From positions 390,543-454,542 of the forward strand of contig KN832566.1 in the NCBI GenBank assembly GCA_000827205.1: a stretch of DNA of 64,000 nucleotides, written 5' to 3'. The DNA comes from Plicaturopsis crispa FD-325 SS-3. Its lineage: Eukaryota > Basidiomycota > Agaricomycetes > Amylocorticiales > Amylocorticiaceae. The translations under genes were made by a program, and so were the position numbers. How positions within the stretch are numbered: position 1 is the first letter of the stretch; every line of letters begins with the position of its first letter. Shown piece after piece: positions 1-64,000 of this stretch. The notes beneath the pieces are model-generated. The model was not told the DNA's origin and did no database searches. It was given only the letters and a program-made list of their open reading frames with translations.

Positions 1-3000
1 GCGACGGATACAAGAATGGTCGAAGGTCAAACCCTACATTACATTTTTAGGTTAGGTCTAAACGAAGGGAACGGAAAGCAGGGCTTACGGTTGTCATCTG
101 GACTGTACGACTCGGCGTGGTATGAGGGCGTCAATGTTGTCATCTTGTGACGATTCCTAGCGTGCTCAAAGAAGAAGAGCTTGACCTTCTCGGCGATCTA
201 CAGAAGAAAGAGTTATACGACCAAGACTGTCGACATGCAGAGACAGGCGCTGCGCACCTGTACGGGAGACAAGAACGACCCCCATTCCTGGACAAGCTTC
301 GTGAAGGTGCTGTATGGTCCACACTTTTCCACTTTGCGCAGTCTTCCAAAGACGGAGAGCTCGTCGTATGTCATACCCATATCAGCCTGCAAGAGATCAT
401 CAGCATCACAGTTCGTCACTGTAGAAAAAAGGCATTACTTCATCGGCTTGGACGTAGTTCTCAGTGATAGGCTCCAGCTCGGCGGTAGGTACAGCATCCA
501 AAAAGCTGACAAAAAAGGGTTGGGTTGGATATTTGACGCTAGGGTATGCGAGTACTCACCTGCCGAGTATTGGTAGATCAAAAGCATCCTGGGCGTATGC
601 GATAAAACGCTTCAAGTCTGTCTTACTGATGCCACCGATTGGGTTTATGTCCGCTAGCGACCGAGTGCATCAGTCTTCATAACTGTCCGACGGGTCAACA
701 TGACGAACCTGATGAGCAGTCGTACTTCGTAAGATAACCACGCAGACTAGGCTTTTCGTCAGTGCTACACGACAATGCCTTGACTGATAGTGTACCTTTC
801 ATCGACATTTGCGCTGCCCAAGACCAATAACCCTCCCGATTTGCCCCGTACCCAAGGGAGCAGCTGAGCAAACACATACGCCAACACCATCCTAAGCCTA
901 GCCTGGTTTTCCCCCTCAGTTACAATGCAGCCGAAAAAAAATCACACTGAAATAAAAAACCGACCTGAATATTCTGCAGTGCTAAATTCTCCGCTGCAGA
1001 CCCACCGTGCGCACGGAACTGCGGTTTCATGCCGGTCACGAAGCTGAAGAGGCTGCGGACAGAGGTGACGAGGGTGTCCATGTTGAGGTCCGTGTGGTAG
1101 CTAAAATAATGACACATATGAGTGCTATGGTCATTTCGGAATCAGAGGGGACTATGTACGTACCCGCCAATTGCCTCGGAGAGATCTTTCGCCCTCTGCC
1201 GGGTATCTACGCTAGAGTTCTCCGTGCCCATATAGCATGTGTGGAATATCCTGTTGGAGAACTCGCGCGCATCGGACGGGACGTACTTGGAGTCCGCAGG
1301 CTCCCCAGTGATGCGCCGAGCGTCCGAGATCACTTGCTCCTCTGCAAAAAAGGTGAGTCAAGTCAGCGACCGCGCTGATATGAACGACGCTAGCTAGCTA
1401 CTGCGGAAGGAGAGACCGACCTCCTCGCTGAGAGGCCTCCACTACGAGGCGGCACATAGAATACACTATCACCGCGGTGGCGCAACTATCGATGCCGCCA
1501 CTGAGGGGGATGAAATAACCCTGTGTACGCGAGCGTCGCAGATAGTCCCACAGCCAGCACGCAGGACCCAGCCTAATTATGACCAAGTTAGCCCTTTCCA
1601 AGATCCCAGCAGGGAAAACATACGCGATCTCCTCCTCGGGTTTATGATACCTCACCTCTAACTCGCGTGTCCGCAACAGTCCAACTATATGCTCTTCGTA
1701 TACTTCAGGGAAGCTGCCCGTGCTCAGCGAGAACGGCACTTCCACTCGATGGTACCTCTCAGATTGCGCGGCCTGCATGCTGCGACTGCTGCTCGCCCTG
1801 TGTGCGCGCACGTCCTCGATGTCGATGGTGGCGCTCACCACTTCGACGTCGTTCAGGGAGAACTGCGAGCCCTGTGCTATCATGCGACCGTTCAGCGCGA
1901 TCATAGCACAACCGTCGTAGTACAACCGATCGCCATCGCAGCCCTGCTGGTTCGCGTACAGGTACACACCGCCGAGCTTATGCGAATACGTTAGCGGACG
2001 AGTGGCTACGAGAAATCCAAAGTACCTTGGTAGTCGCCTCCTTGATGAGATCGATACGGGTGTGGAGCTTTCGCAGCTCGTGGTGGCTGCCGCTGGAGTT
2101 TGTGAAGATCTCTACGCCGTCCAGGCCCATGAGGACATGAGGACTGCAATATGATCAGCAAACAATTCGGACCAAGGGTACCTATCTGGTACCTAGCCGG
2201 CGTGAAAAGTTCTTCGCATAGCTCTGCCCCGATACATGTATCGGCGGTGCTCACAACAGCATCGCCAAACGGCACTTTCGTCTACCAATCTCCTGTTAAG
2301 TTTGGCCAGCCGCGACGATCGGTATACACACCTGTTTTGTGACCGCCTGGATCATGCGTGGCAGGAAATGATCTTCCCACTGCCGATGCTTCATCCAAGG
2401 TGTGAAGTACCTTAGCTCACGGTAGTTCCCGTCGTTCGCAAGCCACATTTTCGGCCGGATGAGCAGGATCTTCTTGTTGTGAATGATAACACGGCAATTG
2501 TAAATGACATTCTTGTGCACAACCGGCCTGAAGTGACTGTGAGGGAAAACTGTAGGGATGAGGAGAGGTAGCGCACATTCCAATATCGCAAACAATGTCA
2601 GTTACGATCTCTGACTCTAAGATCTTTGCCAGGACCTCCCAAGAGTGTAGGACGGTGTCACCTAGATCAACCATACTAACTAACACGCCAATCGAAGTAT
2701 AGATGTGAGCTTACCTTCCAGGAAATGGTCTAGACAGCCATATCCGCTGAATAGATGTGAATGCGAGTTCACCGGAAAAACTTGGCGACTCACGGAATCT
2801 CAAGCTCAGGTCCTACTCTCAATGTCGCTCCGCGCTGTTTTGCGATGGAGATGCTTTCGAGTATGCGCTCCATATTTCCCTGGAATTACAACATGGTTAT
2901 CCCGGCGCGTCCGCCCAAGCGAACGTGGTTGCTCACTTGGAAATCGAGGGCCCATTGGTTCAACGAACTTATTAGAAGGTTATTGACCCGTCGCCCGCGT

Positions 3001-3101
3001 GTTAACAATGAGCATAATGCGTACCATCTATGCGACAATTAGTGGGGGGAAATCGCAGAAACAGAATGTACACACGTCGCGAGCGTGATGAGATGTCCCA
3101 T
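1..3101 (-). CDS. QNS1: Glutamine-dependent NAD+ synthetase, 3' end cut by window edge
   Basis: Last step of NAD+ synthesis: amidates deamido-NAD with ammonia released from glutamine. About a dozen short exons splice cleanly into a protein that follows yeast Qns1 throughout. The start at 3101 gives [10 protein letters not shown], then an intron, then SLNQWALDF. The N-terminal nitrilase-type glutaminase domain keeps its triad: Glu in VGPELEIP, Lys in [12 protein letters not shown] and Cys in [11 protein letters not shown]. The synthetase domain has the ATP-pyrophosphatase loop [12 protein letters not shown] (about 1455-1520), [11 protein letters not shown] (about 1230) and [12 protein letters not shown] (about 720). 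The last readable exon, [11 protein letters not shown], reaches base 1, so only the C-terminal tail is missing. One 51-nt intron (within EEEIA/LGPACW) is a multiple of three without a stop. It diverges from the decarboxylase gene. Identity is very secure; individual splice sites less so. Confidence 0.95.
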
Positions 3102-3775
3102 AGCGTACGATACCGCGAGATCAAGATACGGCCAAGGAACCGCGCACGATAGTACTGCACACGGAGGAGATCAAAGTAAACCAGATGAAGACTTCGGGAA
3201 CTGTGTATTGCAAGTGAAGGACGCAGTAGATTCGGAGGTCGCGTCCGCTCCGAGTCTTCGTCCGAGTCATCCGCAAGAGTCACCGCGCCACGAAACTGTG
3301 ACCCTCAGCACTACTTGCGTCTCTACCACCACGGTCTCCTGTGGATGCTCGGATATCTCAAATAATACGATCATTCTGACAGAGGCTCTTATGGGTATCA
3401 ATGACGCTTCCGAGTCTGTGCGCAATCGTACAGCACTTCCCCAAACCCGTCGCCGGCGGCGGGTCGGAACCTTGCTTGGTCTCATCGAATGCTCGATCTC
3501 ATCCAAAGACCGTCTATGACGGACAAGACTTTCTGAATCTTCTTGCGTACCCTGAATCATTGCCTTATTCCGGCACGAGCACATCTATCTTGCATCCACC
3601 ATATAGAACTTAGAACTACACGGTGAGTTTACCGTGTCCAAGCCGAGTAAATGCGTACACATCGCCGAGATCACTGACTCATTGCGTGACCGATGCAAAG
3701 TGCTCTCGGGGACCAGGACCAGGTCAAGTACTGACCATTTGGTGAAGCACCTCTACCAGCCTTACAATCTCACCG
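3102..3775. promoter_or_regulatory. Divergent intergenic region, QNS1 / decarboxylase
   Basis: About 670 bp separates the start codons of two divergently transcribed genes, so it should hold both promoters. Open frames on both strands (for example 3085-3519 plus and 3267-3584 minus) have no recognisable protein character and are probably chance. No clear TATA box stands out. Confidence 0.5.
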
Positions 3776-5834
3776 ATGGATATCGAGCAGTATGTCCATT
3801 CAGCATCGATTGTACTGACGTTGATAAACGTTATATCTAACAACGACACTTAGGTTTCGCAAAGCTGGGTACCAGGCCATAGATCGAATATGCGACTATT
3901 GGTACTCTCTCCAGGACAAACCGGTCGCATCTTCTGTTGAGCCAGGATACTTAAGGCGTGCCCTCCCATGTAAGAAACTCGCCGCACGTTTTATCGGTTC
4001 CGTGTCATGACGGACTTGATACAGCATCTCCGCCCGACATCGGCGAGGATTTCGAGCTCATCGCGGATGATTACCAGAAGTTGATTGTCCCCGGTGAGCT
4101 GGTGCTCGTTTAGGCCCTGCCCTTCCACTGATCCGCGAGACCGATACTGCGATCAGGACTGTCGCACTGGCAGCACCCATCTTTCTTCGCGTATTTTCCT
4201 ACCGGAAGCTCGTTCGAGGGTATATTGGCTGAGCTGTATGCTGTCAGTGCACCGAATCCTGGCTTTAATGTACGCACCCCACCTCCTAGATAATTGCGAT
4301 CGACACGTTGAAACCGTGCATGCGATATAGTGGTCATGCAGCCCTGCCTGTACTGAACTGGAGGCTGTCACTATGGACTGGGCCGCGCAGCTCCTTGGGC
4401 TCAGTTCCGCCTTCCTAAATACATCTGGAATCGGTGGAGGCGTCATGCAGGTCTTGTCTATCCTAGGTTTACCACATGCGTGACCCTCAACGCGTGTCTA
4501 CAGACAAGCGCCTCAGACTCCTGCCTTACTGCGGTCGTCGCCGCGCGCTCGCGATACATCCGCCTGCACCCTGACGCCGCGCTCGAGCAGCTCGTGATAT
4601 ACACTACTACACAGACACACTCGCTCGGCGCGAAGGCGGGGCTTGTCCTCGGCCTGAAGTCACGCGCACTTGCTGTACATGAGGAGGACCAGTATGCGCT
4701 CAGGGGAGAAACACTACGGCGAGCACTGGAAGAAGACAGCAAAGCCGGACTGAAGCCCTTTATTCTCGGTACGCTCATTTGCAGGCTTCATGTAGAGGGC
4801 CGGCTTTTCAACTTTATCTTCGCAGTTGCCACGCTGGGGACAACATCATCGGGTGCTATCGACAACATGGCGGAAATCAAGGACGTTTGTGCGTTTATTG
4901 ACAGCGAACTTGCCTCTATCTCCCAGATTTAGCGCTAACCATTGTCACAAACGCTTCATGACGCAGTGCAAAATCATCCCGATATATGGATACACGTCGA
5001 TGCGGCTTGGGCTGGTCTTGCACTGTCATGCCCAGAGTACCGTGAAATTGCATATCTGGATGTGATCAATTCGTTCGTGCATTCGTTCTGCACAAACTTC
5101 CACAAAGTGCGTACTATATTCCTATCAAATTTCGTCAAATATATCGTATTTCCACAGTGGGGTCTGACGAATTTCGACGCGTCGACGCTGTGGGTACGGG
5201 ACCGTGCCAACCTTACTGAGGCCCTGGATATCACACCCGAATTCTTGCGCACGAAGCACGGAGACGCGGGTACGTGATATCATGATGTTTCATTTCTCTG
5301 ATCCTCTAGACATTTTGTCGTGGTAGGTACCGTCATCGACTACCGGAATTGGCATCTTGGTCTCGGGCGGCGTTTCAGATCGCTGAAAATGTGGTTCATT
5401 CTGAGAAGTTTCGGGGTCGAGGGATTCAGGAAGTATATCCGGAAGGTATTGCTCTATCCATCCCCATGGGTATTAGCATATGGCTGATTCCCGCATGCCA
5501 GACCATCCAAATGAGCGACCTATTTGTATCGCTTATCCGCGCGTCGCCAAACTTTGCCCTCGTCACGCCGCCGTCTTTCGCGCTGAGCGTTTTCCGCCTC
5601 GTGCCCCCCGCAGTGGTGCTGTCTTCAGCCGAGTTGAACGACCTCAACAGGGATCTCTACGCTCGCATATCCACGCACACTGAGCTCCTGCTCACCCAGA
5701 CCCAGCTCAACGATGTGTTTTGCATCAGGATGGCGGTAGGGTCGCCGTTGACGGAGGAGGGGCACATCCGAAAGGCGTTTGAAATTATTTCTGCGGAGGG
5801 AGATGCTGCTCTGAAAGCTTTGCAAGAGAGATGA
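3776..5834 (+). CDS. PLP-dependent aromatic-L-amino-acid decarboxylase
   Basis: Group II pyridoxal-phosphate decarboxylase, the family of DOPA, tyrosine and tryptophan decarboxylases; a soluble enzyme releasing CO2 from an aromatic amino acid to give the amine. The first exon is only MDIEQ, joined across a 62-nt intron to [16 protein letters not shown]. Family landmarks in order: [20 protein letters not shown] (about 4165), [12 protein letters not shown] (about 4360), [37 protein letters not shown] (about 4985-5015) and the PLP-lysine motif SFCTNFHK, which ends an exon at about 5107. Then follow [15 protein letters not shown] and [20 protein letters not shown]. The C-terminus ends [10 protein letters not shown]. 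Length (about 500 residues) fits the family. The substrate cannot be told from sequence. Confidence 0.93.
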
Positions 5835-6249
5835 TGTATAAACACTCGTCGGTGACTATGTAACACCTCTCCATCTCTTTCTTTGTGAGCGAAACAATGC
5901 CAATAATCAAGATCATCCAGATTTGGGATTCAACGCCCAGTATGAGTGCTTCTCGCCCAAAGCGGAAGTCGATTTCATATTCTTTCTCAGTGTTGCTCGA
6001 ATGTTGTAGGGATTGGGTTGCACGTTTATAACCGTAAAATTCATTATGTCCTGCACTACTTTTGGTGCTGCACACACCGTCTGTATCAACAATGTCACTA
6101 CACCGCTCAAGCGTCATCTGTCATGCCTATTCCTCATCAGGACTGCGAACCATCCGACTGAGTGGCATTTGCTCCCGAGTTCGAGTCCCTATAGATTCAA
6201 ACAAAAGTCAGCAAGAAGAAATTTTAAAGTCTCGCGGCGAAAGAAAAAC
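5835..6249. other. Convergent intergenic region
   Basis: Lies between the 3' ends of the decarboxylase (plus) and the small secreted protein (minus). It is AT-richer than its flanks and probably holds both 3' UTRs. I see no coding signal, RNA gene or repeat. Confidence 0.5.
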
Positions 6250-6871
6250 TCACGAGAGATTGCTAAGGAACTGCATTAGATCAGCCATTCCACTGCAAAC
6301 ATATCGTAAGTCAATCGATAGCCATAGTAGATACTAAAATAAGTACTGTACCTAGCGACAGGATCACTCGAGCCCGACGCAAGAGGCGTCCCGGGAAGTA
6401 AGAAGGGGCCTGCCGAGCTGTTACCCGAGGTCGAACCATTGGTAGCATTGGCATTTCCAGCACCGCCGTTCAGCATGTTCAGAAGATATATGATGAACGG
6501 AGGGAGTGTTGAACCGCCCCCAGGGGTGCTGTGTGTGCGATAAGCCACCGGATTCATTGAGGGGGAGGAAGTACGAGTCTGTTACCTGCCGCTCCCGCCT
6601 CCTAAGGACGTCTCATTCCCCTGCCCTGAGCTATTCCCGGGGCTGTTATAGAGTAGATTAAAAGAGTGCGTAGACCAGGAAGATGTGATATCAAATACCC
6701 GGAGCCCAGGAATGGTAGGGTAGACGGAGTGCTGTTTCCGCCGTCGGGTATCGAAGCATTTGCGTCTCTGGCAAGGTTAATCCCAGCACCAAGTATAGGC
6801 GCCGCAGAAGACGGGACTGAGGCACCCATTGCAAGCGCTGCAACGAAGAGCGTGGTGGATGCGCGAACCAT
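6250..6871 (-). CDS. Small secreted Gly/Ser/Asn-rich protein
   Basis: Four exons splice into a protein of about 150 residues. It opens with a signal peptide, MVRASTTLFVAALAMGAS followed by VPSSAAPI. A Gly/Ser/Asn-rich chain follows with several N-glycosylation sequons (NAS, NST, NSS, NET, NAT, NGS). A short hydrophobic stretch, FIIYLLNML, sits mid-protein. After the last intron the protein ends SGMADLMQFLSNLS and a TGA at 6250-6252. No cysteines are visible in the mature part, so it is not a hydrophobin or a classic Cys-rich effector. The signal peptide resembles those of the two repeat proteins at 33.1-37.1 kb (pattern M[VF]xxS...AALA...AAP), and the promoter motif is shared. Function unknown. 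Confidence 0.78.
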
Positions 6872-7852
6872 TGTGACGTGTTGGACGTGAGAGGGTTGAT
6901 AGCGATTAAGGTGCGGGCGTAGAGTGCAGGCGTATAAGTGAATAAGACGTGGGTAGACCAGTACCCGTGAAGAAATGAAAGTGCAAAGGGGACGTTGGGA
7001 CGAGCGCAGCTGGGGGATGCATGTCTCGCGACAAGTGCTCTATAAAGCCTGAGGTGGAGCAAGGGGGCCCTGAAACAGTCATGGCTGTACAAATTTCGGG
7101 GGTGCAATAATAATAGCAGCGCCGGCCGTTAGTAGTGGTTCCGTGCTGGGCGCAAGTGCTTCAAGCTGTTATAGGCCCTACACAAGGCAGGCCAGTCTGA
7201 GGGTTACTCGGAGATCGTTCGAGCCCAGGTTTGAGCACGATTATCTACAAAAGGTGGCCATCAGATGCAGAGCTATATCAGGGAATCGCGCACCTGCACG
7301 AGCACTGAGCAGTGGCCATAGTACCTGAACACACACTGAATCCAAAGTGCTGAAGATTTTGAAGGGCTCATAATATAGCCTTCCAACCGGGATGAAGGTC
7401 CAACGCTGTATGAATATAGAAAGGTAAGTATGTATGTAGCATAGCACATGAACTGTTCGCGCTCACCACGGCGGCGAAGGAGGCGCGCCACGGTCACAGC
7501 CACCGCCGCCATCAGACGCGTTTAGTATGTAACGCACTCATATGTACCCATGTCGCGCTTCTGCTTCAACAAAATTGTCTTCTCGAAATTCGCTTGTTCT
7601 GAATGTTGTACAAGACAAGTTTATGGAAAGCACCATGCATAGGATCCACTCATCACCTCGATCCGACCCCGCTGCGACCCCCAAACTTGAAGGCCCCGCC
7701 ACGCTGACGTAATCTGACACCCCAGTGTCGCCCGTCCAATTTATTGGGGAGAGCAAAATCCGATCCTCAGCGGGTATTTGAGCCCCAACTTCGAGCTTTC
7801 GACGCTCACAACCTATCCGGCACCCTCTCTGCAAGTAGTTGGTGCAGTCGCC
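6872..7852. other. Divergent intergenic region, secreted protein / ACC1
   Basis: About 980 bp between divergent genes. Besides the core promoter at 7002-7044, it should hold the ACC1 promoter and leader. I see no gene; open frames here lack family features. Confidence 0.5.
7002..7044 (-). promoter_or_regulatory. Core promoter: TATA-like box plus CCCCAGCTGCGCTC motif
   Basis: Read on the minus strand, TATAGAG (7038-7044) is followed about 22 nt later by ATCCCCCAGCTGCGCTC (7002-7018), about 130-150 bp upstream of the secreted-protein start codon. The same arrangement occurs in front of the secreted repeat proteins at 33.1 and 36.4 kb. The spacing places the CCCCAGC element about where transcription would begin, so an initiator role is inferred. 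Confidence 0.6.
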
Positions 7853-10800
7853 ATGTCCGTTTACGATCATTCAAAAGTGTCTTCATATATCGGTAAGTGG
7901 ACGCGAAAGTTTCAGCGCGTGTATTGTCTTTAACCTCTCGCGCAGGCGGGAACACTGTAGAAAAGGCCGCGCCGGGACGAGTGACCGATTTTGTTAAAGA
8001 AAATGGTGGACATACTGTCATAACGAAGGTACTCATTGCAAACAATGGTGCGTGCATTCTGCAGGGGACCATGCTACTGGATGCCCAACGCCTCGTGCAG
8101 GTATCGCGGCCGTCAAAGAAATTCGTTCCATCCGACAATGGAGCTACGAGACATTCGGCGCTGAGCGCGCCGTCGAGTTCACTGTCATGGCTACGCCAGA
8201 GGATCTCAAAGTGAACGCCGAATACATCCGCATGGCCGATCGGTACATTGAAGTTCCCGGCGGCTCGAACAACAACAACTACGCGAACGTGGACCTCATC
8301 GTTGATGTCGCCGAGCGCGCAGGTGTGCACGCTGTATGGGCCGGGTGGGGCCACGCGTCCGAGAACCCGCGCTTACCAGAGAGCCTCGCGGCGAGCAAGA
8401 ACAAGATCGTCTTCATTGGCCCCCCGGGGAGCGCCATGCGCAGCTTGGGCGACAAGATTTCGAGTACGATCGTAGCACAGAGCGCGGACGTGCCAACAAT
8501 GCCGTGGTCCGGGACAGGCATCACAGACACGACCCTTTCGGATGCTGGATACGTGACCGTACCGGAAGACGCGTACGCTGCCGCGTGTGTGACGAGTGTA
8601 GAGGAAGGTCTGGTGAAGGCTGAGCACATTGGGTGGCCAGTGATGATTAAGGCGAGCGAGGGTGGAGGAGGAAAGGGTATCCGAAAGGTCGACGCGCCTG
8701 GCGCATTCAAGAACGCGTACCACGCCGTCGCTGGAGAGATTCCCGGTACGTGTTCGTTTTTACTTTTGATATTCACGCGTCTTACTCTTCATAGGCTCTC
8801 CCATATTTATCATGAAGCTTGCCGGACAGGCGCGGCATCTGGAGGTCCAGTTGCTCGCCGACCAATACGGAAACGCGATCTCCCTCTTTGGACGTGACTG
8901 CTCCGTGCAGCGACGGCACCAGAAGATTATCGAAGAAGCGCCAGTGACCATCGCGAAAGAGGAGACGTTTGAGCAGATGGAGCGCGCCGCCGTGCGTCTT
9001 GCCAAACTCGTCGGCTATGTTAGTGCAGGAACCGTCGAATGTTAGTCCATTGGAATGAATCCATATGCCGTGCTGACGGTTTTCCAGACCTATACAGCCA
9101 CGCGGAGGATGTCTTCTACTTCCTCGAGCTCAATCCCCGTCTCCAGGTCGAGCATCCGACGACAGAGATGGTGTCCGGAGTGAACCTTCCGGCAGCGCAG
9201 CTGCAGATCTCCATGGGTATTCCTATGCACCGCATCCGCGATATCCGCCAACTGTATGGCGTCGCGCCGAATGGCTCGTCCGAGATCGATTTCGAGATGT
9301 TGAAACCGGAGGCGAATCAGCTTCAACGCAAGCCTCGCCCGAAAGGCCATGTCGTCGCAGTCCGTATTACCGCGGAGAACCCTGACGCCGGCTTCAAGCC
9401 ATCCTCTGGTGTCTTGCAAGAGCTCAACTTCCGTTCTAGCAACAACGTCTGGGGCTACTTCTCCGTCAGCAGTGCCGGAGGGCTGCATGAGTTTGCCGAT
9501 TCGCAGTTCGGTCACATCTTCGCTTACGGCGAGGACCGTGGGGAGAGCAGGAAGAACATGATCGTTGCGCTGAAGGAGCTCAGCATTCGTGGGGACTTCC
9601 GTACGACGGTCGAATATCTCATCAAGCTCCTCGAGCTCGAGGCGTTTAAGGAGAACACGATCACCACCGGCTGGCTAGACTCCCTCATCAGCAACAAGCT
9701 CACTGCTGAACGCCCGGACGTCACTCTTGCTGTTATCTGCGGTGCGGTAACGAAGGCGTACATGGCATCGGAGGCGTGCTGGGCTGAATACAAGCGCATC
9801 CTCGACAAGGGCCAGGTCCCTGCGAAAGATGTGCTCAAGACCGTTTTCGGGATCGACTTCATCTATGAGAATGTACGGTTCTCATTCACCGCGGCGCGCT
9901 CTTCGTGGACCGTCTGGACGCTATACCTCAACGGAGGCAGAACTATGGTAGGCGCGCGCCCTCTTGCTGATGGAGGTCTTCTCGTCCTTCTCGACGGGAA
10001 GAGTCACTCGATATACTGGCGGGAGGAAGTTGGCGCGCTGCGGCTCATGGTGGACGCGAAGACGTGCTTGATCGAGCAGGAGAATGACCCCACTCAGCTG
10101 CGCAGCCCCAGTCCGGGGAAGCTGATCCGATTCTTCGTCGACAGCGGAGACCACATCAATTCTGGCGAGCCGTACGCCGAAATCGAGGTATGTTTTCACT
10201 CGTAAATATCGCAATTTCATCACTGATTAATTGACGGCAGGTCATGAAAATGTACATGCCTCTTGTTGCAGGAGAGGACGGCATAGTCCAGTTCGTGAAG
10301 CAGCCTGGTGTCAGCCTGGAGCCCGGCGACATTCTGGGCATACTGACTCTTGACGACCCTGCCCGGGTGAAACACGCGAAGCCTTTCGAAGGCCTACTAC
10401 CTCAGATGGGACGCCCGGGCGTCATCGGAAACAAACCTCATCAGCGGCTCATTCTCTGCCTGAGCGTCCTCAACGACATCCTCGATGGATTCGACAATCA
10501 GGCCATCATGGCGTCGACTCTCAAGGATCTCATCGAAGTCCTACACGACCCGGAGCTACCTTACTCCGAGGTCACAGCGATCTTGTCTTCGCTTTCGGGA
10601 CGCATGCCCTCCAAACTCGAGGATAGCATTCGTGCTGCGATTGAGACTGCCAGGGCCAAGGGTGACGGCCACGAATTCCCCGCCGTGCGCATCAAGAAGG
10701 TCCTCGATCATTACTTCGACGACAACGTCCTTCCCCAAGACCGGACTATGTTCCGCAGCCAGCTCGGCCCTCTGTTCGACGTGATCGAGAGGTTTAGCCA

Positions 10801-13800
10801 TGGCCTGAAGGGCCACGAGACGACGACCATTGCGAACCTCTTGGAACGCTACGAGGCGACGGAAAAATTATTCGGTGGAAGCATCGAGGCCCGTGTGCTT
10901 AAGCTTCGCGAGGAGTATAAGGACGACCTGGACAAGGCTATTGCATTCATTTTGAGCCACATCAAGGCGCAGAGCAAGGCCAAACTCGTCCTTGCGCTCC
11001 TCGACTACATCAAGTCCGGTGCACTCAATGTCTCAAACACAGAGAGCAAGCTTTATACGGTTCTACAAGGGCTTGCATCCTTGGAAGCCAAGTAAGTAAT
11101 TACTGTCATTCTATCTCCGGATGGTTGTTTATCGCATCTGTGGGTAGGTCCTCTACAGCGGTCTCATTGAAGGCTCGCGAGGTGTTGATTCTCGGTCAAA
11201 TGCCTTCCTACGAGGAGCGCCTTGTTCAAATGGAGTCCGTGCTCAAAGCGTCTGTCACAAACAGCTACTATGGTGAATCAGGAGGCGTAAGAAGGTATGC
11301 TCCGTAATGTCGATCTTCATAGGGGATTTCTTGACAATCTCTGTGCAGGACACCGTCTGCAGATATTTTGAAGGAGCTCAGTGACTCGCGTTACACTGTG
11401 TACGATGTCCTACCTTCGTTCTTCAACCACGAGGACACCTCAGTCGCACTTGGTGGGCTTCTTAGTCTATAGAGACTCTACCTTAACTGACCGTCTTGTT
11501 GCAGCTGCATTCGAGGTATACATCAGACGTGGCTACCGCGCGTACACACTATTGTCGATCGACTACGAGGAGGGTGACGGTTTGGACGACGGCGAAGTTC
11601 CAAACGTAGTGACATGGCGCTTCAACTTGGGCCAATCTCACTCTCCTCCATCGACTCCGCGCATCACCTTTGGGTATGTTGTGAGAAACTTTCATCGATG
11701 ATACATACTGACAGGTCCCTATTTTCTAGCGAGAACCGGAGACAGGGTTCTGTCAGTGACCTGACATATATGATCAATCGTCATCAGTCGCAGCCTGTAC
11801 GCACAGGTGCTATCGCGTCTTTCCCAAATCTCGGAGCACTTTCTCGCGGCTTCGACAAAGTTGTAGCTTTCTTGCCTCCCTTTGACCTCACCGAGTTCCG
11901 CCAGCGTCATGGAGTCGATGCCCAGCCACCCAATGTTCTGAACTTCGCCCTCCGTATCTTCGATGAGGCAGACGATCTTTCGGAGGCGGAATGGTCGGAG
12001 AAGATTACTTCACTGATCAATGAGCGCGCGGCCATTCTCACCAAACGCGGAGTCCGTCGTGTTTCCGTCCTCATTTGCCGTCGTGGCCAGTATCCCACGT
12101 ACTTCACCCTTCGCGAATCCGAGGGTGTTTGGGGTGAAGAGCAAGCTATCCGCAACATCGAGCCCGCACTAGCATTCCAGTTGGAGCTCAGCCGCCTTTC
12201 GAACTACCAGCTTACCCCTTGCTTCGTCGAATCTCAACAAATCCACATCTATCACGCAGTGGCCAGGGAGAACCAGCTGGACAACAGGTTCTTCATCCGA
12301 GCTCTCGTACGCCCTGGTCGTCTCCGCGGCACGATGAGCACTGCCGAGTATCTTATCTCGGAGACTGACCGCCTGGTCACGAACATCTTGGACTCCCTGG
12401 AGGTAGTCATTGCGCAATACAGGAATGCGGACTGCAACCACATTTTCATGAACTTTGTCTACAATCTCGCCGTCACCTACGAAGACGTTCTGGAGGCCAT
12501 CGCTGGCTTCATCGAGCGCCACGGTAAGCGACTCTGGCGCCTCCACGTCACCGGCTCCGAGATCCGCATCGCGCTCGAAGACAGCGATGGGAATGTCACA
12601 CCCATCCGGTGTATCATCGAGAACGTGTCTGGCTTCATCGTCAACTACCACGGATATCAGGAGATCACGACGGACAAGGGCACCACGATCCTGAAGTCAA
12701 TCGGCGAGAAAGGCCCTCTCCACCTACAGCCTGTTCACCAATCGTATCCCACGAAGGAGTCGCTTCAGCCGAAGAGATATCAGGCCCATCTCATCGGCAC
12801 TACCTACGTCTATGACTTCCCCGACCTCTTCTCCAAGGCGCTTAGCAACGTTTGGGCCAAAGCTCGCCAGACCGATCCATCTCTTTCCCTTCCCAAGAAA
12901 TTCCTTGAGTCGAAGGAATTGGTCTTGGACGAGCACGATCTGTTGACTGAAGTTGACCGCGCGCCGGGCAACAACACGTTCGGGATGGTCGGATGGGTCT
13001 TCACCTTGAGGACACCGGAGTTCCCGCATGGCCGCAGGGTCGTTGTTATCGCCAACGACATCACATACAAGATTGGTTCGTTCGGTCCTACCGAAGATCA
13101 ATACTTCTACCAAGCCACCCAATATGCTCGGGAGCACGGCCTGCCTCGCGTGTACCTCTCTGCGAACTCTGGTGCCCGCATTGGTTTGGCCGAGGAGACC
13201 CTTAGCCTGTTCTCTTGCGCGTGGAATAGCGAAGGCCACCCGGAGAAGGGCGTCAACTACCTCTATCTTACGCCCGAGAACTATCTCAAGCTACAGGAGA
13301 AGGGTGAAGGCGCAGTCCTCACCACGGAGATTGAGGTCGACGGCGAACGCCAGTTCAAAATCACCGACATCATTGGCTTGCAGGATGGCCTTGGTGTTGA
13401 GTCACTACGCGGCTCCGGTCTCATTGCTGGAGAGACGTCTCGCGCATACGATGACATCTTCACCATCACGCTGGTCACTGCCCGCTCAGTCGGTATTGGC
13501 GCGTACCTCGTTCGCCTGGGAGAGCGTGCCGTTCAGGTGGAGGGTCAGCCTATCATTCTCACGGGCGCCCCTGCTCTCAACAAGGTTCTCGGACGCGAAG
13601 TCTACACGTCTAACCTGCAACTCGGTGGCACACAAATTATGCACAAGAACGGTGTGTCCCATCTGACCGCAAGTAGCGATCTCGAAGGAGCGACGCACAT
13701 CCTCGACTGGATGTCGTACGTTCCTGAAGCGAAAGGCTACCCCCTCCCCATCCGCCCCACCTCTGATACGTGGGACCGTGACATCGAGTATACTCCCCCG

Positions 13801-15057
13801 AAGGGTGCATACGACCCGAGATGGTTCATCGAGGGCAAGACAGACGAGCAGACATCGGAGTACTCGAGTGGTTTCTTCGACAAGGGCTCGTTCCAGGAAA
13901 CCTTGAGTGGTTGGGCGCAGACTGTCGTTGTTGGCCGCGCGCGCCTGGGTGGCATCCCGATGGGTGTCATTGCTGTCGAGACCCGCACCATCGAGCGCAT
14001 CGTCCCCGCGGACCCCGCCAACCCTGCTTCTTTCGAGCAGCGCATCATGGAAGCCGGCCAAGTGTGGTATCCGAACTCTGCCTACAAGACCGCCCAGGCC
14101 ATCTTCGACTTCAACCGCGAAGGCCTTCCGCTCATCATCTTTGCTAACTGGCGTGGGTTCTCCGGAGGACAGCAGGACATGTACGATGAAGTCTTGAAGC
14201 AAGGCTCCAAGATCGTCGATGGTTTATCGAGCTATAAGCAGCCAGTGTTTGTATACATCGTCCCCAACGGTGAACTTCGCGGCGGCGCTTGGGTCGTTCT
14301 GGACCCATCCATCAACAAGGAGCAGATGCAGATGTACGCAGACGTCGATGCGCGTGCTGGTGTGCTCGAACCGGAGGGCATCGTTGAGATCAAGATGCGT
14401 CGCGACAAGATCCTGACGTTGATGGAGCGCTTGGACGAGACATACGCCAGCCTCAAGCGTGACAGCAAAGACGCCTCGAAGACGGTCGAAGAGCGTGCTG
14501 CTGCAACGGAGGCACTCGCTGCTCGCGAAAAGTTCCTGCAACCTTCGTACAAGCAAATTGCTCTGCTTTACGCTGACCTTCACGAGTGAGTCGATCCAGT
14601 ATAGCTCGCCGTACAAAGACTAACTGTTATTGCCAGCCGTACTGGACGTATGGAGGCGAAAGGCTGCGCGAAAGCTGCGGTATGGAAGGATGCTCGGAGA
14701 AAGTTCTACTGGGCTGTGCGCGGTCGAATCGCTCGTTCATCGGCCCTTGCGCTGCTCGCGGAAGCAAGTCCAGAATCCTCTCCGGAGTACCGCGTTCAAC
14801 TCCTCGAATCGCTTGCCTCGATCGATGCAACTACTGACGCTCGCACGGTGGCGGAGTCTCTCGAGAAGTTGGACTTGACTGCCACACTCGCACAGCTGAA
14901 GAGCGACTATCTCATGCGTCAACTCCTGGACCTTTCGCGCGAAGACCGCAAAGCGACGATAGACGGCCTTGCGCGGTTATTGGGCAACTTGCCAGACGAG
15001 GACAGGTCATTATTGTCAGAAGCGTTAAAAGCGTCGAACCGGTCACCTGGTGAATAA
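7853..15057 (+). CDS. ACC1: Acetyl-CoA carboxylase (multidomain, cytosolic)
   Basis: Biotin-dependent enzyme making malonyl-CoA, the committed step of fatty-acid synthesis. The start at 7853 gives [14 protein letters not shown], then an intron and [15 protein letters not shown]. Domains in order: biotin carboxylase ([37 protein letters not shown]-grasp loop [14 protein letters not shown] about 8650-8690, [20 protein letters not shown] about 9125-9185); biotin carrier with the biotinylated lysine in EVMKMYMPL (about 10240-10262); the central region; then the carboxyltransferase halves in the long exon ending at 14589 ([44 protein letters not shown]). A final exon from about 14637 encodes the C-terminus, ending SNRSPGE. 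The estimated length of about 2,200 residues matches fungal Acc1. No breaks seen. Confidence 0.97.
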
Positions 15058-16100
15058 TCTTTCACTATGTAATGCGTGTGCGTCTTGCTCATCGCCCGTG
15101 TTGCAGCGCCTCCTTCCTACTCCTAGATTGTTGGACATTCGTCGACTGGCTTTCATTCATGTGTATTTGTGTTCGTCTTGTTTTGCTACTTGTTCTGGGT
15201 TATCGTATCGCATCTGCTTATCATGTCTCTCAATATCTTGCATAGACGCAATCATCTACCTACCTACTTACATAGATTTGGATATCTCTCAATGCTACTC
15301 ACTGCACATTTCACCGTCATGCTTGTGCGGATCACCGAGGATTCTGGTCAGATTCTGGTCAGTGGGCCTGCGCAACAGGTGAGCGCGCGGCCTCCGTTTT
15401 CTCCAAATGAGCGGGATTCGAACCCACGCCATGAGCTCCTCGGCGGTGAGTCCCCTCTAAAAATGGGTGGAGCTTGGATGTTCATACCTGTACCCAAGTA
15501 ATTTGCAGAGTGGGATTCGAGCCTTGCCTGCGCTGGTAATGTCTAAGTCTCAGTGGTGGGATTCGAACCCACGCTACGAGCTGAGTCCCCAATAATGATA
15601 AAAGTGAGTGGGATTCGGAAGCTGACCCTTGCGCACAAGCAATTTGAAGAGTGGGATTCGAGCCCTCGCTCTCTCGGGGCTGCAATTCGGGTGAGTGGGA
15701 TTCGAACCCATGCCATAAGCTCCTCGAATCCGACTCGGCCAGTCTTACGGGGCATGCCCCGATACAAAATAGCATATGGCCGCACGCCGTTCGGAATACA
15801 GGGAGAGATAGATACAAATACTCGCTAGCGAGTACCTGCTATATGATCATACTCTGTCGGACCATATGCATGTTTTTTGTCCGAAATCACTCGTCAGAGT
15901 CATATTCAGACGAGCACCTCACGACTACTACCTCCCCATCAGGCAATATTTAATTACAGCTTCATTAGCCACATCTTCTACATCGATGATAGCGGGCTCA
16001 AAATCGATTCGTTTGCCTCCGTTCCTTGACAGAACATGTTGCGTTGCTCAATTCCCGTCAGTTTCATCTCGGGTAGTCTGCGGTATGCTGAGCAAAAAGC
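15058..16100. other. ACC1 3' region and tRNA-fragment cluster
   Basis: The first about 300 bp downstream of ACC1 are T-rich and look like 3' UTR and terminator. The T-arm/B-box repeats at 15408-15715 follow. The rest, up to the tRNA gene, shows no coding signal. Apparent open frames reading GFEPT-like peptides are translations of the tRNA-like repeats. Confidence 0.5.
15408..15715 (-). repeat. Six tRNA T-arm / B-box-like fragments
   Basis: The block RGTGGGATTCGAACCCA, the complement of a tRNA T-arm with the pol III B box GGTTCGAATCCC, recurs at about 15408-15430, 15508-15529, 15555-15575, 15605-15625, 15648-15670 and 15692-15713. Copies 1, 3 and 6 keep the B box intact; the others have changes. 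Three are followed by a related tail (compare ATGAGCTCCTC, ACGAGCTGAG and ATAAGCTCCTC). No copy has a D-arm, anticodon arm or acceptor partner, so none is a full tRNA. All share the strand of the tRNA-Leu about 400 bp downstream. They may be decayed tRNA copies or TFIIIC-only sites. Confidence 0.75.
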
Positions 16101-16218
16101 TGATGAGAGTGGGATTCGAACCCACGCCCTTTCGGACCAGATATCACGATGTGTGATAAGTGTGTTCCAATGGAACTGATCCTTAGTCTGGCGCCTTAGA
16201 CCGCTCGGCCATCTCACC
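16101..16218 (-). tRNA. tRNA-Leu(AAG) with a 38-nt intron
   Basis: Class II tRNA read on the minus strand. The acceptor GGTGAGA pairs with TCTCATC (one G-U pair), with discriminator A. The D arm contains TGGCCGAGCGGTCTAAGGC (A box). The anticodon stem CCAGA pairs with TCTGG, and the loop CTAAGGA gives anticodon AAG (bases 16182-16184), hence leucine CUU. The intron at 16143-16180 starts one base after the anticodon, the standard position for nuclear tRNA introns. A long variable arm (CC GAAA GG) and T arm GTGGG/CCCAC with GGTTCGAATCCC follow. A TTTTT pol III terminator lies just downstream (16093-16098 on the plus strand reads aaaaa). Confidence 0.95.
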
Positions 16219-16602
16219 TTGTATAAATGAGTTGGCCAGAAAACTAAGACCGTACGGAAAATTGCAGTCACGCTGATACCAACCTTTAACATATCTTACA
16301 TAACTTATCCTCCTGAGACTTTCAGACGAGTACCCTGCACCAAGTAAGAGCTCGTGCCCTACAAGTTAGTTACAGTACACGGACTTGTCATGTAAAATTT
16401 CGAGTCAAGATACAACACCAAGGGCTCATGAGTTGTAGGGGCACGTATGCACATCGCGCGTTGACTAAAAGTTGACGGGTGAATTGAGTTGGCTGTATAA
16501 ACTCTCCCGCTTGAGCTGCGTGGTACGAGGGACTTGTCCGGTATACCAAGGATAATACCCGTCAAGACTGGGCTACCGATGTATCCAGCTGAATGGTCAT
16601 TT
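16219..16602. other. Intergenic region between tRNA-Leu and DHODH
   Basis: About 380 bp containing the upstream side of the tRNA gene and the 3' flank of the DHODH gene. No coding, repeat or RNA signal noticed. Confidence 0.4.
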
Positions 16603-18301
16603 TTATGGGACTACGGACACCAAGGCGGCGGCCTCTCCGCTCTCCGCTCTAGCATCTGTCTCTGCCTCTCCCTCACTGCTATGCATGCTCTGCCCGAGCT
16701 TATCAACCAGCTTCTCTAGCTCCCGGGCCTCTTCAAGCAGCTGTCCTACCGTCCCTCTTGCATTCGTCTCCTTCAGGCTCAGCTCTGCAACGGCTTTGTT
16801 GGTCACCGCCTCCCAGGTGGTACCCTCCTTCTCCAACGCCGCGGCAAGCTGGTCTTTGATGCGCCTACAGGTGCCTACGCCATCATACCCAAAGCTCGTA
16901 TATATCTGCACGAGCGATGCTCCCGCCCGTGCATACTCGAGTGCATCGGCGCCACTCGAGATGCCGCCGCAGCCAATGAGCGGAATGGATGCGGGTAGAT
17001 GAGTGCGGAGGGTGCGCAAGGCCCGCAAGGAGTATTGTTTCAATGGTGCGCCGGATAGACCACCCGCCTCAGATTTGTTAGCTAATAGAATATCAGCACT
17101 TGAAGCGCGCAGAATGGGAGTAGAGGGACATACGATCGGCGATATTCGCTGGTCTTTGGACTGTGGTGTTGCTGACGATCACGCCGTCAATGCTGCTTCT
17201 CCGGACAACAGACGCAATAGATTCAAGGTCTGCCTCTTCGAGGTCCGGTGCAATCTTCAACACCAATTTGGGCTTGCGAGAAGGCAGCTTGTCCCTAGCA
17301 TCTGTTACGCCCGTCAGGAGCTCTTCCAGAAGCCTTCGCGTCTGTAGCCCTCTGGTTCGACTGAGTAAGTTAGGCTAGTAAGATGACTGTAAGGCGTACC
17401 GGAGGCCGGGCGTATTGGGGCTTGAGACATTTACAACAAGGACATCTGCATGAGGGCCAAACGTCCGGACGCCCGCAACAAAATCCTCAATGGACTCTGG
17501 AGCCGACGTCTTATTCTTTCCAAGGTTCACGGCAAGTAAGGCGTCTGGACGGAACGCGGCGTTTGTCTCCTCGTCTAAGAATTTGGGAACGCGCGCACGC
17601 AGCCGCGCAAGGAGTGCGGCATGGCCCTTCGAAGGAAACCCATAGCGATTTATGAGCGCCGCGTCATCCGGGAGGCGAAAGACGCGTGGTCTTGGGTTTC
17701 CTGGCTGGTGTCATGCTGTTAGTTTGTATTTACGAGACTGTAGAGACTCGTTTGAACCTGCGGTTGAGGTGTAACGCTGCCTATCTCAACCCAGCTGAAC
17801 CCAAGGTTGAATAGGCCTGCGTACTTCTTCAGTGATTTTCTAGTGACAAGACGTGTACAGACACACCGTCAATAGCTTCTCCGTCCTTGTCGAAGCCAGC
17901 GGCCAGTCCTACAGGGTTTGACAACGGCTGACCCCAGAACTTCACGCAGAGTAAGAAATTCATTCGCGACACCTCGAACGTTTGCGTACCTCACACTGCA
18001 ACCTCTCGTCATCGGTTACCAGGTCGCGTGAGGCCAGCCCGCTCTGCAGCACCTTCAAAGCGAATTTGTGTCCATCCTCCGGATCCAAAACTAGTCGTAT
18101 GACAGGCGGGATTATGTATCGATGTATAGCAGAGCGTGCGTCGAGATAGTATGCCGCGAAGAGGCCTGTCGATAATACCAGTGCCGTAGCGTAAACACCT
18201 GTCCGAAGTGGTGATCCTCGTGTCGTGGGCGTCGCTGTCGACAAGCTACGCGCACTGCGTGGAGAGAGCCTACGAAGCGCAGCTATTCGTAGGGTCGCCA
18301 T
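16603..18301 (-). CDS. DHODH: Dihydroorotate dehydrogenase, class 2, mitochondrial
   Basis: Fourth step of pyrimidine synthesis: oxidises dihydroorotate to orotate using FMN and ubiquinone at the inner mitochondrial membrane. The start at 18301 gives an Arg/Ser-rich presequence, [19 protein letters not shown], followed by a membrane anchor (about residues 36-54). This marks the class 2 mitochondrial type rather than the cytosolic class 1A enzyme of brewer's yeast. Core motifs: [49 protein letters not shown] with the catalytic serine, [16 protein letters not shown], then [10 protein letters not shown] and [20 protein letters not shown], which bind FMN phosphate. About seven exons. The C-terminus is extended by about 60 residues rich in Glu and Ala beyond the catalytic domain, ending AALVSVVP. 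Confidence 0.95.
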
Positions 18302-18871
18302 GGTGCATGGAAAGGCAGGGGAAAGCACAAGAGAGCTCAGTAAAAGTTTCGCGGACTCCAGCGTCGAGCGAACGGTCGTGGTCGGGTACACTCAGGGGCT
18401 TATCGACGAAAACGGAAGCACTTGGATGGAAACCTTTGTCTCGGACGCGTTCTTCACCACAACGACATGGACAACCCCCGTAACTTCTGAAAATGTCTTA
18501 TGAGAATGTCCCTTTTGTTGCTGAACTAGATTGGACACGCGTGTAACGCGTTTGGGATGCTACCAGCTAACAAAGAACGCGTCTTTGCAGGCATTGACGC
18601 TTATGGCAGGCGCACCACCGGAGCTCCACTTTCGAAGCCTTGCTAGCCATTGTCCCGAGCACAATGCGACGGAGCCACCGTTCCATTCTAGGTGCATCCG
18701 CTGTATATAAAGGTCTGCCGTTGCCAAGATTCTCCTCACAAATTTCTCTCTCTCTCTCTCTTCTCTCACTCCAAGCCGAGCAGTGCTCGCATATTGTTAC
18801 ACGCTTTCACAACCTACCTTCATTCATAACGATCTCTCCGGACGACACGCTTCCACACGCTATTACACACT
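18302..18871. promoter_or_regulatory. Divergent promoter region with four ACGCGT motifs
   Basis: Between DHODH (minus) and the CBM19-like gene (plus). Four ACGCGT hexamers occur at 18445-18450, 18537-18542, 18546-18551 and 18577-18582. ACGCGT is the binding site of the MBF cell-cycle factor in yeasts, which drives nucleotide-synthesis genes at G1/S. A link to DHODH is therefore plausible but inferred. The plus-strand gene has its own TATA box. Confidence 0.5.
18704..18711 (+). promoter_or_regulatory. TATA box of the CBM19-like gene
   Basis: TATATAAA lies about 165 bp upstream of the start codon, followed by a pyrimidine-rich (TC)n stretch at about 18748-18770, typical of leaders of strongly expressed fungal genes. 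Confidence 0.7.
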
Positions 18872-20684
18872 ATGTTCAAATTATCAATGCTCGCGGTGCT
18901 CACCTTGGCTACCACAGGCGCCACTGCCGCACCTTTGACGAAGCGCATCGCGCAGGTCACCTCGGACTCGACTAAGAAATGGGAACAAGCATGCGTATGT
19001 CGTCCTTTAATCCGGGTTATGTATCGTGTCTCATGCTATGTTGGTGACGCGTAGGACACCGCCGGCGGAGGTCAGCAGTGCAACCAGGTTGCAGTCTCGT
19101 CGTTTGCTGCGCTTCTCGCAGGCGCAGGAGCGTGCGACCAGCAGGATGGTGCGGACAAAATGATCGACCTCGCTAAACAGCACAACAACGACGCCAACAT
19201 GATCAAGTTCGCCCAAATTTTCGCGCAGCAGCCCCGTAACTCCGTGCGTCTCTTGAACCCCGTGTTGTCGTTCAATTCGTGAGCTAACCAGATATCTATC
19301 AGCCCAACTCGCAGTCTATTCCATACTGCCAGACCGCTCCGAAGAATGCCGAGCTCAAGGGCCTCTTCCAGTGCCAGTTCAAAGGCAACTCCCCTACATT
19401 TGCCACCGGGACCGATGGTGGCAACACTCCGCAAGGTGGCGCAGCACCAAACCCTGCTGGCTCGTGCCCTGCCAACCCGCAGGGCCCCATCGCCGACGGC
19501 ACACAGCTCACGGACATCACCTCCGATCCTGGTCTCAAAAACATCCAGGGCGGTGCCTCGAGCTCGGGCAATTCGACCTCAACGGCATCCGGTGGCTCCA
19601 ACTCGACCGCGTCTGCAAACCCCGGTAATATCACTGGAGGATCTAACTCGACCACTGCCGGGTCTGGCAGTGCCTCCGGTTCCAATGCCACGCCGGGCGC
19701 GTCTAACTCGACGTCGGGAGGCGGTGACTCGGGTGCAACCAATCCCACCACCGGTGCCGCGGATGGGTCCACGGGTGGGGCCGCCAACTCCACTGGGATA
19801 TCGTCTGGGTCGGGTGCTGGATCTTCTGGTTCCAGCGCATGTGGTGCCTCTGGTTCTGGTGCAGGCTCTGCATCCGGCTCCGGCGCTAGCGGGTCTGCAT
19901 CCAACCCCCAGGCTGCTCAGAACGGTACGGCTGGTGCCAATGCTCCAGGGTCCTCGTCGCAAGCCGGCTCGGGGGCCTCTGGCACGGGTGTAGGCACCGG
20001 CTCAGCATCTGGGGCTGGAACCGGCGCCGGTTCCATTATTGGCTCTGGGGCTGGGGCTGGCAACAGCACCGGAACTGGCGGAAGCGGTTCATCTTCGGGC
20101 GTTTCGTCGTCTCAGGGCGGCTCCGGATCGGCTGGTGCTGGAGATGCAGGCGTTACCAGCGTCGCGGGTTCAGGAACGGGCTCCGGCGTTGGGGGATCTA
20201 CATCGAGTGGCTCTATCTCATCTGGCTCTGGGTCGTCCAAGGACAACGGTGGTTCCGGAGCAGGTGGTGTTCTTGCTGCCAGGGCCTCCGCCTCCGCTCC
20301 CGCAGCCTCGGCATCTGCTTCAAGTGGGGGAGGCGACTTCAAGCTGCAGAACGGCAAAGACGCGCAGCAGCAGAACAAGCAGTTCGCGAGTCTCAACGCC
20401 AACTCTGCCTGCCAAGGTGAGCCTCTTCGTTCTGCTGTGGCTACATTGCGAGTCGCTTGCTGACAAGCTCTTCTTCAGAGGGTGACCAGGCTTGTGTCAG
20501 CGGCGGGTTCGCGCAGTGCGTGCAAGGCAAGTTCCAGGTCACGCAGTGTGGCGCGTCGACGACGTGCGCGGCGCTTCCGCTCGTGAACGCCCCTGGGACG
20601 TCCGTGTCGTGCACTACGCAGCAGGATGCCGAGGCGCGCATTCAGGCGACGGGGGCTACTGGTGGGCTTACGGGATCTGGGTGA
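18872..20684 (+). CDS. Secreted protein with Ser/Gly-rich linker and C-terminal CBM19-like domain
   Basis: The signal peptide MFKLSMLAVLTLATTGATA is followed by APLTKR, a Kex2-type site. Four exons. The N-terminal domain carries conserved cysteines (WEQAC, GGQQCNQ, GAGACDQQ, YCQTAP, FQCQF, GSCPANPQGP). A linker of roughly 260 residues, made almost only of Ser, Gly, Ala, Thr and Asn with many NST-type sequons, follows. After the last intron comes SACQEGDQACVSGGFAQC, VQGKFQVTQCG, TTCAALPLV and SVSCTTQQDAEARI. This Cys pattern is the agaricomycete secreted domain usually annotated as carbohydrate-binding family 19 (chitin-binding). Probably a cell-wall or extracellular-matrix protein; ligand inferred from family only. 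Confidence 0.88.
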
Positions 20685-21883
20685 TTCATAATGATTTTAA
20701 CGAAGTTACTTTGCGTTTGATATCTCTCTTGTAGCTTGTTAGTCTTCTGCTTTGTAGCGCCAGGTCGCATGTTTCTGTAGCATATATTACGATTATTCCG
20801 GCACTAGCACCTTCTACAACATATCTTGGAGATAAGGACGTCGCCGCTGGAGCTGGATCGAATCTGCGCGTGTGATATGATACGGCTGGCCGTTAGGGAA
20901 ATGGCAGGATGGCGGTGAATACTTGAATGGCCACCTACAGTGTCAGCATATGCTCCAATGGCGGCGCAGGAGCGGTCAAGGACTAAGTTCCCCACGCGCA
21001 ACAAGTCCGAGGATGAGCCGTAAGCTGGCATTTAGTGAAGGCACCACATCGAATTCAGGTGACCACGACGCGACAATGGGTCTATCGGTGATTTGAATCA
21101 TGACCTACTGCTGCAAGACAATGAAATTCGTAGACCCAACCTGCAAAAATGTCACGCCCTGGCAGAACTGCGCGATATTCTCGCGATTGACGGAATGGGT
21201 GTCAAAATAGATCCTCGCTATGCGTTCCAGATGCGTTCGGCGAACCAGTCATATTTGTGGGATACAACATTATATTGCGTATCGCATGCTACAGCACCAA
21301 GATGGTCCTGTGCCTGCTGAATTTTAGGGTAGCAAGTTGCGGACAGCGTGGTCTTGAGCAGTGCATAGATTGACCCTGGGATGAGCGATTGTATAGAGGA
21401 CCTGGAAGACTCACACAAGTCAAGGGCATTATAACATAGACATGCGTGTGCTCAACGTGTGAGCACAGAAACGAGCGAAGTCTGCCGGGCTTCGAGCCGG
21501 GGAGTGCAGGAACGACCAGGGACCTCCGTTTGGACCGCGTCGAATCAGCGAGTGCTGCGACATGTGCTCGAGAGACCTGCGTATTCTACGACTGCCAGAA
21601 GAGAAATCGACAGGAATATGCGGCTGAGAGCAAGCAACAGGATGGCCGGACATGACTCGGACATGGCTGTCCGAAAAGAGGAAAGAAAGATGGAGCCTGG
21701 CGACTGGCGGCATGTGCATGGTGCACGTGTGGAACAGGCCCAAAGTATTTGCCTCGACCTGAGCTGCCTCAGCGCATTCACTCTTGTACCACGACGTCCA
21801 CCATCCACGGTATCCTATTATCCTCTGTTTCTGTACTGAGATCGCTACTGACCGCGCTCTACAGGTTTAATCGGCTCTTCATC
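20685..21883. other. Intergenic region upstream of LC8
   Basis: About 1.2 kb. The start is the 3' UTR of the CBM19-like gene; the end is the LC8 promoter and leader, possibly with a 5' UTR intron ending ctacag at 21864. The plus-strand frames around 21446-21840 have no family features. Confidence 0.4.
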
Positions 21884-22303
21884 ATGGCAGACAAGCTCGA
21901 CGCGCCCACATCATCCTCCACCGACACCGGTTCCAGCCCGCGAGATGGGAACGGCACCGGGGGGCCCAAGGCCATCATAAAAAACGTGGACATGAGCGAG
22001 GAGATGCAGCAGGAGAGCGTCGACATCGCCTCCGCTGCGCTCGAGAAATACAACATCGAGAAGGATATCGCCGCACAGATCAAGAAGGAGTTTGACAGAC
22101 GGCACGGGCCCACCTGGCACGTTGTTGTTGGCAAAAACTTTGGGAGCTACGTGACGCACGGTGAGTCCTCGTTGCACTATTTCACCTTGTCCACACGCGT
22201 GGCGTTCCAGTTCTGCTGTCTAACGATAATCTCATACCCAGAAACCAAGCATTTCATCTACTTTTACGTTGGTTCGCTTGCCATCCTCATCTGGAAATCA
22301 TAG
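21884..22303 (+). CDS. DYN2: Dynein light chain, LC8/DYNLL type
   Basis: Small dimeric hub protein of cytoplasmic dynein, also used by nuclear pores and other partners. Two exons give about 116 residues. The LC8 core is unmistakable: [57 protein letters not shown], then across a short intron [11 protein letters not shown]. The usual protein is about 90 residues; here an N-terminal extension of about 25 residues rich in Ser, Thr and Gly precedes the core. The last residues read SLAILIWKS, ending in TAG at 22301-22303. Confidence 0.96.
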
Positions 22304-23119
22304 GCACATCGTCAGCTTGGGCCACGATCAACCGCTGTGCCAGAGCATCGCGAGAAGAGTTGTAGCATTGCGTTGTAGATGGACAGTAGGAGAGGTGTAC
22401 GCGTTTGTTTCTGCTTTGTTTCGTTTTTTGCTCTGTTGTGTCGCATATCAATCCATAAACTCGCTCACTACCATTTTCTCGCGTTTCTTTTGCCATTTTG
22501 CCACCGGCGCTCTTGTTTTGGTTCGTAGGACCTTCCTTGGTGTTTCCCTGACTTTGGCACGCGTTGTCGTTGCAATCACTCTCTTGCCTCATTTACACGA
22601 AAATGAATCCGGAAACTCGCTATTCCTATGCAACGCCTAATTAGCAAACGGTGAGTGCCATCTGGATGTATCCCTCGATTGCCCGCGTTTACACCTACTT
22701 GGTTCCGCAGAGACTTGGCCATTTTGTCGCTCACAATGGTTTCGATAAAGACACGCATAATCGACATCAACTTATCGATCTTCCTTGGTGAGCTGAGCAT
22801 GTGCTCACCGGTACCCAACCTAAGTCTGCACTACCACGTTATATTCGTACGAGCGTCTACCTGGCACCCACGATATCGCCTTCATTGAGGGAACGGTGCC
22901 ATGACTGCAGAATTTTTCTGTTGGGCAGATGTTGGCAGAAATCACACTGCGATCTTCGGTGCAGATATAATGACTACCGTTGAGTGCACGGCTTCTATGG
23001 CAGGTAAAATCACAAATCAACTGTATAATATCTATAGTGTGCTAATGGCTACAAGGTCAGGATCAAAGAAATACACCGTAACGTTCAACGAAATCATGCT
23101 GGTCCATGCCATCGCGGCC
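22304..23119. other. Convergent intergenic region
   Basis: About 800 bp between the 3' ends of the LC8 gene and the Axl2-like gene. T-rich after LC8, consistent with a 3' UTR. No gene, repeat or RNA recognised. Confidence 0.4.
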
Positions 23120-26101
23120 TTAGCTCCTCCCGACAACCTCGACGATCACTCTGCCAACGCACTCGCTCCCGTCTACCACATAAACCCCTACGCTCATCTC
23201 TCCTAGATCACCCGCCGATGGGACGCCGTAGAACTCCACGGCGCCCTTCTGCTTCAAGTCCAGCCCGCCCTTGAGATCAACGTGCAGGAATCTCGGAAGC
23301 GCACCCCCGGACATCATCCGCACCTCCAGCTTCCGCGCCTTCTTCGACGACACACTGGTAGCGGCAACCGGCACCTTGAACTTGAACTTCTCGTTCGCCC
23401 GGATGAGCACACGTGGAACCACATCCGCCCCTGCCGCGTCCTTGTGTCCCTGATGCGAAGACTCTAGCGACGAGAACGACGAGCCGGACACCGTGCGTAT
23501 GTTTGTCGACGTAGTGGGCACGCTGTCCAGCGTCGCCGAATTACGCGCAGAGGCATTCTTCTGGTCGCCGCCCAAGGTCCGCACGTAATGCATCCCGGTC
23601 GCCAGATCGTCTATGCTGGCCTTCGGAGCCCCGGTCTTATGCACCTTCGCTTTCTGGCTCGCCACTCTCCTGGCTGCGCTTCCCTGGCTCCCCAACGACT
23701 CCATCTCGGACGGATGCGGCGACGAGGAGTCGCTTGGGGTAGGCACACGGGCTCCGCTCGTGAAGGGCACCAAGCGCGGCTTCCCGCCGAGACGCGGCGT
23801 CGTGTCCGTGGATCCGATGCTGGCCGTTTTCGCGCTCCGCATGCTCTTCGCGCGAGACGCAGTCTTCACCACCGCCTCCGTCACCGACGAGTTGGAGGCG
23901 AGGGAGTCCGCGGAGTCGCTGCGAATGTGACGGGGCGATTTGGGCGGCGCGAAATCTGCTCGTCGCCTTGGAACGGAGCGCCCGCCAGTCGAGTTCGAGG
24001 GCGATGCCGTGAGTGCACTGTGCGCGTCTCCGAATGGATTCATGCTGGTGTGTATATTCGAGTCAAGCTGGAATGTACTCCTCGCGGCGCCTTGGTTGTC
24101 GAACGGGAGTGCCTCCAAGTCGCGCTGAGGGCCGCCTCCCGCAGGGTCCCTAGAACTTGACACCAGCACCGGCTTCCCGATTTTGGGGAGCGTCACTTTG
24201 CCGATACCGCGTTGATACCTATCGCTGACATTGCGAACAGTGTCCTTGAGGATCTTCCCCATGAAGTCGGCTTTTCGCATGACACCTGTGCTGGAAACCT
24301 GGCTAGCGGGGTTAGACGAAGCACGTTCCGCTACCCGGCGTAGCCCAAGACCTAGCGCTGCGTATGGTCCTGTTTTCGGTGGCGCTGGGGCACCCAGTCC
24401 TGGCTCGAATGGATCCCCATCGTCCGCCAGTCGAGGAACCCTCGCCTTCTCCGGACTCGGACTAGCCGACTCCTCGCTCTTTCCGCCGTATTCCGGCCCT
24501 CCTTCTATCCCAAAGTTGGTTTTGCTTCCAATGCCGATCCCGTACCATTTCCGTTCATCCGCCGTCCAGCCCCTGCCTCCGTTCTCGCCATCTGCCGTAT
24601 CCTCGACCCTCGCGCACCGCCTGCATGTGGCGAGCATGACGCCTATCATGACGAATCCCCCGATGATTCCGAACGTGATGCCCAAGCCAAGAGTGAGTCT
24701 CGCCCGGGACGCAGCGGAGAGCGGGTGCGTGCCACCCTGTCGGTTGTTGCTAGTCGGGGTGAAAGAGATCGTCAAGCTAGCGTGGGATGTGGAGTGCGTG
24801 ATGTACGAGTACGCGGTGAATGTGACTGTGATATGCGGCGCACTCGGTTTTGTGTCCACGCCAGTGTCTTCCAACTTGGCAGGGATCGTTCCCGCCAGAT
24901 GACCCGTCCCGTTGTTGAAAGGTAAGTAGTTCCCAGCCTCGGCCGGGTCGTAGGCAACCGTGAGCTCAACGTCGTCCCGAGTAGTGTTGGTGAAGTACTG
25001 ATTGACATCGAATTGTACTTGCTGTCCAGGGTCGGAGGTGACTGCGGGGAACGTCGACATGGAGAAATAGGACGGCACGATCGCGAAGGACACATTTGTG
25101 TGGATCGTCTGGTTACCGAAAGCTGACAGCGTCACCGGCAAGATTGGCAGAGTGGAATTTCCTAGGTTCCCTGGTGGCTGCCCGCTGAGTGTCATGCTTG
25201 CTTCGTCGTATTTCAGCCAACTCCCGTAATGCGAAGTGTCGATCTCCAGACTGGTTATGTCGGACGGCTGGAGCGCCTTTCCATCGACGAGAACTCCAGA
25301 AAAGTCACTAGGCGATGTCAAGGACATGTTGAAAGTGGTGGCGGCAGTGATGTTGATGGTGGGAAGGGAGGCAGACGTTTGGGTCAGCTCATGTGCCGCT
25401 ACGACGAGACTGAACGGCAGCGTAGAGGACGTGTAGCCCTCCTGGTCGGATCCGTGCAAAGCTAAAGCCAGCGTCTGGGGGCTCGCGGGTGAGTAGCCAT
25501 CGAAGGTGATCGAGTCCTTGTCGAAACTGAGCCAGCTAGGGAGGGCGGATCCATCTGCCTGCAGCGCGTCGTAGAACAGGCTGCCAGAAGGACTCTTGAA
25601 CGTGTTCCCTTGAAAGCCAATGCTGAAGGACCAGGAGGGCGGGACTCGCAGAGCAGGATCAGATGCATCGATCGCCGAGTTCGGAGAGAGTGGATAGACG
25701 GACGATAACGAAGGGCCGTTGGCACTGAATTGGTCAGCTACAGGAATGTTCACCGAAAGGGGGGCAGAGTCCGTAACGCATAGCGTGAAATGCGACGGTG
25801 TTGACGAGGACGAATCGTGTGCAGTGACAGAGATTGCGGGGTTGCCTATGTCTCCACTCGCCGGTGTCCCAGAGAAAGTCCTCCCCGACGGATCGAACTT
25901 CAGCCAGTCCGGTAGGGTGGTCGCCGTATACGTCAAACTCCCGCTCTCGTCCGTCGAGAAAGTCGCCGTCGAGAAAGCCCACGAATAAGGAGTGCCAACA
26001 CGAGCGATGAGTGGAAGCTGGTTATCGATCGGATTGACCACAGAGACATCGGAAAAGACGGTCGCTGCCGATGCGAGGAAGTACAAAAGAATGAAAAGCA
26101 T
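23120..26101 (-). CDS. AXL2: Axl2-like plasma-membrane protein with cadherin-type domains
   Basis: A single 993-residue open frame. A signal peptide (MLFILLYFLASAATVFS) is followed by about 450 extracellular residues containing dystroglycan-type cadherin-like (CADG) repeats. Hallmarks recur, such as LPDWLKFDPSGRTFSGTPAS, LPSWLSFDKDSITFDGYSP and YGSWLKYDEASMTLSGQPPG. Many NxT/S sequons are present. One transmembrane helix lies at about residues 470-495 (LGLGITFGIIGGFVMIGVML), followed by basic residues and a long, Ser-rich, low-complexity cytoplasmic tail. This is the layout of yeast Axl2/Bud10, a bud-site landmark that signals to septins and Cdc42. In a filamentous basidiomycete a polarity or septation role is inferred. 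Family call strong, orthology moderate. Confidence 0.88.
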   Translation of the reverse strand: MLFILLYFLASAATVFSDVSVVNPIDNQLPLIARVGTPYSWAFSTATFSTDESGSLTYTATTLPDWLKFDPSGRTFSGTPASGDIGNPAISVTAHDSSSSTPSHFTLCVTDSAPLSVNIPVADQFSANGPSLSSVYPLSPNSAIDASDPALRVPPSWSFSIGFQGNTFKSPSGSLFYDALQADGSALPSWLSFDKDSITFDGYSPASPQTLALALHGSDQEGYTSSTLPFSLVVAAHELTQTSASLPTINITAATTFNMSLTSPSDFSGVLVDGKALQPSDITSLEIDTSHYGSWLKYDEASMTLSGQPPGNLGNSTLPILPVTLSAFGNQTIHTNVSFAIVPSYFSMSTFPAVTSDPGQQVQFDVNQYFTNTTRDDVELTVAYDPAEAGNYLPFNNGTGHLAGTIPAKLEDTGVDTKPSAPHITVTFTAYSYITHSTSHASLTISFTPTSNNRQGGTHPLSAASRARLTLGLGITFGIIGGFVMIGVMLATCRRCARVEDTADGENGGRGWTADERKWYGIGIGSKTNFGIEGGPEYGGKSEESASPSPEKARVPRLADDGDPFEPGLGAPAPPKTGPYAALGLGLRRVAERASSNPASQVSSTGVMRKADFMGKILKDTVRNVSDRYQRGIGKVTLPKIGKPVLVSSSRDPAGGGPQRDLEALPFDNQGAARSTFQLDSNIHTSMNPFGDAHSALTASPSNSTGGRSVPRRRADFAPPKSPRHIRSDSADSLASNSSVTEAVVKTASRAKSMRSAKTASIGSTDTTPRLGGKPRLVPFTSGARVPTPSDSSSPHPSEMESLGSQGSAARRVASQKAKVHKTGAPKASIDDLATGMHYVRTLGGDQKNASARNSATLDSVPTTSTNIRTVSGSSFSSLESSHQGHKDAAGADVVPRVLIRANEKFKFKVPVAATSVSSKKARKLEVRMMSGGALPRFLHVDLKGGLDLKQKGAVEFYGVPSAGDLGEMSVGVYVVDGSECVGRVIVEVVGRS

Positions 26102-26470
26102 AGTAATGCGCAGTTGGCGGGCTGCGACGTCGACGTGCGCCGGAGAACGAGTCGACCAGCGAGCTCACTATTAAATAAAAGGCGGCGGGTTCACGAAGAG
26201 TAAGGATAGAGTCGAAATCCAGCGCCACCGAGCCAGAAACACGTAGACGCGGCAGTCATCACGTGTATTGATTTTTCCTCAAAAAATCTGCGAGATACTT
26301 TCAAGTTTCAACTTTGTAAAATACGTTGGATTCTATTACAAGGGCACACAAGACGATTCATAGACAAAAAACAGGACATCCAGGTGGCAAATGAAGAACA
26401 GACAGATCAGGGAAGCACAAGAACAACATGGGGACCGTGAAATCATGAAGAGAGATGACTCAGCGAACAC
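26102..26470. other. Intergenic region, karyopherin 3' end / Axl2-like promoter
   Basis: About 370 bp. It contains the promoter of the Axl2-like gene (minus) and the 3' UTR of the upstream-lying karyopherin. A CACGTG E-box is at 26260-26265. Confidence 0.4.
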
Positions 26471-29400
26471 TTAGGCGCCCTGGACATAAGGTGCCAATCC
26501 CGCCGCTTGCACCTTTGCCGGGTCCTCCACACTCAGCGCGGTCACCAGCTCGATCAGCTGTGCCCGGACCTCGTCGGTGACCTGGTCCGGTGTCCCGTTA
26601 GGATCCAGCACATGCGCGAACACAGCAAGCAAACGATCCATGTAGGGATACAGTGCCTGCGGGTTGTGCTTGAACAAGTGGAACAGTGCGCGGAAGACGG
26701 GGATGTTCTCGAGCAGGTCGTGCTTCAAAGGGAGCGTCTCGATGAATGTGGGGAGCACCTGATCAAGGGGCACTGCGGCGGTGTTGCGAGCGATGAGGCG
26801 GCCGACGGCGCCGGCTGCGTTATCCCGCGCGTTATGTCTAGCCGCGGGGGCGTCGGGCACGACAACGAAGAGCGGCCGCAGGGCTCCGAGGAGATGGAGA
26901 TACTGCGGCGACAGGTCGTTGAGGCTGTTTTCGACGAGGAGACCAACGGCAAACGCAGCGTTGCTCTGAACCTCGGCATCCTCGTCGCTTAGTGCGCGGT
27001 AGAAGAGTTCTAGGAGGGGTTCGGTAAACACGGTAATGGACTCCTTCATGCCAGAGATGACCTCCGCAAGGCATCCGATAGCGGCAGAGCGGTCACTGAG
27101 GGAACGGCCCTTTTTCTGAGAAAGAAAGAGGTAAGGGATGTGACTTGCAACCGAGGAGACTGAAGACTAACGTAGAATTTTGCGATGAGGGGAAGGAACG
27201 CCCGGAAAGCTTGCACGAAGTCGGCACCAATTGCGCCAGCCAAAGCAGCCACGAGGTCGCCGGCTGAGGAGATCAAAACAGAGTCGTACTCAGCCTGGTC
27301 GTCGAAGGCCTCGTCACTTTCATCCTGGTCAGGGTCTTGCTGGCATAGAGCCTTTTGCTCGAGCACCTGCATTGCTATGCTACAGACCTGGTCGATTTCT
27401 TCGGAGCCAAAGTCAGAACCAAGGTAGGACAATCTCGGAACCACGATGCTCACGGTTTTCGATAAACGCAGGTCCAACTTTGGTGATCGTTTCAGCAAGG
27501 CCTTCGCAAAGGGCAGCGACAACGCTCCTATTTGAAAGAGTTGTGGTCAGTACCAACGAAGCACAAATGTCATTCAGATGTGAAGATTATCAGTTAGAAT
27601 TCGTGTTAGTCTCATGCACCCTTTGGGCGTCGAAGTGAGCTGAGTTTACGAAGATATTTGCATCATGCTGTCGTAACAAAAACGACGACAGGCCTTTCAA
27701 AATAAACAGGCCACTCACTTGTTATCTTCGGACTCGTACATATCGAGGAGAGGCGGCAGGACATGTCTAATCAGGTCCTTGACATTGGGACTGAGAGGAA
27801 CGATCTGAAAAAAGGCAATTAATTGTGAGCATCAGGTGGACAGTGCGAGGTGGGCTACGTTGCTCACCACAGTGACACCGGGCTGCCAATCTTCGTGGTC
27901 AGAGAGATCGTAGAAGGTCCGAATGATCTCTAACAGCGAATCCGTGGCGGATTTCCTGATCCCCTCGTAATAGTGCGGCAGCAAAGTGACAAGGTCCAGC
28001 GTGGATTGCTCGACGAAGGGAAGGAATTGATTGCGGGTGGCGGCAAACAATGTTCCGATGGTATCCGCGGCGATCTCCTTCTCCACGGCAATGGCGCTGT
28101 TGACTTCGAGCATTTTGTCGACATCGATGTCCTCGAGTTCGGCCTGAGCGTTGCCGTTTGCATCCTTCTCGTCGACAATAGTGATTGCATTGGAAGGGGA
28201 CGATCCAGAGGCGAAAGCGGCAGCAGTCTCGGGGTCGGCAACTGCGCAGGAATTGAGGGTCATTTAGTCAAGGTACGTCGCAGACTAATGGAAAAAAAAA
28301 CGCACTGCTAATGCCTTCCTCGCCATGCTCGGCCTGTTTGCAGCTGGCCAGAAGGGGAGGCACGACGTTTGGCAGGTAAGGAGCGAACTCCTCGCCGAAC
28401 ACGCGGGCCATCACACCAAAGAACAGGAAACTGCACTCCCTGAGCCGTGCACTGCCCATCTCAATACCCTGGAACGCCTGCTTCATCATGTCGCCGAAGT
28501 ACGGCCTGAACTGGTCCTTGCCTACAGCCTCTGCGAACGTGCCAACCGCATCCATGGTGATGCCACGGAGTTCAGTCTCTTCGCCCTCGCCTGTAAGAAT
28601 GAGGAAGTGCTGCAGACGATCCATGGTGGGCTGGAAGTAAGGCAGGAACTTTTCCTTGGATGCGTGCGCTGCGCTGCCGATGGCTCCGGTAACGACAGCC
28701 TTGACGTTGATCGGAGCAGTCTCAAGGAGGCCTGCGAGACGCTCCATGATAAGCTGGAGGTATTGGTCAATAACATCGTGCATAATCTCAAGGAGAGCAT
28801 CGAGGGAAGTGCACGCCGAACGCTGGGTAGCGGGGTCGTTGACAAGGGTCATGATGGCCTACCCAGGAAAGGTCAGAAAAATTCAAAAAAATCGAGCTAA
28901 GTGATCTTACAGGGACAAGAATCTGGTGCTTCTCGGCACAGTCGTCCTCCAGCCACTCACAAAGGCAGCTCACTGCAACGCATGTTGCCTTTCTGACGCT
29001 AGCATCCGGGTCCTGAAGACCCGCTTCGATGATAGGCCAGACCTGGCCCATTAGCGGCCTCATGAACTCGCTGCAGCCCTCCACGGAGACCCCAAGGGCA
29101 AGGATAGCACCGCGGCGGTTGGCAGGGTCTGGCGAGGCAACATACTGTTGGATGAGGGTGCGAAGTGCGGGGAAGACTTGGGTTGGAGGCAACGAGGTAG
29201 CAAGGCCGTCGATGATACGGAGGGCCGACTATGAACGCCGTATTGGTAAATGGTTGCAACATTAATGAACAGCACTCACACGAGAGGGGGCGTCATCATC
29301 AATATCCTCAGGCTCTTCTTCGGTAGCGATGGGCATCAAACCCTCGAGGATCGCAGGCGCGAGATTGTGGCCTTGGATCTTCGATTTTTTACTGTAGACA

Positions 29401-30681
29401 GAACGATGAGAATGGGCATGTCATTTCGTAAGGTTGACGTACTATTGAACGGTCCAGTTGAGTGCATTGAGTGCAAGAACACGGAGCTCTGCATCCAAAT
29501 TGCGGTTTCCACCGCATGCAAGGAGGAATTGGGCAAGTTGGGGAATGTGCTTGCTTAGAACGGGGATTTCCTGGAAAAACATCAGAAAATCAGCGCGTTT
29601 CCATGGGGTATGCGACTTACGAGAATGAGAAGGGTCTCGATAACATCGAATAGTTGGCGAGAGCCGACTTCATTGCCAGCCTCAAGGCACTGGCCAATGA
29701 CATTGATGATAGCTGGAAGTAGAGCTTGGAAAGAGGCCTGAATATTATACAGGTTAGCAGTGCGTAGTCACGTAATGCGGGAAATACACACAATATCGGC
29801 CTTATCATCTGCGTCGATGTATTGCGCAATTACGCCCAGGGATCTAGAGGTAGGATGAATACAGGAAGAGATAGCGGGAGTAGAGTAGACGTACCGAACA
29901 GTTGTGATCCTGACCTCCACACTCTCCGGATCTACCAAAAGTCCCTCGAACAGTTTGAAGAAGCTCTGCAGTTGCTCCTGGAATCCCTCGACGATGCTTT
30001 CAAGAACCGTGAAGAGGATGAACACGCCGACTTCACGATGCGCGACTTGAGGGGATGTAGCAGTTTGATGCAAAAAGGGAAGAAGCTGCGGCCAGTTGCC
30101 GAGAGGAATTTCGATGCTGGCGATCGCGCCGACGACGCGGGCTGCTGAATGGCGGACCGAGTTACTTGAAACACAAACTCAATAAGCGACGAGCAAGCAA
30201 ACAATCAAGTACTAACGTCGGCTCGGCGAGGATGAGCTCGGGGAGTTTCGCCTTGATCTGTTCACGCTCGTCTTGAGGAAGCTGTGTCCATAGATCTCCG
30301 CTGTTTTGCCTTATACGTTTCCGTAACTCAACGGCGGACAGTTGCCGCACCTATTGCGCTATTTAACGAAGAAAACATCACGTCTATTGGAAGTATACAT
30401 ACACCTTGCTCAGGAGAACTAGCGAGAATGCTAGCGAGCGCAGATATGCATGCCGGGGTTTTGAAATATTTGTTCAATTGAGCAGTGGCCTAACTAAACG
30501 CGTCAGAATCTTGCAGCTGTCAAATGGGAGAGACGATTTACGCACAGCTTTAACCTGCACCGTATCGTTGGTGGTCGACTGAACAAGCAGAGCGTGCAGC
30601 TCTTGCACGAAGTTGGGCTATATGGATCAGGATCAGATTATCCGTGCACGTCCTGTGCAGCGATTAGATACTCACATCCAT
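26471..30681 (-). CDS. KAP123: Karyopherin/importin-beta, Kap123 / importin-4 type
   Basis: Nuclear import receptor for ribosomal proteins and histones H3/H4 (known for Kap123 and importin-4). Many exons (about 15) on the minus strand. The start codon exon encodes only MD and joins PNFVQELHALLVQSTT across an intron. The importin-beta N-terminal (RanGTP-binding) domain follows: TAQLNKYFKTPACISALASIL and VRQLSAVELRKRI. The rest is HEAT repeats, for example NRRGAILALGVSVEGCSEFM, VRKATCVAVSCLCEWL, LREIMHDVIDQYLQLIMERL-like helices and an acidic loop with ELEDIDVDKMLEVNSAI. The C-terminus reads VQSNAAFAVGLLVENS through ending GLAPYVQGA. About 1,100 residues, the family's normal size. Confidence 0.9.
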
Positions 30682-33132
30682 TTCCCGTATAATAAAGAAA
30701 CGAGAGACGAAAACCAGAGGAAAAGAGAAACGGCGAGAGAGTAGCAAAGTGAGGTCAATGAGACAGAAAATCAGCGTTCCCAAATTTTTGGCGGTGTTTG
30801 AAATTTGGCCTGATCATGATCAGATTGTCGCGCACGCGTTCGAGAGGACCTCCCATCGTAACATATCGAAATCCTTGCACAGTTCGTTTCAACTTGTTCC
30901 TTTGGCCGTGCTACTCAAGTTCTACTTGCAGGGATATCACCAGTTTCACGCACATTCTCAAGAATTAATAAGGCCCATCGAACGCAGGCTAGTGAGCTCA
31001 CTCTTAGTTGTCCAGAGCGTTCAAACCTCACGTTCAACAGCGCCTCGAAGCTTCTACGCGATCGAAGTTCGCGTGCGTCCGTCTGTTGGCAGGAGAAACT
31101 GCTATGACCATACAAACGAGCACCGGCTTCAAGTTTGAGCGGCTCAAAAAATCAAAACGCGTCAGCCTTGCGTGTCGTCAAACATGTCGCGCACACACTT
31201 GGCGATTCCATGTGTAAACGTGAGTCAGAGAGTGCTTACTCCAGTATATGTAATGCGGTACGTGGTGCGTGTCTCACTCTTAAAAAAAACAAAGTCAGGT
31301 CTATTGAAGCCAGCACCAGACATGATATTGTCGCGTCATACGCCGCTATCGGTAGGCTTGGAATTTCCCCCTCCTTTCTGGACCGACCGCACTCGGATAT
31401 AGGCAGCGTATTTCCTTGCCGAGCCGTCACCAGGCGCACCAGGTCCATGCATGCGTAAACGTGTCTTCCCGCTTTGACGTTACCACTGCATTGAAGGCTG
31501 CGAGCGGGGATCTCTCGTGTCGATAGCAGTGCACTGAAGGCGAATACGTTGTTCGCAAACGACGAGGGCCTAGACTGACTTCCGGGGTGTCCATGTGTAT
31601 CCCTGACGCCCTTTCGACTCAAATTAATCGTACAGCGTCCCCCTTGCCGCTCAAAGGACTTCAGCTCGACTAATGACCGGATTCTTCTCGGACCTGCATG
31701 GTATGTATATCGTATGCGTTCATTAACCAATGTTTCGAACGGTACGGTTCTCTCTCTGCCTCATTAGCCTTATCAAATCGTTAAAATGCCTCAAAGCAGG
31801 CGTGCGTCGCGAGCATTGCATCCGCGTTTTACGCTTTGGCAACAATAACCCCCCTCCGTGGCCCAAAATCCGAAGCCTTTAATTAAACGTGCACAATGCC
31901 GAATGTTGTAACCAGGACAAAGCAGAAGCCTTCAAACACAGCTCTATTCACGTGGCTTACCCGTGTAACTCATCGTCGGAAGTGATTTGCCACCTTCCTC
32001 TATTGACCATACAGTCCAGCGCTGAGGTACGTCCATTGTTCATGTCTTCTTGCCATTGCCGCATGGGGCCCTTCTGAAATCGGGCGATCCTTTCGCGAAA
32101 CTCCGCCAACGGCTATAAGACCGCTAGTGCAAGCCCTTTCTGCCAACCCAGTCCGCTTGTCTGCGACCCTTGACATTTCTCGGGAGACCAAACACCCCAT
32201 TTATCCATTATCGAATATGCTCCGGATGCGCCCATCTGTCGATGCCTTGCGTGTGTCGCTCCGCCCTTGCTATGTATCCTCTCCGCGTCCGCTGGGCATC
32301 CGCGCTACACCGCCCCGCTCCCCATCACCTACCTCAACACAATATTCCACGACAGAGCTGTGCGTCTCCCAAACACACTGTGTGCATCAGTAGCCTATAC
32401 TCACATGATGCGCGCTCTCCTTTAGATGCGATATCGATTGCGAGAAATACGTGCCCTCGGCAGACAATGGACGCAGTCAACGCCGCCCTAGACGACCCAT
32501 CAAGCGCCGATTTACCCTGGCGTGGAAACGTCTCACAGAGGCGATGCGTCCATCTGAACGGATGTCGTTCATTCCCCGCGGCTTCACATTAGTGACCTAA
32601 ATCTAGGCAGTCTGGCAGTACTTGGGCACGACGACGGACAATGCATCGGAACGAACGAACAAAGGGACTCGGATCCATTTCTCTCTGCTATGTACTACCT
32701 TATATCATTTATGGCGTTATTGATATATGCTCGGCCTTTTGATCATTGTACATGTACTGTATTGCTTTCGGATCTTCATTTCCCATGTATCATGGCCTCT
32801 TGCTTTATCCCTATCCCTCTTTATTCTGGCCTGCATCCATGTAAACACCGAGCCACGATATGATCACTTAGCCTCTGCGACCATTGTACTTCCCTTCTTG
32901 CGCGCATAGCCCTTAGAGCTTAGAGAGCGCCTCCGTATTACTCACATCACCATGCTTCAATGCAGTCAAGTGTTTCGTCTTTTTGGAATTAAAGGATGGT
33001 AATACATGCGTAAGTATGGAACTACTATTGAATATCAGACACCGAGTTGAACACTGCTGTAGAGTAAACAACACAAGCTCCCAGTGTCACGGTTGTATCA
33101 TAAATGGTCGTCAAACATGTTAGTTTGGAGAA
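30682..33132. other. Large gene-poor region (2.45 kb)
   Basis: Between the karyopherin promoter and the 3' end of a secreted repeat protein. Open frames of 60-164 residues occur on both strands (largest 31236-31730 minus) but have no recognisable composition or motifs. A plus-strand transcript is conceivable: TATAAG near 32113 is followed by CT-rich leader-like sequence and, from about 32690, T-rich sequence resembling a fungal 3' UTR. I cannot support a protein. A lineage-specific gene or noncoding RNA remains possible. Confidence 0.35.
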
Positions 33133-34936
33133 CTAATCTAGCTCGTCAGCGGCGAACTCGCGGCGGAAGAGGTCCTCGACGCTGCGCGTGAACTCGGCAG
33201 TGGGCTCAAGACTACAGCAGAGAAGTCAGATGCCAGGACGCAGAGTGAGACACAGGAGCAAGCACGTACGGTTCGACATCGCGGGACGTTGCGTTCTTGA
33301 TTTTGCCGATGACTTCGTTGACGCCCGCAGCAACGCTACCAAAAGCGGTACCACCAGCGACCGCGCCGCCCACACCGCTGCCCTTTCCACCACCGCCAGA
33401 GGCGCGCGATGTGTGGTTTTTGATCGAGTTGATAAGGCCGTTGAGCGCCTGGAAAAGGCGCGATCAGACTCCGCGACAAATCGTACACGAAGTGAATAAC
33501 ATACTTGGCTTGCGGCAGCGGCGGAAGCTCCGTTTGCGGCACCACCAGCAACGACACCCGCACGCGTGGTGTGGTTTTTGAATTCGTTAATGAGGCCCGT
33601 GAGCGCCTGGTCATGGTATCGTTTAGTACGAGTTCTAGCATCGAGTGCAAATATAGTTACCTGGTTGGCGGCGGCGGCGGCAGCGCCACCTGCAGCTCCC
33701 CCGGCTACGGCGCTCCCAGTTCCACCAGCGCGCGAGGTGTGGTTCTTGATCTCATTGATCAGACCCGTGAGTGCCTAACGAAAACAAGCATCATCAATAT
33801 CTGCGAGCATACAAGAAGCATGTGCAATATGTACCTGGTTCGCAGACGCGGCAGCAGCACCGGCGGCAGCACCGCCAGCCACCGCACTACCGGTCCCACC
33901 GCCAGAAGCGCGTGAGGTGAGGTTTTTAAGCTCGCTAATAAGCCCAGTGAGCCCAGCGGACGCACCGCCGGCTGCGACACCACCAGCAGTCGCGCCGCCG
34001 AGGCCACTGCCTTTGTCGCTGCTACCTTTGCCGCCACCACCGCCAGAAGCGCGTGAGGTGAGGTTTTTGAGCTCACCGATGAGCCCGGTGAGTCCAGCTG
34101 CAGCACCGCCCGCTGCTACACCACCAGCAGTGGCGCCGCCGAGACCACTGCCTTTTCCGCTGCTGCCTTTCCCGCCACTGCCACCAGAGGCGCGCGATGT
34201 GTGGTCTTTGATCGAGTTGATCAGCCCCGTCAAAGCCTGAATAACATCATATGTATACGCGCACGATCGGAAGTAAATCGGGGATGCTTACCTGGTTTGC
34301 TGCAGCTGCTGACGCACCGTTGGCGACACCACCGGCAACGGCCCCGGCGCGTGCTTCCACATCGGCGCTACGCCTGAAGAAACAATGCGTTAGCCACCCA
34401 TGAAAGGCGTAGTCACACAAGGGGGACGTACAACTCGAGCTCGCGTGATATGAGGTTGGAGAGCGCGCTGATAGTGCGATTGACGGCGATCGAAGCGCCG
34501 CCCTTGGCTGCAGCGCCTTCGCCCTTCTCGGCGACGTGTTCGGCAGTAGACTCCTCTTCCGAGGACTTCCCGGTGCTGCTCGTGGTAGCTGGCTCAGACG
34601 AGCCCTTGCCTCCACCGCCGCTGCCAGCACGCGCCTCGAGATCGTCCAGCTGGCGCGCAATAGCCTCGATGATATCGCGACTGGACAGCACCGGTTAGTA
34701 TTCTGTTAGAGATTTAGCGGCAGAGTGTCTTACCTGTTGAGGTTGGCGCCTTGCGCAACGGGGAGCCTGGGGGGGACGACGGGGGTTGTGTGATTGCCTA
34801 GGATGGGCGCGGTCAAATCCTGGCCTTGGGTCCCCTCGAGTGTGCTTTTGCGCGCCTCCAGCGGAGCGATTGGGGCAGCATACGACGGTGCCGCGGCAAG
34901 GGCGGCGGCCAAGAGCATAGTGGAAGCGTAGACCAT
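33133..34936 (-). CDS. Secreted protein of seven LTGLIN...IKNHTSRA repeat modules
   Basis: The signal peptide MVYASTMLLAAALAAAPSYA is followed by APIAPLEARK. About eight exons give roughly 430 residues. A modular region follows a variable Ser/Glu-rich segment. Modules: ALTGLINSIKDHTSRA, GLTGLIGELKNLTSRA, GLTGLISELKNLTSRA, ALTGLINEIKNHTSRA, ALTGLINEFKNHTTRA, ALNGLINSIKNHTSRA and a diverged VNEVIGKIKNATSRD. Each is an amphipathic helix ending in an N-glycosylation sequon (NHT, NLT or NAT), separated by Gly/Ala/Ser-rich spacers with GGAAAGAAAA-like runs. Several introns fall just before a module (after ...ANQ), so modules and exons match. The tail is RSVEDLFRREFAADELD. No known domain recognised; function unknown. 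Confidence 0.85.
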
Positions 34937-36415
34937 TTTGATATTAAGTGTTGTGAGTGTTGTCGTGAATGTGGAGTTGTAGTCGTCAAGGGAGGGGCGA
35001 TTAGAACAGCGTTGAACGAAGGATATGTGTATAGATATTCAATAGGAGCCAAGGTACCAGTACCTATAGCAGAGTGTGTTTTCGAACGAAACGATGGGAG
35101 TGGGGAGCACGGCTGGGGAATAGTTGGTGTGCTTTGCGCGCATTTTATACCTTCAGCCCGAGCAGGGACTGAGGGTGGGTCTGGTGGGCATGCAGCATGC
35201 CATGGTGCGGCATACCGAGCTACGCGAGTTACGCGCTCGTAGATCATCACGAGAGTGGAGGGAAGTGGATATCGACTCTACCCGCGCTCCAAGGGTCTGA
35301 GAGGGCCACGTTCAGCGGTGAGTGCTTGGCATCATCGTCGTTGATTCATAGATGGCTAGGTCAAGTCCACGTACCCAAAAGCATTTTCTGCTTCTCCGGG
35401 CCCGGCTAGGCGCTGGTGGGTCAGTCCTTCGTAGTCACAAGTGGATCACCATCGAGGGATGAGCCACATGCTCGGCGTACTTTCTATCGGGCCTGCAAGT
35501 GCGTTCAAGAGGCAAAATCTAAGGAACAACAGTACAGCGTGCCAGCTTGGTGCCAGCGCGTAAGCACGGACTCCACACCACGACCTCGGCCGACAACTTG
35601 TGGCAGGTGTTGAGGGCCGATCCCGAGGGTCAGCGACGTGGTGAGCTCGCAGATGTTCCGCATAGTGAATGGGGTTGTCCGGAAAGGGGCAGCTTGACAA
35701 GAGCGGATATGCTAGGCAGAATATACTGCTTGACAGTAGCACGCTCAGATGACCTTCGAGACTTTGCAACAGTACATCAGTCCAAGCCCCACACCTCATA
35801 AATCTCGCAATTTAGCTGACCTCTGTCCAATTCTTGTCACTTAGGATGCTGTGTCCAGAAACTCCCGACTTTTCAGGCAACGTAGCCCTTGGTAATAACA
35901 CGTCGGGACTTGCAGTCTGCCTCGCCCTTGTCAGGGCAAAGCGGAGCTCGTACGTGCAACGATATTGCGTTTGATCCTTCGAAACTGACAGAAGTTGACG
36001 GCTGATGTCGAGGGCCAGTCGAGAGTCGCATGTTCAGTCGGCAATCGAGGGCAGATGCAAGCTGGAGGAGCCTTTGGAGCTTGGTTGGAGCCGTTTATGG
36101 AGCGCCGCCTTTGTTTACCTTTGTTACATCTCAACGCCTTTGCCGATCCTCCACACCCATATGCGGTAAGCATATTTCCCGATACGGACTCTGCTCAAGG
36201 TTCAATATGACAATATGGTTTTTAGCCTGATTGAAAACGCAAGTCCAGCTAAGAGAGCCTTGACTGGCTTTAATAATTGCAGTAACAAAACCGTCATGTC
36301 TGCCAAGGCTACAAGAATCTACAAAGTACTTTACATCTCTCAAGCATGTCTCCCTAAGTCAGCTCCACGCTTCCCCCAAGACTCCCGATACAAAACATGT
36401 CCATTAAAGCGTCAT
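34937..36415. other. Intergenic region between the two secreted repeat proteins
   Basis: About 1.5 kb. The left 210 bp is the leader and promoter of the module protein. The rest shows no gene or repeat that I recognise; short frames (such as 35446-35799 minus) look like chance. Confidence 0.4.
35101..35149 (-). promoter_or_regulatory. Core promoter: TATAAAA plus TTCCCCAGCCGTGCTC
   Basis: On the minus strand, TATAAAA (35143-35149) is followed 25 nt later by ATTCCCCAGCCGTGCTCCCC (35101-35121). The TATA box is 207 bp before the start codon of the secreted module protein, almost the same distance (204 bp) as in the neighbour at 36.4-37.1 kb. Confidence 0.7.
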
Positions 36416-37128
36416 CTAGTCAAGCTCTTGGGCCCTCAGCACGTGGCCGAGGATCTCCTCTACACCCCGAGCAACGATCGCGCGCGATTGAGAGTCACCA
36501 CCAGGCACGGAGCGCTCGTTGAAGAATCCGCTGTCCCCAGATGCGATTTCACCACCAGGTAGCGAGCGACCTTCGAAAAAGCCGCTGTCTCCTGAGGCAA
36601 TTTCACCTCCGGGTAGTGAGCGTCTATTTAGTGTGTCAGATAGAGCAGCGTGGTACCATGCAGATCCGGAAACATACCCCTTGAAAAAGCCACCATCTCC
36701 GGACGCGATTTCACCGCCAGGGAGGGAGCGGCCGTTAAAAAAACCGCTGTCTCCTGAGGCAATCTCGCCACCAGGTAGCGAACGACCTTCGAAGAAACCG
36801 CTATCTCCTGAGGCGATTTCACCCCCGGGAAGCGAGCGTCTATTAATTGCGTCAGATAGAGTAGCGTGGTATAATTTAGATCCAGAAATATACCCGTTGA
36901 AAAAGCCACTATCTCCAGATGCGATTTCACCACCAGGGAGGGAGCGACCGTTGAAGAAGCCAGAGTCTCCTGAGGCGATCTCACCGCCAGGGAGTGAACG
37001 CCTGATCATTGAATGGTGAGAACGTAAAGAAATGCACTTCAGAAATTGGCGTACCGGTCGAGAGGTGCAGCTGCAGCGCCTACGGCAAGAGCAGCCACGG
37101 CGAGCATAGTCCTCGATGTGCAGAACAT
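36416..37128 (-). CDS. Secreted protein of seven 18-residue tandem repeats
   Basis: The spliced product is 183 residues: signal peptide MFCTSRTMLAVAALAVGAAAA, then PLDR, seven near-identical copies of RSLPGGEIASGDSGFFNG, a half copy RSVPGGDS and the tail RGVEEILGHVLRAQELD. Copies differ only near the end (FFNG, FFEG, FFKG, FFNE) and by one S-to-G change. An Arg-Arg pair (LDRRS) precedes the first repeat and could be a Kex2 site; the repeats themselves begin with a single Arg. Three introns, at 37002-37054 (53 nt), 36840-36893 and 36624-36677 (54 nt each), exactly restore the frame and the repeat register. No cysteines; acidic and glycine-rich. Function unknown; a repeat peptide precursor or wall protein are options. 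Confidence 0.88.
36624..37001 (-). repeat. 54-bp coding tandem repeat with duplicated introns
   Basis: Two plus three coding units of 54 bp, separated by introns at 36840-36893 and 36624-36677. Two further units lie left of the second intron (to about 36516). The two introns are homologous to each other (about 80% identical, both 54 nt, GTATRTTT...CTGACRC...TAG). Intron and repeat unit therefore multiplied together as one higher-order block. Confidence 0.9.
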
Positions 37129-38191
37129 GATATATATATAATAGGGATCGTGTGGTTGTGTCGAGAACGCGAGGTAGCGAATGCGTTGTGGATGATGAGG
37201 ATGCTGAAGATGAATGGGAGACGTAAATTGATACAAGCAGCGATTGCCTGGAAAAATGTGAAGTGGTGTGTTGAGGGAGAAGATGTGGAGGTGAGCGCAG
37301 CTGGGGAACCAATGCGGCTGAAAGTCGAGGGCTTTATACCGCTACTAATCCTCCTGTTTGGTCGTACCCGTGAGGACTGGCTCTGAGACAAGCGTTGAGC
37401 AGCTGAGTGGGGTGCTAGGTACACACCTGGCCCTGAATTAGCTACGCGCTTCGAGAGCAGCAAAATCAACCAGAGCTTGATAGGTGTGGGGTTATCAGGA
37501 AGCGGGGGTGGAATCGCTATTCAGTCCACTCCAGCATACAATCGCTGCATGTAGATGGAGGCAGACCGAATAAGAGGCGACTCAATTTCTCTGATTGTCT
37601 CGAGCGCGAGGCGATGCAACTCGCTCATTTCTAAATCAGCACATTGCCAGCGATTCGTGGTTGATCCTAGACTGCGAACTCACTTTAGATATAGCAGCAC
37701 CTACTCTCAATACTCATGTCGGTTCACATGTTTGCCACCTTCCTATCATGAGGGACCCTCTGTGAGTCCTGAAGAGTTGATGCGCATCATTTGGTATCAG
37801 TGATTGGAGTATTGGCAAGAGTACATGGCGACGGCCTCGGTCCCAAACACGACACAACCCTCTACCTGACAGTGACACATTGGCACGATGGGGTCGAAGT
37901 AACGGCAGCGTTGCGTGCAGCGGAGTCCACTGTCAGCGATTATTTAGTAACATGTGCGTCTTGAAGGGATGGAGACTCACCAATCGGCCGCAACGTTCCA
38001 GCGCAAAAGTGTTGGGCCAAGCTACACGTCCGGATGGCGTGATCATAAGCAGCTACGCAGTAACCATGGTTCGGTAGACAAAGCAGAAGATACAGGGTGT
38101 ATATAAATAATGATGTAGTCCGGGTAGATAGATGTAGATTAAATAAAACTTCCGGCTGCTACTGCAACACCAGTCTGATACAAGTGACATT
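37129..38191. other. Intergenic region upstream of the 18-residue-repeat gene
   Basis: About 1.06 kb. The leader of the repeat gene has a TA repeat (ATATATATATA) directly before the start codon. No further gene was recognised before the 3' end of the next minus-strand gene. Confidence 0.4.
37291..37338 (-). promoter_or_regulatory. Core promoter: TATAAAG plus GGTTCCCCAGCTGCGCTC
   Basis: On the minus strand, TATAAAG (37332-37338) is followed 27 nt later by GGTTCCCCAGCTGCGCTCAC (37291-37310). This matches the element before the secreted protein at 6.25-6.87 kb over CCCCAGCTGCGCTC, 14 of 14 bases. Confidence 0.75.
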
Positions 38192-39895
38192 TCACTCGTT
38201 CCGTTTGGAAAAGCGACCCATGAACCCGCCCTGTTTCGGAGGCTGCGATGGCGGTCCAGACGTAAAACTGTTTGGTTTTGGTATCTGCGGCGCGACGTAG
38301 CGATCATACCCAGACTGCAACGTGCCTATGAAAGAGTTGGGCCGTGGTTGCGAATGCGAGTAGGGTGAATGCGGTGGCCGCGGTGGTGGGGGCGCTGTGT
38401 AAATCCCGGGGTTATTCAATTGCGAGGGCGAAGGCGATGGTTGGTACGGATGCGTTTGATAGGAATGCACCGGCGCGGCAGCGGTTGGCTTGAGCAGTTT
38501 CGAGGACTCTCTAGGCGGCGATGCTGCATACATATGAGCATCGAGGCAGGGCATATTCACTCCATGCTTACTTTTCCGCTCTTTTTTCTGGTCCTTCTTC
38601 TGGTCCTTCTTCCGCTTTTCTTCCTCACGCAATCGCTTTTTGTCTTCTTTGCTCGACGAGGGCGGGGGTGACTCTGCCTTGGGCTGTAGCTCGGGCATGG
38701 GAATCTTGCTCAGGTGCACGGTCAGACTCGTAGGCGGAGTGTAGTCTACGCTGGCCTTCCCCTTCCCTTTTACCGCACCACCGTCAAGGTTAATGCGTTT
38801 GGGGCCCTTGAGCGCAGGGGATCCCTCGTATAGGACGTATTGGTGGAGGCCCTCCTCGTCCGAAACGCCCGCTTTGTGGCGTACGCGCTTCGTTTGCTCC
38901 ACGACTTGCAAAACCTTGGGCACATATTCCGCCGCCGCGGAGCGCAGAGTGATGAATAGCATCGCGTCGTCCTAAGGGATGTAAGCGTAGGCAGGCATAC
39001 AAAGCACGCGAAAAAACTCACCTGTAGAAGTTTCGCGCAGTACGCCGCATAGTCGTCTACGGCACCTTCGTCTTCGACGGTCACTTCGTTGATTTCGCCG
39101 CGGAGGCTCTGCATCTCGGAGATCCGTGCCATTCCCGTTTTAGGCGCAGGCTTCGGGGGCGGTGGTGGGGGCGGGGAGTCGGCAGATGCCTTCCGCGTCG
39201 GGGAAGAGGATGAGTCCTGCGCATGATACGCATCGTTGTTGTCTGCAAAGGTCAAAAGGGCTGTGAGGATGACAATTTCAAGGCCTTTGCGATCCTCAAT
39301 CTCGAAGCTGCATGCGGTCAGGACGGGTATGACCACGAAGCCGCCGCACTTACCGGTTGAGGTTGTAATCGAGGATCTGGACGGAGGTGGTCTTTATGCG
39401 GCCTGCGGGTTCTTTGGTGATAGCCACCAGGACAGGAGGGTCTGGTTTGCGCAACATATAACATTCCTCGCGTTTCCATTCAAACTCGTGCCTGCAGCAT
39501 GGTTAGATAAATATAATGATATACGTGCTCATGAGCACGCACTCCTCCCATTTGAAGCTCCATTTGAACGTCAACCGCCCTGTGTAGTCGAGCGCAACGA
39601 CCTGAGTGGGGTTGTAGAGCTCGATGGTCTTGTGTTTACTGGTCGAGCTCGGTGAAGACGCACACGCGAGGAGAGACTCGGACATCGGGTCTTCGATTCA
39701 AAGTGAATAAATACTTCGTAATCGTTCAACGAAGCAAGCTAAGTACACACCGTATACATTGACTTTGTACGCCGGTCCCGGGACTCTCTCCTTGTAATAA
39801 TGCGGCGACCCGGATGGATCTATGAGGTCGAGGACATTTGGGTCGTCCTTGTTGGGTGCAATGCTCAGCGTGAAGAGGTTCTGGTCCAAACTCAT
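38192..39895 (-). CDS. Conserved basidiomycete protein of unknown function
   Basis: About six exons, roughly 470 residues. The ordered N-terminal half starts MSLDQNLFTLSIAPNKDDPN and contains VLDLIDPSGSPHYYKERVPG, KHKTIELYNPTQVVALDY, LTFKWSFKWEEHEFEWKREE, ECYMLRKPDPPVLVAITKEP and TTSVQILDYNLNRFEIEDRKGLE, then VILTALLTFADNNDAYH. Its beta-rich pattern with a short central helix recalls LURP/tubby-like folds, but that is only a guess. The C-terminal half is disordered: a Pro run, a Lys/Glu-rich stretch (KKRLREEEKRKKDQKKDQKK) and a Pro/Tyr/Ser-rich end, PKQGGFMGRFSKRNE. I recall this arrangement as common in mushroom-forming fungi without an assigned role. Confidence 0.8.
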
Positions 39896-40257
39896 TGCAG
39901 ACAGGTCCAGTCAGTCTAGTGGGGTATAAACAAGAAGGAAAACCGAGGGAAAACAGCGTATCTTATTACATTGCTCGAGGCGGTACGCTCGTACACGCTG
40001 AGCGGAACAAATGGCCGAACACATCGGAATTCGGAACTACGTGCCTTGACCGTCCTCGACATCGACGGCCATCTTGGTTACAACGACAACCGCTCCTTCG
40101 TTCTGTCTTTTTCTTGTCCTTAACTATCTCTCTGCAGTGTCTCCTGCTTACTGGCTTGGGATCTTGTCTACTTTCTAGGCTTCGAACCTAACGATTTCCT
40201 TGGTTTTCGCGTCAAAACTCACACCGCATCTCCACGAAACTTTCATATACTGCACGG
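39896..40257. promoter_or_regulatory. Divergent intergenic region
   Basis: About 360 bp shared by the unknown gene (minus) and the Kre9/Knh1-like gene (plus); it should hold both promoters. No coding signal. The right half is CT-rich, typical of a fungal leader. Confidence 0.45.
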
Positions 40258-40945
40258 ATGCGTCTGTCGAATCTTATCCCAGCACGCACGACCCTCGTCT
40301 CGTTGGTGCTGTCGTGTTTTGTGGGCAGCGCGTCCGGTAAGTAGTCTTCTCGTTTGCGTTTTAACAGCGCACTGAATGTCACTATTAGCATATTTCAAGA
40401 TAACGCAGCCCGCTTCCAATTCAACCTGGGTCAACGGCGCAGTGAATCCAGTATCATGGACGAAAGGGCTACTGGACGGTATCAGCTCGTTCGACGTTGA
40501 ATTAGCGAGGTTATCGCAGGATGGCCTGATCATGGTAGCCAAAGACGGTACGTCCAGCATGGTGACGCTGCCGCAGGTTGTTCGTCATCTCACAAAACTT
40601 CCAGTACCCACATCCGGAAACTCCTTCAACATCCTCCTGCAAGACGTTCCCGCTGCAGACGATTACTTCCTGCTTTTCCTCAACGTGACACACGGTGCCA
40701 TGTACTCCATCTCGCCCAAATTCACTATCGTCTCCAGTTCGTCATCTGCGAGCTCGACACCGTCCCCGACATCTGGTGCCACCGTCACCGTTTCAGGTGG
40801 ACCTGATCCAACGAAATTATTCGCGACAACATTCCCCGCGACATCTGGAAGTATAAGAGTAATAGGAGGATGGTCTCGGAAAGCAACGGGCGCAGCGGCT
40901 ATCCTTGGAGGATGCTTGCTTGGTGGGATACTGACACTGTGGTAG
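40258..40945 (+). CDS. Kre9/Knh1-like secreted protein, probably GPI-anchored
   Basis: Signal peptide MRLSNLIPARTTLVSLVLSCFVGSAS, then an immunoglobulin-like Kre9/Knh1 N-terminal domain: YFKITQPASNSTWVNGA, VNPVSWTKGLLDGISSFDVEL and NILLQDVPAADDYFLLFLN, then MYSISPKFTI. A Ser/Thr-rich linker (SSSSSASSTPSPTSGATVTV) follows. The end is a hydrophobic tail (GAAAILGGCLLGGILTLW) after small residues, as expected for GPI attachment. Three exons give about 200 residues. The second intron (about 40550-40606, 57 nt) has no stop and is a multiple of three. Splicing it restores the family's AKDVPTS. Known relatives act in beta-1,6-glucan assembly in yeast; a wall role here is inferred. Confidence 0.85.
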
Positions 40946-41550
40946 TTGGTGGATGGTGGACTACATTCGTAGACGGACGTTCGGGACAGAGTCTGTCACA
41001 TTATTCTTTTGCATCTTCTCTGGTTGATATAGGCTGAGGGTTTCGAACACGGACAGTCACACTTTCTCGGTTGGAAGATATACACCTTGTCGACTAATTT
41101 TTCTATGCCCTGTTTTGTTGTGACAAAAACAATTTTTCACGACGTCGACGGCCAACTTGACTCTCACAACTAACCTCCGACCTGTTAACCGACTGCGCCT
41201 TCATAGTCGCAATTGTGATATACACTTCCGCCATCGCCAAGATCTAGCCGCCAGCGTGCACTCGGGGAAATTACACGCGTCGAGTAAGAGCACCACGCGC
41301 TGCAATGCTTTGAACCTGCCTTCCACCATAGACTCCTTATGATTGTTACTCGGAAGCCCTGTCTCGATAACAAACTACCGGTCCAGACGAGCACATACGG
41401 ACTTGATAGCATGCGTGACATGCTTTAAACTTGTACATAGCGGTCAAGTGCCGAGGAAATTCGAAGACGGAGAAGCTTGCGCTATCCTCCACATCATATA
41501 AAGGCGATGGCAACCGAAATATACCTGCAAGGCTTTCCTTCTCCCATAAT
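40946..41550. other. Intergenic region upstream of the sedolisin
   Basis: About 600 bp between two plus-strand genes: the 3' UTR of the Kre9/Knh1-like gene, then the sedolisin promoter. A TATA box lies at 41497-41503. Confidence 0.4.
41497..41503 (+). promoter_or_regulatory. TATA box of the sedolisin gene
   Basis: TATAAAG, 48 bp upstream of the start codon, which predicts an unusually short leader. Confidence 0.6.
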
Positions 41551-43769
41551 ATGCTCTGGTCTACGCTGCTCGTCCTTGGTGTTGCGCCGTTCTGCGTCGC
41601 AAAGCCACTCAAGCGATGGGACGACCTCGTCGAGAAACATGCGTGGACTGAGGTGCCCCGCGGATGGGCTCTGACCGCGCCTGCGCCCGCAGAGCATATA
41701 TTGGACATGCGCATTAGCATGAAGCAGGCCAACTTGGACCAGCTCATCAAGTCCTTGTATGAAGTCAGCGACCCAGCCCACGAGAAGTGCGTATTTAGTG
41801 CATTGAAAGCACTGCTGCTCAACTACCCTGACTTCCTGCATTCCTAGGTACGGAGAGCATCTTTCGCAAGAGGATATTAATGCACTCGTCGCGCCTCACC
41901 CGGACACTGTGTCCCTCGTCTCGGACTGGCTCTCGCACCACGGCATTGACGCGTCCGAGGCAGTCCCGAGCACGGGCGCCGGCGACTTCATTACTCTTCG
42001 CATCCCTGTCGCAAAGGCTGAACGTATGCTCGGTACCACGTACAATGTCTTCACCCACATCACGACCGGCGAATCCATTGTCCGCACCACCTCGTACAGC
42101 ATCCCGAGCGTGCTTCAAGGTCACGTCGATCTCGTTTCGCCCACGACGTACTTCGGGACGATGCGCAGCATGCGCGCAACTAACTTCAAGCAGCCGGGCT
42201 CGAAGATTATCGAGAACGATTTCGAACTGCAGAAGGAAGTCGACTCCCTTGCAAGCGTTCCGAGCAGCTGCAGTTCGACGATCACGCCGTCTTGCCTACG
42301 TGCCCTGTACAACACGACATCCTACAAGGTCACCCAGGAGAATGATAACAGCCTCGGAATCGCCGGATATCTCAAAGAGTATGCCAACTACGCGGATCTT
42401 CAGACTTTCTACAAGAAGTATCGTACTGCCGCTGTCGGCAGCAACTTTACGACTGAGGAAGTCAACGGCGGCAAAGCAGACCAGTCGCAGCCTGGCACCG
42501 AGGTATGCTCTGCGCTATTTTTTCTGTCTCTCGGGACCGAGGCTAACCATGTGCAGGCTAACCTTGACATCCAATACGCCTCTGGTGTCGCATGGCCCAC
42601 TCCCAACATTTATTACAGCACTGGCGGTTCGCCCCCATACAAGGCTGATTCCAACACCCCGTCGAACACTAACGAGCCATACCTCGACTGGTTGAACTAC
42701 ATCACGAACAAGACCGACATTCCGCAGACGTTCACCACGTCGTACGGTGACGACGAGCAGACCGTACCGATCGACTATGCACAGAAAGTGTGCAATCTCT
42801 TCGCTCAGCTTGGTGCCCGTGGAAGCACGGTTATATTCTCCAGTGGTGATTCGGGGTATGTGTTCACTCCCCGCGCGTGTTGAAATGAGGCTCACACTTA
42901 TGTTTTCAGAGTTGGAGCGGGTGACTGCAAGACCAACGATGGCAAGGACAAAACTGTCTTCCAGCCCGCTTTCCCTGCTGGATGTACGTTTTTTTGGGGC
43001 GTCCAAGTTTTCGTCGGCGACTAACTCAAGTGTCATTTAGGCCCTTACGTGACTACTGTTGGAGCTACCACTGGCATCAGCCCTGAAGTTAGCACTGACT
43101 GGTCCGGTGCGTCACGCTAGCCTTCAATTCTCCTCAAAACTCTGACTATGTCTCTAGGTGGAGGATTCTCCAACTACTTCGCCACTCCGGACTATCAGTC
43201 AGATGCCGTCAAGTCGTACCTCAAGTCCTTCACTAAATACAGCAAATATTTCAAGTGCGTGTTGTTCTGTTCACCATACCCATTCGGTATTGACACATGC
43301 CGCAGCGCTTCTGGCCGAGCATACCCCGATGTTTCCGCTCAGGGTCTCAACTTCCAGGTCGTCATTGGGGGCAGTGTCGAGAGTGTGGCAGGCACCAGTG
43401 CCAGTGCACCTGTAAGTGCTTTGCGTGCTGCTAGATGCAACTTTGCTTATAGAAGTTGCATGGACAGACATTCGCCGGCGTCGTTGCGCTACTGAATGAC
43501 TATCGCCTTTCGCAGGGCAAGAAGTCGCTTGGTTTCCTGAACGTGCGTACTACCACATCTACCTGCTATGTCATGCCGGTACCGACTTATGTGTTTCTCC
43601 GACCTAGCCTCTCATATATGCCGACAACGCCACCTCAGCCTTCAACGACATTACCTCGGGGACAAACGCTGGTTGCAACACAGACGGCTTTGAAGCGACG
43701 AAGGGGTGGGATCCTGTCACTGGCTTAGGCACACCTGATTTCGGGAAATTGCAAGCTGTTGTTGTATGA
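41551..43769 (+). CDS. Sedolisin-family secreted protease (tripeptidyl-peptidase type, S53)
   Basis: Secreted acid serine protease. Signal peptide MLWSTLLVLGVAPFCVA, then an activation prodomain (WTEVPRGWALTAPAPAEHIL, RYGEHLSQEDINALVAPHP, LERMLGTTYNVF-like region). The catalytic domain starts near ITPSCLRALYNT. Catalytic Glu and Asp sit four residues apart in GTEANLDIQY, split by an intron after the Glu. The oxyanion Asp is in VIFSSGDSG, and the nucleophile Ser in GTSASAPTFAG. The C-terminal Ca2+ site lies near KGWDPVTGLGTPDF. About eight exons with introns of 50-70 nt, roughly 560 residues, full family length. The stop is at 43767-43769. Likely a nutritional protease. Confidence 0.95.
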
Positions 43770-43888
43770 TCACTGGGACACAGTCAAGTAATATTATCTA
43801 TCTGTATACTTTCTTGAGGGCGGAATATACCCTGCATTGGTTCACGTCGGATGTTTACCCCGAGGGCGTGATTCTGATTTATATGCTG

Positions 43889-45406
43889 TCAACGACGAAG
43901 TCGCAACTTGAATGCGTTTTTCGAGGCCTTTGAATGGGGGTCAAGGTAATCCTCGTAAAACCCTGCGACGAATTCTTCTGCTTTGAAGCCAAAGTGATTG
44001 TACAAAATCTTGCTTTCGACGGTAAGAAGATGAAAAATACGTGTGGACACAGCACTGAGTACGCACCATTGCTGGGTTGTTGGTGGAAACATGCAAGGTA
44101 ATATCTTTGTTCGGATTCAACATTATAAGATGATAGAGCATAGATCTAGACGACGCCTCAGCACAGCCCAGATAGCAAGAGGAGAATCAACCGCATACGT
44201 TGCTATCTGAGCGTTATCCCATCCGGCTTTGACTGCGAGGTACGTGATATATGTCTCCACCGGCGAGCTAAGGATCGCGACCCCGACGACCAGCTTCTTG
44301 TACGTCGCAACCACGGTAGAGCGCTCAGGCGAGTATTGGAAGGAGTCACTGACTGAAGAGATAAACAATTAACGAACGCAGATGCTGTAATAGGATAAGT
44401 AAATACCGTCTATGCCTATCCAGAAAACCCTGGATAAGAGATCGTGGACCTGTTCAAGATGACATGGCCGGAGAGGTCCGTATACAATAGGTGCTATTGG
44501 TTCTTCAGGCGCGTCTTTACCAGGACTATATAATATTAGCCAGTGCGCAGTCGAGCACTCCACGAACTTACTGTGAGAGAGCATGGTGTGCCCGAATGTC
44601 GCTCATAAGCTGCATCCATGGCGCCTGTGTTTCCCAGTCTACGGCTAATATTCCCGACGCCGGCGCGGGTGCAGCACCGCAAAGTCGAGACACAAACGAG
44701 TTGTCATAAGGAGTTGTCTGTATCGAGTACAGCGCATCGAGGACTCCGGGTTTGACAGGATGTGAAGACTTGGGCGACGGGAGGGGAGTGACAAGCTCTG
44801 TGGCCAATGGTGACAATGCTGTTCCCGGTAAACCTGCGCGCCGTCTCTCCTGCATGATGGACGTGATGTACGAGAATTGGTATCGGGGCAATCTCACGGA
44901 AAAGATGCCTACATACGCGTTCGAGCTCGAGCTTGCGTATAGCCATGGCTTCGTTGACAGGCGAGGATGAGTGCAATTTCTCCAACTCCAGATCTCGGAG
45001 TATGTTTGAGGCTTCGTAGCGCGTTAACGGCCGAATTGGCTTTCCCTGTAATTGTTTGGACACGCTTATAAGTATGGAAACGCTGACTTGAAATTACAAC
45101 GAGAATTACCATTATATCGTGTTCAACGTGTCGGCCCAAAATAACTGATCTTGCTTGAATATAATCAGGTAGGAGCGCGTCGACGGATTCTTCAAACGGA
45201 CGCCCATCCGCAGGTCCGTGTCGACGCTCGAGTTCCAATTCTTCGAGTAGAGGCTCAAATGAGACTACAGACGCGAGGTTATCTAGGACAGGCTTCCGGT
45301 TCCCTGTATTCGTTCGTTTGGCTTTGGAGGACCTCTCTCGAGCCTGGTATTCCCCATCAGACTCGTCGGATGAGTCCCAAGGATCCTCATGTTCCTCGTC
45401 GGCCAT
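43889..45406 (-). CDS. GNAT acetyltransferase, KAT14/CSRP2BP-like
   Basis: The N-terminus MADEEHEDPWDSSDESDGEY is acidic, followed by a basic segment and a helical linker domain (RPLTRYEASNILRDLELEKL). The GNAT domain covers the second half: RPCHLEQVHDLLSRVFWIGID, YKKLVVGVAILSSPVETYIT, a split acetyl-CoA region reaching LNPNKDITLHVSTNNPAM, then LYNHFGFKAEEFVAGFYEDY and LDPHSKASKNAFKLRLRR. The last segment closely matches animal KAT14 (CSRP2BP), a subunit of the ATAC histone acetyltransferase complex. Whether a fungal ATAC-like complex exists cannot be judged here. Several exons, about 390 residues. Its start codon is about 120 bp from the inverted-repeat element at 45525. Confidence 0.85.
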
Positions 45407-46597
45407 TACTTCTAAGAGCGCAGCATATTTTCAAGCGATGGAATCGGGACAGAGTAAAGGGTCCCACACAAGTTGGGATAAGCAAGTGGCTCAAGCAAAG
45501 ATTCGACGAACTGCTAGTAGTAGTTAGTCTCGTATCACCAGACTCTCAGTACTTTCCCATTCTGGGCCCCTTGTACTGAGAGTCTGGGATACCACCAACC
45601 ATTTACATAGATAGCTGCGTCTCAGGATTTCGCGGCGCGTCGCTCTCCTCCTCGTTTATTTTCTTCTCCATATCTTGCTCTGCATCTACTCTCTGGCTTC
45701 AAAATCTCGGCGGCGTGCTCGTATCCCCATTGCGACGACCCCTACGTCTTTGTTTTGTGGATAAAATCCACGAATTCATCGCCAGCCGCACACAGCAAGC
45801 GTCGCCGTACATGCATTTTTCGGCGTTTCCACAGCGTATTTCCGAGCCTCGGAACGACTCAGCAACATGCCTGAACATGCTAGGAAGACATGGGACTCGC
45901 GAAAAGTTTGTTTTCGAAACTTCATCTCAAGGGTCGGCAGTCTTGCACAAGGCGTATATTCGGTACGTCTCCATGACCGTCTACAGCCCGTTCGAACTCG
46001 TTTTTCGACGGTTATGCGTACGGGAATATGTACCCTAGGTTGTCCTAGCTTTATACGTGTTACGGATAGCTCTGGGACGCATGACAGTGGGCCAAATGTA
46101 CATATCTACATCCGGACCTTTGTACGCTCTGACGTCCGTAATTTTTCGATTTTTGTGTCCATTGAAAGGAACAAATATATTTGTTTTGTGCTGCTCGTAT
46201 GTTACAGAAAGAATGAAGGTGAAAGGACAAAAATTGGGATCGGGACGCATAAACGGCGTTCGTGCAGAGCAGAGCGACGCGCCGCGAAATCCTGAGACGC
46301 AGCTATCTATGTAAGTGGTTGGTGGTATCCCAGACTCTGTAGACAAGGGACCCAGAATGGGAAGGTCTAGAGAGTCTGGTGATACGAGACTAAGTAGTAG
46401 TGGACGAATGTGAAAACCTTGGTGACTCAGGGGCTTCGGCGTTTTGGGTGTGCACTGTGCCACGTGCCACCCCGAATCGAGTCAACTTGAAGGTTCAACG
46501 CTCAATGTTTGCAAGCCGGCCGTACTGGAACGGCGGAGTCAGCCAAGGGGAGCTCGACACACATACATACTATCATACGTGAGTATTTGACTTCCAA
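45407..46597. other. Divergent intergenic region filled by a DNA transposon
   Basis: The region between the acetyltransferase (minus) and the HAD gene (plus) is mostly the 868-bp inverted-repeat element. Only about 120 bp on the left and 200 bp on the right are host sequence. Confidence 0.6.
45525..46392. mobile_element. Non-autonomous TIR transposon (MITE-like, possibly Mutator-type)
   Basis: 868 bp bounded by 122-bp terminal inverted repeats (45525-45646 and 46271-46392) that match at about 112 of 122 positions and begin TAGTCTCGTATCACCAGACT. A perfect 9-bp direct repeat, AGTAGTAGT (45516-45524 and 46393-46401), flanks the element. A 9-bp target duplication with long TIRs is typical of Mutator-like elements. 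The repeat is a simple (AGT)3, so a chance match or a TA duplication remains possible. The roughly 620-bp interior encodes no transposase. Each TIR carries its own subterminal hairpin (see findings). Confidence 0.85.
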
Positions 46598-47612
46598 ATG
46601 ATGAACGACGTTCAGTTTCAATCCTCCGAGTCAGAAATGACACCTCCGAGCCAGTCGTGTCTCTCGGACGTCCAAGCCCTGATCTTCGACCTCATGGGCA
46701 CATGCACGGACTGGCACACCTCCATCCTAACGACCATGCGCCGCCACCCGCCCCTCCCCCCAAGCGTGGATTTATCCACCCTTGCCTCCGACTGGCGCGC
46801 TGGGTTTTTCTCCGCGATATTCGCGTCGTTCGACGCTGGTGAGGCGTCCCCCGACATCGACATCGTGCACGCGCGTGTGCTGGACACGATCCTGCGCGAA
46901 CGAAATATCGGGCTCGACGTGTGGGACTCTGCCGTTCGACAAGACCTCGTCCGGGCCTGGCACACACAATACGGTACTATCCATTCAGCTGTATCTTCCG
47001 TACTTGTTGCTTGCTAAGCTAACTCAAAAAGCTTGGTCGGACAGTGTCGAGGGAATCCAGCGGCTGAAACAGCGGTTCATGGTGTTAGTTTCACCCTTAG
47101 TCTCTGCCGTTTTACCAGCTTGAACGGCATACACCAGGGTTGTCCTAGCGAACGGAACGACGCGTTTGCAGCTCGACATCGTGCGTTCTTCGGGGCTGCC
47201 TTTCCATACCTTGTTCTCGTCCCAGTTACTCGGCCTAACGAAGGTGGCGTGCATATTCACTGTCTACCATGTAGCACAGGTCAACTGATATGTGGATGTA
47301 CTTAGCCCGATCCTGCAATGTACCTGAAGGCCTTGGAGTTAATGGGCATACAGCCATCCCAGGCCGCGATGGTTGCAGCCCATGCTTACGATCTGCGCGC
47401 CGCGGCCAAAATGTCGGTTGTCTTTACCGATGCTCTCTATCTACCAGCTGACTGACATTATGCGCAGAGGAATGAAGACCGTGTATATCCATCGAACGAC
47501 GGAGGACCTCACGGAGGATATGGATGCGGTGAAAGCAGACTCCGATGTGTTCATTGACGGCAGGGGCGCGGGAGGTGGCCTACTCGAGCTTGCTAGGGTC
47601 TTGGATGCCTGA
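46598..47612 (+). CDS. HAD-superfamily hydrolase, haloacid dehalogenase type II-like
   Basis: Four exons, about 270 residues. The nucleophile motif I is present as ALIFDLMGTCTDWHTSIL, with Asp in DLMGT where many relatives have DxxGT. Motif II is VVLANGTTRLQLDIV and SSGLPFHTLFSSQLLG, motif III the Lys in GLTKPDPAMYLKALELMG, motif IV AAMVAAHAYDLRAAAKIGMKTVYI. Splicing uses GTTAGT near 47091 to restore MVVVLANGT, and GTCGGT near 47412 to restore AAKIGMKT. The start is uncertain: ATG at 46598, 46601 or 46636 are all possible, because 46579-46618 could be a 5' intron. Substrate unknown. Confidence 0.88.
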
Positions 47613-47939
47613 GCGCGAAATCGGTAGGCGCTGGTATTGTTTTTTTTTCTACTTAGCACTTGGCAGCCTCGGACCGGGCTGTGGAGGAAGTGTAATGTAA
47701 TGACAACTTTTTCTCCCCGCGTCGAAAAGTGTGTTTGAAGTGTAACAACTGCCACGTACGTATACGACCATGAGTGCATGAGTAGGTGCTACCTGAGGAC
47801 GATTGAACACGAAATTGGAGGGTGCTGCAGTGGCAGTTGATATTCCTGCATTATGATACATGGGCGGTAATACACCTTCATCCGTCGTTCCTCTATATTA
47901 TCATCAAGTATAAGTATATGCCCTCCGAATCGTACACCC
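47613..47939. other. Convergent intergenic region
   Basis: About 330 bp between the 3' ends of the HAD gene and the amidase-like gene, with a T10-type run near 47640. Nothing else recognised. Confidence 0.4.
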
Positions 47940-50100
47940 TCAAAGTTTCCCAAGCGGGTACTTCTTCCCAACATTCCCCGCCCGCGGCTTAACCCCCGGC
48001 ACCTCATCATACGCAGCCACCGCGACGGCTTTCCCCACAACCCCGCCAGGCGGCCTGTGCGCCCGCGTGATCGCCTCGATCTTGTCCGCGATGCCCAGGA
48101 TTTTAGCGTCCGTGAATGGCTGGCCGAGGATGTCCATGCCTATCGGCACCCCGGAGCTGGCGGAGGAAGAGGAGGAAGAGGAGGAGGAGGAGGAGGAGGA
48201 GAAGCCGATGGGGAGGGTGACGACGGGGGTGCCGGTGAGGGACGCGAGGATGCCGTTCGAGCCTGTCTGTGCGGACGAGCCGATGGGTGCGACGAGTTTC
48301 TGTGTGTCGTTAAACAATGAATGAATGCGCGTTAGTAAAGTACTATAGCAGATCGCATGATGTACTGACGCTTTGTTGCGGATAAACAATCGCATCCAAC
48401 TTATTCACCTTAAACGTCTTAGCCAGCGTGAGCTTCAGCGCCTCCACGCTGCGCAGCACTGTCGCGTACGACGTGTTGCGGGTGTCCGTCGCCAGGGTGT
48501 CGTTGATAAAGTCATACTGGGACGGGATGACGAGGAACTGCGATCCGTGGTACAGCTTCGCGAGTGTGGCTGGGCGGTTGCCAGAAATGGCGGTAGAGTT
48601 CTCTAGATAGGAGTCCATGGCTTCCCGGAATTCGTACTTGCGCGTGTCTGCGGTGGCAGCGATTTGGCTTGCATTGTATACCTAAAAGATCACATGTTAG
48701 GCTGCGTCTTCCCGTTGCGAAAGTTGAACAACTCACGGTCTCGTTGATGTACACGACGATGACACCAGCCGTGGTGAGCTTCGTGATCGTGTTCACCATC
48801 GCATCACTAAAAGCAGAACAACATATCAGGATGGTGATCACACAAAACCACGAAAGCACGTACTTGACCGTATTGGTCTCGTCACTAGACGCAGTATCGA
48901 AGAATCCCTGCAACACACCAACGCGCAACCCCTTCAGCTTCGCCACCCCGCCAACCATCAGCGACGTATAATCCAGCCCCACATTCGCAGCCGGCACGAG
49001 CGCGGTCGCATTATCCGCCGGATCATACGCGTCGCCACTTGTGATCGTCAACGCACTCGGAGCTGACGCGAGCTGCGCCGCCGTGGTCATGATCGTCATG
49101 ATCGTCCCGACGTCGCGCACGGACCGCGCTATGGGCGCGATGGCGTCCTGCGTGTAGGACATCGGCACGACGCCCCCGCGCGAGATGAGCCCGCGCGTGG
49201 GCCGCATGCTGACGAGACTGTTTGCGGACGCAGGCGAGCGCACGGAGTTGACCGTGTCCGAGCCCGCTGCGAATACCGCGAACGACGCAGCGACTGCGGC
49301 CGCGCTGAAGTACCAGTTAGTAAACAAAAAAGGAGGTTTTATTAACGGGACGTACGCGCCACCTGCGGCGCCGCCTGGCGTCCGCGAGAAGTCGTACGGG
49401 TTGAACGTCTGTCCGCCTAGCGAGGATACAGACAGTTCCCCGACGGACAGCTCCTGCATGTTCGTTTTTCCGAGGATGACCGCGCCGGCGTTCACGAGCA
49501 CCTGCACAGAGGGTGCATTTGCGGCCGGCTGCGAGTCCTTCAGGGCCTTCGAGCCCGCTGTGGTTTTCATGTCCTTTGTGTTGAGGCTGTCGCTGAGGAG
49601 GACGGGGATGCAGAAGAGGGGGTAGGTGGTGTTTCCTGCGGCGAAGGTCTTGTCGAGGGCGTCGGCTACGGCGAGCGCTTTGGAGTTGAGGGTGAGGATG
49701 GCATTTACGGAGGGGTTGAGGGTCTCGATTCTCGAGAGGAATGCATCCACAACTGGAAATCATATCGTTAGCAGAGAATAAGAAGAAGAGATTTGGCGGG
49801 CGTACCTCCGCGGCAGGTCGTCCGGCCTCCAAAAATCGCGGCATGAATACTGTCGATGGTCGCCTCGCGGACGTCTATTCCATTGATCATAGTACTGGTT
49901 GCAGAGCTGCTGGCGGCTGAGGATGTGGCCGTACTGGTAGTAGTAGAGGAAACATTCCCAGCTGCGGATGTCGAAGACACAATTTCAGTCGTCGCCTGCC
50001 TGATTACTATGGTTTTCTCCTCGACGTCTATGTTGTGTGCAGCGTTCGTGCTCGATGCCGATACAAGCGAGAGCACGAGAAGTGCGTTGAGGACGTGCAT
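47940..50100 (-). CDS. Secreted amidase-signature protein with altered catalytic motif
   Basis: Signal peptide MHVLNALLVLSLVSASSTNA, then a Ser/Thr-rich spacer of about 60 residues, then an amidase-signature domain: VVDAFLSRIETLNPSVNAIL, the catalytic Lys in GAVILGKTNMQEL, NPYDFSRTPGGAAGGA and GSDTVNSVRSPASANSLVSM, then RPTRGLISRGGVVPMS. The late region has TKLTTAGVIVV, a run of Ser residues (GAG/GAA-rich plus strand at about 48162-48202) and PIGMDILGQPFTD, which is typical of the family's end. About five exons. In active amidases the cis-Ser lies in PGGSSGG; here both serines are Ala. The nucleophile Ser (DTVNS) and the Lys remain. The enzyme may be inactive or specialised. Confidence 0.9.
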
Positions 50101-51020
50101 GCTGCGTTCACGGTGGGAGAGAAGACAGGGGGCGACGACGGGAGGTATGTGGTGGTGTGGTCGACAAGTCCTGCATATCCGCCAGGCTTTATACAGGCAA
50201 ATTGTCCAACGGATGTGCAGCGGATGCAACTGCGACTTGCAAGTCTCGGATCGAGAGGAATCACGTGACCGCGATTTGGCAGGCGTTCACGGTTCAACTT
50301 CAAATTCTTTGGTGAAGGAGGAATCGCAGTACTAGTGTGCTTCAAGCAGCATGCCAGCTTTACCGCAGCTATTGCCCAGCAGATGAGCAAGGAAATACGA
50401 AAACAGCCCTTTCAGCAACGAAATTTGAAACCGTGAGCGCGGTGGGATGAAGCGGTGGATACTGACCGATTGCGGACTCTGGTTTAACTATCCCGGCAAG
50501 ACTTGAGTACGACTCGAGTATAAAGAGCATCCAAGAGCGTGCGCTGAATTCCGATGGGTCGATGGTGCGTTTTAGCTGCAAGAGGCGCCAAAGACAAGTT
50601 CGCGTAGAATATTGGCATCCATAACGGCCATCGCCCGCACCAAGAAGTCAGACGCTAGCTGAAATCGTCGAGAATCGATGGGGGAGTAGGCAGGATGTGA
50701 TCAAGATATAGCAAACGACTGGATGAGCGAGCAATGCAATAATTGATGGTGGCGGTGGAGGTTTGAGTGCGATTCTGAGATGTGCTGCTCGGCGAAAGTA
50801 GTCACGCTAGCCACGTGCCTGAGTCGACGCGGCGAGACGCGCTAGCCCTGGCGAGTTCAATCTGGTGCACGAAACAACGCGTACAATAATTCACCGCACT
50901 CGTCGACCAGGACTACAACTCAAATCTCCGCGGAACTCGTTATCAACATATCTATTCGTGCAACAGTTCATACAACACATTCATTCATATCCCAAAACAC
51001 AATAGCCCTCGTCCGATCGT
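50101..51020. other. Intergenic region upstream of the amidase-like gene
   Basis: About 920 bp. It contains the amidase promoter, a CACGTGAC E-box at 50262-50269 and, on the right, the 3' flank of the first barrel gene. No gene recognised. Confidence 0.4.
50183..50189 (-). promoter_or_regulatory. TATA box of the amidase-like gene
   Basis: On the minus strand TATAAAG is read from the plus-strand ctttata close to 50186, roughly 85 bp before the start codon. The exact boundary is approximate by a few bases. Confidence 0.5.
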
Positions 51021-51912
51021 CTAAGCGCGAACGAACTTCGCGTGCTTGATCTGCGGCGTGAGCAAGCCCTGAGCCTTGCCCGTTACCGCCAAGTATGCAG
51101 CATCGCCCTGCGCCGCCTTGTGCGCCTATTCAGTGTTTCCCGTTCCGTTAAACATCGCCTCTAACAACCGACGACGGAGAGAGAAACTCACGTCAAGCGA
51201 CGCCCACCCAACAAGCGCGATATACGTGCTGTCCTTCCCGACCGCCGGGCCCCAGTGGTACCCCTTCGCCCCGCCACTGAGCCCGGACACGCTAGAGAAG
51301 AACGCGTTCAGCTCGTCTTCGGAGTGGCCCGGTGAGAGAAGGGCGTGGGCGATTTCGGTTATGGGCTGGGAGAGGGCCTGCGAACGTTTGGTGTGGTCAG
51401 ATTCTGTGGGATAGCAGGAGGAGGGGGAGGAGGAGGAGGAGGGGAGGAGGAGGAGGGGGGAGGGGGAGGAAGAAGAGGAAGAAAAACACGCACCTCCTCA
51501 GGGCTCGAAGTCAACTTAACAGCGCTAATCTCGACCTCGCCGTCGAGCGCGGGCTTGAGCGCGCCGAAGATGGCGCCGTACGAGGGGTGGCTGGTCACCG
51601 CCTTGTGGTGCTCCAGCGAGTCCCACACTACGCGCTTGCCGATTTTAGCACAAAAAAAATAAGCGAAAACAGGAAGGGAGAGTTACGGACCGTTGACGAT
51701 GTATGCGATGGACGGGTCCTCGGTCTGGAAGCCGAGGTGGGTGCTGTAGATACGGTCTTCAGCACGACGTAGCGATGACGCGAATACAAGATAGATGAAT
51801 ACCTAACGAGCCCGTCGAGCTTCTTAAGCTGGGAGAGCGTGCTGTCGACGAGGGAGTGGTCGGCCTGGAACGCAGGGGTGGCTTTGAACCAGGCGATTTC
51901 GGTGATCGACAT
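51021..51912 (-). CDS. Dimeric alpha/beta-barrel (ABM-like) protein, copy A
   Basis: Five exons, about 205 residues. It starts MSITEIAWFKATPAFQADHS, followed by TLSQLKKLDGLVR, an exon with LGFQTEDPSIAYIVNG, then VWDSLEHHKAVTSHPSYGAI, GEVEISAVKLTSSPEE, LSQPITEIAHALLSPGHSED, AKGYHWGPAVGKDSTYIALV, AHKAAQGDAAYLAVTGKAQG and a final AKFVRA. Two ferredoxin-like repeats (ITEIAWFK... and ITEIAHALL...) suggest a fused pair of antibiotic-biosynthesis-monooxygenase-like (dimeric alpha/beta barrel) domains. Function unknown. It is nearly identical to copy B at 53.1-54.0 kb, which runs the other way. The fourth intron contains a long purine-rich plus-strand microsatellite (about 51413-51484). Confidence 0.85.
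51413..51484. repeat. Intronic purine-rich microsatellite
   Basis: A run of (GGA)n with interspersed G tracts on the plus strand (pyrimidine on the transcribed sense strand), inside the fourth intron of copy A. Several GGG-GGGGG tracts could form a G-quadruplex. The matching intron of copy B has only a short CCCCCCTCCTCCTCCC stretch. Confidence 0.8.
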
Positions 51913-53074
51913 CTTTACAAATTGGGTGTTGGGAGTTGGAGTTGAAGGGTTGTTGTGTGTGTGTATGTGTGAGAGAGAGGAGGAGGGGTTGGATGCTCGA
52001 TTCGACTGTTGAGTCGACCTTTATATGCGTCGAACGGCGGGTACGGGCAAGGTGTGTTTCAAGTCACCGTCATCCCATGTGTCTCCAACTGGGATATAGT
52101 ATTCGCACAACAACGGAGGTTAGAATGTATACAAGCACTGCCTCTGTATCATAGCGAGGCAAGGAGCGCCGGCACTGCAAGTTCGAAGATGGTCTGTAAG
52201 TTCGAAGATGGTCAGCACTCAAGGAAGCAAGGGACCGTCGGAACCACGTACTCACCTCAGGTAACAGCCTACGGAAAGTTGAAACGTCCTTCCTTGAATC
52301 CTTCCTTCATCGTATGTATGTATGTATACAGCCATCTGACGAGATCGCAACAGCGCCCGCTTAGAAATGTCTTGTCAACAAGTTTAGAAATTATCTTGTC
52401 AACAAGTTTAGAAATTATCTTGTCAACAACTTTAGCATCGACTCGCTTCGAAATGCCACACAGACGGCGAAAGCAAAGATACGGAAACAGCAGTACTAGT
52501 GAGTTGGAAAGGACTCGGACAGGGGCTATTTCCATTCACCGCCCCATAACATAGCCCCTATCCCGGGAAGGAAATAGACTGAATTGATTGATGGGAGGAG
52601 GCTTGACGCAGCCCACTAGTTCGAACCTTTCATCCACTTCTCGCATATGAATCGCGGCCGTAGAGCCAACGTTGCACCTTGTAACAACTTGAAGAACTCG
52701 TAACGACTTGAAGAAGACGCGTTGGACGTCACAGGACACAGGTTGCTACGAAGGTGCATGGTAATAGTATTGCGCAACGTTGCGTTTGAAACGCTTCATC
52801 CTGGTGGGCGTCATCAGACCGGGGCCCTATTCTCAACTTCTCAAGGACGATGATGGTTCTCCACGCTGGTAATACCCCGCACACCCCGCAGCGCGCACAA
52901 GCCCATATCGTCAGCGGCCCTGCGTCAGCACTACGCCGGGATGATCTCCTGCGTATAAAGAATCTACTCGAGGAACGAGGATGGACGTCCAATCACCCCC
53001 CTTTCACTAACAACCACCCTTCAACCACCCTTCAACTAACCACCACCCTTCAACTACAAGACCCGCTTTTGAAG
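51913..53074. promoter_or_regulatory. Divergent promoter region between the twin barrel genes
   Basis: 1.16 kb. TATAAAG boxes face each gene, at about 52019-52025 (minus, about 105 bp before copy A) and 52954-52960 (plus, about 115 bp before copy B). The interior holds a two-copy direct repeat AAGTTCGAAGATGGTC (52179-52194 and 52198-52213) and the 24-bp tandem repeat at 52361-52430. No coding region found. Confidence 0.6.
52361..52430. repeat. 24-bp tandem repeat, about 2.9 copies
   Basis: Unit tttagaaattatcttgtcaacaag; copy 1 is two bases shorter, and copies 2 and 3 differ only in the last base. Each unit includes CTTGTCAACAAG, a near-palindrome (CTTGT/ACAAG arms). It lies in the shared promoter region of the twin genes, so it could be a repeated factor-binding site. 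Confidence 0.8.
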
Positions 53075-53952
53075 ATGTCTCAGATCACCGAAATCGCTTG
53101 GTTCAAAGCCACCCCCGCGTTCCAGGCTGACCACTCCCTCGTCGACAGCACGCTCTCCCAGCTTAAGAAGCTTGACGGGCTCGTCAGGTATCTATCCATT
53201 CCGTATTCGCGTCCTCGCTACGTTGGGTGGGCTGATGTATTCATCGACAGTACACACCTCGGATTCCAGACCGAGGACCCCTCCATCGCGTACATCGTCA
53301 ACGGTCCGTAACTCTCTCTTGCTACGTCCTTTTTTTATCTCGTGCTAAAACGGCGTTGAACGCAGTGTGGGACTCGCTCGAGCACCACAAGGCGGTGACC
53401 AGCCACCCGTCGTACGGCGCCATCTTCGGCGCGCTCAAGCCCGCGCTCGACGGTGAGGTCGAGATTAGCGCTGTCAAATTGACTTCGAGTCCTGAGGAGG
53501 TGCGTTTATCTTTTCCCCCCCTCCTCCTCCCGCTATCCCATAGAAGCTGACCGCGCCATACTTACAATTGTAGGCCCTCTCGCAGCCGGTGACCGAAATC
53601 GCGCACGCGCTCCTCGCGCCAGGCCACTCCGAAGAAGAACTCAACGCGTTCTTCTCTAGCGTGTCCGGGCTTGGCGGGGCGAAGGGGTACCACTGGGGCC
53701 CCGCCGTCGGGAAGGACAACACGTATATCGCGCTTGTCGGGTGGGCCTCCCTTGACGTGAGTGTTTTCTATTATTATCAGTTGCCACGGGCGATGCTATG
53801 TTACGGGAGATGCTATGTTACGGGCGATGCTAACGAAAAGGAAACAGGCGCACAAGGCTGCGCACGACGATGCTGCGTACTTGGCGGTGACGGGCAAGGC
53901 CAAGGGCCTGCTTACGCCGCAGATCAAGCACGCCAAGTTCGTTCGCGCGTAA
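53075..53952 (+). CDS. Dimeric alpha/beta-barrel (ABM-like) protein, copy B
   Basis: Five exons in the same positions as copy A. Start MSQITEIAWFKATPAFQADH, one residue longer than copy A. Exons with VWDSLEHHKAVTSHPSYGAI and GEVEISAVKLTSSPEE are identical at protein level to copy A. Differences cluster in the last two exons: PVTEIAHALLAPGHSEEELN, GKDNTYIALVG, AHKAAHDDAAYLAVTGKAKG. It ends LLTPQIKHAKFVRA with TAA at 53950-53952. The last intron contains a short tandem repeat of gatgctatgttacgg. Head-to-head orientation with copy A marks a recent inverted duplication. Confidence 0.85.
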
Positions 53953-54220
53953 ACGACGAGGGTTATGTTTTTGGATCAATGATGAATGTGTTGTACGAAC
54001 TGTTGCACGAATAGAAATGTCAATAACGCCTTCTCCACGACTGTCTGCACTTGAGCAATGAGCGCCCACTGTGCGAGGCCTAAACGACGCGTAAACCGCG
54101 ACGCATAAACAAAGTGTGGGACGGTCACATGACCGCTGCTACAGCACACCTCTGCTCTCTTTACTTCCCCTTTACCTCCCCAGTACCAGTCTTTCCCATC
54201 GTCCAACGTAAACCAAAAGC

Positions 54221-56143
54221 ATGAACATCATCTACGCGCCTTTCACACCCTCCCCCTCCCCGCCGTCCTCTCCAGCCCTCGGTCCCGTAGATTCCTCCCC
54301 GCCCTCCTCGCCCTCTCTCGAGCCTCTAGCATTCCTCGACGACCAGCCATCCAGTACACTCGCCCACCCATTCGCAGCATCAACAAAAGCGACCAAATCA
54401 CCCCCGCAGTACGAAAAGCGCTGGCCCGGGAACGACGTCGAGGGCAGTAAGCCCGGGGGAAAGCGCAAGGCCAGCGACCGTGACCTCGATTTCGTGGAAC
54501 GCTATTCCGCGCGGAAGCACCGCGCGTTCACGCACGACTACGAGCAGGACGACTCCTCTATATTCGGTGACGAGACGGTCGGGGGGTCTGCGGACACGAG
54601 CTTTGTGCACTCGGACCCGCAGCAGGAGATTTGGGACGAGACGATCTCGAAGACGATCGATACGGGCTTTGGGCTCATTAATCTCGGGTGCGTGGTATCT
54701 TACTCAGTCTCTGTCCTTTCTTTCTTTCTTTCATGAGCTGATGTGTATGTGTGGGGAACAGTGGGAGAGGGCTGACGTATATCAGCCCCGGCATCAAAGA
54801 CCTGCAGAATTTCTTCGTGCCCGCGCAGACGCCCGACCTGGGCGGGCGCCTGTTCTCTCGCACCACGACTGCGCCCGTTGGTCGCACCTCGTCCGCGTTC
54901 GAGCGCACACCGTCCGGCGTCGGTATCGCCAGGGAAGAGCTGCATATATACCTCGCATCGAACCAGATCCGCAGCCTCCCGCGCGAATTATGCGTCCTGC
55001 AGCGCTTGACCATACTCAGCCTCCGTAAGCCCCCCCCCTCCTCCTCCCTCTCTACCCCCCACATCCAACTATCAACCAACCAACTAACTAACCAACTAAC
55101 CACAGGCAACAACAAACTAACCCACCTCCCGCCCGCCATCGCGCACCTGCAGAACCTGCGCGACCTCAACATCGCGATGAACAGCATACAGTACCTCCCC
55201 GCGGAGATGCTGGGCATGCCGAGGCTCGTCACGCTGGTTGTGGCGAATAATCCGCTGCTGCCGCTGCCTGGGCATGTAGAGCCTACACGCTTTTTTGCGC
55301 GCTCTGGGTCTCGCTCTGGCTCTGGCTCTGGCTCTACCTCTACCTCTCGCTCTACCTCGTGCACGCAGAGGTCAGCCGTGTCGCCGACCACGCGCAAGCA
55401 CGCGGGCCGCGTGCCGCCGCTGACCGAGCTCGCCCTGCGCGCGCTCGTCTCCCCCTCCTCCGTCTCCCTCGCCTCCCCCGCCTCCTCCAACTCCGCACAT
55501 AGCCACACACGCCCGTACAACCCGCAGGACACAGTTCTTGCGACGGCGTACACCCTCCCCCTGCCCTTCCCGCCTTCGGGGCCGCTGGAGGCGCTCGCTA
55601 GGTGCGTCCCGGGGGCGTTTGCCGCGTCTGCCTTTACATCCACTGTTGCGCGCCCGGAGGCCTTTACATCCACACCCGCGGAGGAGGAATCGGACGCCGA
55701 CACAGACGAAGAATCCCTAACCCCAGGCACATGCCCCTCCCCCTCGCACTTCTCCCCCTCGCCGTCACGCTTCGTGCACCACGCCTCGCCATCCCGGTTC
55801 GTACACCCCGCCGAGGAGCGCTTCACGTGGGAGAACAGGATCGGCGGGGCGGATGTGTTAGATGTTCCTGGTGAGTCTTGCTCCTACTTAGCTTTTTGTG
55901 TTCACGGTTTTGTTAGCTCACGGTTTGTTTCTCATGTGGCGTACGTATGGCTCATGTGGATGTGGACGCGTAGTGAAGTGGCGCGGGTGCGCAGGGGGGT
56001 GTTTGGATTTCCTGGATGAGGGGCAGGAGGGGACGAAGGAGGTGGTGGACACGGAGGCTGGGGATGGGGCTGGGGACGGGGACGACGCGGAAGTAGTGCG
56101 CGTGGTCTCGCTCGCGCCGGGGGCGCTGGATTTCGATGACTGA
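54221..56143 (+). CDS. Leucine-rich-repeat protein with disordered ends
   Basis: Four exons, about 560 residues. A Pro/Ser-rich N-terminus (MNIIYAPFTPSPSPPSSPAL) is followed by an acidic/basic segment, then GLTYISPGIKDLQNFFVP. Short leucine-rich repeats of the Shoc2/RSU type come next: ELHIYLASNQIRSLPRELCV, LQRLTILSLRNNKLTHLPP, AHLQNLRDLNIAMNSIQYLP and MPRLVTLVVANNPLLPLP. The second half is low complexity (Gly/Ser/Arg repeats near 55306-55360, then Ser/Pro/Ala). The last exon starts VKWRGCAGGCLDFLDEG after a 100-nt intron and ends LAPGALDFDD. Role unknown; adaptor or signalling scaffold is the usual inference for this repeat type. Confidence 0.85.
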
Positions 56144-56565
56144 TGATGTGAGGACCCGTCTGTCGTGCCTTTTCTTGCACTTGGAACCCATGGACGACAT
56201 CTTTCTCACTGCGCATTTATGTAGGGTACTACTGCTTAGTCTACGTTAGATAATGATATGCACAGTCTAATGGCTACGGCGGCGGAGTGGGATCGGAGGC
56301 AAGGTATGTGGGTGAGTGTGTGGTGCGGGAAGGTGGTAGGCAGTAAATTATTATGAACAGTGGTTATTGGGGAGGGGGAGGAAAGTGGGAGGCTGGAGCG
56401 TCATGACAGGGAGACCGTAAATGGTGGTAAAATATGGTACACCAGAAAATAAATGGCTATGTACATATCGATATCTGGTGGAGGTTCCCAATCAGCCCCG
56501 TAAGCAAACTCGCAGACGCTCAAAAAGCTACAACTTAACAAGTTCTGTATATCCGAGTCGTCATA
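56144..56565. other. Convergent intergenic region
   Basis: About 420 bp between the 3' ends of the LRR and F-box genes; purine-rich patches, no gene or repeat recognised. Confidence 0.4.
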
Positions 56566-57975
56566 TCATATTGGCGTTTTCGTTTCCCCATAATACCCAG
56601 TGATGTGCAGTCCCTCGCCCTTCATCTCCCTCAAAAAGTCAAGAGTCGCCTTGGGCACGCATTTCCCGAGGTACAGCCGCGCCTCCTCCAACTGCGCCAT
56701 CGCGACACCGCTGTCCTCGCGCACATCCGCGCCGCCGCCCTTCGTCCGCCGCGGCTTCCACCGCGACCGCAGCATCCGCACGAGCATAACGTGGTCGATC
56801 GGCGTGTTCCTGTCGCTGCTGAACTCGATGCTGCGGAGGTTCGGCAGCGGGTACACCGTCGTGGCCGTGCCGCCGCGGTGCACGAGGTCTTTGAGGAGGG
56901 TGTTCCCCAGGGTATCGATGTTCGTGAGTGTGAGCTCTCCGAGCGCGGGCATCTCATGCAGGCTCTCGATCAGCGCCGGCAATCTCACGCCCGTCCACCT
57001 CGACCCGCAGCTCACCACCGCGAGCTTCTCGATGCGGCACCCCGAGCGGCGCAGGAACTCGTTGAAGGACGCGGGGAGGCGGCCGAAGTGGTTGCCCGAG
57101 GTTACGAGCTCGGTGAGGGCGGGGAGCGTGCAGTACTCGAACACGGACCACACGAAGTGCTTATCGCCCGACACGATCGTCAGCGCGCGCAGATTCGTGT
57201 GCCGCGCGACGGGCTCGAAGCCCGAGCCGAGCGACTCTTCTTCGTACCCGGCGTTGTCGAGCGTGCACACGCGCAGGCTGGGCATGTTCTCGACGATGAA
57301 GCGGATGTAGTTGATGTCGCATTTGGACGCGGTGAAGTGCGTGAGTTGCGTCCAGGGCAGGCGCGTCAAGTTCCCGTGGACGGAGGCGTCTATTTGGAAC
57401 ACGCGCAGATGGGGTGCGTGTTCGAAGATGTCTGGGACGGACATGGACGACGACCAGTCGTCCTCGGTGTTGTCTTCGTGTGTGATGCGGAGCGTGTGCA
57501 GAGCGGGCAGGCTGCCGCGGATGTCTGACAGGGCCCGGAAATCGTCCAGGCGCACGTTAAAGTGAACCGATTGCCAACGCTTACAATGCGCGGCCAGGGA
57601 CTGCATCAGACGCGTGCCGTCGTCGAGGAATCCGCTCGAGAACACTTCTAGCGTCAGGAGATGTGTCCCCGACCGTGCGAGGCATGCGTCCAATATGGAC
57701 GGGTCCATGGTCTCGTATATAACGATATGCAGCGAGGACCAGAGGCTTGGTATCGACAACGCTATCTGCCGCCACTGCGAGCAGACGCTCCCCAGAACCA
57801 TGGGCGGTTCCGCGGGGTCTAAGAGCGCTAGGGTAGGCGTTCGGACGCTGAATAAAAATATTTCCGCTAAGAGCTCGGTTGGTAAGAGCCCGACGGGGGA
57901 TGTATGCGTTGTCATTTTACGAGATTCGAGAGTGCGTGAACGCCCCTTGCGTCGGTTTCTAGGCATGATTGCCAA
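56566..57975 (-). CDS. F-box protein
   Basis: A single exon of up to 469 residues. The F-box lies near the N-terminus: VGLLPTELLAEIFLFSVRTP, a gap, VLGSVCSQWRQIALSIPSLW, then SSLHIVIYE. This LPxELLxEIF...VCxxWRxIAxxxPxLW pattern is the large mushroom family of Skp1-binding F-box proteins. The rest has irregular leucine-rich segments (SLPALHTLRITHED, THFTASKCDINYIRFIVENM, LGELTLTNIDTLGNTLLKDL) expected for substrate binding. The start may be 57975 or a later in-frame Met (57966 or 57915). Substrate unknown; the family is strongly expanded in agaricomycetes. Confidence 0.9.
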   Translation of the reverse strand: MAIMPRNRRKGRSRTLESRKMTTHTSPVGLLPTELLAEIFLFSVRTPTLALLDPAEPPMVLGSVCSQWRQIALSIPSLWSSLHIVIYETMDPSILDACLARSGTHLLTLEVFSSGFLDDGTRLMQSLAAHCKRWQSVHFNVRLDDFRALSDIRGSLPALHTLRITHEDNTEDDWSSSMSVPDIFEHAPHLRVFQIDASVHGNLTRLPWTQLTHFTASKCDINYIRFIVENMPSLRVCTLDNAGYEEESLGSGFEPVARHTNLRALTIVSGDKHFVWSVFEYCTLPALTELVTSGNHFGRLPASFNEFLRRSGCRIEKLAVVSCGSRWTGVRLPALIESLHEMPALGELTLTNIDTLGNTLLKDLVHRGGTATTVYPLPNLRSIEFSSDRNTPIDHVMLVRMLRSRWKPRRTKGGGADVREDSGVAMAQLEEARLYLGKCVPKATLDFLREMKGEGLHITGYYGETKTPI

Positions 57976-58956
57976 TGTAAATACCTAGTAGAACACCGCG
58001 GGTTCTCATTAGCAACACACTATATGGCTGCAAGGAGAGAACGAACTGCGCAGTGGGGTGGTTGCGCGTAAAAGGATTCCCTTAAACTTGGGAACTAAAG
58101 AGAACCCGGTGGGTTCCTCCTCAGGCTGACCGCTGAGTGACGCCCGCGGCCGCAGCCTCCGTGAGATCCTTTAAAAGATAACAACAACACACGTTAGCAG
58201 CAATACACACAGCATTGCATTCACGCGCACTTACCGTCGTCGAGTGGAAAGGGAAGGATGATATTGGCTGCACGTCGCGTCTGAGTCGATGTGACTCGTT
58301 GTCCGGTAATAAAAAGAAAACTGGACGCGTAGCAGCGCGCAAGCGACGCGTGACGCAGAAAATACTTTGGCAACAGGTCAAAACAACCGCTCGCTTAGAT
58401 TGAGAGGTAAGTATGTACTGGAGGTATTTATTTATTGAAGACTTCAGCGCTGCAGCTGCAGGAAAATGGCAGTGATTGTGCAGAGGTATGCATGAAACAG
58501 ATATCATTATCGGTTTCACAATCATCACGGTGGTGAGCATGCTACGGGCAATACGGCTCTGCTTCACATTTCTCTTCATGAGGGGGCGGCAAAACCTAGT
58601 ATCGTGCCGCTTGTCAGCTCTGAGGAGTCGGTAGGGCCTATGAGCGAACTAGAGGCGTGGAAACGAGCTTGAATCATGCCGCCACGAAAGCAAATAGGTC
58701 TGCAAAATAAGACTCACAAAGATGGGCTCCACGCCCGACGTAGCGTCGATATGCTGATGTGCGCAAACTGAACAGCAAATTCACAGCTAGTACTGCCAAA
58801 GTAAAAAACTTGACGAGTCGCGCCGCAAACTTAACACGCAGTCAAAAGTCCTTGAGTGGTCAGGCATCCAAATTAAATAACATATCATACAAGACTCCTA
58901 CTGGTGATACACAGTCCATCCATCCCGCGGTGCCGGTAACACCTCAAACCGACTTA
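57976..58956. other. Intergenic region upstream of the F-box gene
   Basis: About 980 bp between the F-box promoter and the 3' end of the Dcr2-like gene. On the minus strand a plausible intron (GTAAGT...TTTAAAG, about 58162-58228) joins ...HSTT to DLTEAAAAGVTQRSA, so a small unrecognised gene may lie at about 58121-58400. I cannot define its start or other exons. A plus-strand frame at 58759-58962 is antisense to the next gene's 3' flank. Confidence 0.3.
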
Positions 58957-61206
58957 TCATAGGGCGGGTGCGCCGGCACCGGCGAGCACCATGTTGTCGA
59001 GTATCAAGTCGTGCTCGGTGCGCTTGTACGTGCGGATGGTCTCGCCGTAGTCTGAGATGTCGTAGATGCGGAAACGGCGGTCGAATCTGTGGTTGCGTTA
59101 GTTAGAGAAGGCACGAGGGAGATAACGGTTGTGCCGCGTACCCGAGTTTGCTGTAGCCGGAATACGACCTAGGTGACGGATTGGTTTAGTCCAGTCGAGC
59201 AGCAGTAAAACACACTGAATCGGACTCACCCTCCTCCGCCGAAGCACATCCAGACGCCCTTGACGCGTCTACAGTTTTCCGTGACTGTTGAAAAAGATCA
59301 GTGCTAGATTCACGGACTCTAAAACGCGACGCACTATGGCAATGCCCGTTTCCAACGACCTTCACCTCATGCACACCTCCGCCGGAAAGATGCTCGCTCT
59401 CGTACGCCTTCAGCAACCCCTTCTCAAAGAAACCGTCGTTCTTCTTCGCCGAGCCTCTCGGCTCCGTGTCGTGCAGCCCTATGTCCAGCCGCCGCCCCGA
59501 AAACGGGTCGACGTCTGGCGGGCTGTACGCCTCTTGGAGCGGGATATGGAAGAACATGAGCGCGTTCGGCTTCGCCAGCCGTCGGTTGTCCGGCGTGACC
59601 TGCTGGCGCTCCCACAGGCCGCCTAGATCCTTCGCCGTGTCCGGGCTAAACGGCCGCTCGATCGGGTGTATGGACGCCGACTCCTGCAGGAACCAGTCTA
59701 TCTGGTCCTGGTGGATGTAGTCGTACTCGTTGGACTTCATGAAGCCCCACGGGAAGAACGTCGTCGGGTACGAGCCCGAGTCGAGGAAGTAGAGAGTAAG
59801 CAGATGCGTCATGGACGGGTCCGCGCTCTTGACCTTCAGCACGTAGTTGCCCACGCCGTGCACGTCCTTCGGGCCGGGCTGCACGAGACTGTACGGCAGC
59901 CCCTGCATCAGTTTCACCTGCTGGTCCTTGAACGCGCCGTCCTCGTCGTCGTGGTTGCCGAACACCGCGGCCCACGGGATCTTGCGCTCCTCGACGGCGC
60001 GCGAGAACTTGGCGAGCACGCTCTTGGTGTCCCACGTCGTGCCCTGCCCGTTGAGCTGGTCGCCCGTGAACACGACGAGGTCCGGCTTCTCCGCGTCGAG
60101 CATGCGCCCGAGCAGCGTCGTCGTCATGTTGTCCGCGTCCGCACACGGCGCGAGCACCGTGTCGCGGCACACCCCGCGCGACACCGCGAAGTGCAGGTCC
60201 GCGATCTGCATGATCCGGAACTTGCCGTCGTGCGAGAAGTGCAGCGGCGGCGCCTTGGGCGGGGGCTGGACGCCGCGGCGGTACGTGAGCCACTCCGCGT
60301 CCCGCTTCTTGCTCGCGTCCTCCTCGCGCAGCGGCGGCGAGAGCTTGTCGAACCCGTACCACGGGCGGTCTGCGCCGCGCAGGATGTCGAGCTCGGTGAT
60401 GTACTCCTCGGTCGGGCCCTTGACGGTGGCCTCGCGCTGTGTCTCGCCGGTGCGGTACCAGAGGAAGAGCGGCTTCGCGCCCGGTACGCCGTCGCGGATC
60501 GAGCGCGAGACCTTGTGCCAGGCGTCGGACATTGTCGTCGGCACCTGTCCGTCCTGCAGCAGGCGCAGCTCTACGATGAGGGGGACGTCGAGGCGACGAG
60601 TGCGCCGATAGAACAGGCTCTGGTGGGGGCGTTAGACACGAAGTACAAAATGGTGTTAGTAGCGCACCAAGTACCACATCCCCGACTTTCTGTTGAGATC
60701 CTGGTCAACTCGGACCCATTTTCCCTTTATGTTGTCATCGTGCGCGGTCGTGTGTGGTCTGCACATGTCTGCGAATGTAGGCGGAAGCATGCACCGCTCT
60801 ACTGTAATTTCCGAGACTGCGCGAGTGCTCAGCATACACATTTAGCGGTAGAAATGGGTAGCGACGTACGTCCTGTATCGTGGGGCAGCAAGGGTGCCCA
60901 TACGTCCAACGGCAGACTCGCCGCGTCCACCTGCTCTTCGCCAGGCGAGGTGTAGTTCCACCAGTCGACGCCCTCTGGCACGCTCACGGCGTCATCGTGA
61001 CCTGGTGCAGAGTTCTCGGCGACGTTGGCGGTAGATATTATGTCCCAGGACTGCCAGCCCACGCGTTGCTTGCTCCCTGGGCCTGCGGTTGGTTGGTAGA
61101 GAATAAATATGAAAGTGAGGAGACATGAGAACCCTACGACAGCGGTCAAGGGCGCGCACATCGACCTCGTGAAGCGGAAAAAGCGGTATAGAGAGAACGC
61201 CGCCAT
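58957..61206 (-). CDS. DCR2: Metallophosphoesterase, Dcr2-like phosphatase
   Basis: About five exons, roughly 640 residues. The N-terminus has a signal anchor (CAPLTAVVGFSCLLTFIFIL), so it is probably membrane- or secretory-bound. The calcineurin-like phosphatase core shows all metal motifs: FRIMQIADLHFAVSRG (D-x-H), DLVVFTGDQLNGQGT (GDxxN), WAAVFGNHDDED (GNHD/E), MFFHIPLQEAY and VKVVGNGHCH (GHxH). C-terminal exons carry VWMCFGGGGSYSGY and FDRRFRIYDISDYGETIRTY, ending AGAGAPAL. Yeast Dcr2 promotes cell-cycle entry and dampens the unfolded-protein response; a like role is inferred. Shares a 205-bp divergent promoter with uL23m. Confidence 0.92.
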
Positions 61207-61410
61207 GGCTACTCCTAGCCGTTGAGAGAATTAAAGATAGTCAGCGTAGAGAAACGATGTCGTGGAGATGAAAGTACTTGTAGGAAAGGTGCAGAGTCGA
61301 GATGCAGCCCAGATTGCGGGGGACGCCACAAAACCAAACACGCGCACACTTGACGGTCTGCGAGCTGGACTGGCGATATTTCGAAAATTCTACTTACTTG
61401 CCGTCATCTT

Positions 61411-62364
61411 ATGCAGTCTCTAAGTCTTTCTTTCAGTCGCTCCTACAGGACGCGTCCGACTGCGCGCCTTCCTAGAATCCCAGAGCTCGCAGCTGTAGCG
61501 CGTACAGCGTCGACACCTCTTGCGGTACGGCTTCGCCGCCAGAAAAAAACGAAGCGCGTAGTAGGCCCAGGGGAGCATGACGCGACACCGGATGGTCTTA
61601 CTCCGTCTGAGTACCAAACATACAGTCGCCAACGCCAGCGAGGCGAGCTTCCAGGTCGCCCTGGATGGGAGCAGTCTCCGCCCTCATGGCTTGATCATCT
61701 GAACAAGAGGCGGAGCCGCATACGTGGTATACGCGAGAACCAGAAGGGCGAAGAAGTGGTGGTGGGACAAAAGGTTTACTTGCCCAACGTCATCTTTCGC
61801 CTTGTGCGCAACCATACTCCAGCTGGACAGCCATACAATCCCTACGAGGCCACATTCCGCATTCCCCAGTCGATCACGAAAACGGACATACGGTCGTATC
61901 TCCAATCCGTCTACGGCGTGAAGACGACGTACATTCGCACCGACAACTACTTCTCGCCGTTGTTCCGCGCCGGACCCGTCTACAAGACACGCGCTTACAG
62001 GACGTATAAGCGTGCGGTCGTAGGACTCGTAGATCCATTCTACTACCCGCAAGCTATGGAGGATATGCCGGAGAAGGAGCGGGAAGAAAGGAAGGCATGG
62101 ATCGAGGAGTCGTTCCATATTGAAGAGTCCAAGCAGAACCAGAAATGGGAGTATCTGCGGGCGACAAGAGCGGCGGGTCCTAAATGGAGATGGCGAGGCT
62201 CGTTGGCGGCGAGCAGGAAGGCGATTTTGACGAGGGTTGTTGCGCAGAGATATAGAAGGGACGCGGAGCTGGTCGCACGGAAGGAAACTATCCAGCAGAA
62301 GAGGCAGGACAATATTGCGGCGCAGGCTTTGGCCAAGTCGCAGCCGCAAACTGCTAGGCGTTGA
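61411..62364 (+). CDS. MRP20: Mitochondrial ribosomal protein uL23m
   Basis: Single exon, 317 residues. Large-subunit protein at the peptide exit tunnel. Start MQSLSLSFSRSYRTRPTARL is a typical Arg/Ser mitochondrial presequence. The uL23 core is QKVYLPNVIFRLVRN, EATFRIPQSITKTDIRSYLQ, VYGVKTTYIRTDNY and KTRAYRTYKRAVVGLVDPFY. The long C-terminal tail is Lys/Arg/Glu-rich (EKEREERKAWIEESFHIEES to SQPQTARR), characteristic of fungal mitochondrial Mrp20. Only 205 bp separates it from the Dcr2-like gene in opposite orientation. Confidence 0.93.
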   Translation: MQSLSLSFSRSYRTRPTARLPRIPELAAVARTASTPLAVRLRRQKKTKRVVGPGEHDATPDGLTPSEYQTYSRQRQRGELPGRPGWEQSPPSWLDHLNKRRSRIRGIRENQKGEEVVVGQKVYLPNVIFRLVRNHTPAGQPYNPYEATFRIPQSITKTDIRSYLQSVYGVKTTYIRTDNYFSPLFRAGPVYKTRAYRTYKRAVVGLVDPFYYPQAMEDMPEKEREERKAWIEESFHIEESKQNQKWEYLRATRAAGPKWRWRGSLAASRKAILTRVVAQRYRRDAELVARKETIQQKRQDNIAAQALAKSQPQTARR

Positions 62365-62454
62365 TTTTCGATGCACGTGCCTCGTACGCGTTCATTTTTT
62401 CGACCGCGTTTACCGTTTGTACTTATCCCCGTTGACCCTCTACAAATCTACACC

Positions 62455-63431
62455 ATGTCTCGCCAGACTATCCTCTCTTTTTTCTGTCTTTATCTCGCCC
62501 TCAGATGTAGCGCGCACTCCGAAATCCCGCGTGCAGCTGCACAGTGTCAACCGCTTCACACAACCTTCCCGGCGTCAGCCGTCTATGCCTACAACGCAAA
62601 TGGCGCACCCGCCGCTGGCCAGTTCGCCGCTGTTAGTCCAGAAGGCTCTTACCAGGCTGGCAATGGTCTTCAGTTATTCCTGCAAAAACCAGCCGGCGTG
62701 ATCACCAAGAAAAATGGCGTGAACGACAAGATCGCCGCGGGCGCTACTATCAATTCGACCTTTACTATGCTGTGAGTCGTACTCGTTATTCATCTGCGCC
62801 TGTACGTAGCTCAACGTGTCCCCCAGCTACGGAAAAGTCTCTTACGAAGTCTCCAGCCCAGTCGTAGCAGGCATCGTTACAGCTGTCATTCTCATTGGTT
62901 CGTCAGCCGCTTGCTGTAACGCGCCTGCTTCCTTCCCCACTGACTTCGGACCTTGCATATATAGCGGATGAACACGACGAGATTGACATCGAAATCCTTG
63001 GCGGGGACGTCCACCACTGGCAAACGAATGTCTACGCACCCGCATCGGCTACCGAGCCGCCTATGTGGGGCTTTCTCGGCAGTGTCGAGAGCATTCCCAA
63101 CGGTGGGACCATTGCAGAAAGTCACACATACGCTATCGACTGGAGCGCGAGCCGTATCATCTGGAGCATCGACGGCAAGGCGGTTCGCACGCTTACGCCT
63201 GGTGGGTGCATTTTTCGAAATTATCGGACGGTTCCAACTGACGGAATCGCAGAGCAAACCCGTAAGAATGGCGTACTCCATTATCCGTCGCATGCGGCGC
63301 GCTTGCAGCTCGGAATCTGGGATGCTAGCAGCCCCGCGGGCACCGCCGAGTGGGCGAAAGGCCCTGTAGACTGGTCGAAGGCGCCGGAAAAGATGACTGC
63401 GCTTGTGAGGAGTGTGACGGTCGAGTGCTAG
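62455..63431 (+). CDS. GH16 cell-wall glycosidase/transglycosylase, Crh-like
   Basis: Signal peptide (MSRQTILSFFCLYLALRCSA), then a GH16 domain. Four exons, about 265 residues. The catalytic motif is complete: DEHDEIDIEILGGD (general pattern ExDxxE), reached across an intron from YGKVSYEVSSPVVAGIVTAV. Substrate-side motifs WQTNVYAPASATEP and HTYAIDWSASRIIWSIDGK follow, then LQLGIWDASSPAGTAEWAKG, typical of Crh chitin-beta-glucan transglycosylases. It ends SVTVEC; no GPI tail is visible. Probably remodels wall glucan/chitin; the exact activity is inferred from the family. Confidence 0.92.
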
Positions 63432-63833
63432 GAGGTTTACCGACTTTCATTGGGACCTTGGGGTTTTGATTCTTTGGACTGGCGATGTACGACACACACA
63501 TATCTATCTTTTACCTTCCGGATGTCATATCATGGTTGAATTGAGGCTGAGCGAGCTACCGACCGCCATCTCCTGCAATTGACTAATCATAACATGCGGC
63601 CATACAACGACGCCGACGACAGTTTGGAGAGGGTCAATTCATCAAATAGGCCAACGCTACAGATAGGGACAGAAAACACAGCATAAAAATGAAGTACGAT
63701 TGGAAAGCATCCGCGTTCACAAATGAAGATAGGTGACAAAATAGGGAGTCCGTGATGCGTGGCAGAAGAGGGAATGGTGGTATGAATGTCGAGATTCCAT
63801 TGGAGTGAGAGAGAAAGAGACCGTGAAGGGGGA
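63432..63833. other. Convergent intergenic region
   Basis: About 400 bp between the GH16 stop and the 3' end of the edge gene. No gene recognised; frames at 63587-63871 are unsupported. Confidence 0.4.
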
Positions 63834-64000
63834 TCACCCAGAGTTCGAGGACTGCGGAGACATCTCTGCATGCTCGAACGAGTCGGGCATCGCTTCCATT
63901 GGCATGGTGGAGCCGCCTGGGCTGAACATGGCTTTCAGCGTCTGCTCGTTCCTCTTCTGGCGCACGCGCTCGGCCTCCTCCGCCCCGCCCGTCATCTTCA
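63834..64000 (-). CDS. C-terminal fragment of an unrecognised gene
   Basis: An open minus-strand frame runs from the window edge to TGA at 63834-63836. It reads MTGGAEEAERVRQKRNEQ, TLKAMFSPGGSTMPMEA and ends MSPQSSNSG. The charged helix followed by a Gly/Ser/Met-rich tail is coding-like, with no known family seen in these 55 residues. The 5' part lies beyond the window. Confidence 0.6.
   Translation of the reverse strand, partial: KMTGGAEEAERVRQKRNEQTLKAMFSPGGSTMPMEAMPDSFEHAEMSPQSSNSG

What the first reader, a model, noticed from the sequence alone, without database searches (positions are those of the whole stretch)
6250..37338. Three secreted genes share a TATA-to-CCCCAGCTGCGCTC core promoter
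In front of the secreted genes at 6250-6871, 33133-34936 and 36416-37128, the minus strand shows a TATA-type box, then 22-27 nt later ATCCCCCAGCTGCGCTC, ATTCCCCAGCCGTGCTC or GGTTCCCCAGCTGCGCTC. Two copies agree over 14 of 14 bases (CCCCAGCTGCGCTC). The spacing puts the motif at the expected transcription start. TATA boxes lie 204 and 207 bp from the start codon in two genes and 167 bp in the third. The genes' mature proteins differ, but the signal peptides are alike (MVRAST, MVYAST, MFCTSR with AALA...AAP). This suggests a regulon of fast-evolving secreted proteins marked by a conserved initiator-like element.
Basis: partly seen in the sequence, partly recalled or inferred. Interest (0 to 1): 0.85.

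Follow-up and report, generated by a model that had tools for sequence, protein, structure and literature searches.

The report
Shared promoter for secreted fungal repeat proteins
About two dozen genes for mostly repetitive, quickly changing secreted proteins in this fungus appear to share one start-of-transcription signal, which could let researchers find such genes by their promoter rather than by their protein.

Summary
The three window promoters carry TATA plus CCCCAGC[CT]G[CT]GCTC as described. The exact 14-mer occurs 5 times in the 33.2-Mb fungal genome, reversed control 0. Twenty-two sites have a TATA-like box 31-37 nt before CAGCNGNGCTC and the surrounding consensus; 21 precede a signal-peptide ORF at +110 to +192. 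A fixed rule scored 20 of 22 members, 4 of 43 chance hits and 192 of 3418 random positions. A protein search with one repeat type listed ten loci: nine behind this promoter, one behind an N gap. A second element, GGTAC[ACT]GG, lies at +39 to +59 in 15 of 22 and in none of five control windows; it led to four more secreted genes among eight regions read. Mature proteins are mostly tandem repeats; some fit the Kex2-processed repeat (KEP) definition. Best reading: an old gene family with fast-changing interiors, held together by a family-specific core promoter. Transcription starts and co-expression could not be tested.

The parts
7039..7044 (-). TATA box of gene 1 (TATAGA), 32 nt before CAGC
7002..7017 (-). 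initiator-like motif of gene 1, TCCCCCAGCTGCGCTC
6952..6965 (-). downstream element of gene 1, GGTACTGGTCTACC, at +47
35144..35149 (-). TATA box of gene 2 (TATAAA), 34 nt before CAGC
35105..35120 (-). initiator-like motif of gene 2, TTCCCCAGCCGTGCTC
35051..35064 (-). downstream element of gene 2, GGTACTGGTACC, at +51
33133..34936 (-). gene 2: signal peptide MVYASTMLLAAALAAAPSYAAP, tandem Gly/Ala-rich repeats, C-terminus AADELD; introns approximate
37333..37338 (-). TATA box of gene 3 (TATAAA), 35 nt before CAGC
37293..37308 (-). initiator-like motif of gene 3, TTCCCCAGCTGCGCTC
37235..37248 (-). diverged downstream element of gene 3, GGCAATCGCTGCTT; keeps an inverted repeat, lacks GGTAC
36416..37128 (-). 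gene 3: signal peptide MFCTSRTMLAVAALAVGAAAAP, 7 copies of RSLPGGEIASGDSGFFNG-like repeat, C-terminus RAQELD

Best explanation
These genes form one old family of secreted, mostly tandem-repeat proteins. The interior changes fast while three parts are kept: a core promoter, a signal-peptide exon ending in a phase-2 intron, and, in many members, an acidic C-terminal [ND]EL[DN] tail. The core promoter has a TATA box; an initiator TTCYYCAGC[AT]GCGCTC whose CAGC starts 31-37 nt after the first base of the TATA-like box; and an element GGTAC[ACT]GG near +47, often part of an inverted repeat GGTA-N4-6-TACC. Most likely TBP on the TATA box places polymerase II so that RNA starts in the YYCAG of the motif. 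The unusually long initiator and the +47 element would be read by a sequence-specific factor that switches this set on together, and the leader then yields secreted precursors, some cut by Kex2. Shown here: the elements, their spacing, and their association with signal-peptide genes. Inferred: the transcription start, the factor, joint regulation, processing.
For: Columns before CAGC that one search's pattern did not specify are conserved (T 18, T 17, C 21 of 22), while spacer columns mostly carry little information, with exceptions such as C 16 of 22 at -21. TATAN18-40CAGCNGNGCTC gives 41 rows, 38 distinct places, control 27; 34 places were read; 28 of these have TATA 31-37 nt before CAGC (about 8 expected if the 27 control hits spread evenly over the spacings), 21 of 28 with a signal-peptide ORF against 1 of 6 at other spacings, Fisher p 0.014. 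20 of 22 members against 4 of 43 chance hits by one rule. Protein search with one repeat type: ten loci, nine behind the motif, one with its promoter in an N gap. GGTAC[ACT]GG in 15 of 22 at +39..+59; 0 of 22 in four control windows and 0 of 18 in a fifth; top 8-mer family of the leader, 11 of 14 representatives, maximum 9 in 20 shuffles. First-intron phase 2 in 19 of 20 spliced models. Local groups on C3, C5, C6, C7, C8, C11, C13 and C17 fit duplication.
Against: No RNA data. Members are paralogues: by my grouping about 14 independent groups, not 22. One member (C11:721447) has the promoter but no signal-peptide ORF. Four genes found with the second element have a changed TATA box (L099) or initiator (L100, L102, L103), so the exact initiator is not essential to all. 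Second-element patterns without the initiator are not enriched: 35 rows against 81 in the control, 38 against 65. A looser initiator pattern is not either: 98 against 137. Upstream of TATA one 7-mer family (CTCCACG, up to one mismatch) is in 12 of 12 sequences against at most 11 in 20 shuffles; 8-mers do not exceed shuffles, so a further upstream element is neither shown nor excluded. The signal-peptide rule is home-made, not SignalP; gene models are approximate.
Confidence: 0.7

Rival explanations
1. Plain paralogy: the promoters look alike only because the genes were copied and have not yet drifted; the motif has no special role.
For: Local groups and close pairs exist, for example C5:405623/408909 and C7:1532069/1534804.
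Against: Across the 22 members the flanks and most spacer columns are near random while the motif and its spacing stay fixed. Mature pieces of the seven members put into one query (m01, m02, m08, m09, m18, m21, m22) matched only those seven genes, 26 of 26 rows, so coding parts have diverged beyond recognition where the motif has not.
Confidence: 0.12
2. The conserved tract is read in RNA: a 5'-terminal leader AGCNGYGCUC plus a small hairpin GGUA-loop-UACC near +47 that controls translation, stability or localisation.
For: Both would lie in the transcribed leader if RNA starts at YYCAG. GG[TC]A-N4-6-T[AG]CC is in 13 of 22 at +30..+75, against 0 in four control windows and 1 of 22 in a fifth, with paired changes in m03 (AGTA..TACT), m20 (GGCA..TGCC) and m18 (GGCA..TGCT).
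Against: The left half is kept where the right half is lost (m08, m09, m14, L102, L103), so pairing is not required. Predicted leader folds use this hairpin in about 8 of 22 by eye. The first part sits at TATA distance.
Confidence: 0.13
3. A general initiator of TATA genes in this genome, not specific to this family.
For: YYCAG resembles ordinary initiators (recalled); TATA at about -35 to -40 is reported for Cryptococcus (PMC11302930, passages seen). Of the 20 TATAAA-N-CCCCAGC hits, 13 are not family members, against 7 in the control, so a modest excess is left over.
Against: The leftover sites lack the GCNGYGCTC tail, and few have a signal-peptide ORF. The 7 non-family sites with the tail at the right spacing match the chance expectation. 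I raised this rival slightly (0.05 to 0.07) on rechecking.
Confidence: 0.07

Closest known systems
Oomycete INR+FPR core promoter (Phytophthora infestans; PMC3599244; search listing and passages including the abstract seen)
   Same: A long conserved initiator block and a downstream element (DPEP, about 26 nt after the start), present on part of the genes; INR+FPR is linked there to developmentally regulated and infection-related genes.
   Different: Different sequences; TATA boxes were not detected there but are present here; the combined block is on about 13% of genes there, here I know of about 26 genes; the downstream element here sits near +47.
Kex2-processed repeat proteins, KEPs (PMC6339444 passages; PMC7329392 passages; PMC9769878 abstract, passages and discussion)
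   Same: Signal peptide, tandem repeats and, in several members, dibasic sites between similar repeats, some followed by EP-type dipeptides as in STE13-type precursors.
   Different: Only part of the members meet the dibasic-repeat definition; in others single Arg separates repeats. The word promoter occurs 0 times in PMC6339444, 0 in PMC7329392 and 1 in PMC9769878 (I did not see that one place); upstream occurs 0 times in all three.
TATA promoters of Cryptococcus (PMC11302930, passages seen)
   Same: TATA 35-40 bp upstream of the start in a basidiomycete; TATA genes more often regulated.
   Different: Of the five further motifs found there I saw the letters of two (AAYKCCG, GGRNG), which are not these; no tie to one secreted family in the passages seen.

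Membership tests
KEP (definition of PMC7329392) | ER signal peptide | tested here: met
   20 of 22 by rule, 21 of 22 by inspection; not SignalP
KEP (definition of PMC7329392) | at least 3 repeats of 8 or more residues (none over 100) between KR/KK/RK/RR sites | tested here: inconclusive
   22 proteins, loose similarity cut: 3 or more similar fragments in m01, m03, m06, m07, m08, m10, m17, m21, m22 (9 of 22), but m03, m06, m10, m17 and m22 also hold fragments over 100 residues; window genes 1 and 3 fail, gene 2 (m17) is doubtful; several models are cut off
KEP (definition of PMC7329392) | tandem repeats | tested here: met
   Self-alignment score of 90 or more in 17 of 22; shuffle maxima 26 to 59 in the nine proteins tested with 15 shuffles each; gene 1 fails (27 against 30)
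Dikaritin/ustiloxin-type RiPP cluster | UstYa (DUF3328) gene close to the precursor gene | tested here: not met
   PF11807: 6 matches, at C1:2554k, C4:1216k, C10:439k and 443k; the nearest member is about 250 kb away
TATA-initiator core promoter | TATA box about 30-40 nt before the start, initiator at the start | tested here: inconclusive
   Spacing met in sequence; transcription start not mapped
Regulon | co-regulated expression | not testable with these tools
   no RNA data
Oomycete INR+FPR | YCAYTYY initiator with FPR 2 nt after it, no TATA box | tested here: not met
   The consensus here is TTCYYCAGC[AT]GCGCTC with TATA

The most novel reading that the evidence does not exclude
A family-specific, three-part fungal core promoter (TATA, a 16-nt initiator, and a downstream element near +47), read by a dedicated factor, forms with the signal-peptide exon a ready-made 5' cassette for expression and secretion, under which new repeat peptides keep arising or being captured.
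Probability: 0.25. Interest if true: 0.8.

Novelty: new variant of a known kind. Interest (0 to 1): 0.62.

Why it matters
Secreted repeat-peptide genes are hard to list and compare because their mature parts hardly align. A promoter that marks them would give a sequence-based way to find them, to ask whether they are expressed together, and to look for the factor that reads the motif. A downstream core-promoter element in a fungus would also be of interest; the listings and passages I saw described none, but they are a small part of what is in print.

Tried and rejected
3' splice site: YYYCAG|C could be an acceptor, but the fixed distance to TATA and the conserved bases after CAG speak against it. 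E-box (CAGCTG): not required, since 11 of 22 have CAGCTG, 10 CAGCAG and 1 CAGCCG. Inserted repeat carrying the promoter: no upstream 8-mer exceeds shuffles, though one 7-mer family does by one sequence. UstYa/RiPP cluster: not near. Pfam: for the ten proteins given, no match reached a curated cut-off; the best E-value below it was 5.9e-6. ATAAN24-32YCAGCNGYG was too loose, 98 against 137. A profile model was built, but this genome cannot be searched with it. Regions read and rejected: L101, L104, L105, L106 (4 of the 8, chosen by eye), L107, L108, L109. Of the 35 rows, 13 are members, 3 became new members, and of the other 19 rows 5 (4 sites) were read; the 4 non-member rows, the 4 places without a locus, and most non-member rows were not read. 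Conservation in other fungi could not be tested (no fungal collection). No structure was predicted.

Full report
Setting. The window is C13:390543-454542 of a 33.2-Mb, 49-contig genome. It looks fungal by its intron-split genes; an agaricomycete is my guess from recalled gene style and short introns, not tested.

Observation. The three promoters are as described. In the window alone a loose form of the motif is not rarer than chance (4 hits, 2.24 expected). The genome settles it: 5 exact 14-mers, 0 in the reversed control. With one mismatch and no TATA the motif is much less specific, 80 hits against 52.

Genome-wide test. TATAAA-N18-32-CCCCAGC: 20 hits, control 7; 7 of the 20 are family members, 13 are not. 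TATAN18-40CAGCNGNGCTC: 41 rows, 38 distinct places, control 27. Thirty-four places were read; 4 had no locus. Twenty-eight have TATA 31-37 nt before CAGC: 21 score a signal-peptide ORF at +100..+210, one of which (L062) I count as chance; 7 of the 28 are non-members, near the roughly 8 expected. Of 6 at other spacings 1 scored; Fisher p 0.014. The remaining 21 plus L003 (CATAAAA box, outside that pattern) make 22 members; 21 have a signal peptide by inspection. A slightly stricter rule scored 20 of 22 members, 4 of 43 chance hits and 192 of 3418 random positions; it missed the C11:721447 copy and, by one residue of the rule, C17:487082, which passed. Two members (C1:2301070, C3:1067739) were accepted with the downstream ORF in view, which is why the spacing-only count is given too.

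Protein test. A query made from the commonest repeat type gave 68 matches in ten genes: nine downstream of motif promoters, and a tandem copy at C8:876.4k whose promoter region is a run of N. A joined query of mature pieces from seven other members gave 26 matches, all in those seven genes, so these mature parts look single-copy while their promoters are shared. Members m14, m15, m16, m17, m20 and L099 were not searched this way.

Anatomy. Column information is high at TATA and at TTCYYCAGC[AT]GCGCTC and mostly low between (CAGC.G.GCTC is conserved by construction of the pattern, TTCYY is not). GGTAC[ACT]GG lies at +39..+59 in 15 of 22 ([GA]GTAC[ACT]G in 18 of 22); control windows had 0 of 22 four times and 0 of 18 once. 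I saw it first by eye in the alignment; the k-mer count came after (11 of 14 representatives, maximum 9 in 20 shuffles). Many copies form GGTA-N4-6-TACC (13 of 22; one control window had 1 of 22). Patterns with this element found L099 (23 rows, control 9) and L100, L102, L103 (35 rows, control 81), each with a signal-peptide ORF, though with a changed TATA box or initiator. By themselves the second-element patterns are not enriched. In several members a splice-donor-like sequence follows the element directly, suggesting a leader intron (by eye).

Proteins. First introns are phase 2 in 19 of 20 spliced models and fall at nt 62-83, at or just after the signal peptide, in 16 of 21 models. Interiors are tandem repeats in 17 of 22 proteins. 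Some are Kex2-type precursors, for example C1:2301070 and C7:1532069. C-termini read [NDQ]EL[DN] in nine members (m03, m04, m05, m08, m09, m10, m15, m17, m18), with variants NDLN (m19) and EGLN (m12), and probably in three more genes after an intron; not in m01, m02, m14, m20, m21 and L099; the rest are unsettled or not reached. Shared promoter, first exon and tail with unlike middles point to common descent with fast interior turnover; capture of new interiors by a 5' cassette is not excluded.

Literature. Of three KEP papers I saw passages of PMC6339444 and PMC7329392, and abstract, passages and discussion of PMC9769878. They hold the word promoter 0, 0 and 1 times. Other listings showed no paper that by title or start of abstract describes such a motif (one search found none); these are partial views (one search listed 12 of 19 papers, 10 of 111, 15 of 479), and the library lacks most subscription papers. 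The nearest analogue I found is the oomycete INR+FPR block.

Verdict. Observation confirmed; interpretation supported at the sequence level; mechanism inferred.

Noticed in passing
window 33133-33150 and 36416-36430; L090, L091, L092, L095, L097, L054: Many members share an acidic C-terminus [NDQ]EL[DN], unlike the usual HDEL/KDEL retention signal (recalled); role unknown.
   Followed up: partly
L082 (C11:721447): A full promoter with no signal-peptide ORF behind it, 1.1 kb downstream of another member's promoter; perhaps a decayed copy.
   Followed up: partly
L098 and L096 (C8:876001-878200): Tandem second copy of the C8:874530 gene, its promoter region a run of N.
   Followed up: partly
window 16101-16218: A 118-nt tRNA match by Rfam, not called by ARAGORN; probably intron-containing.
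   Followed up: no
L003, L072, L073, L102, L103 leaders: A splice-donor-like sequence directly after GGTACYGG, suggesting an intron in the leader of some members.
   Followed up: partly
C1:2554546-2555217, C4:1216395, C10:439447 and 443534: UstYa-family matches far from the members; possible separate RiPP loci.
   Followed up: no
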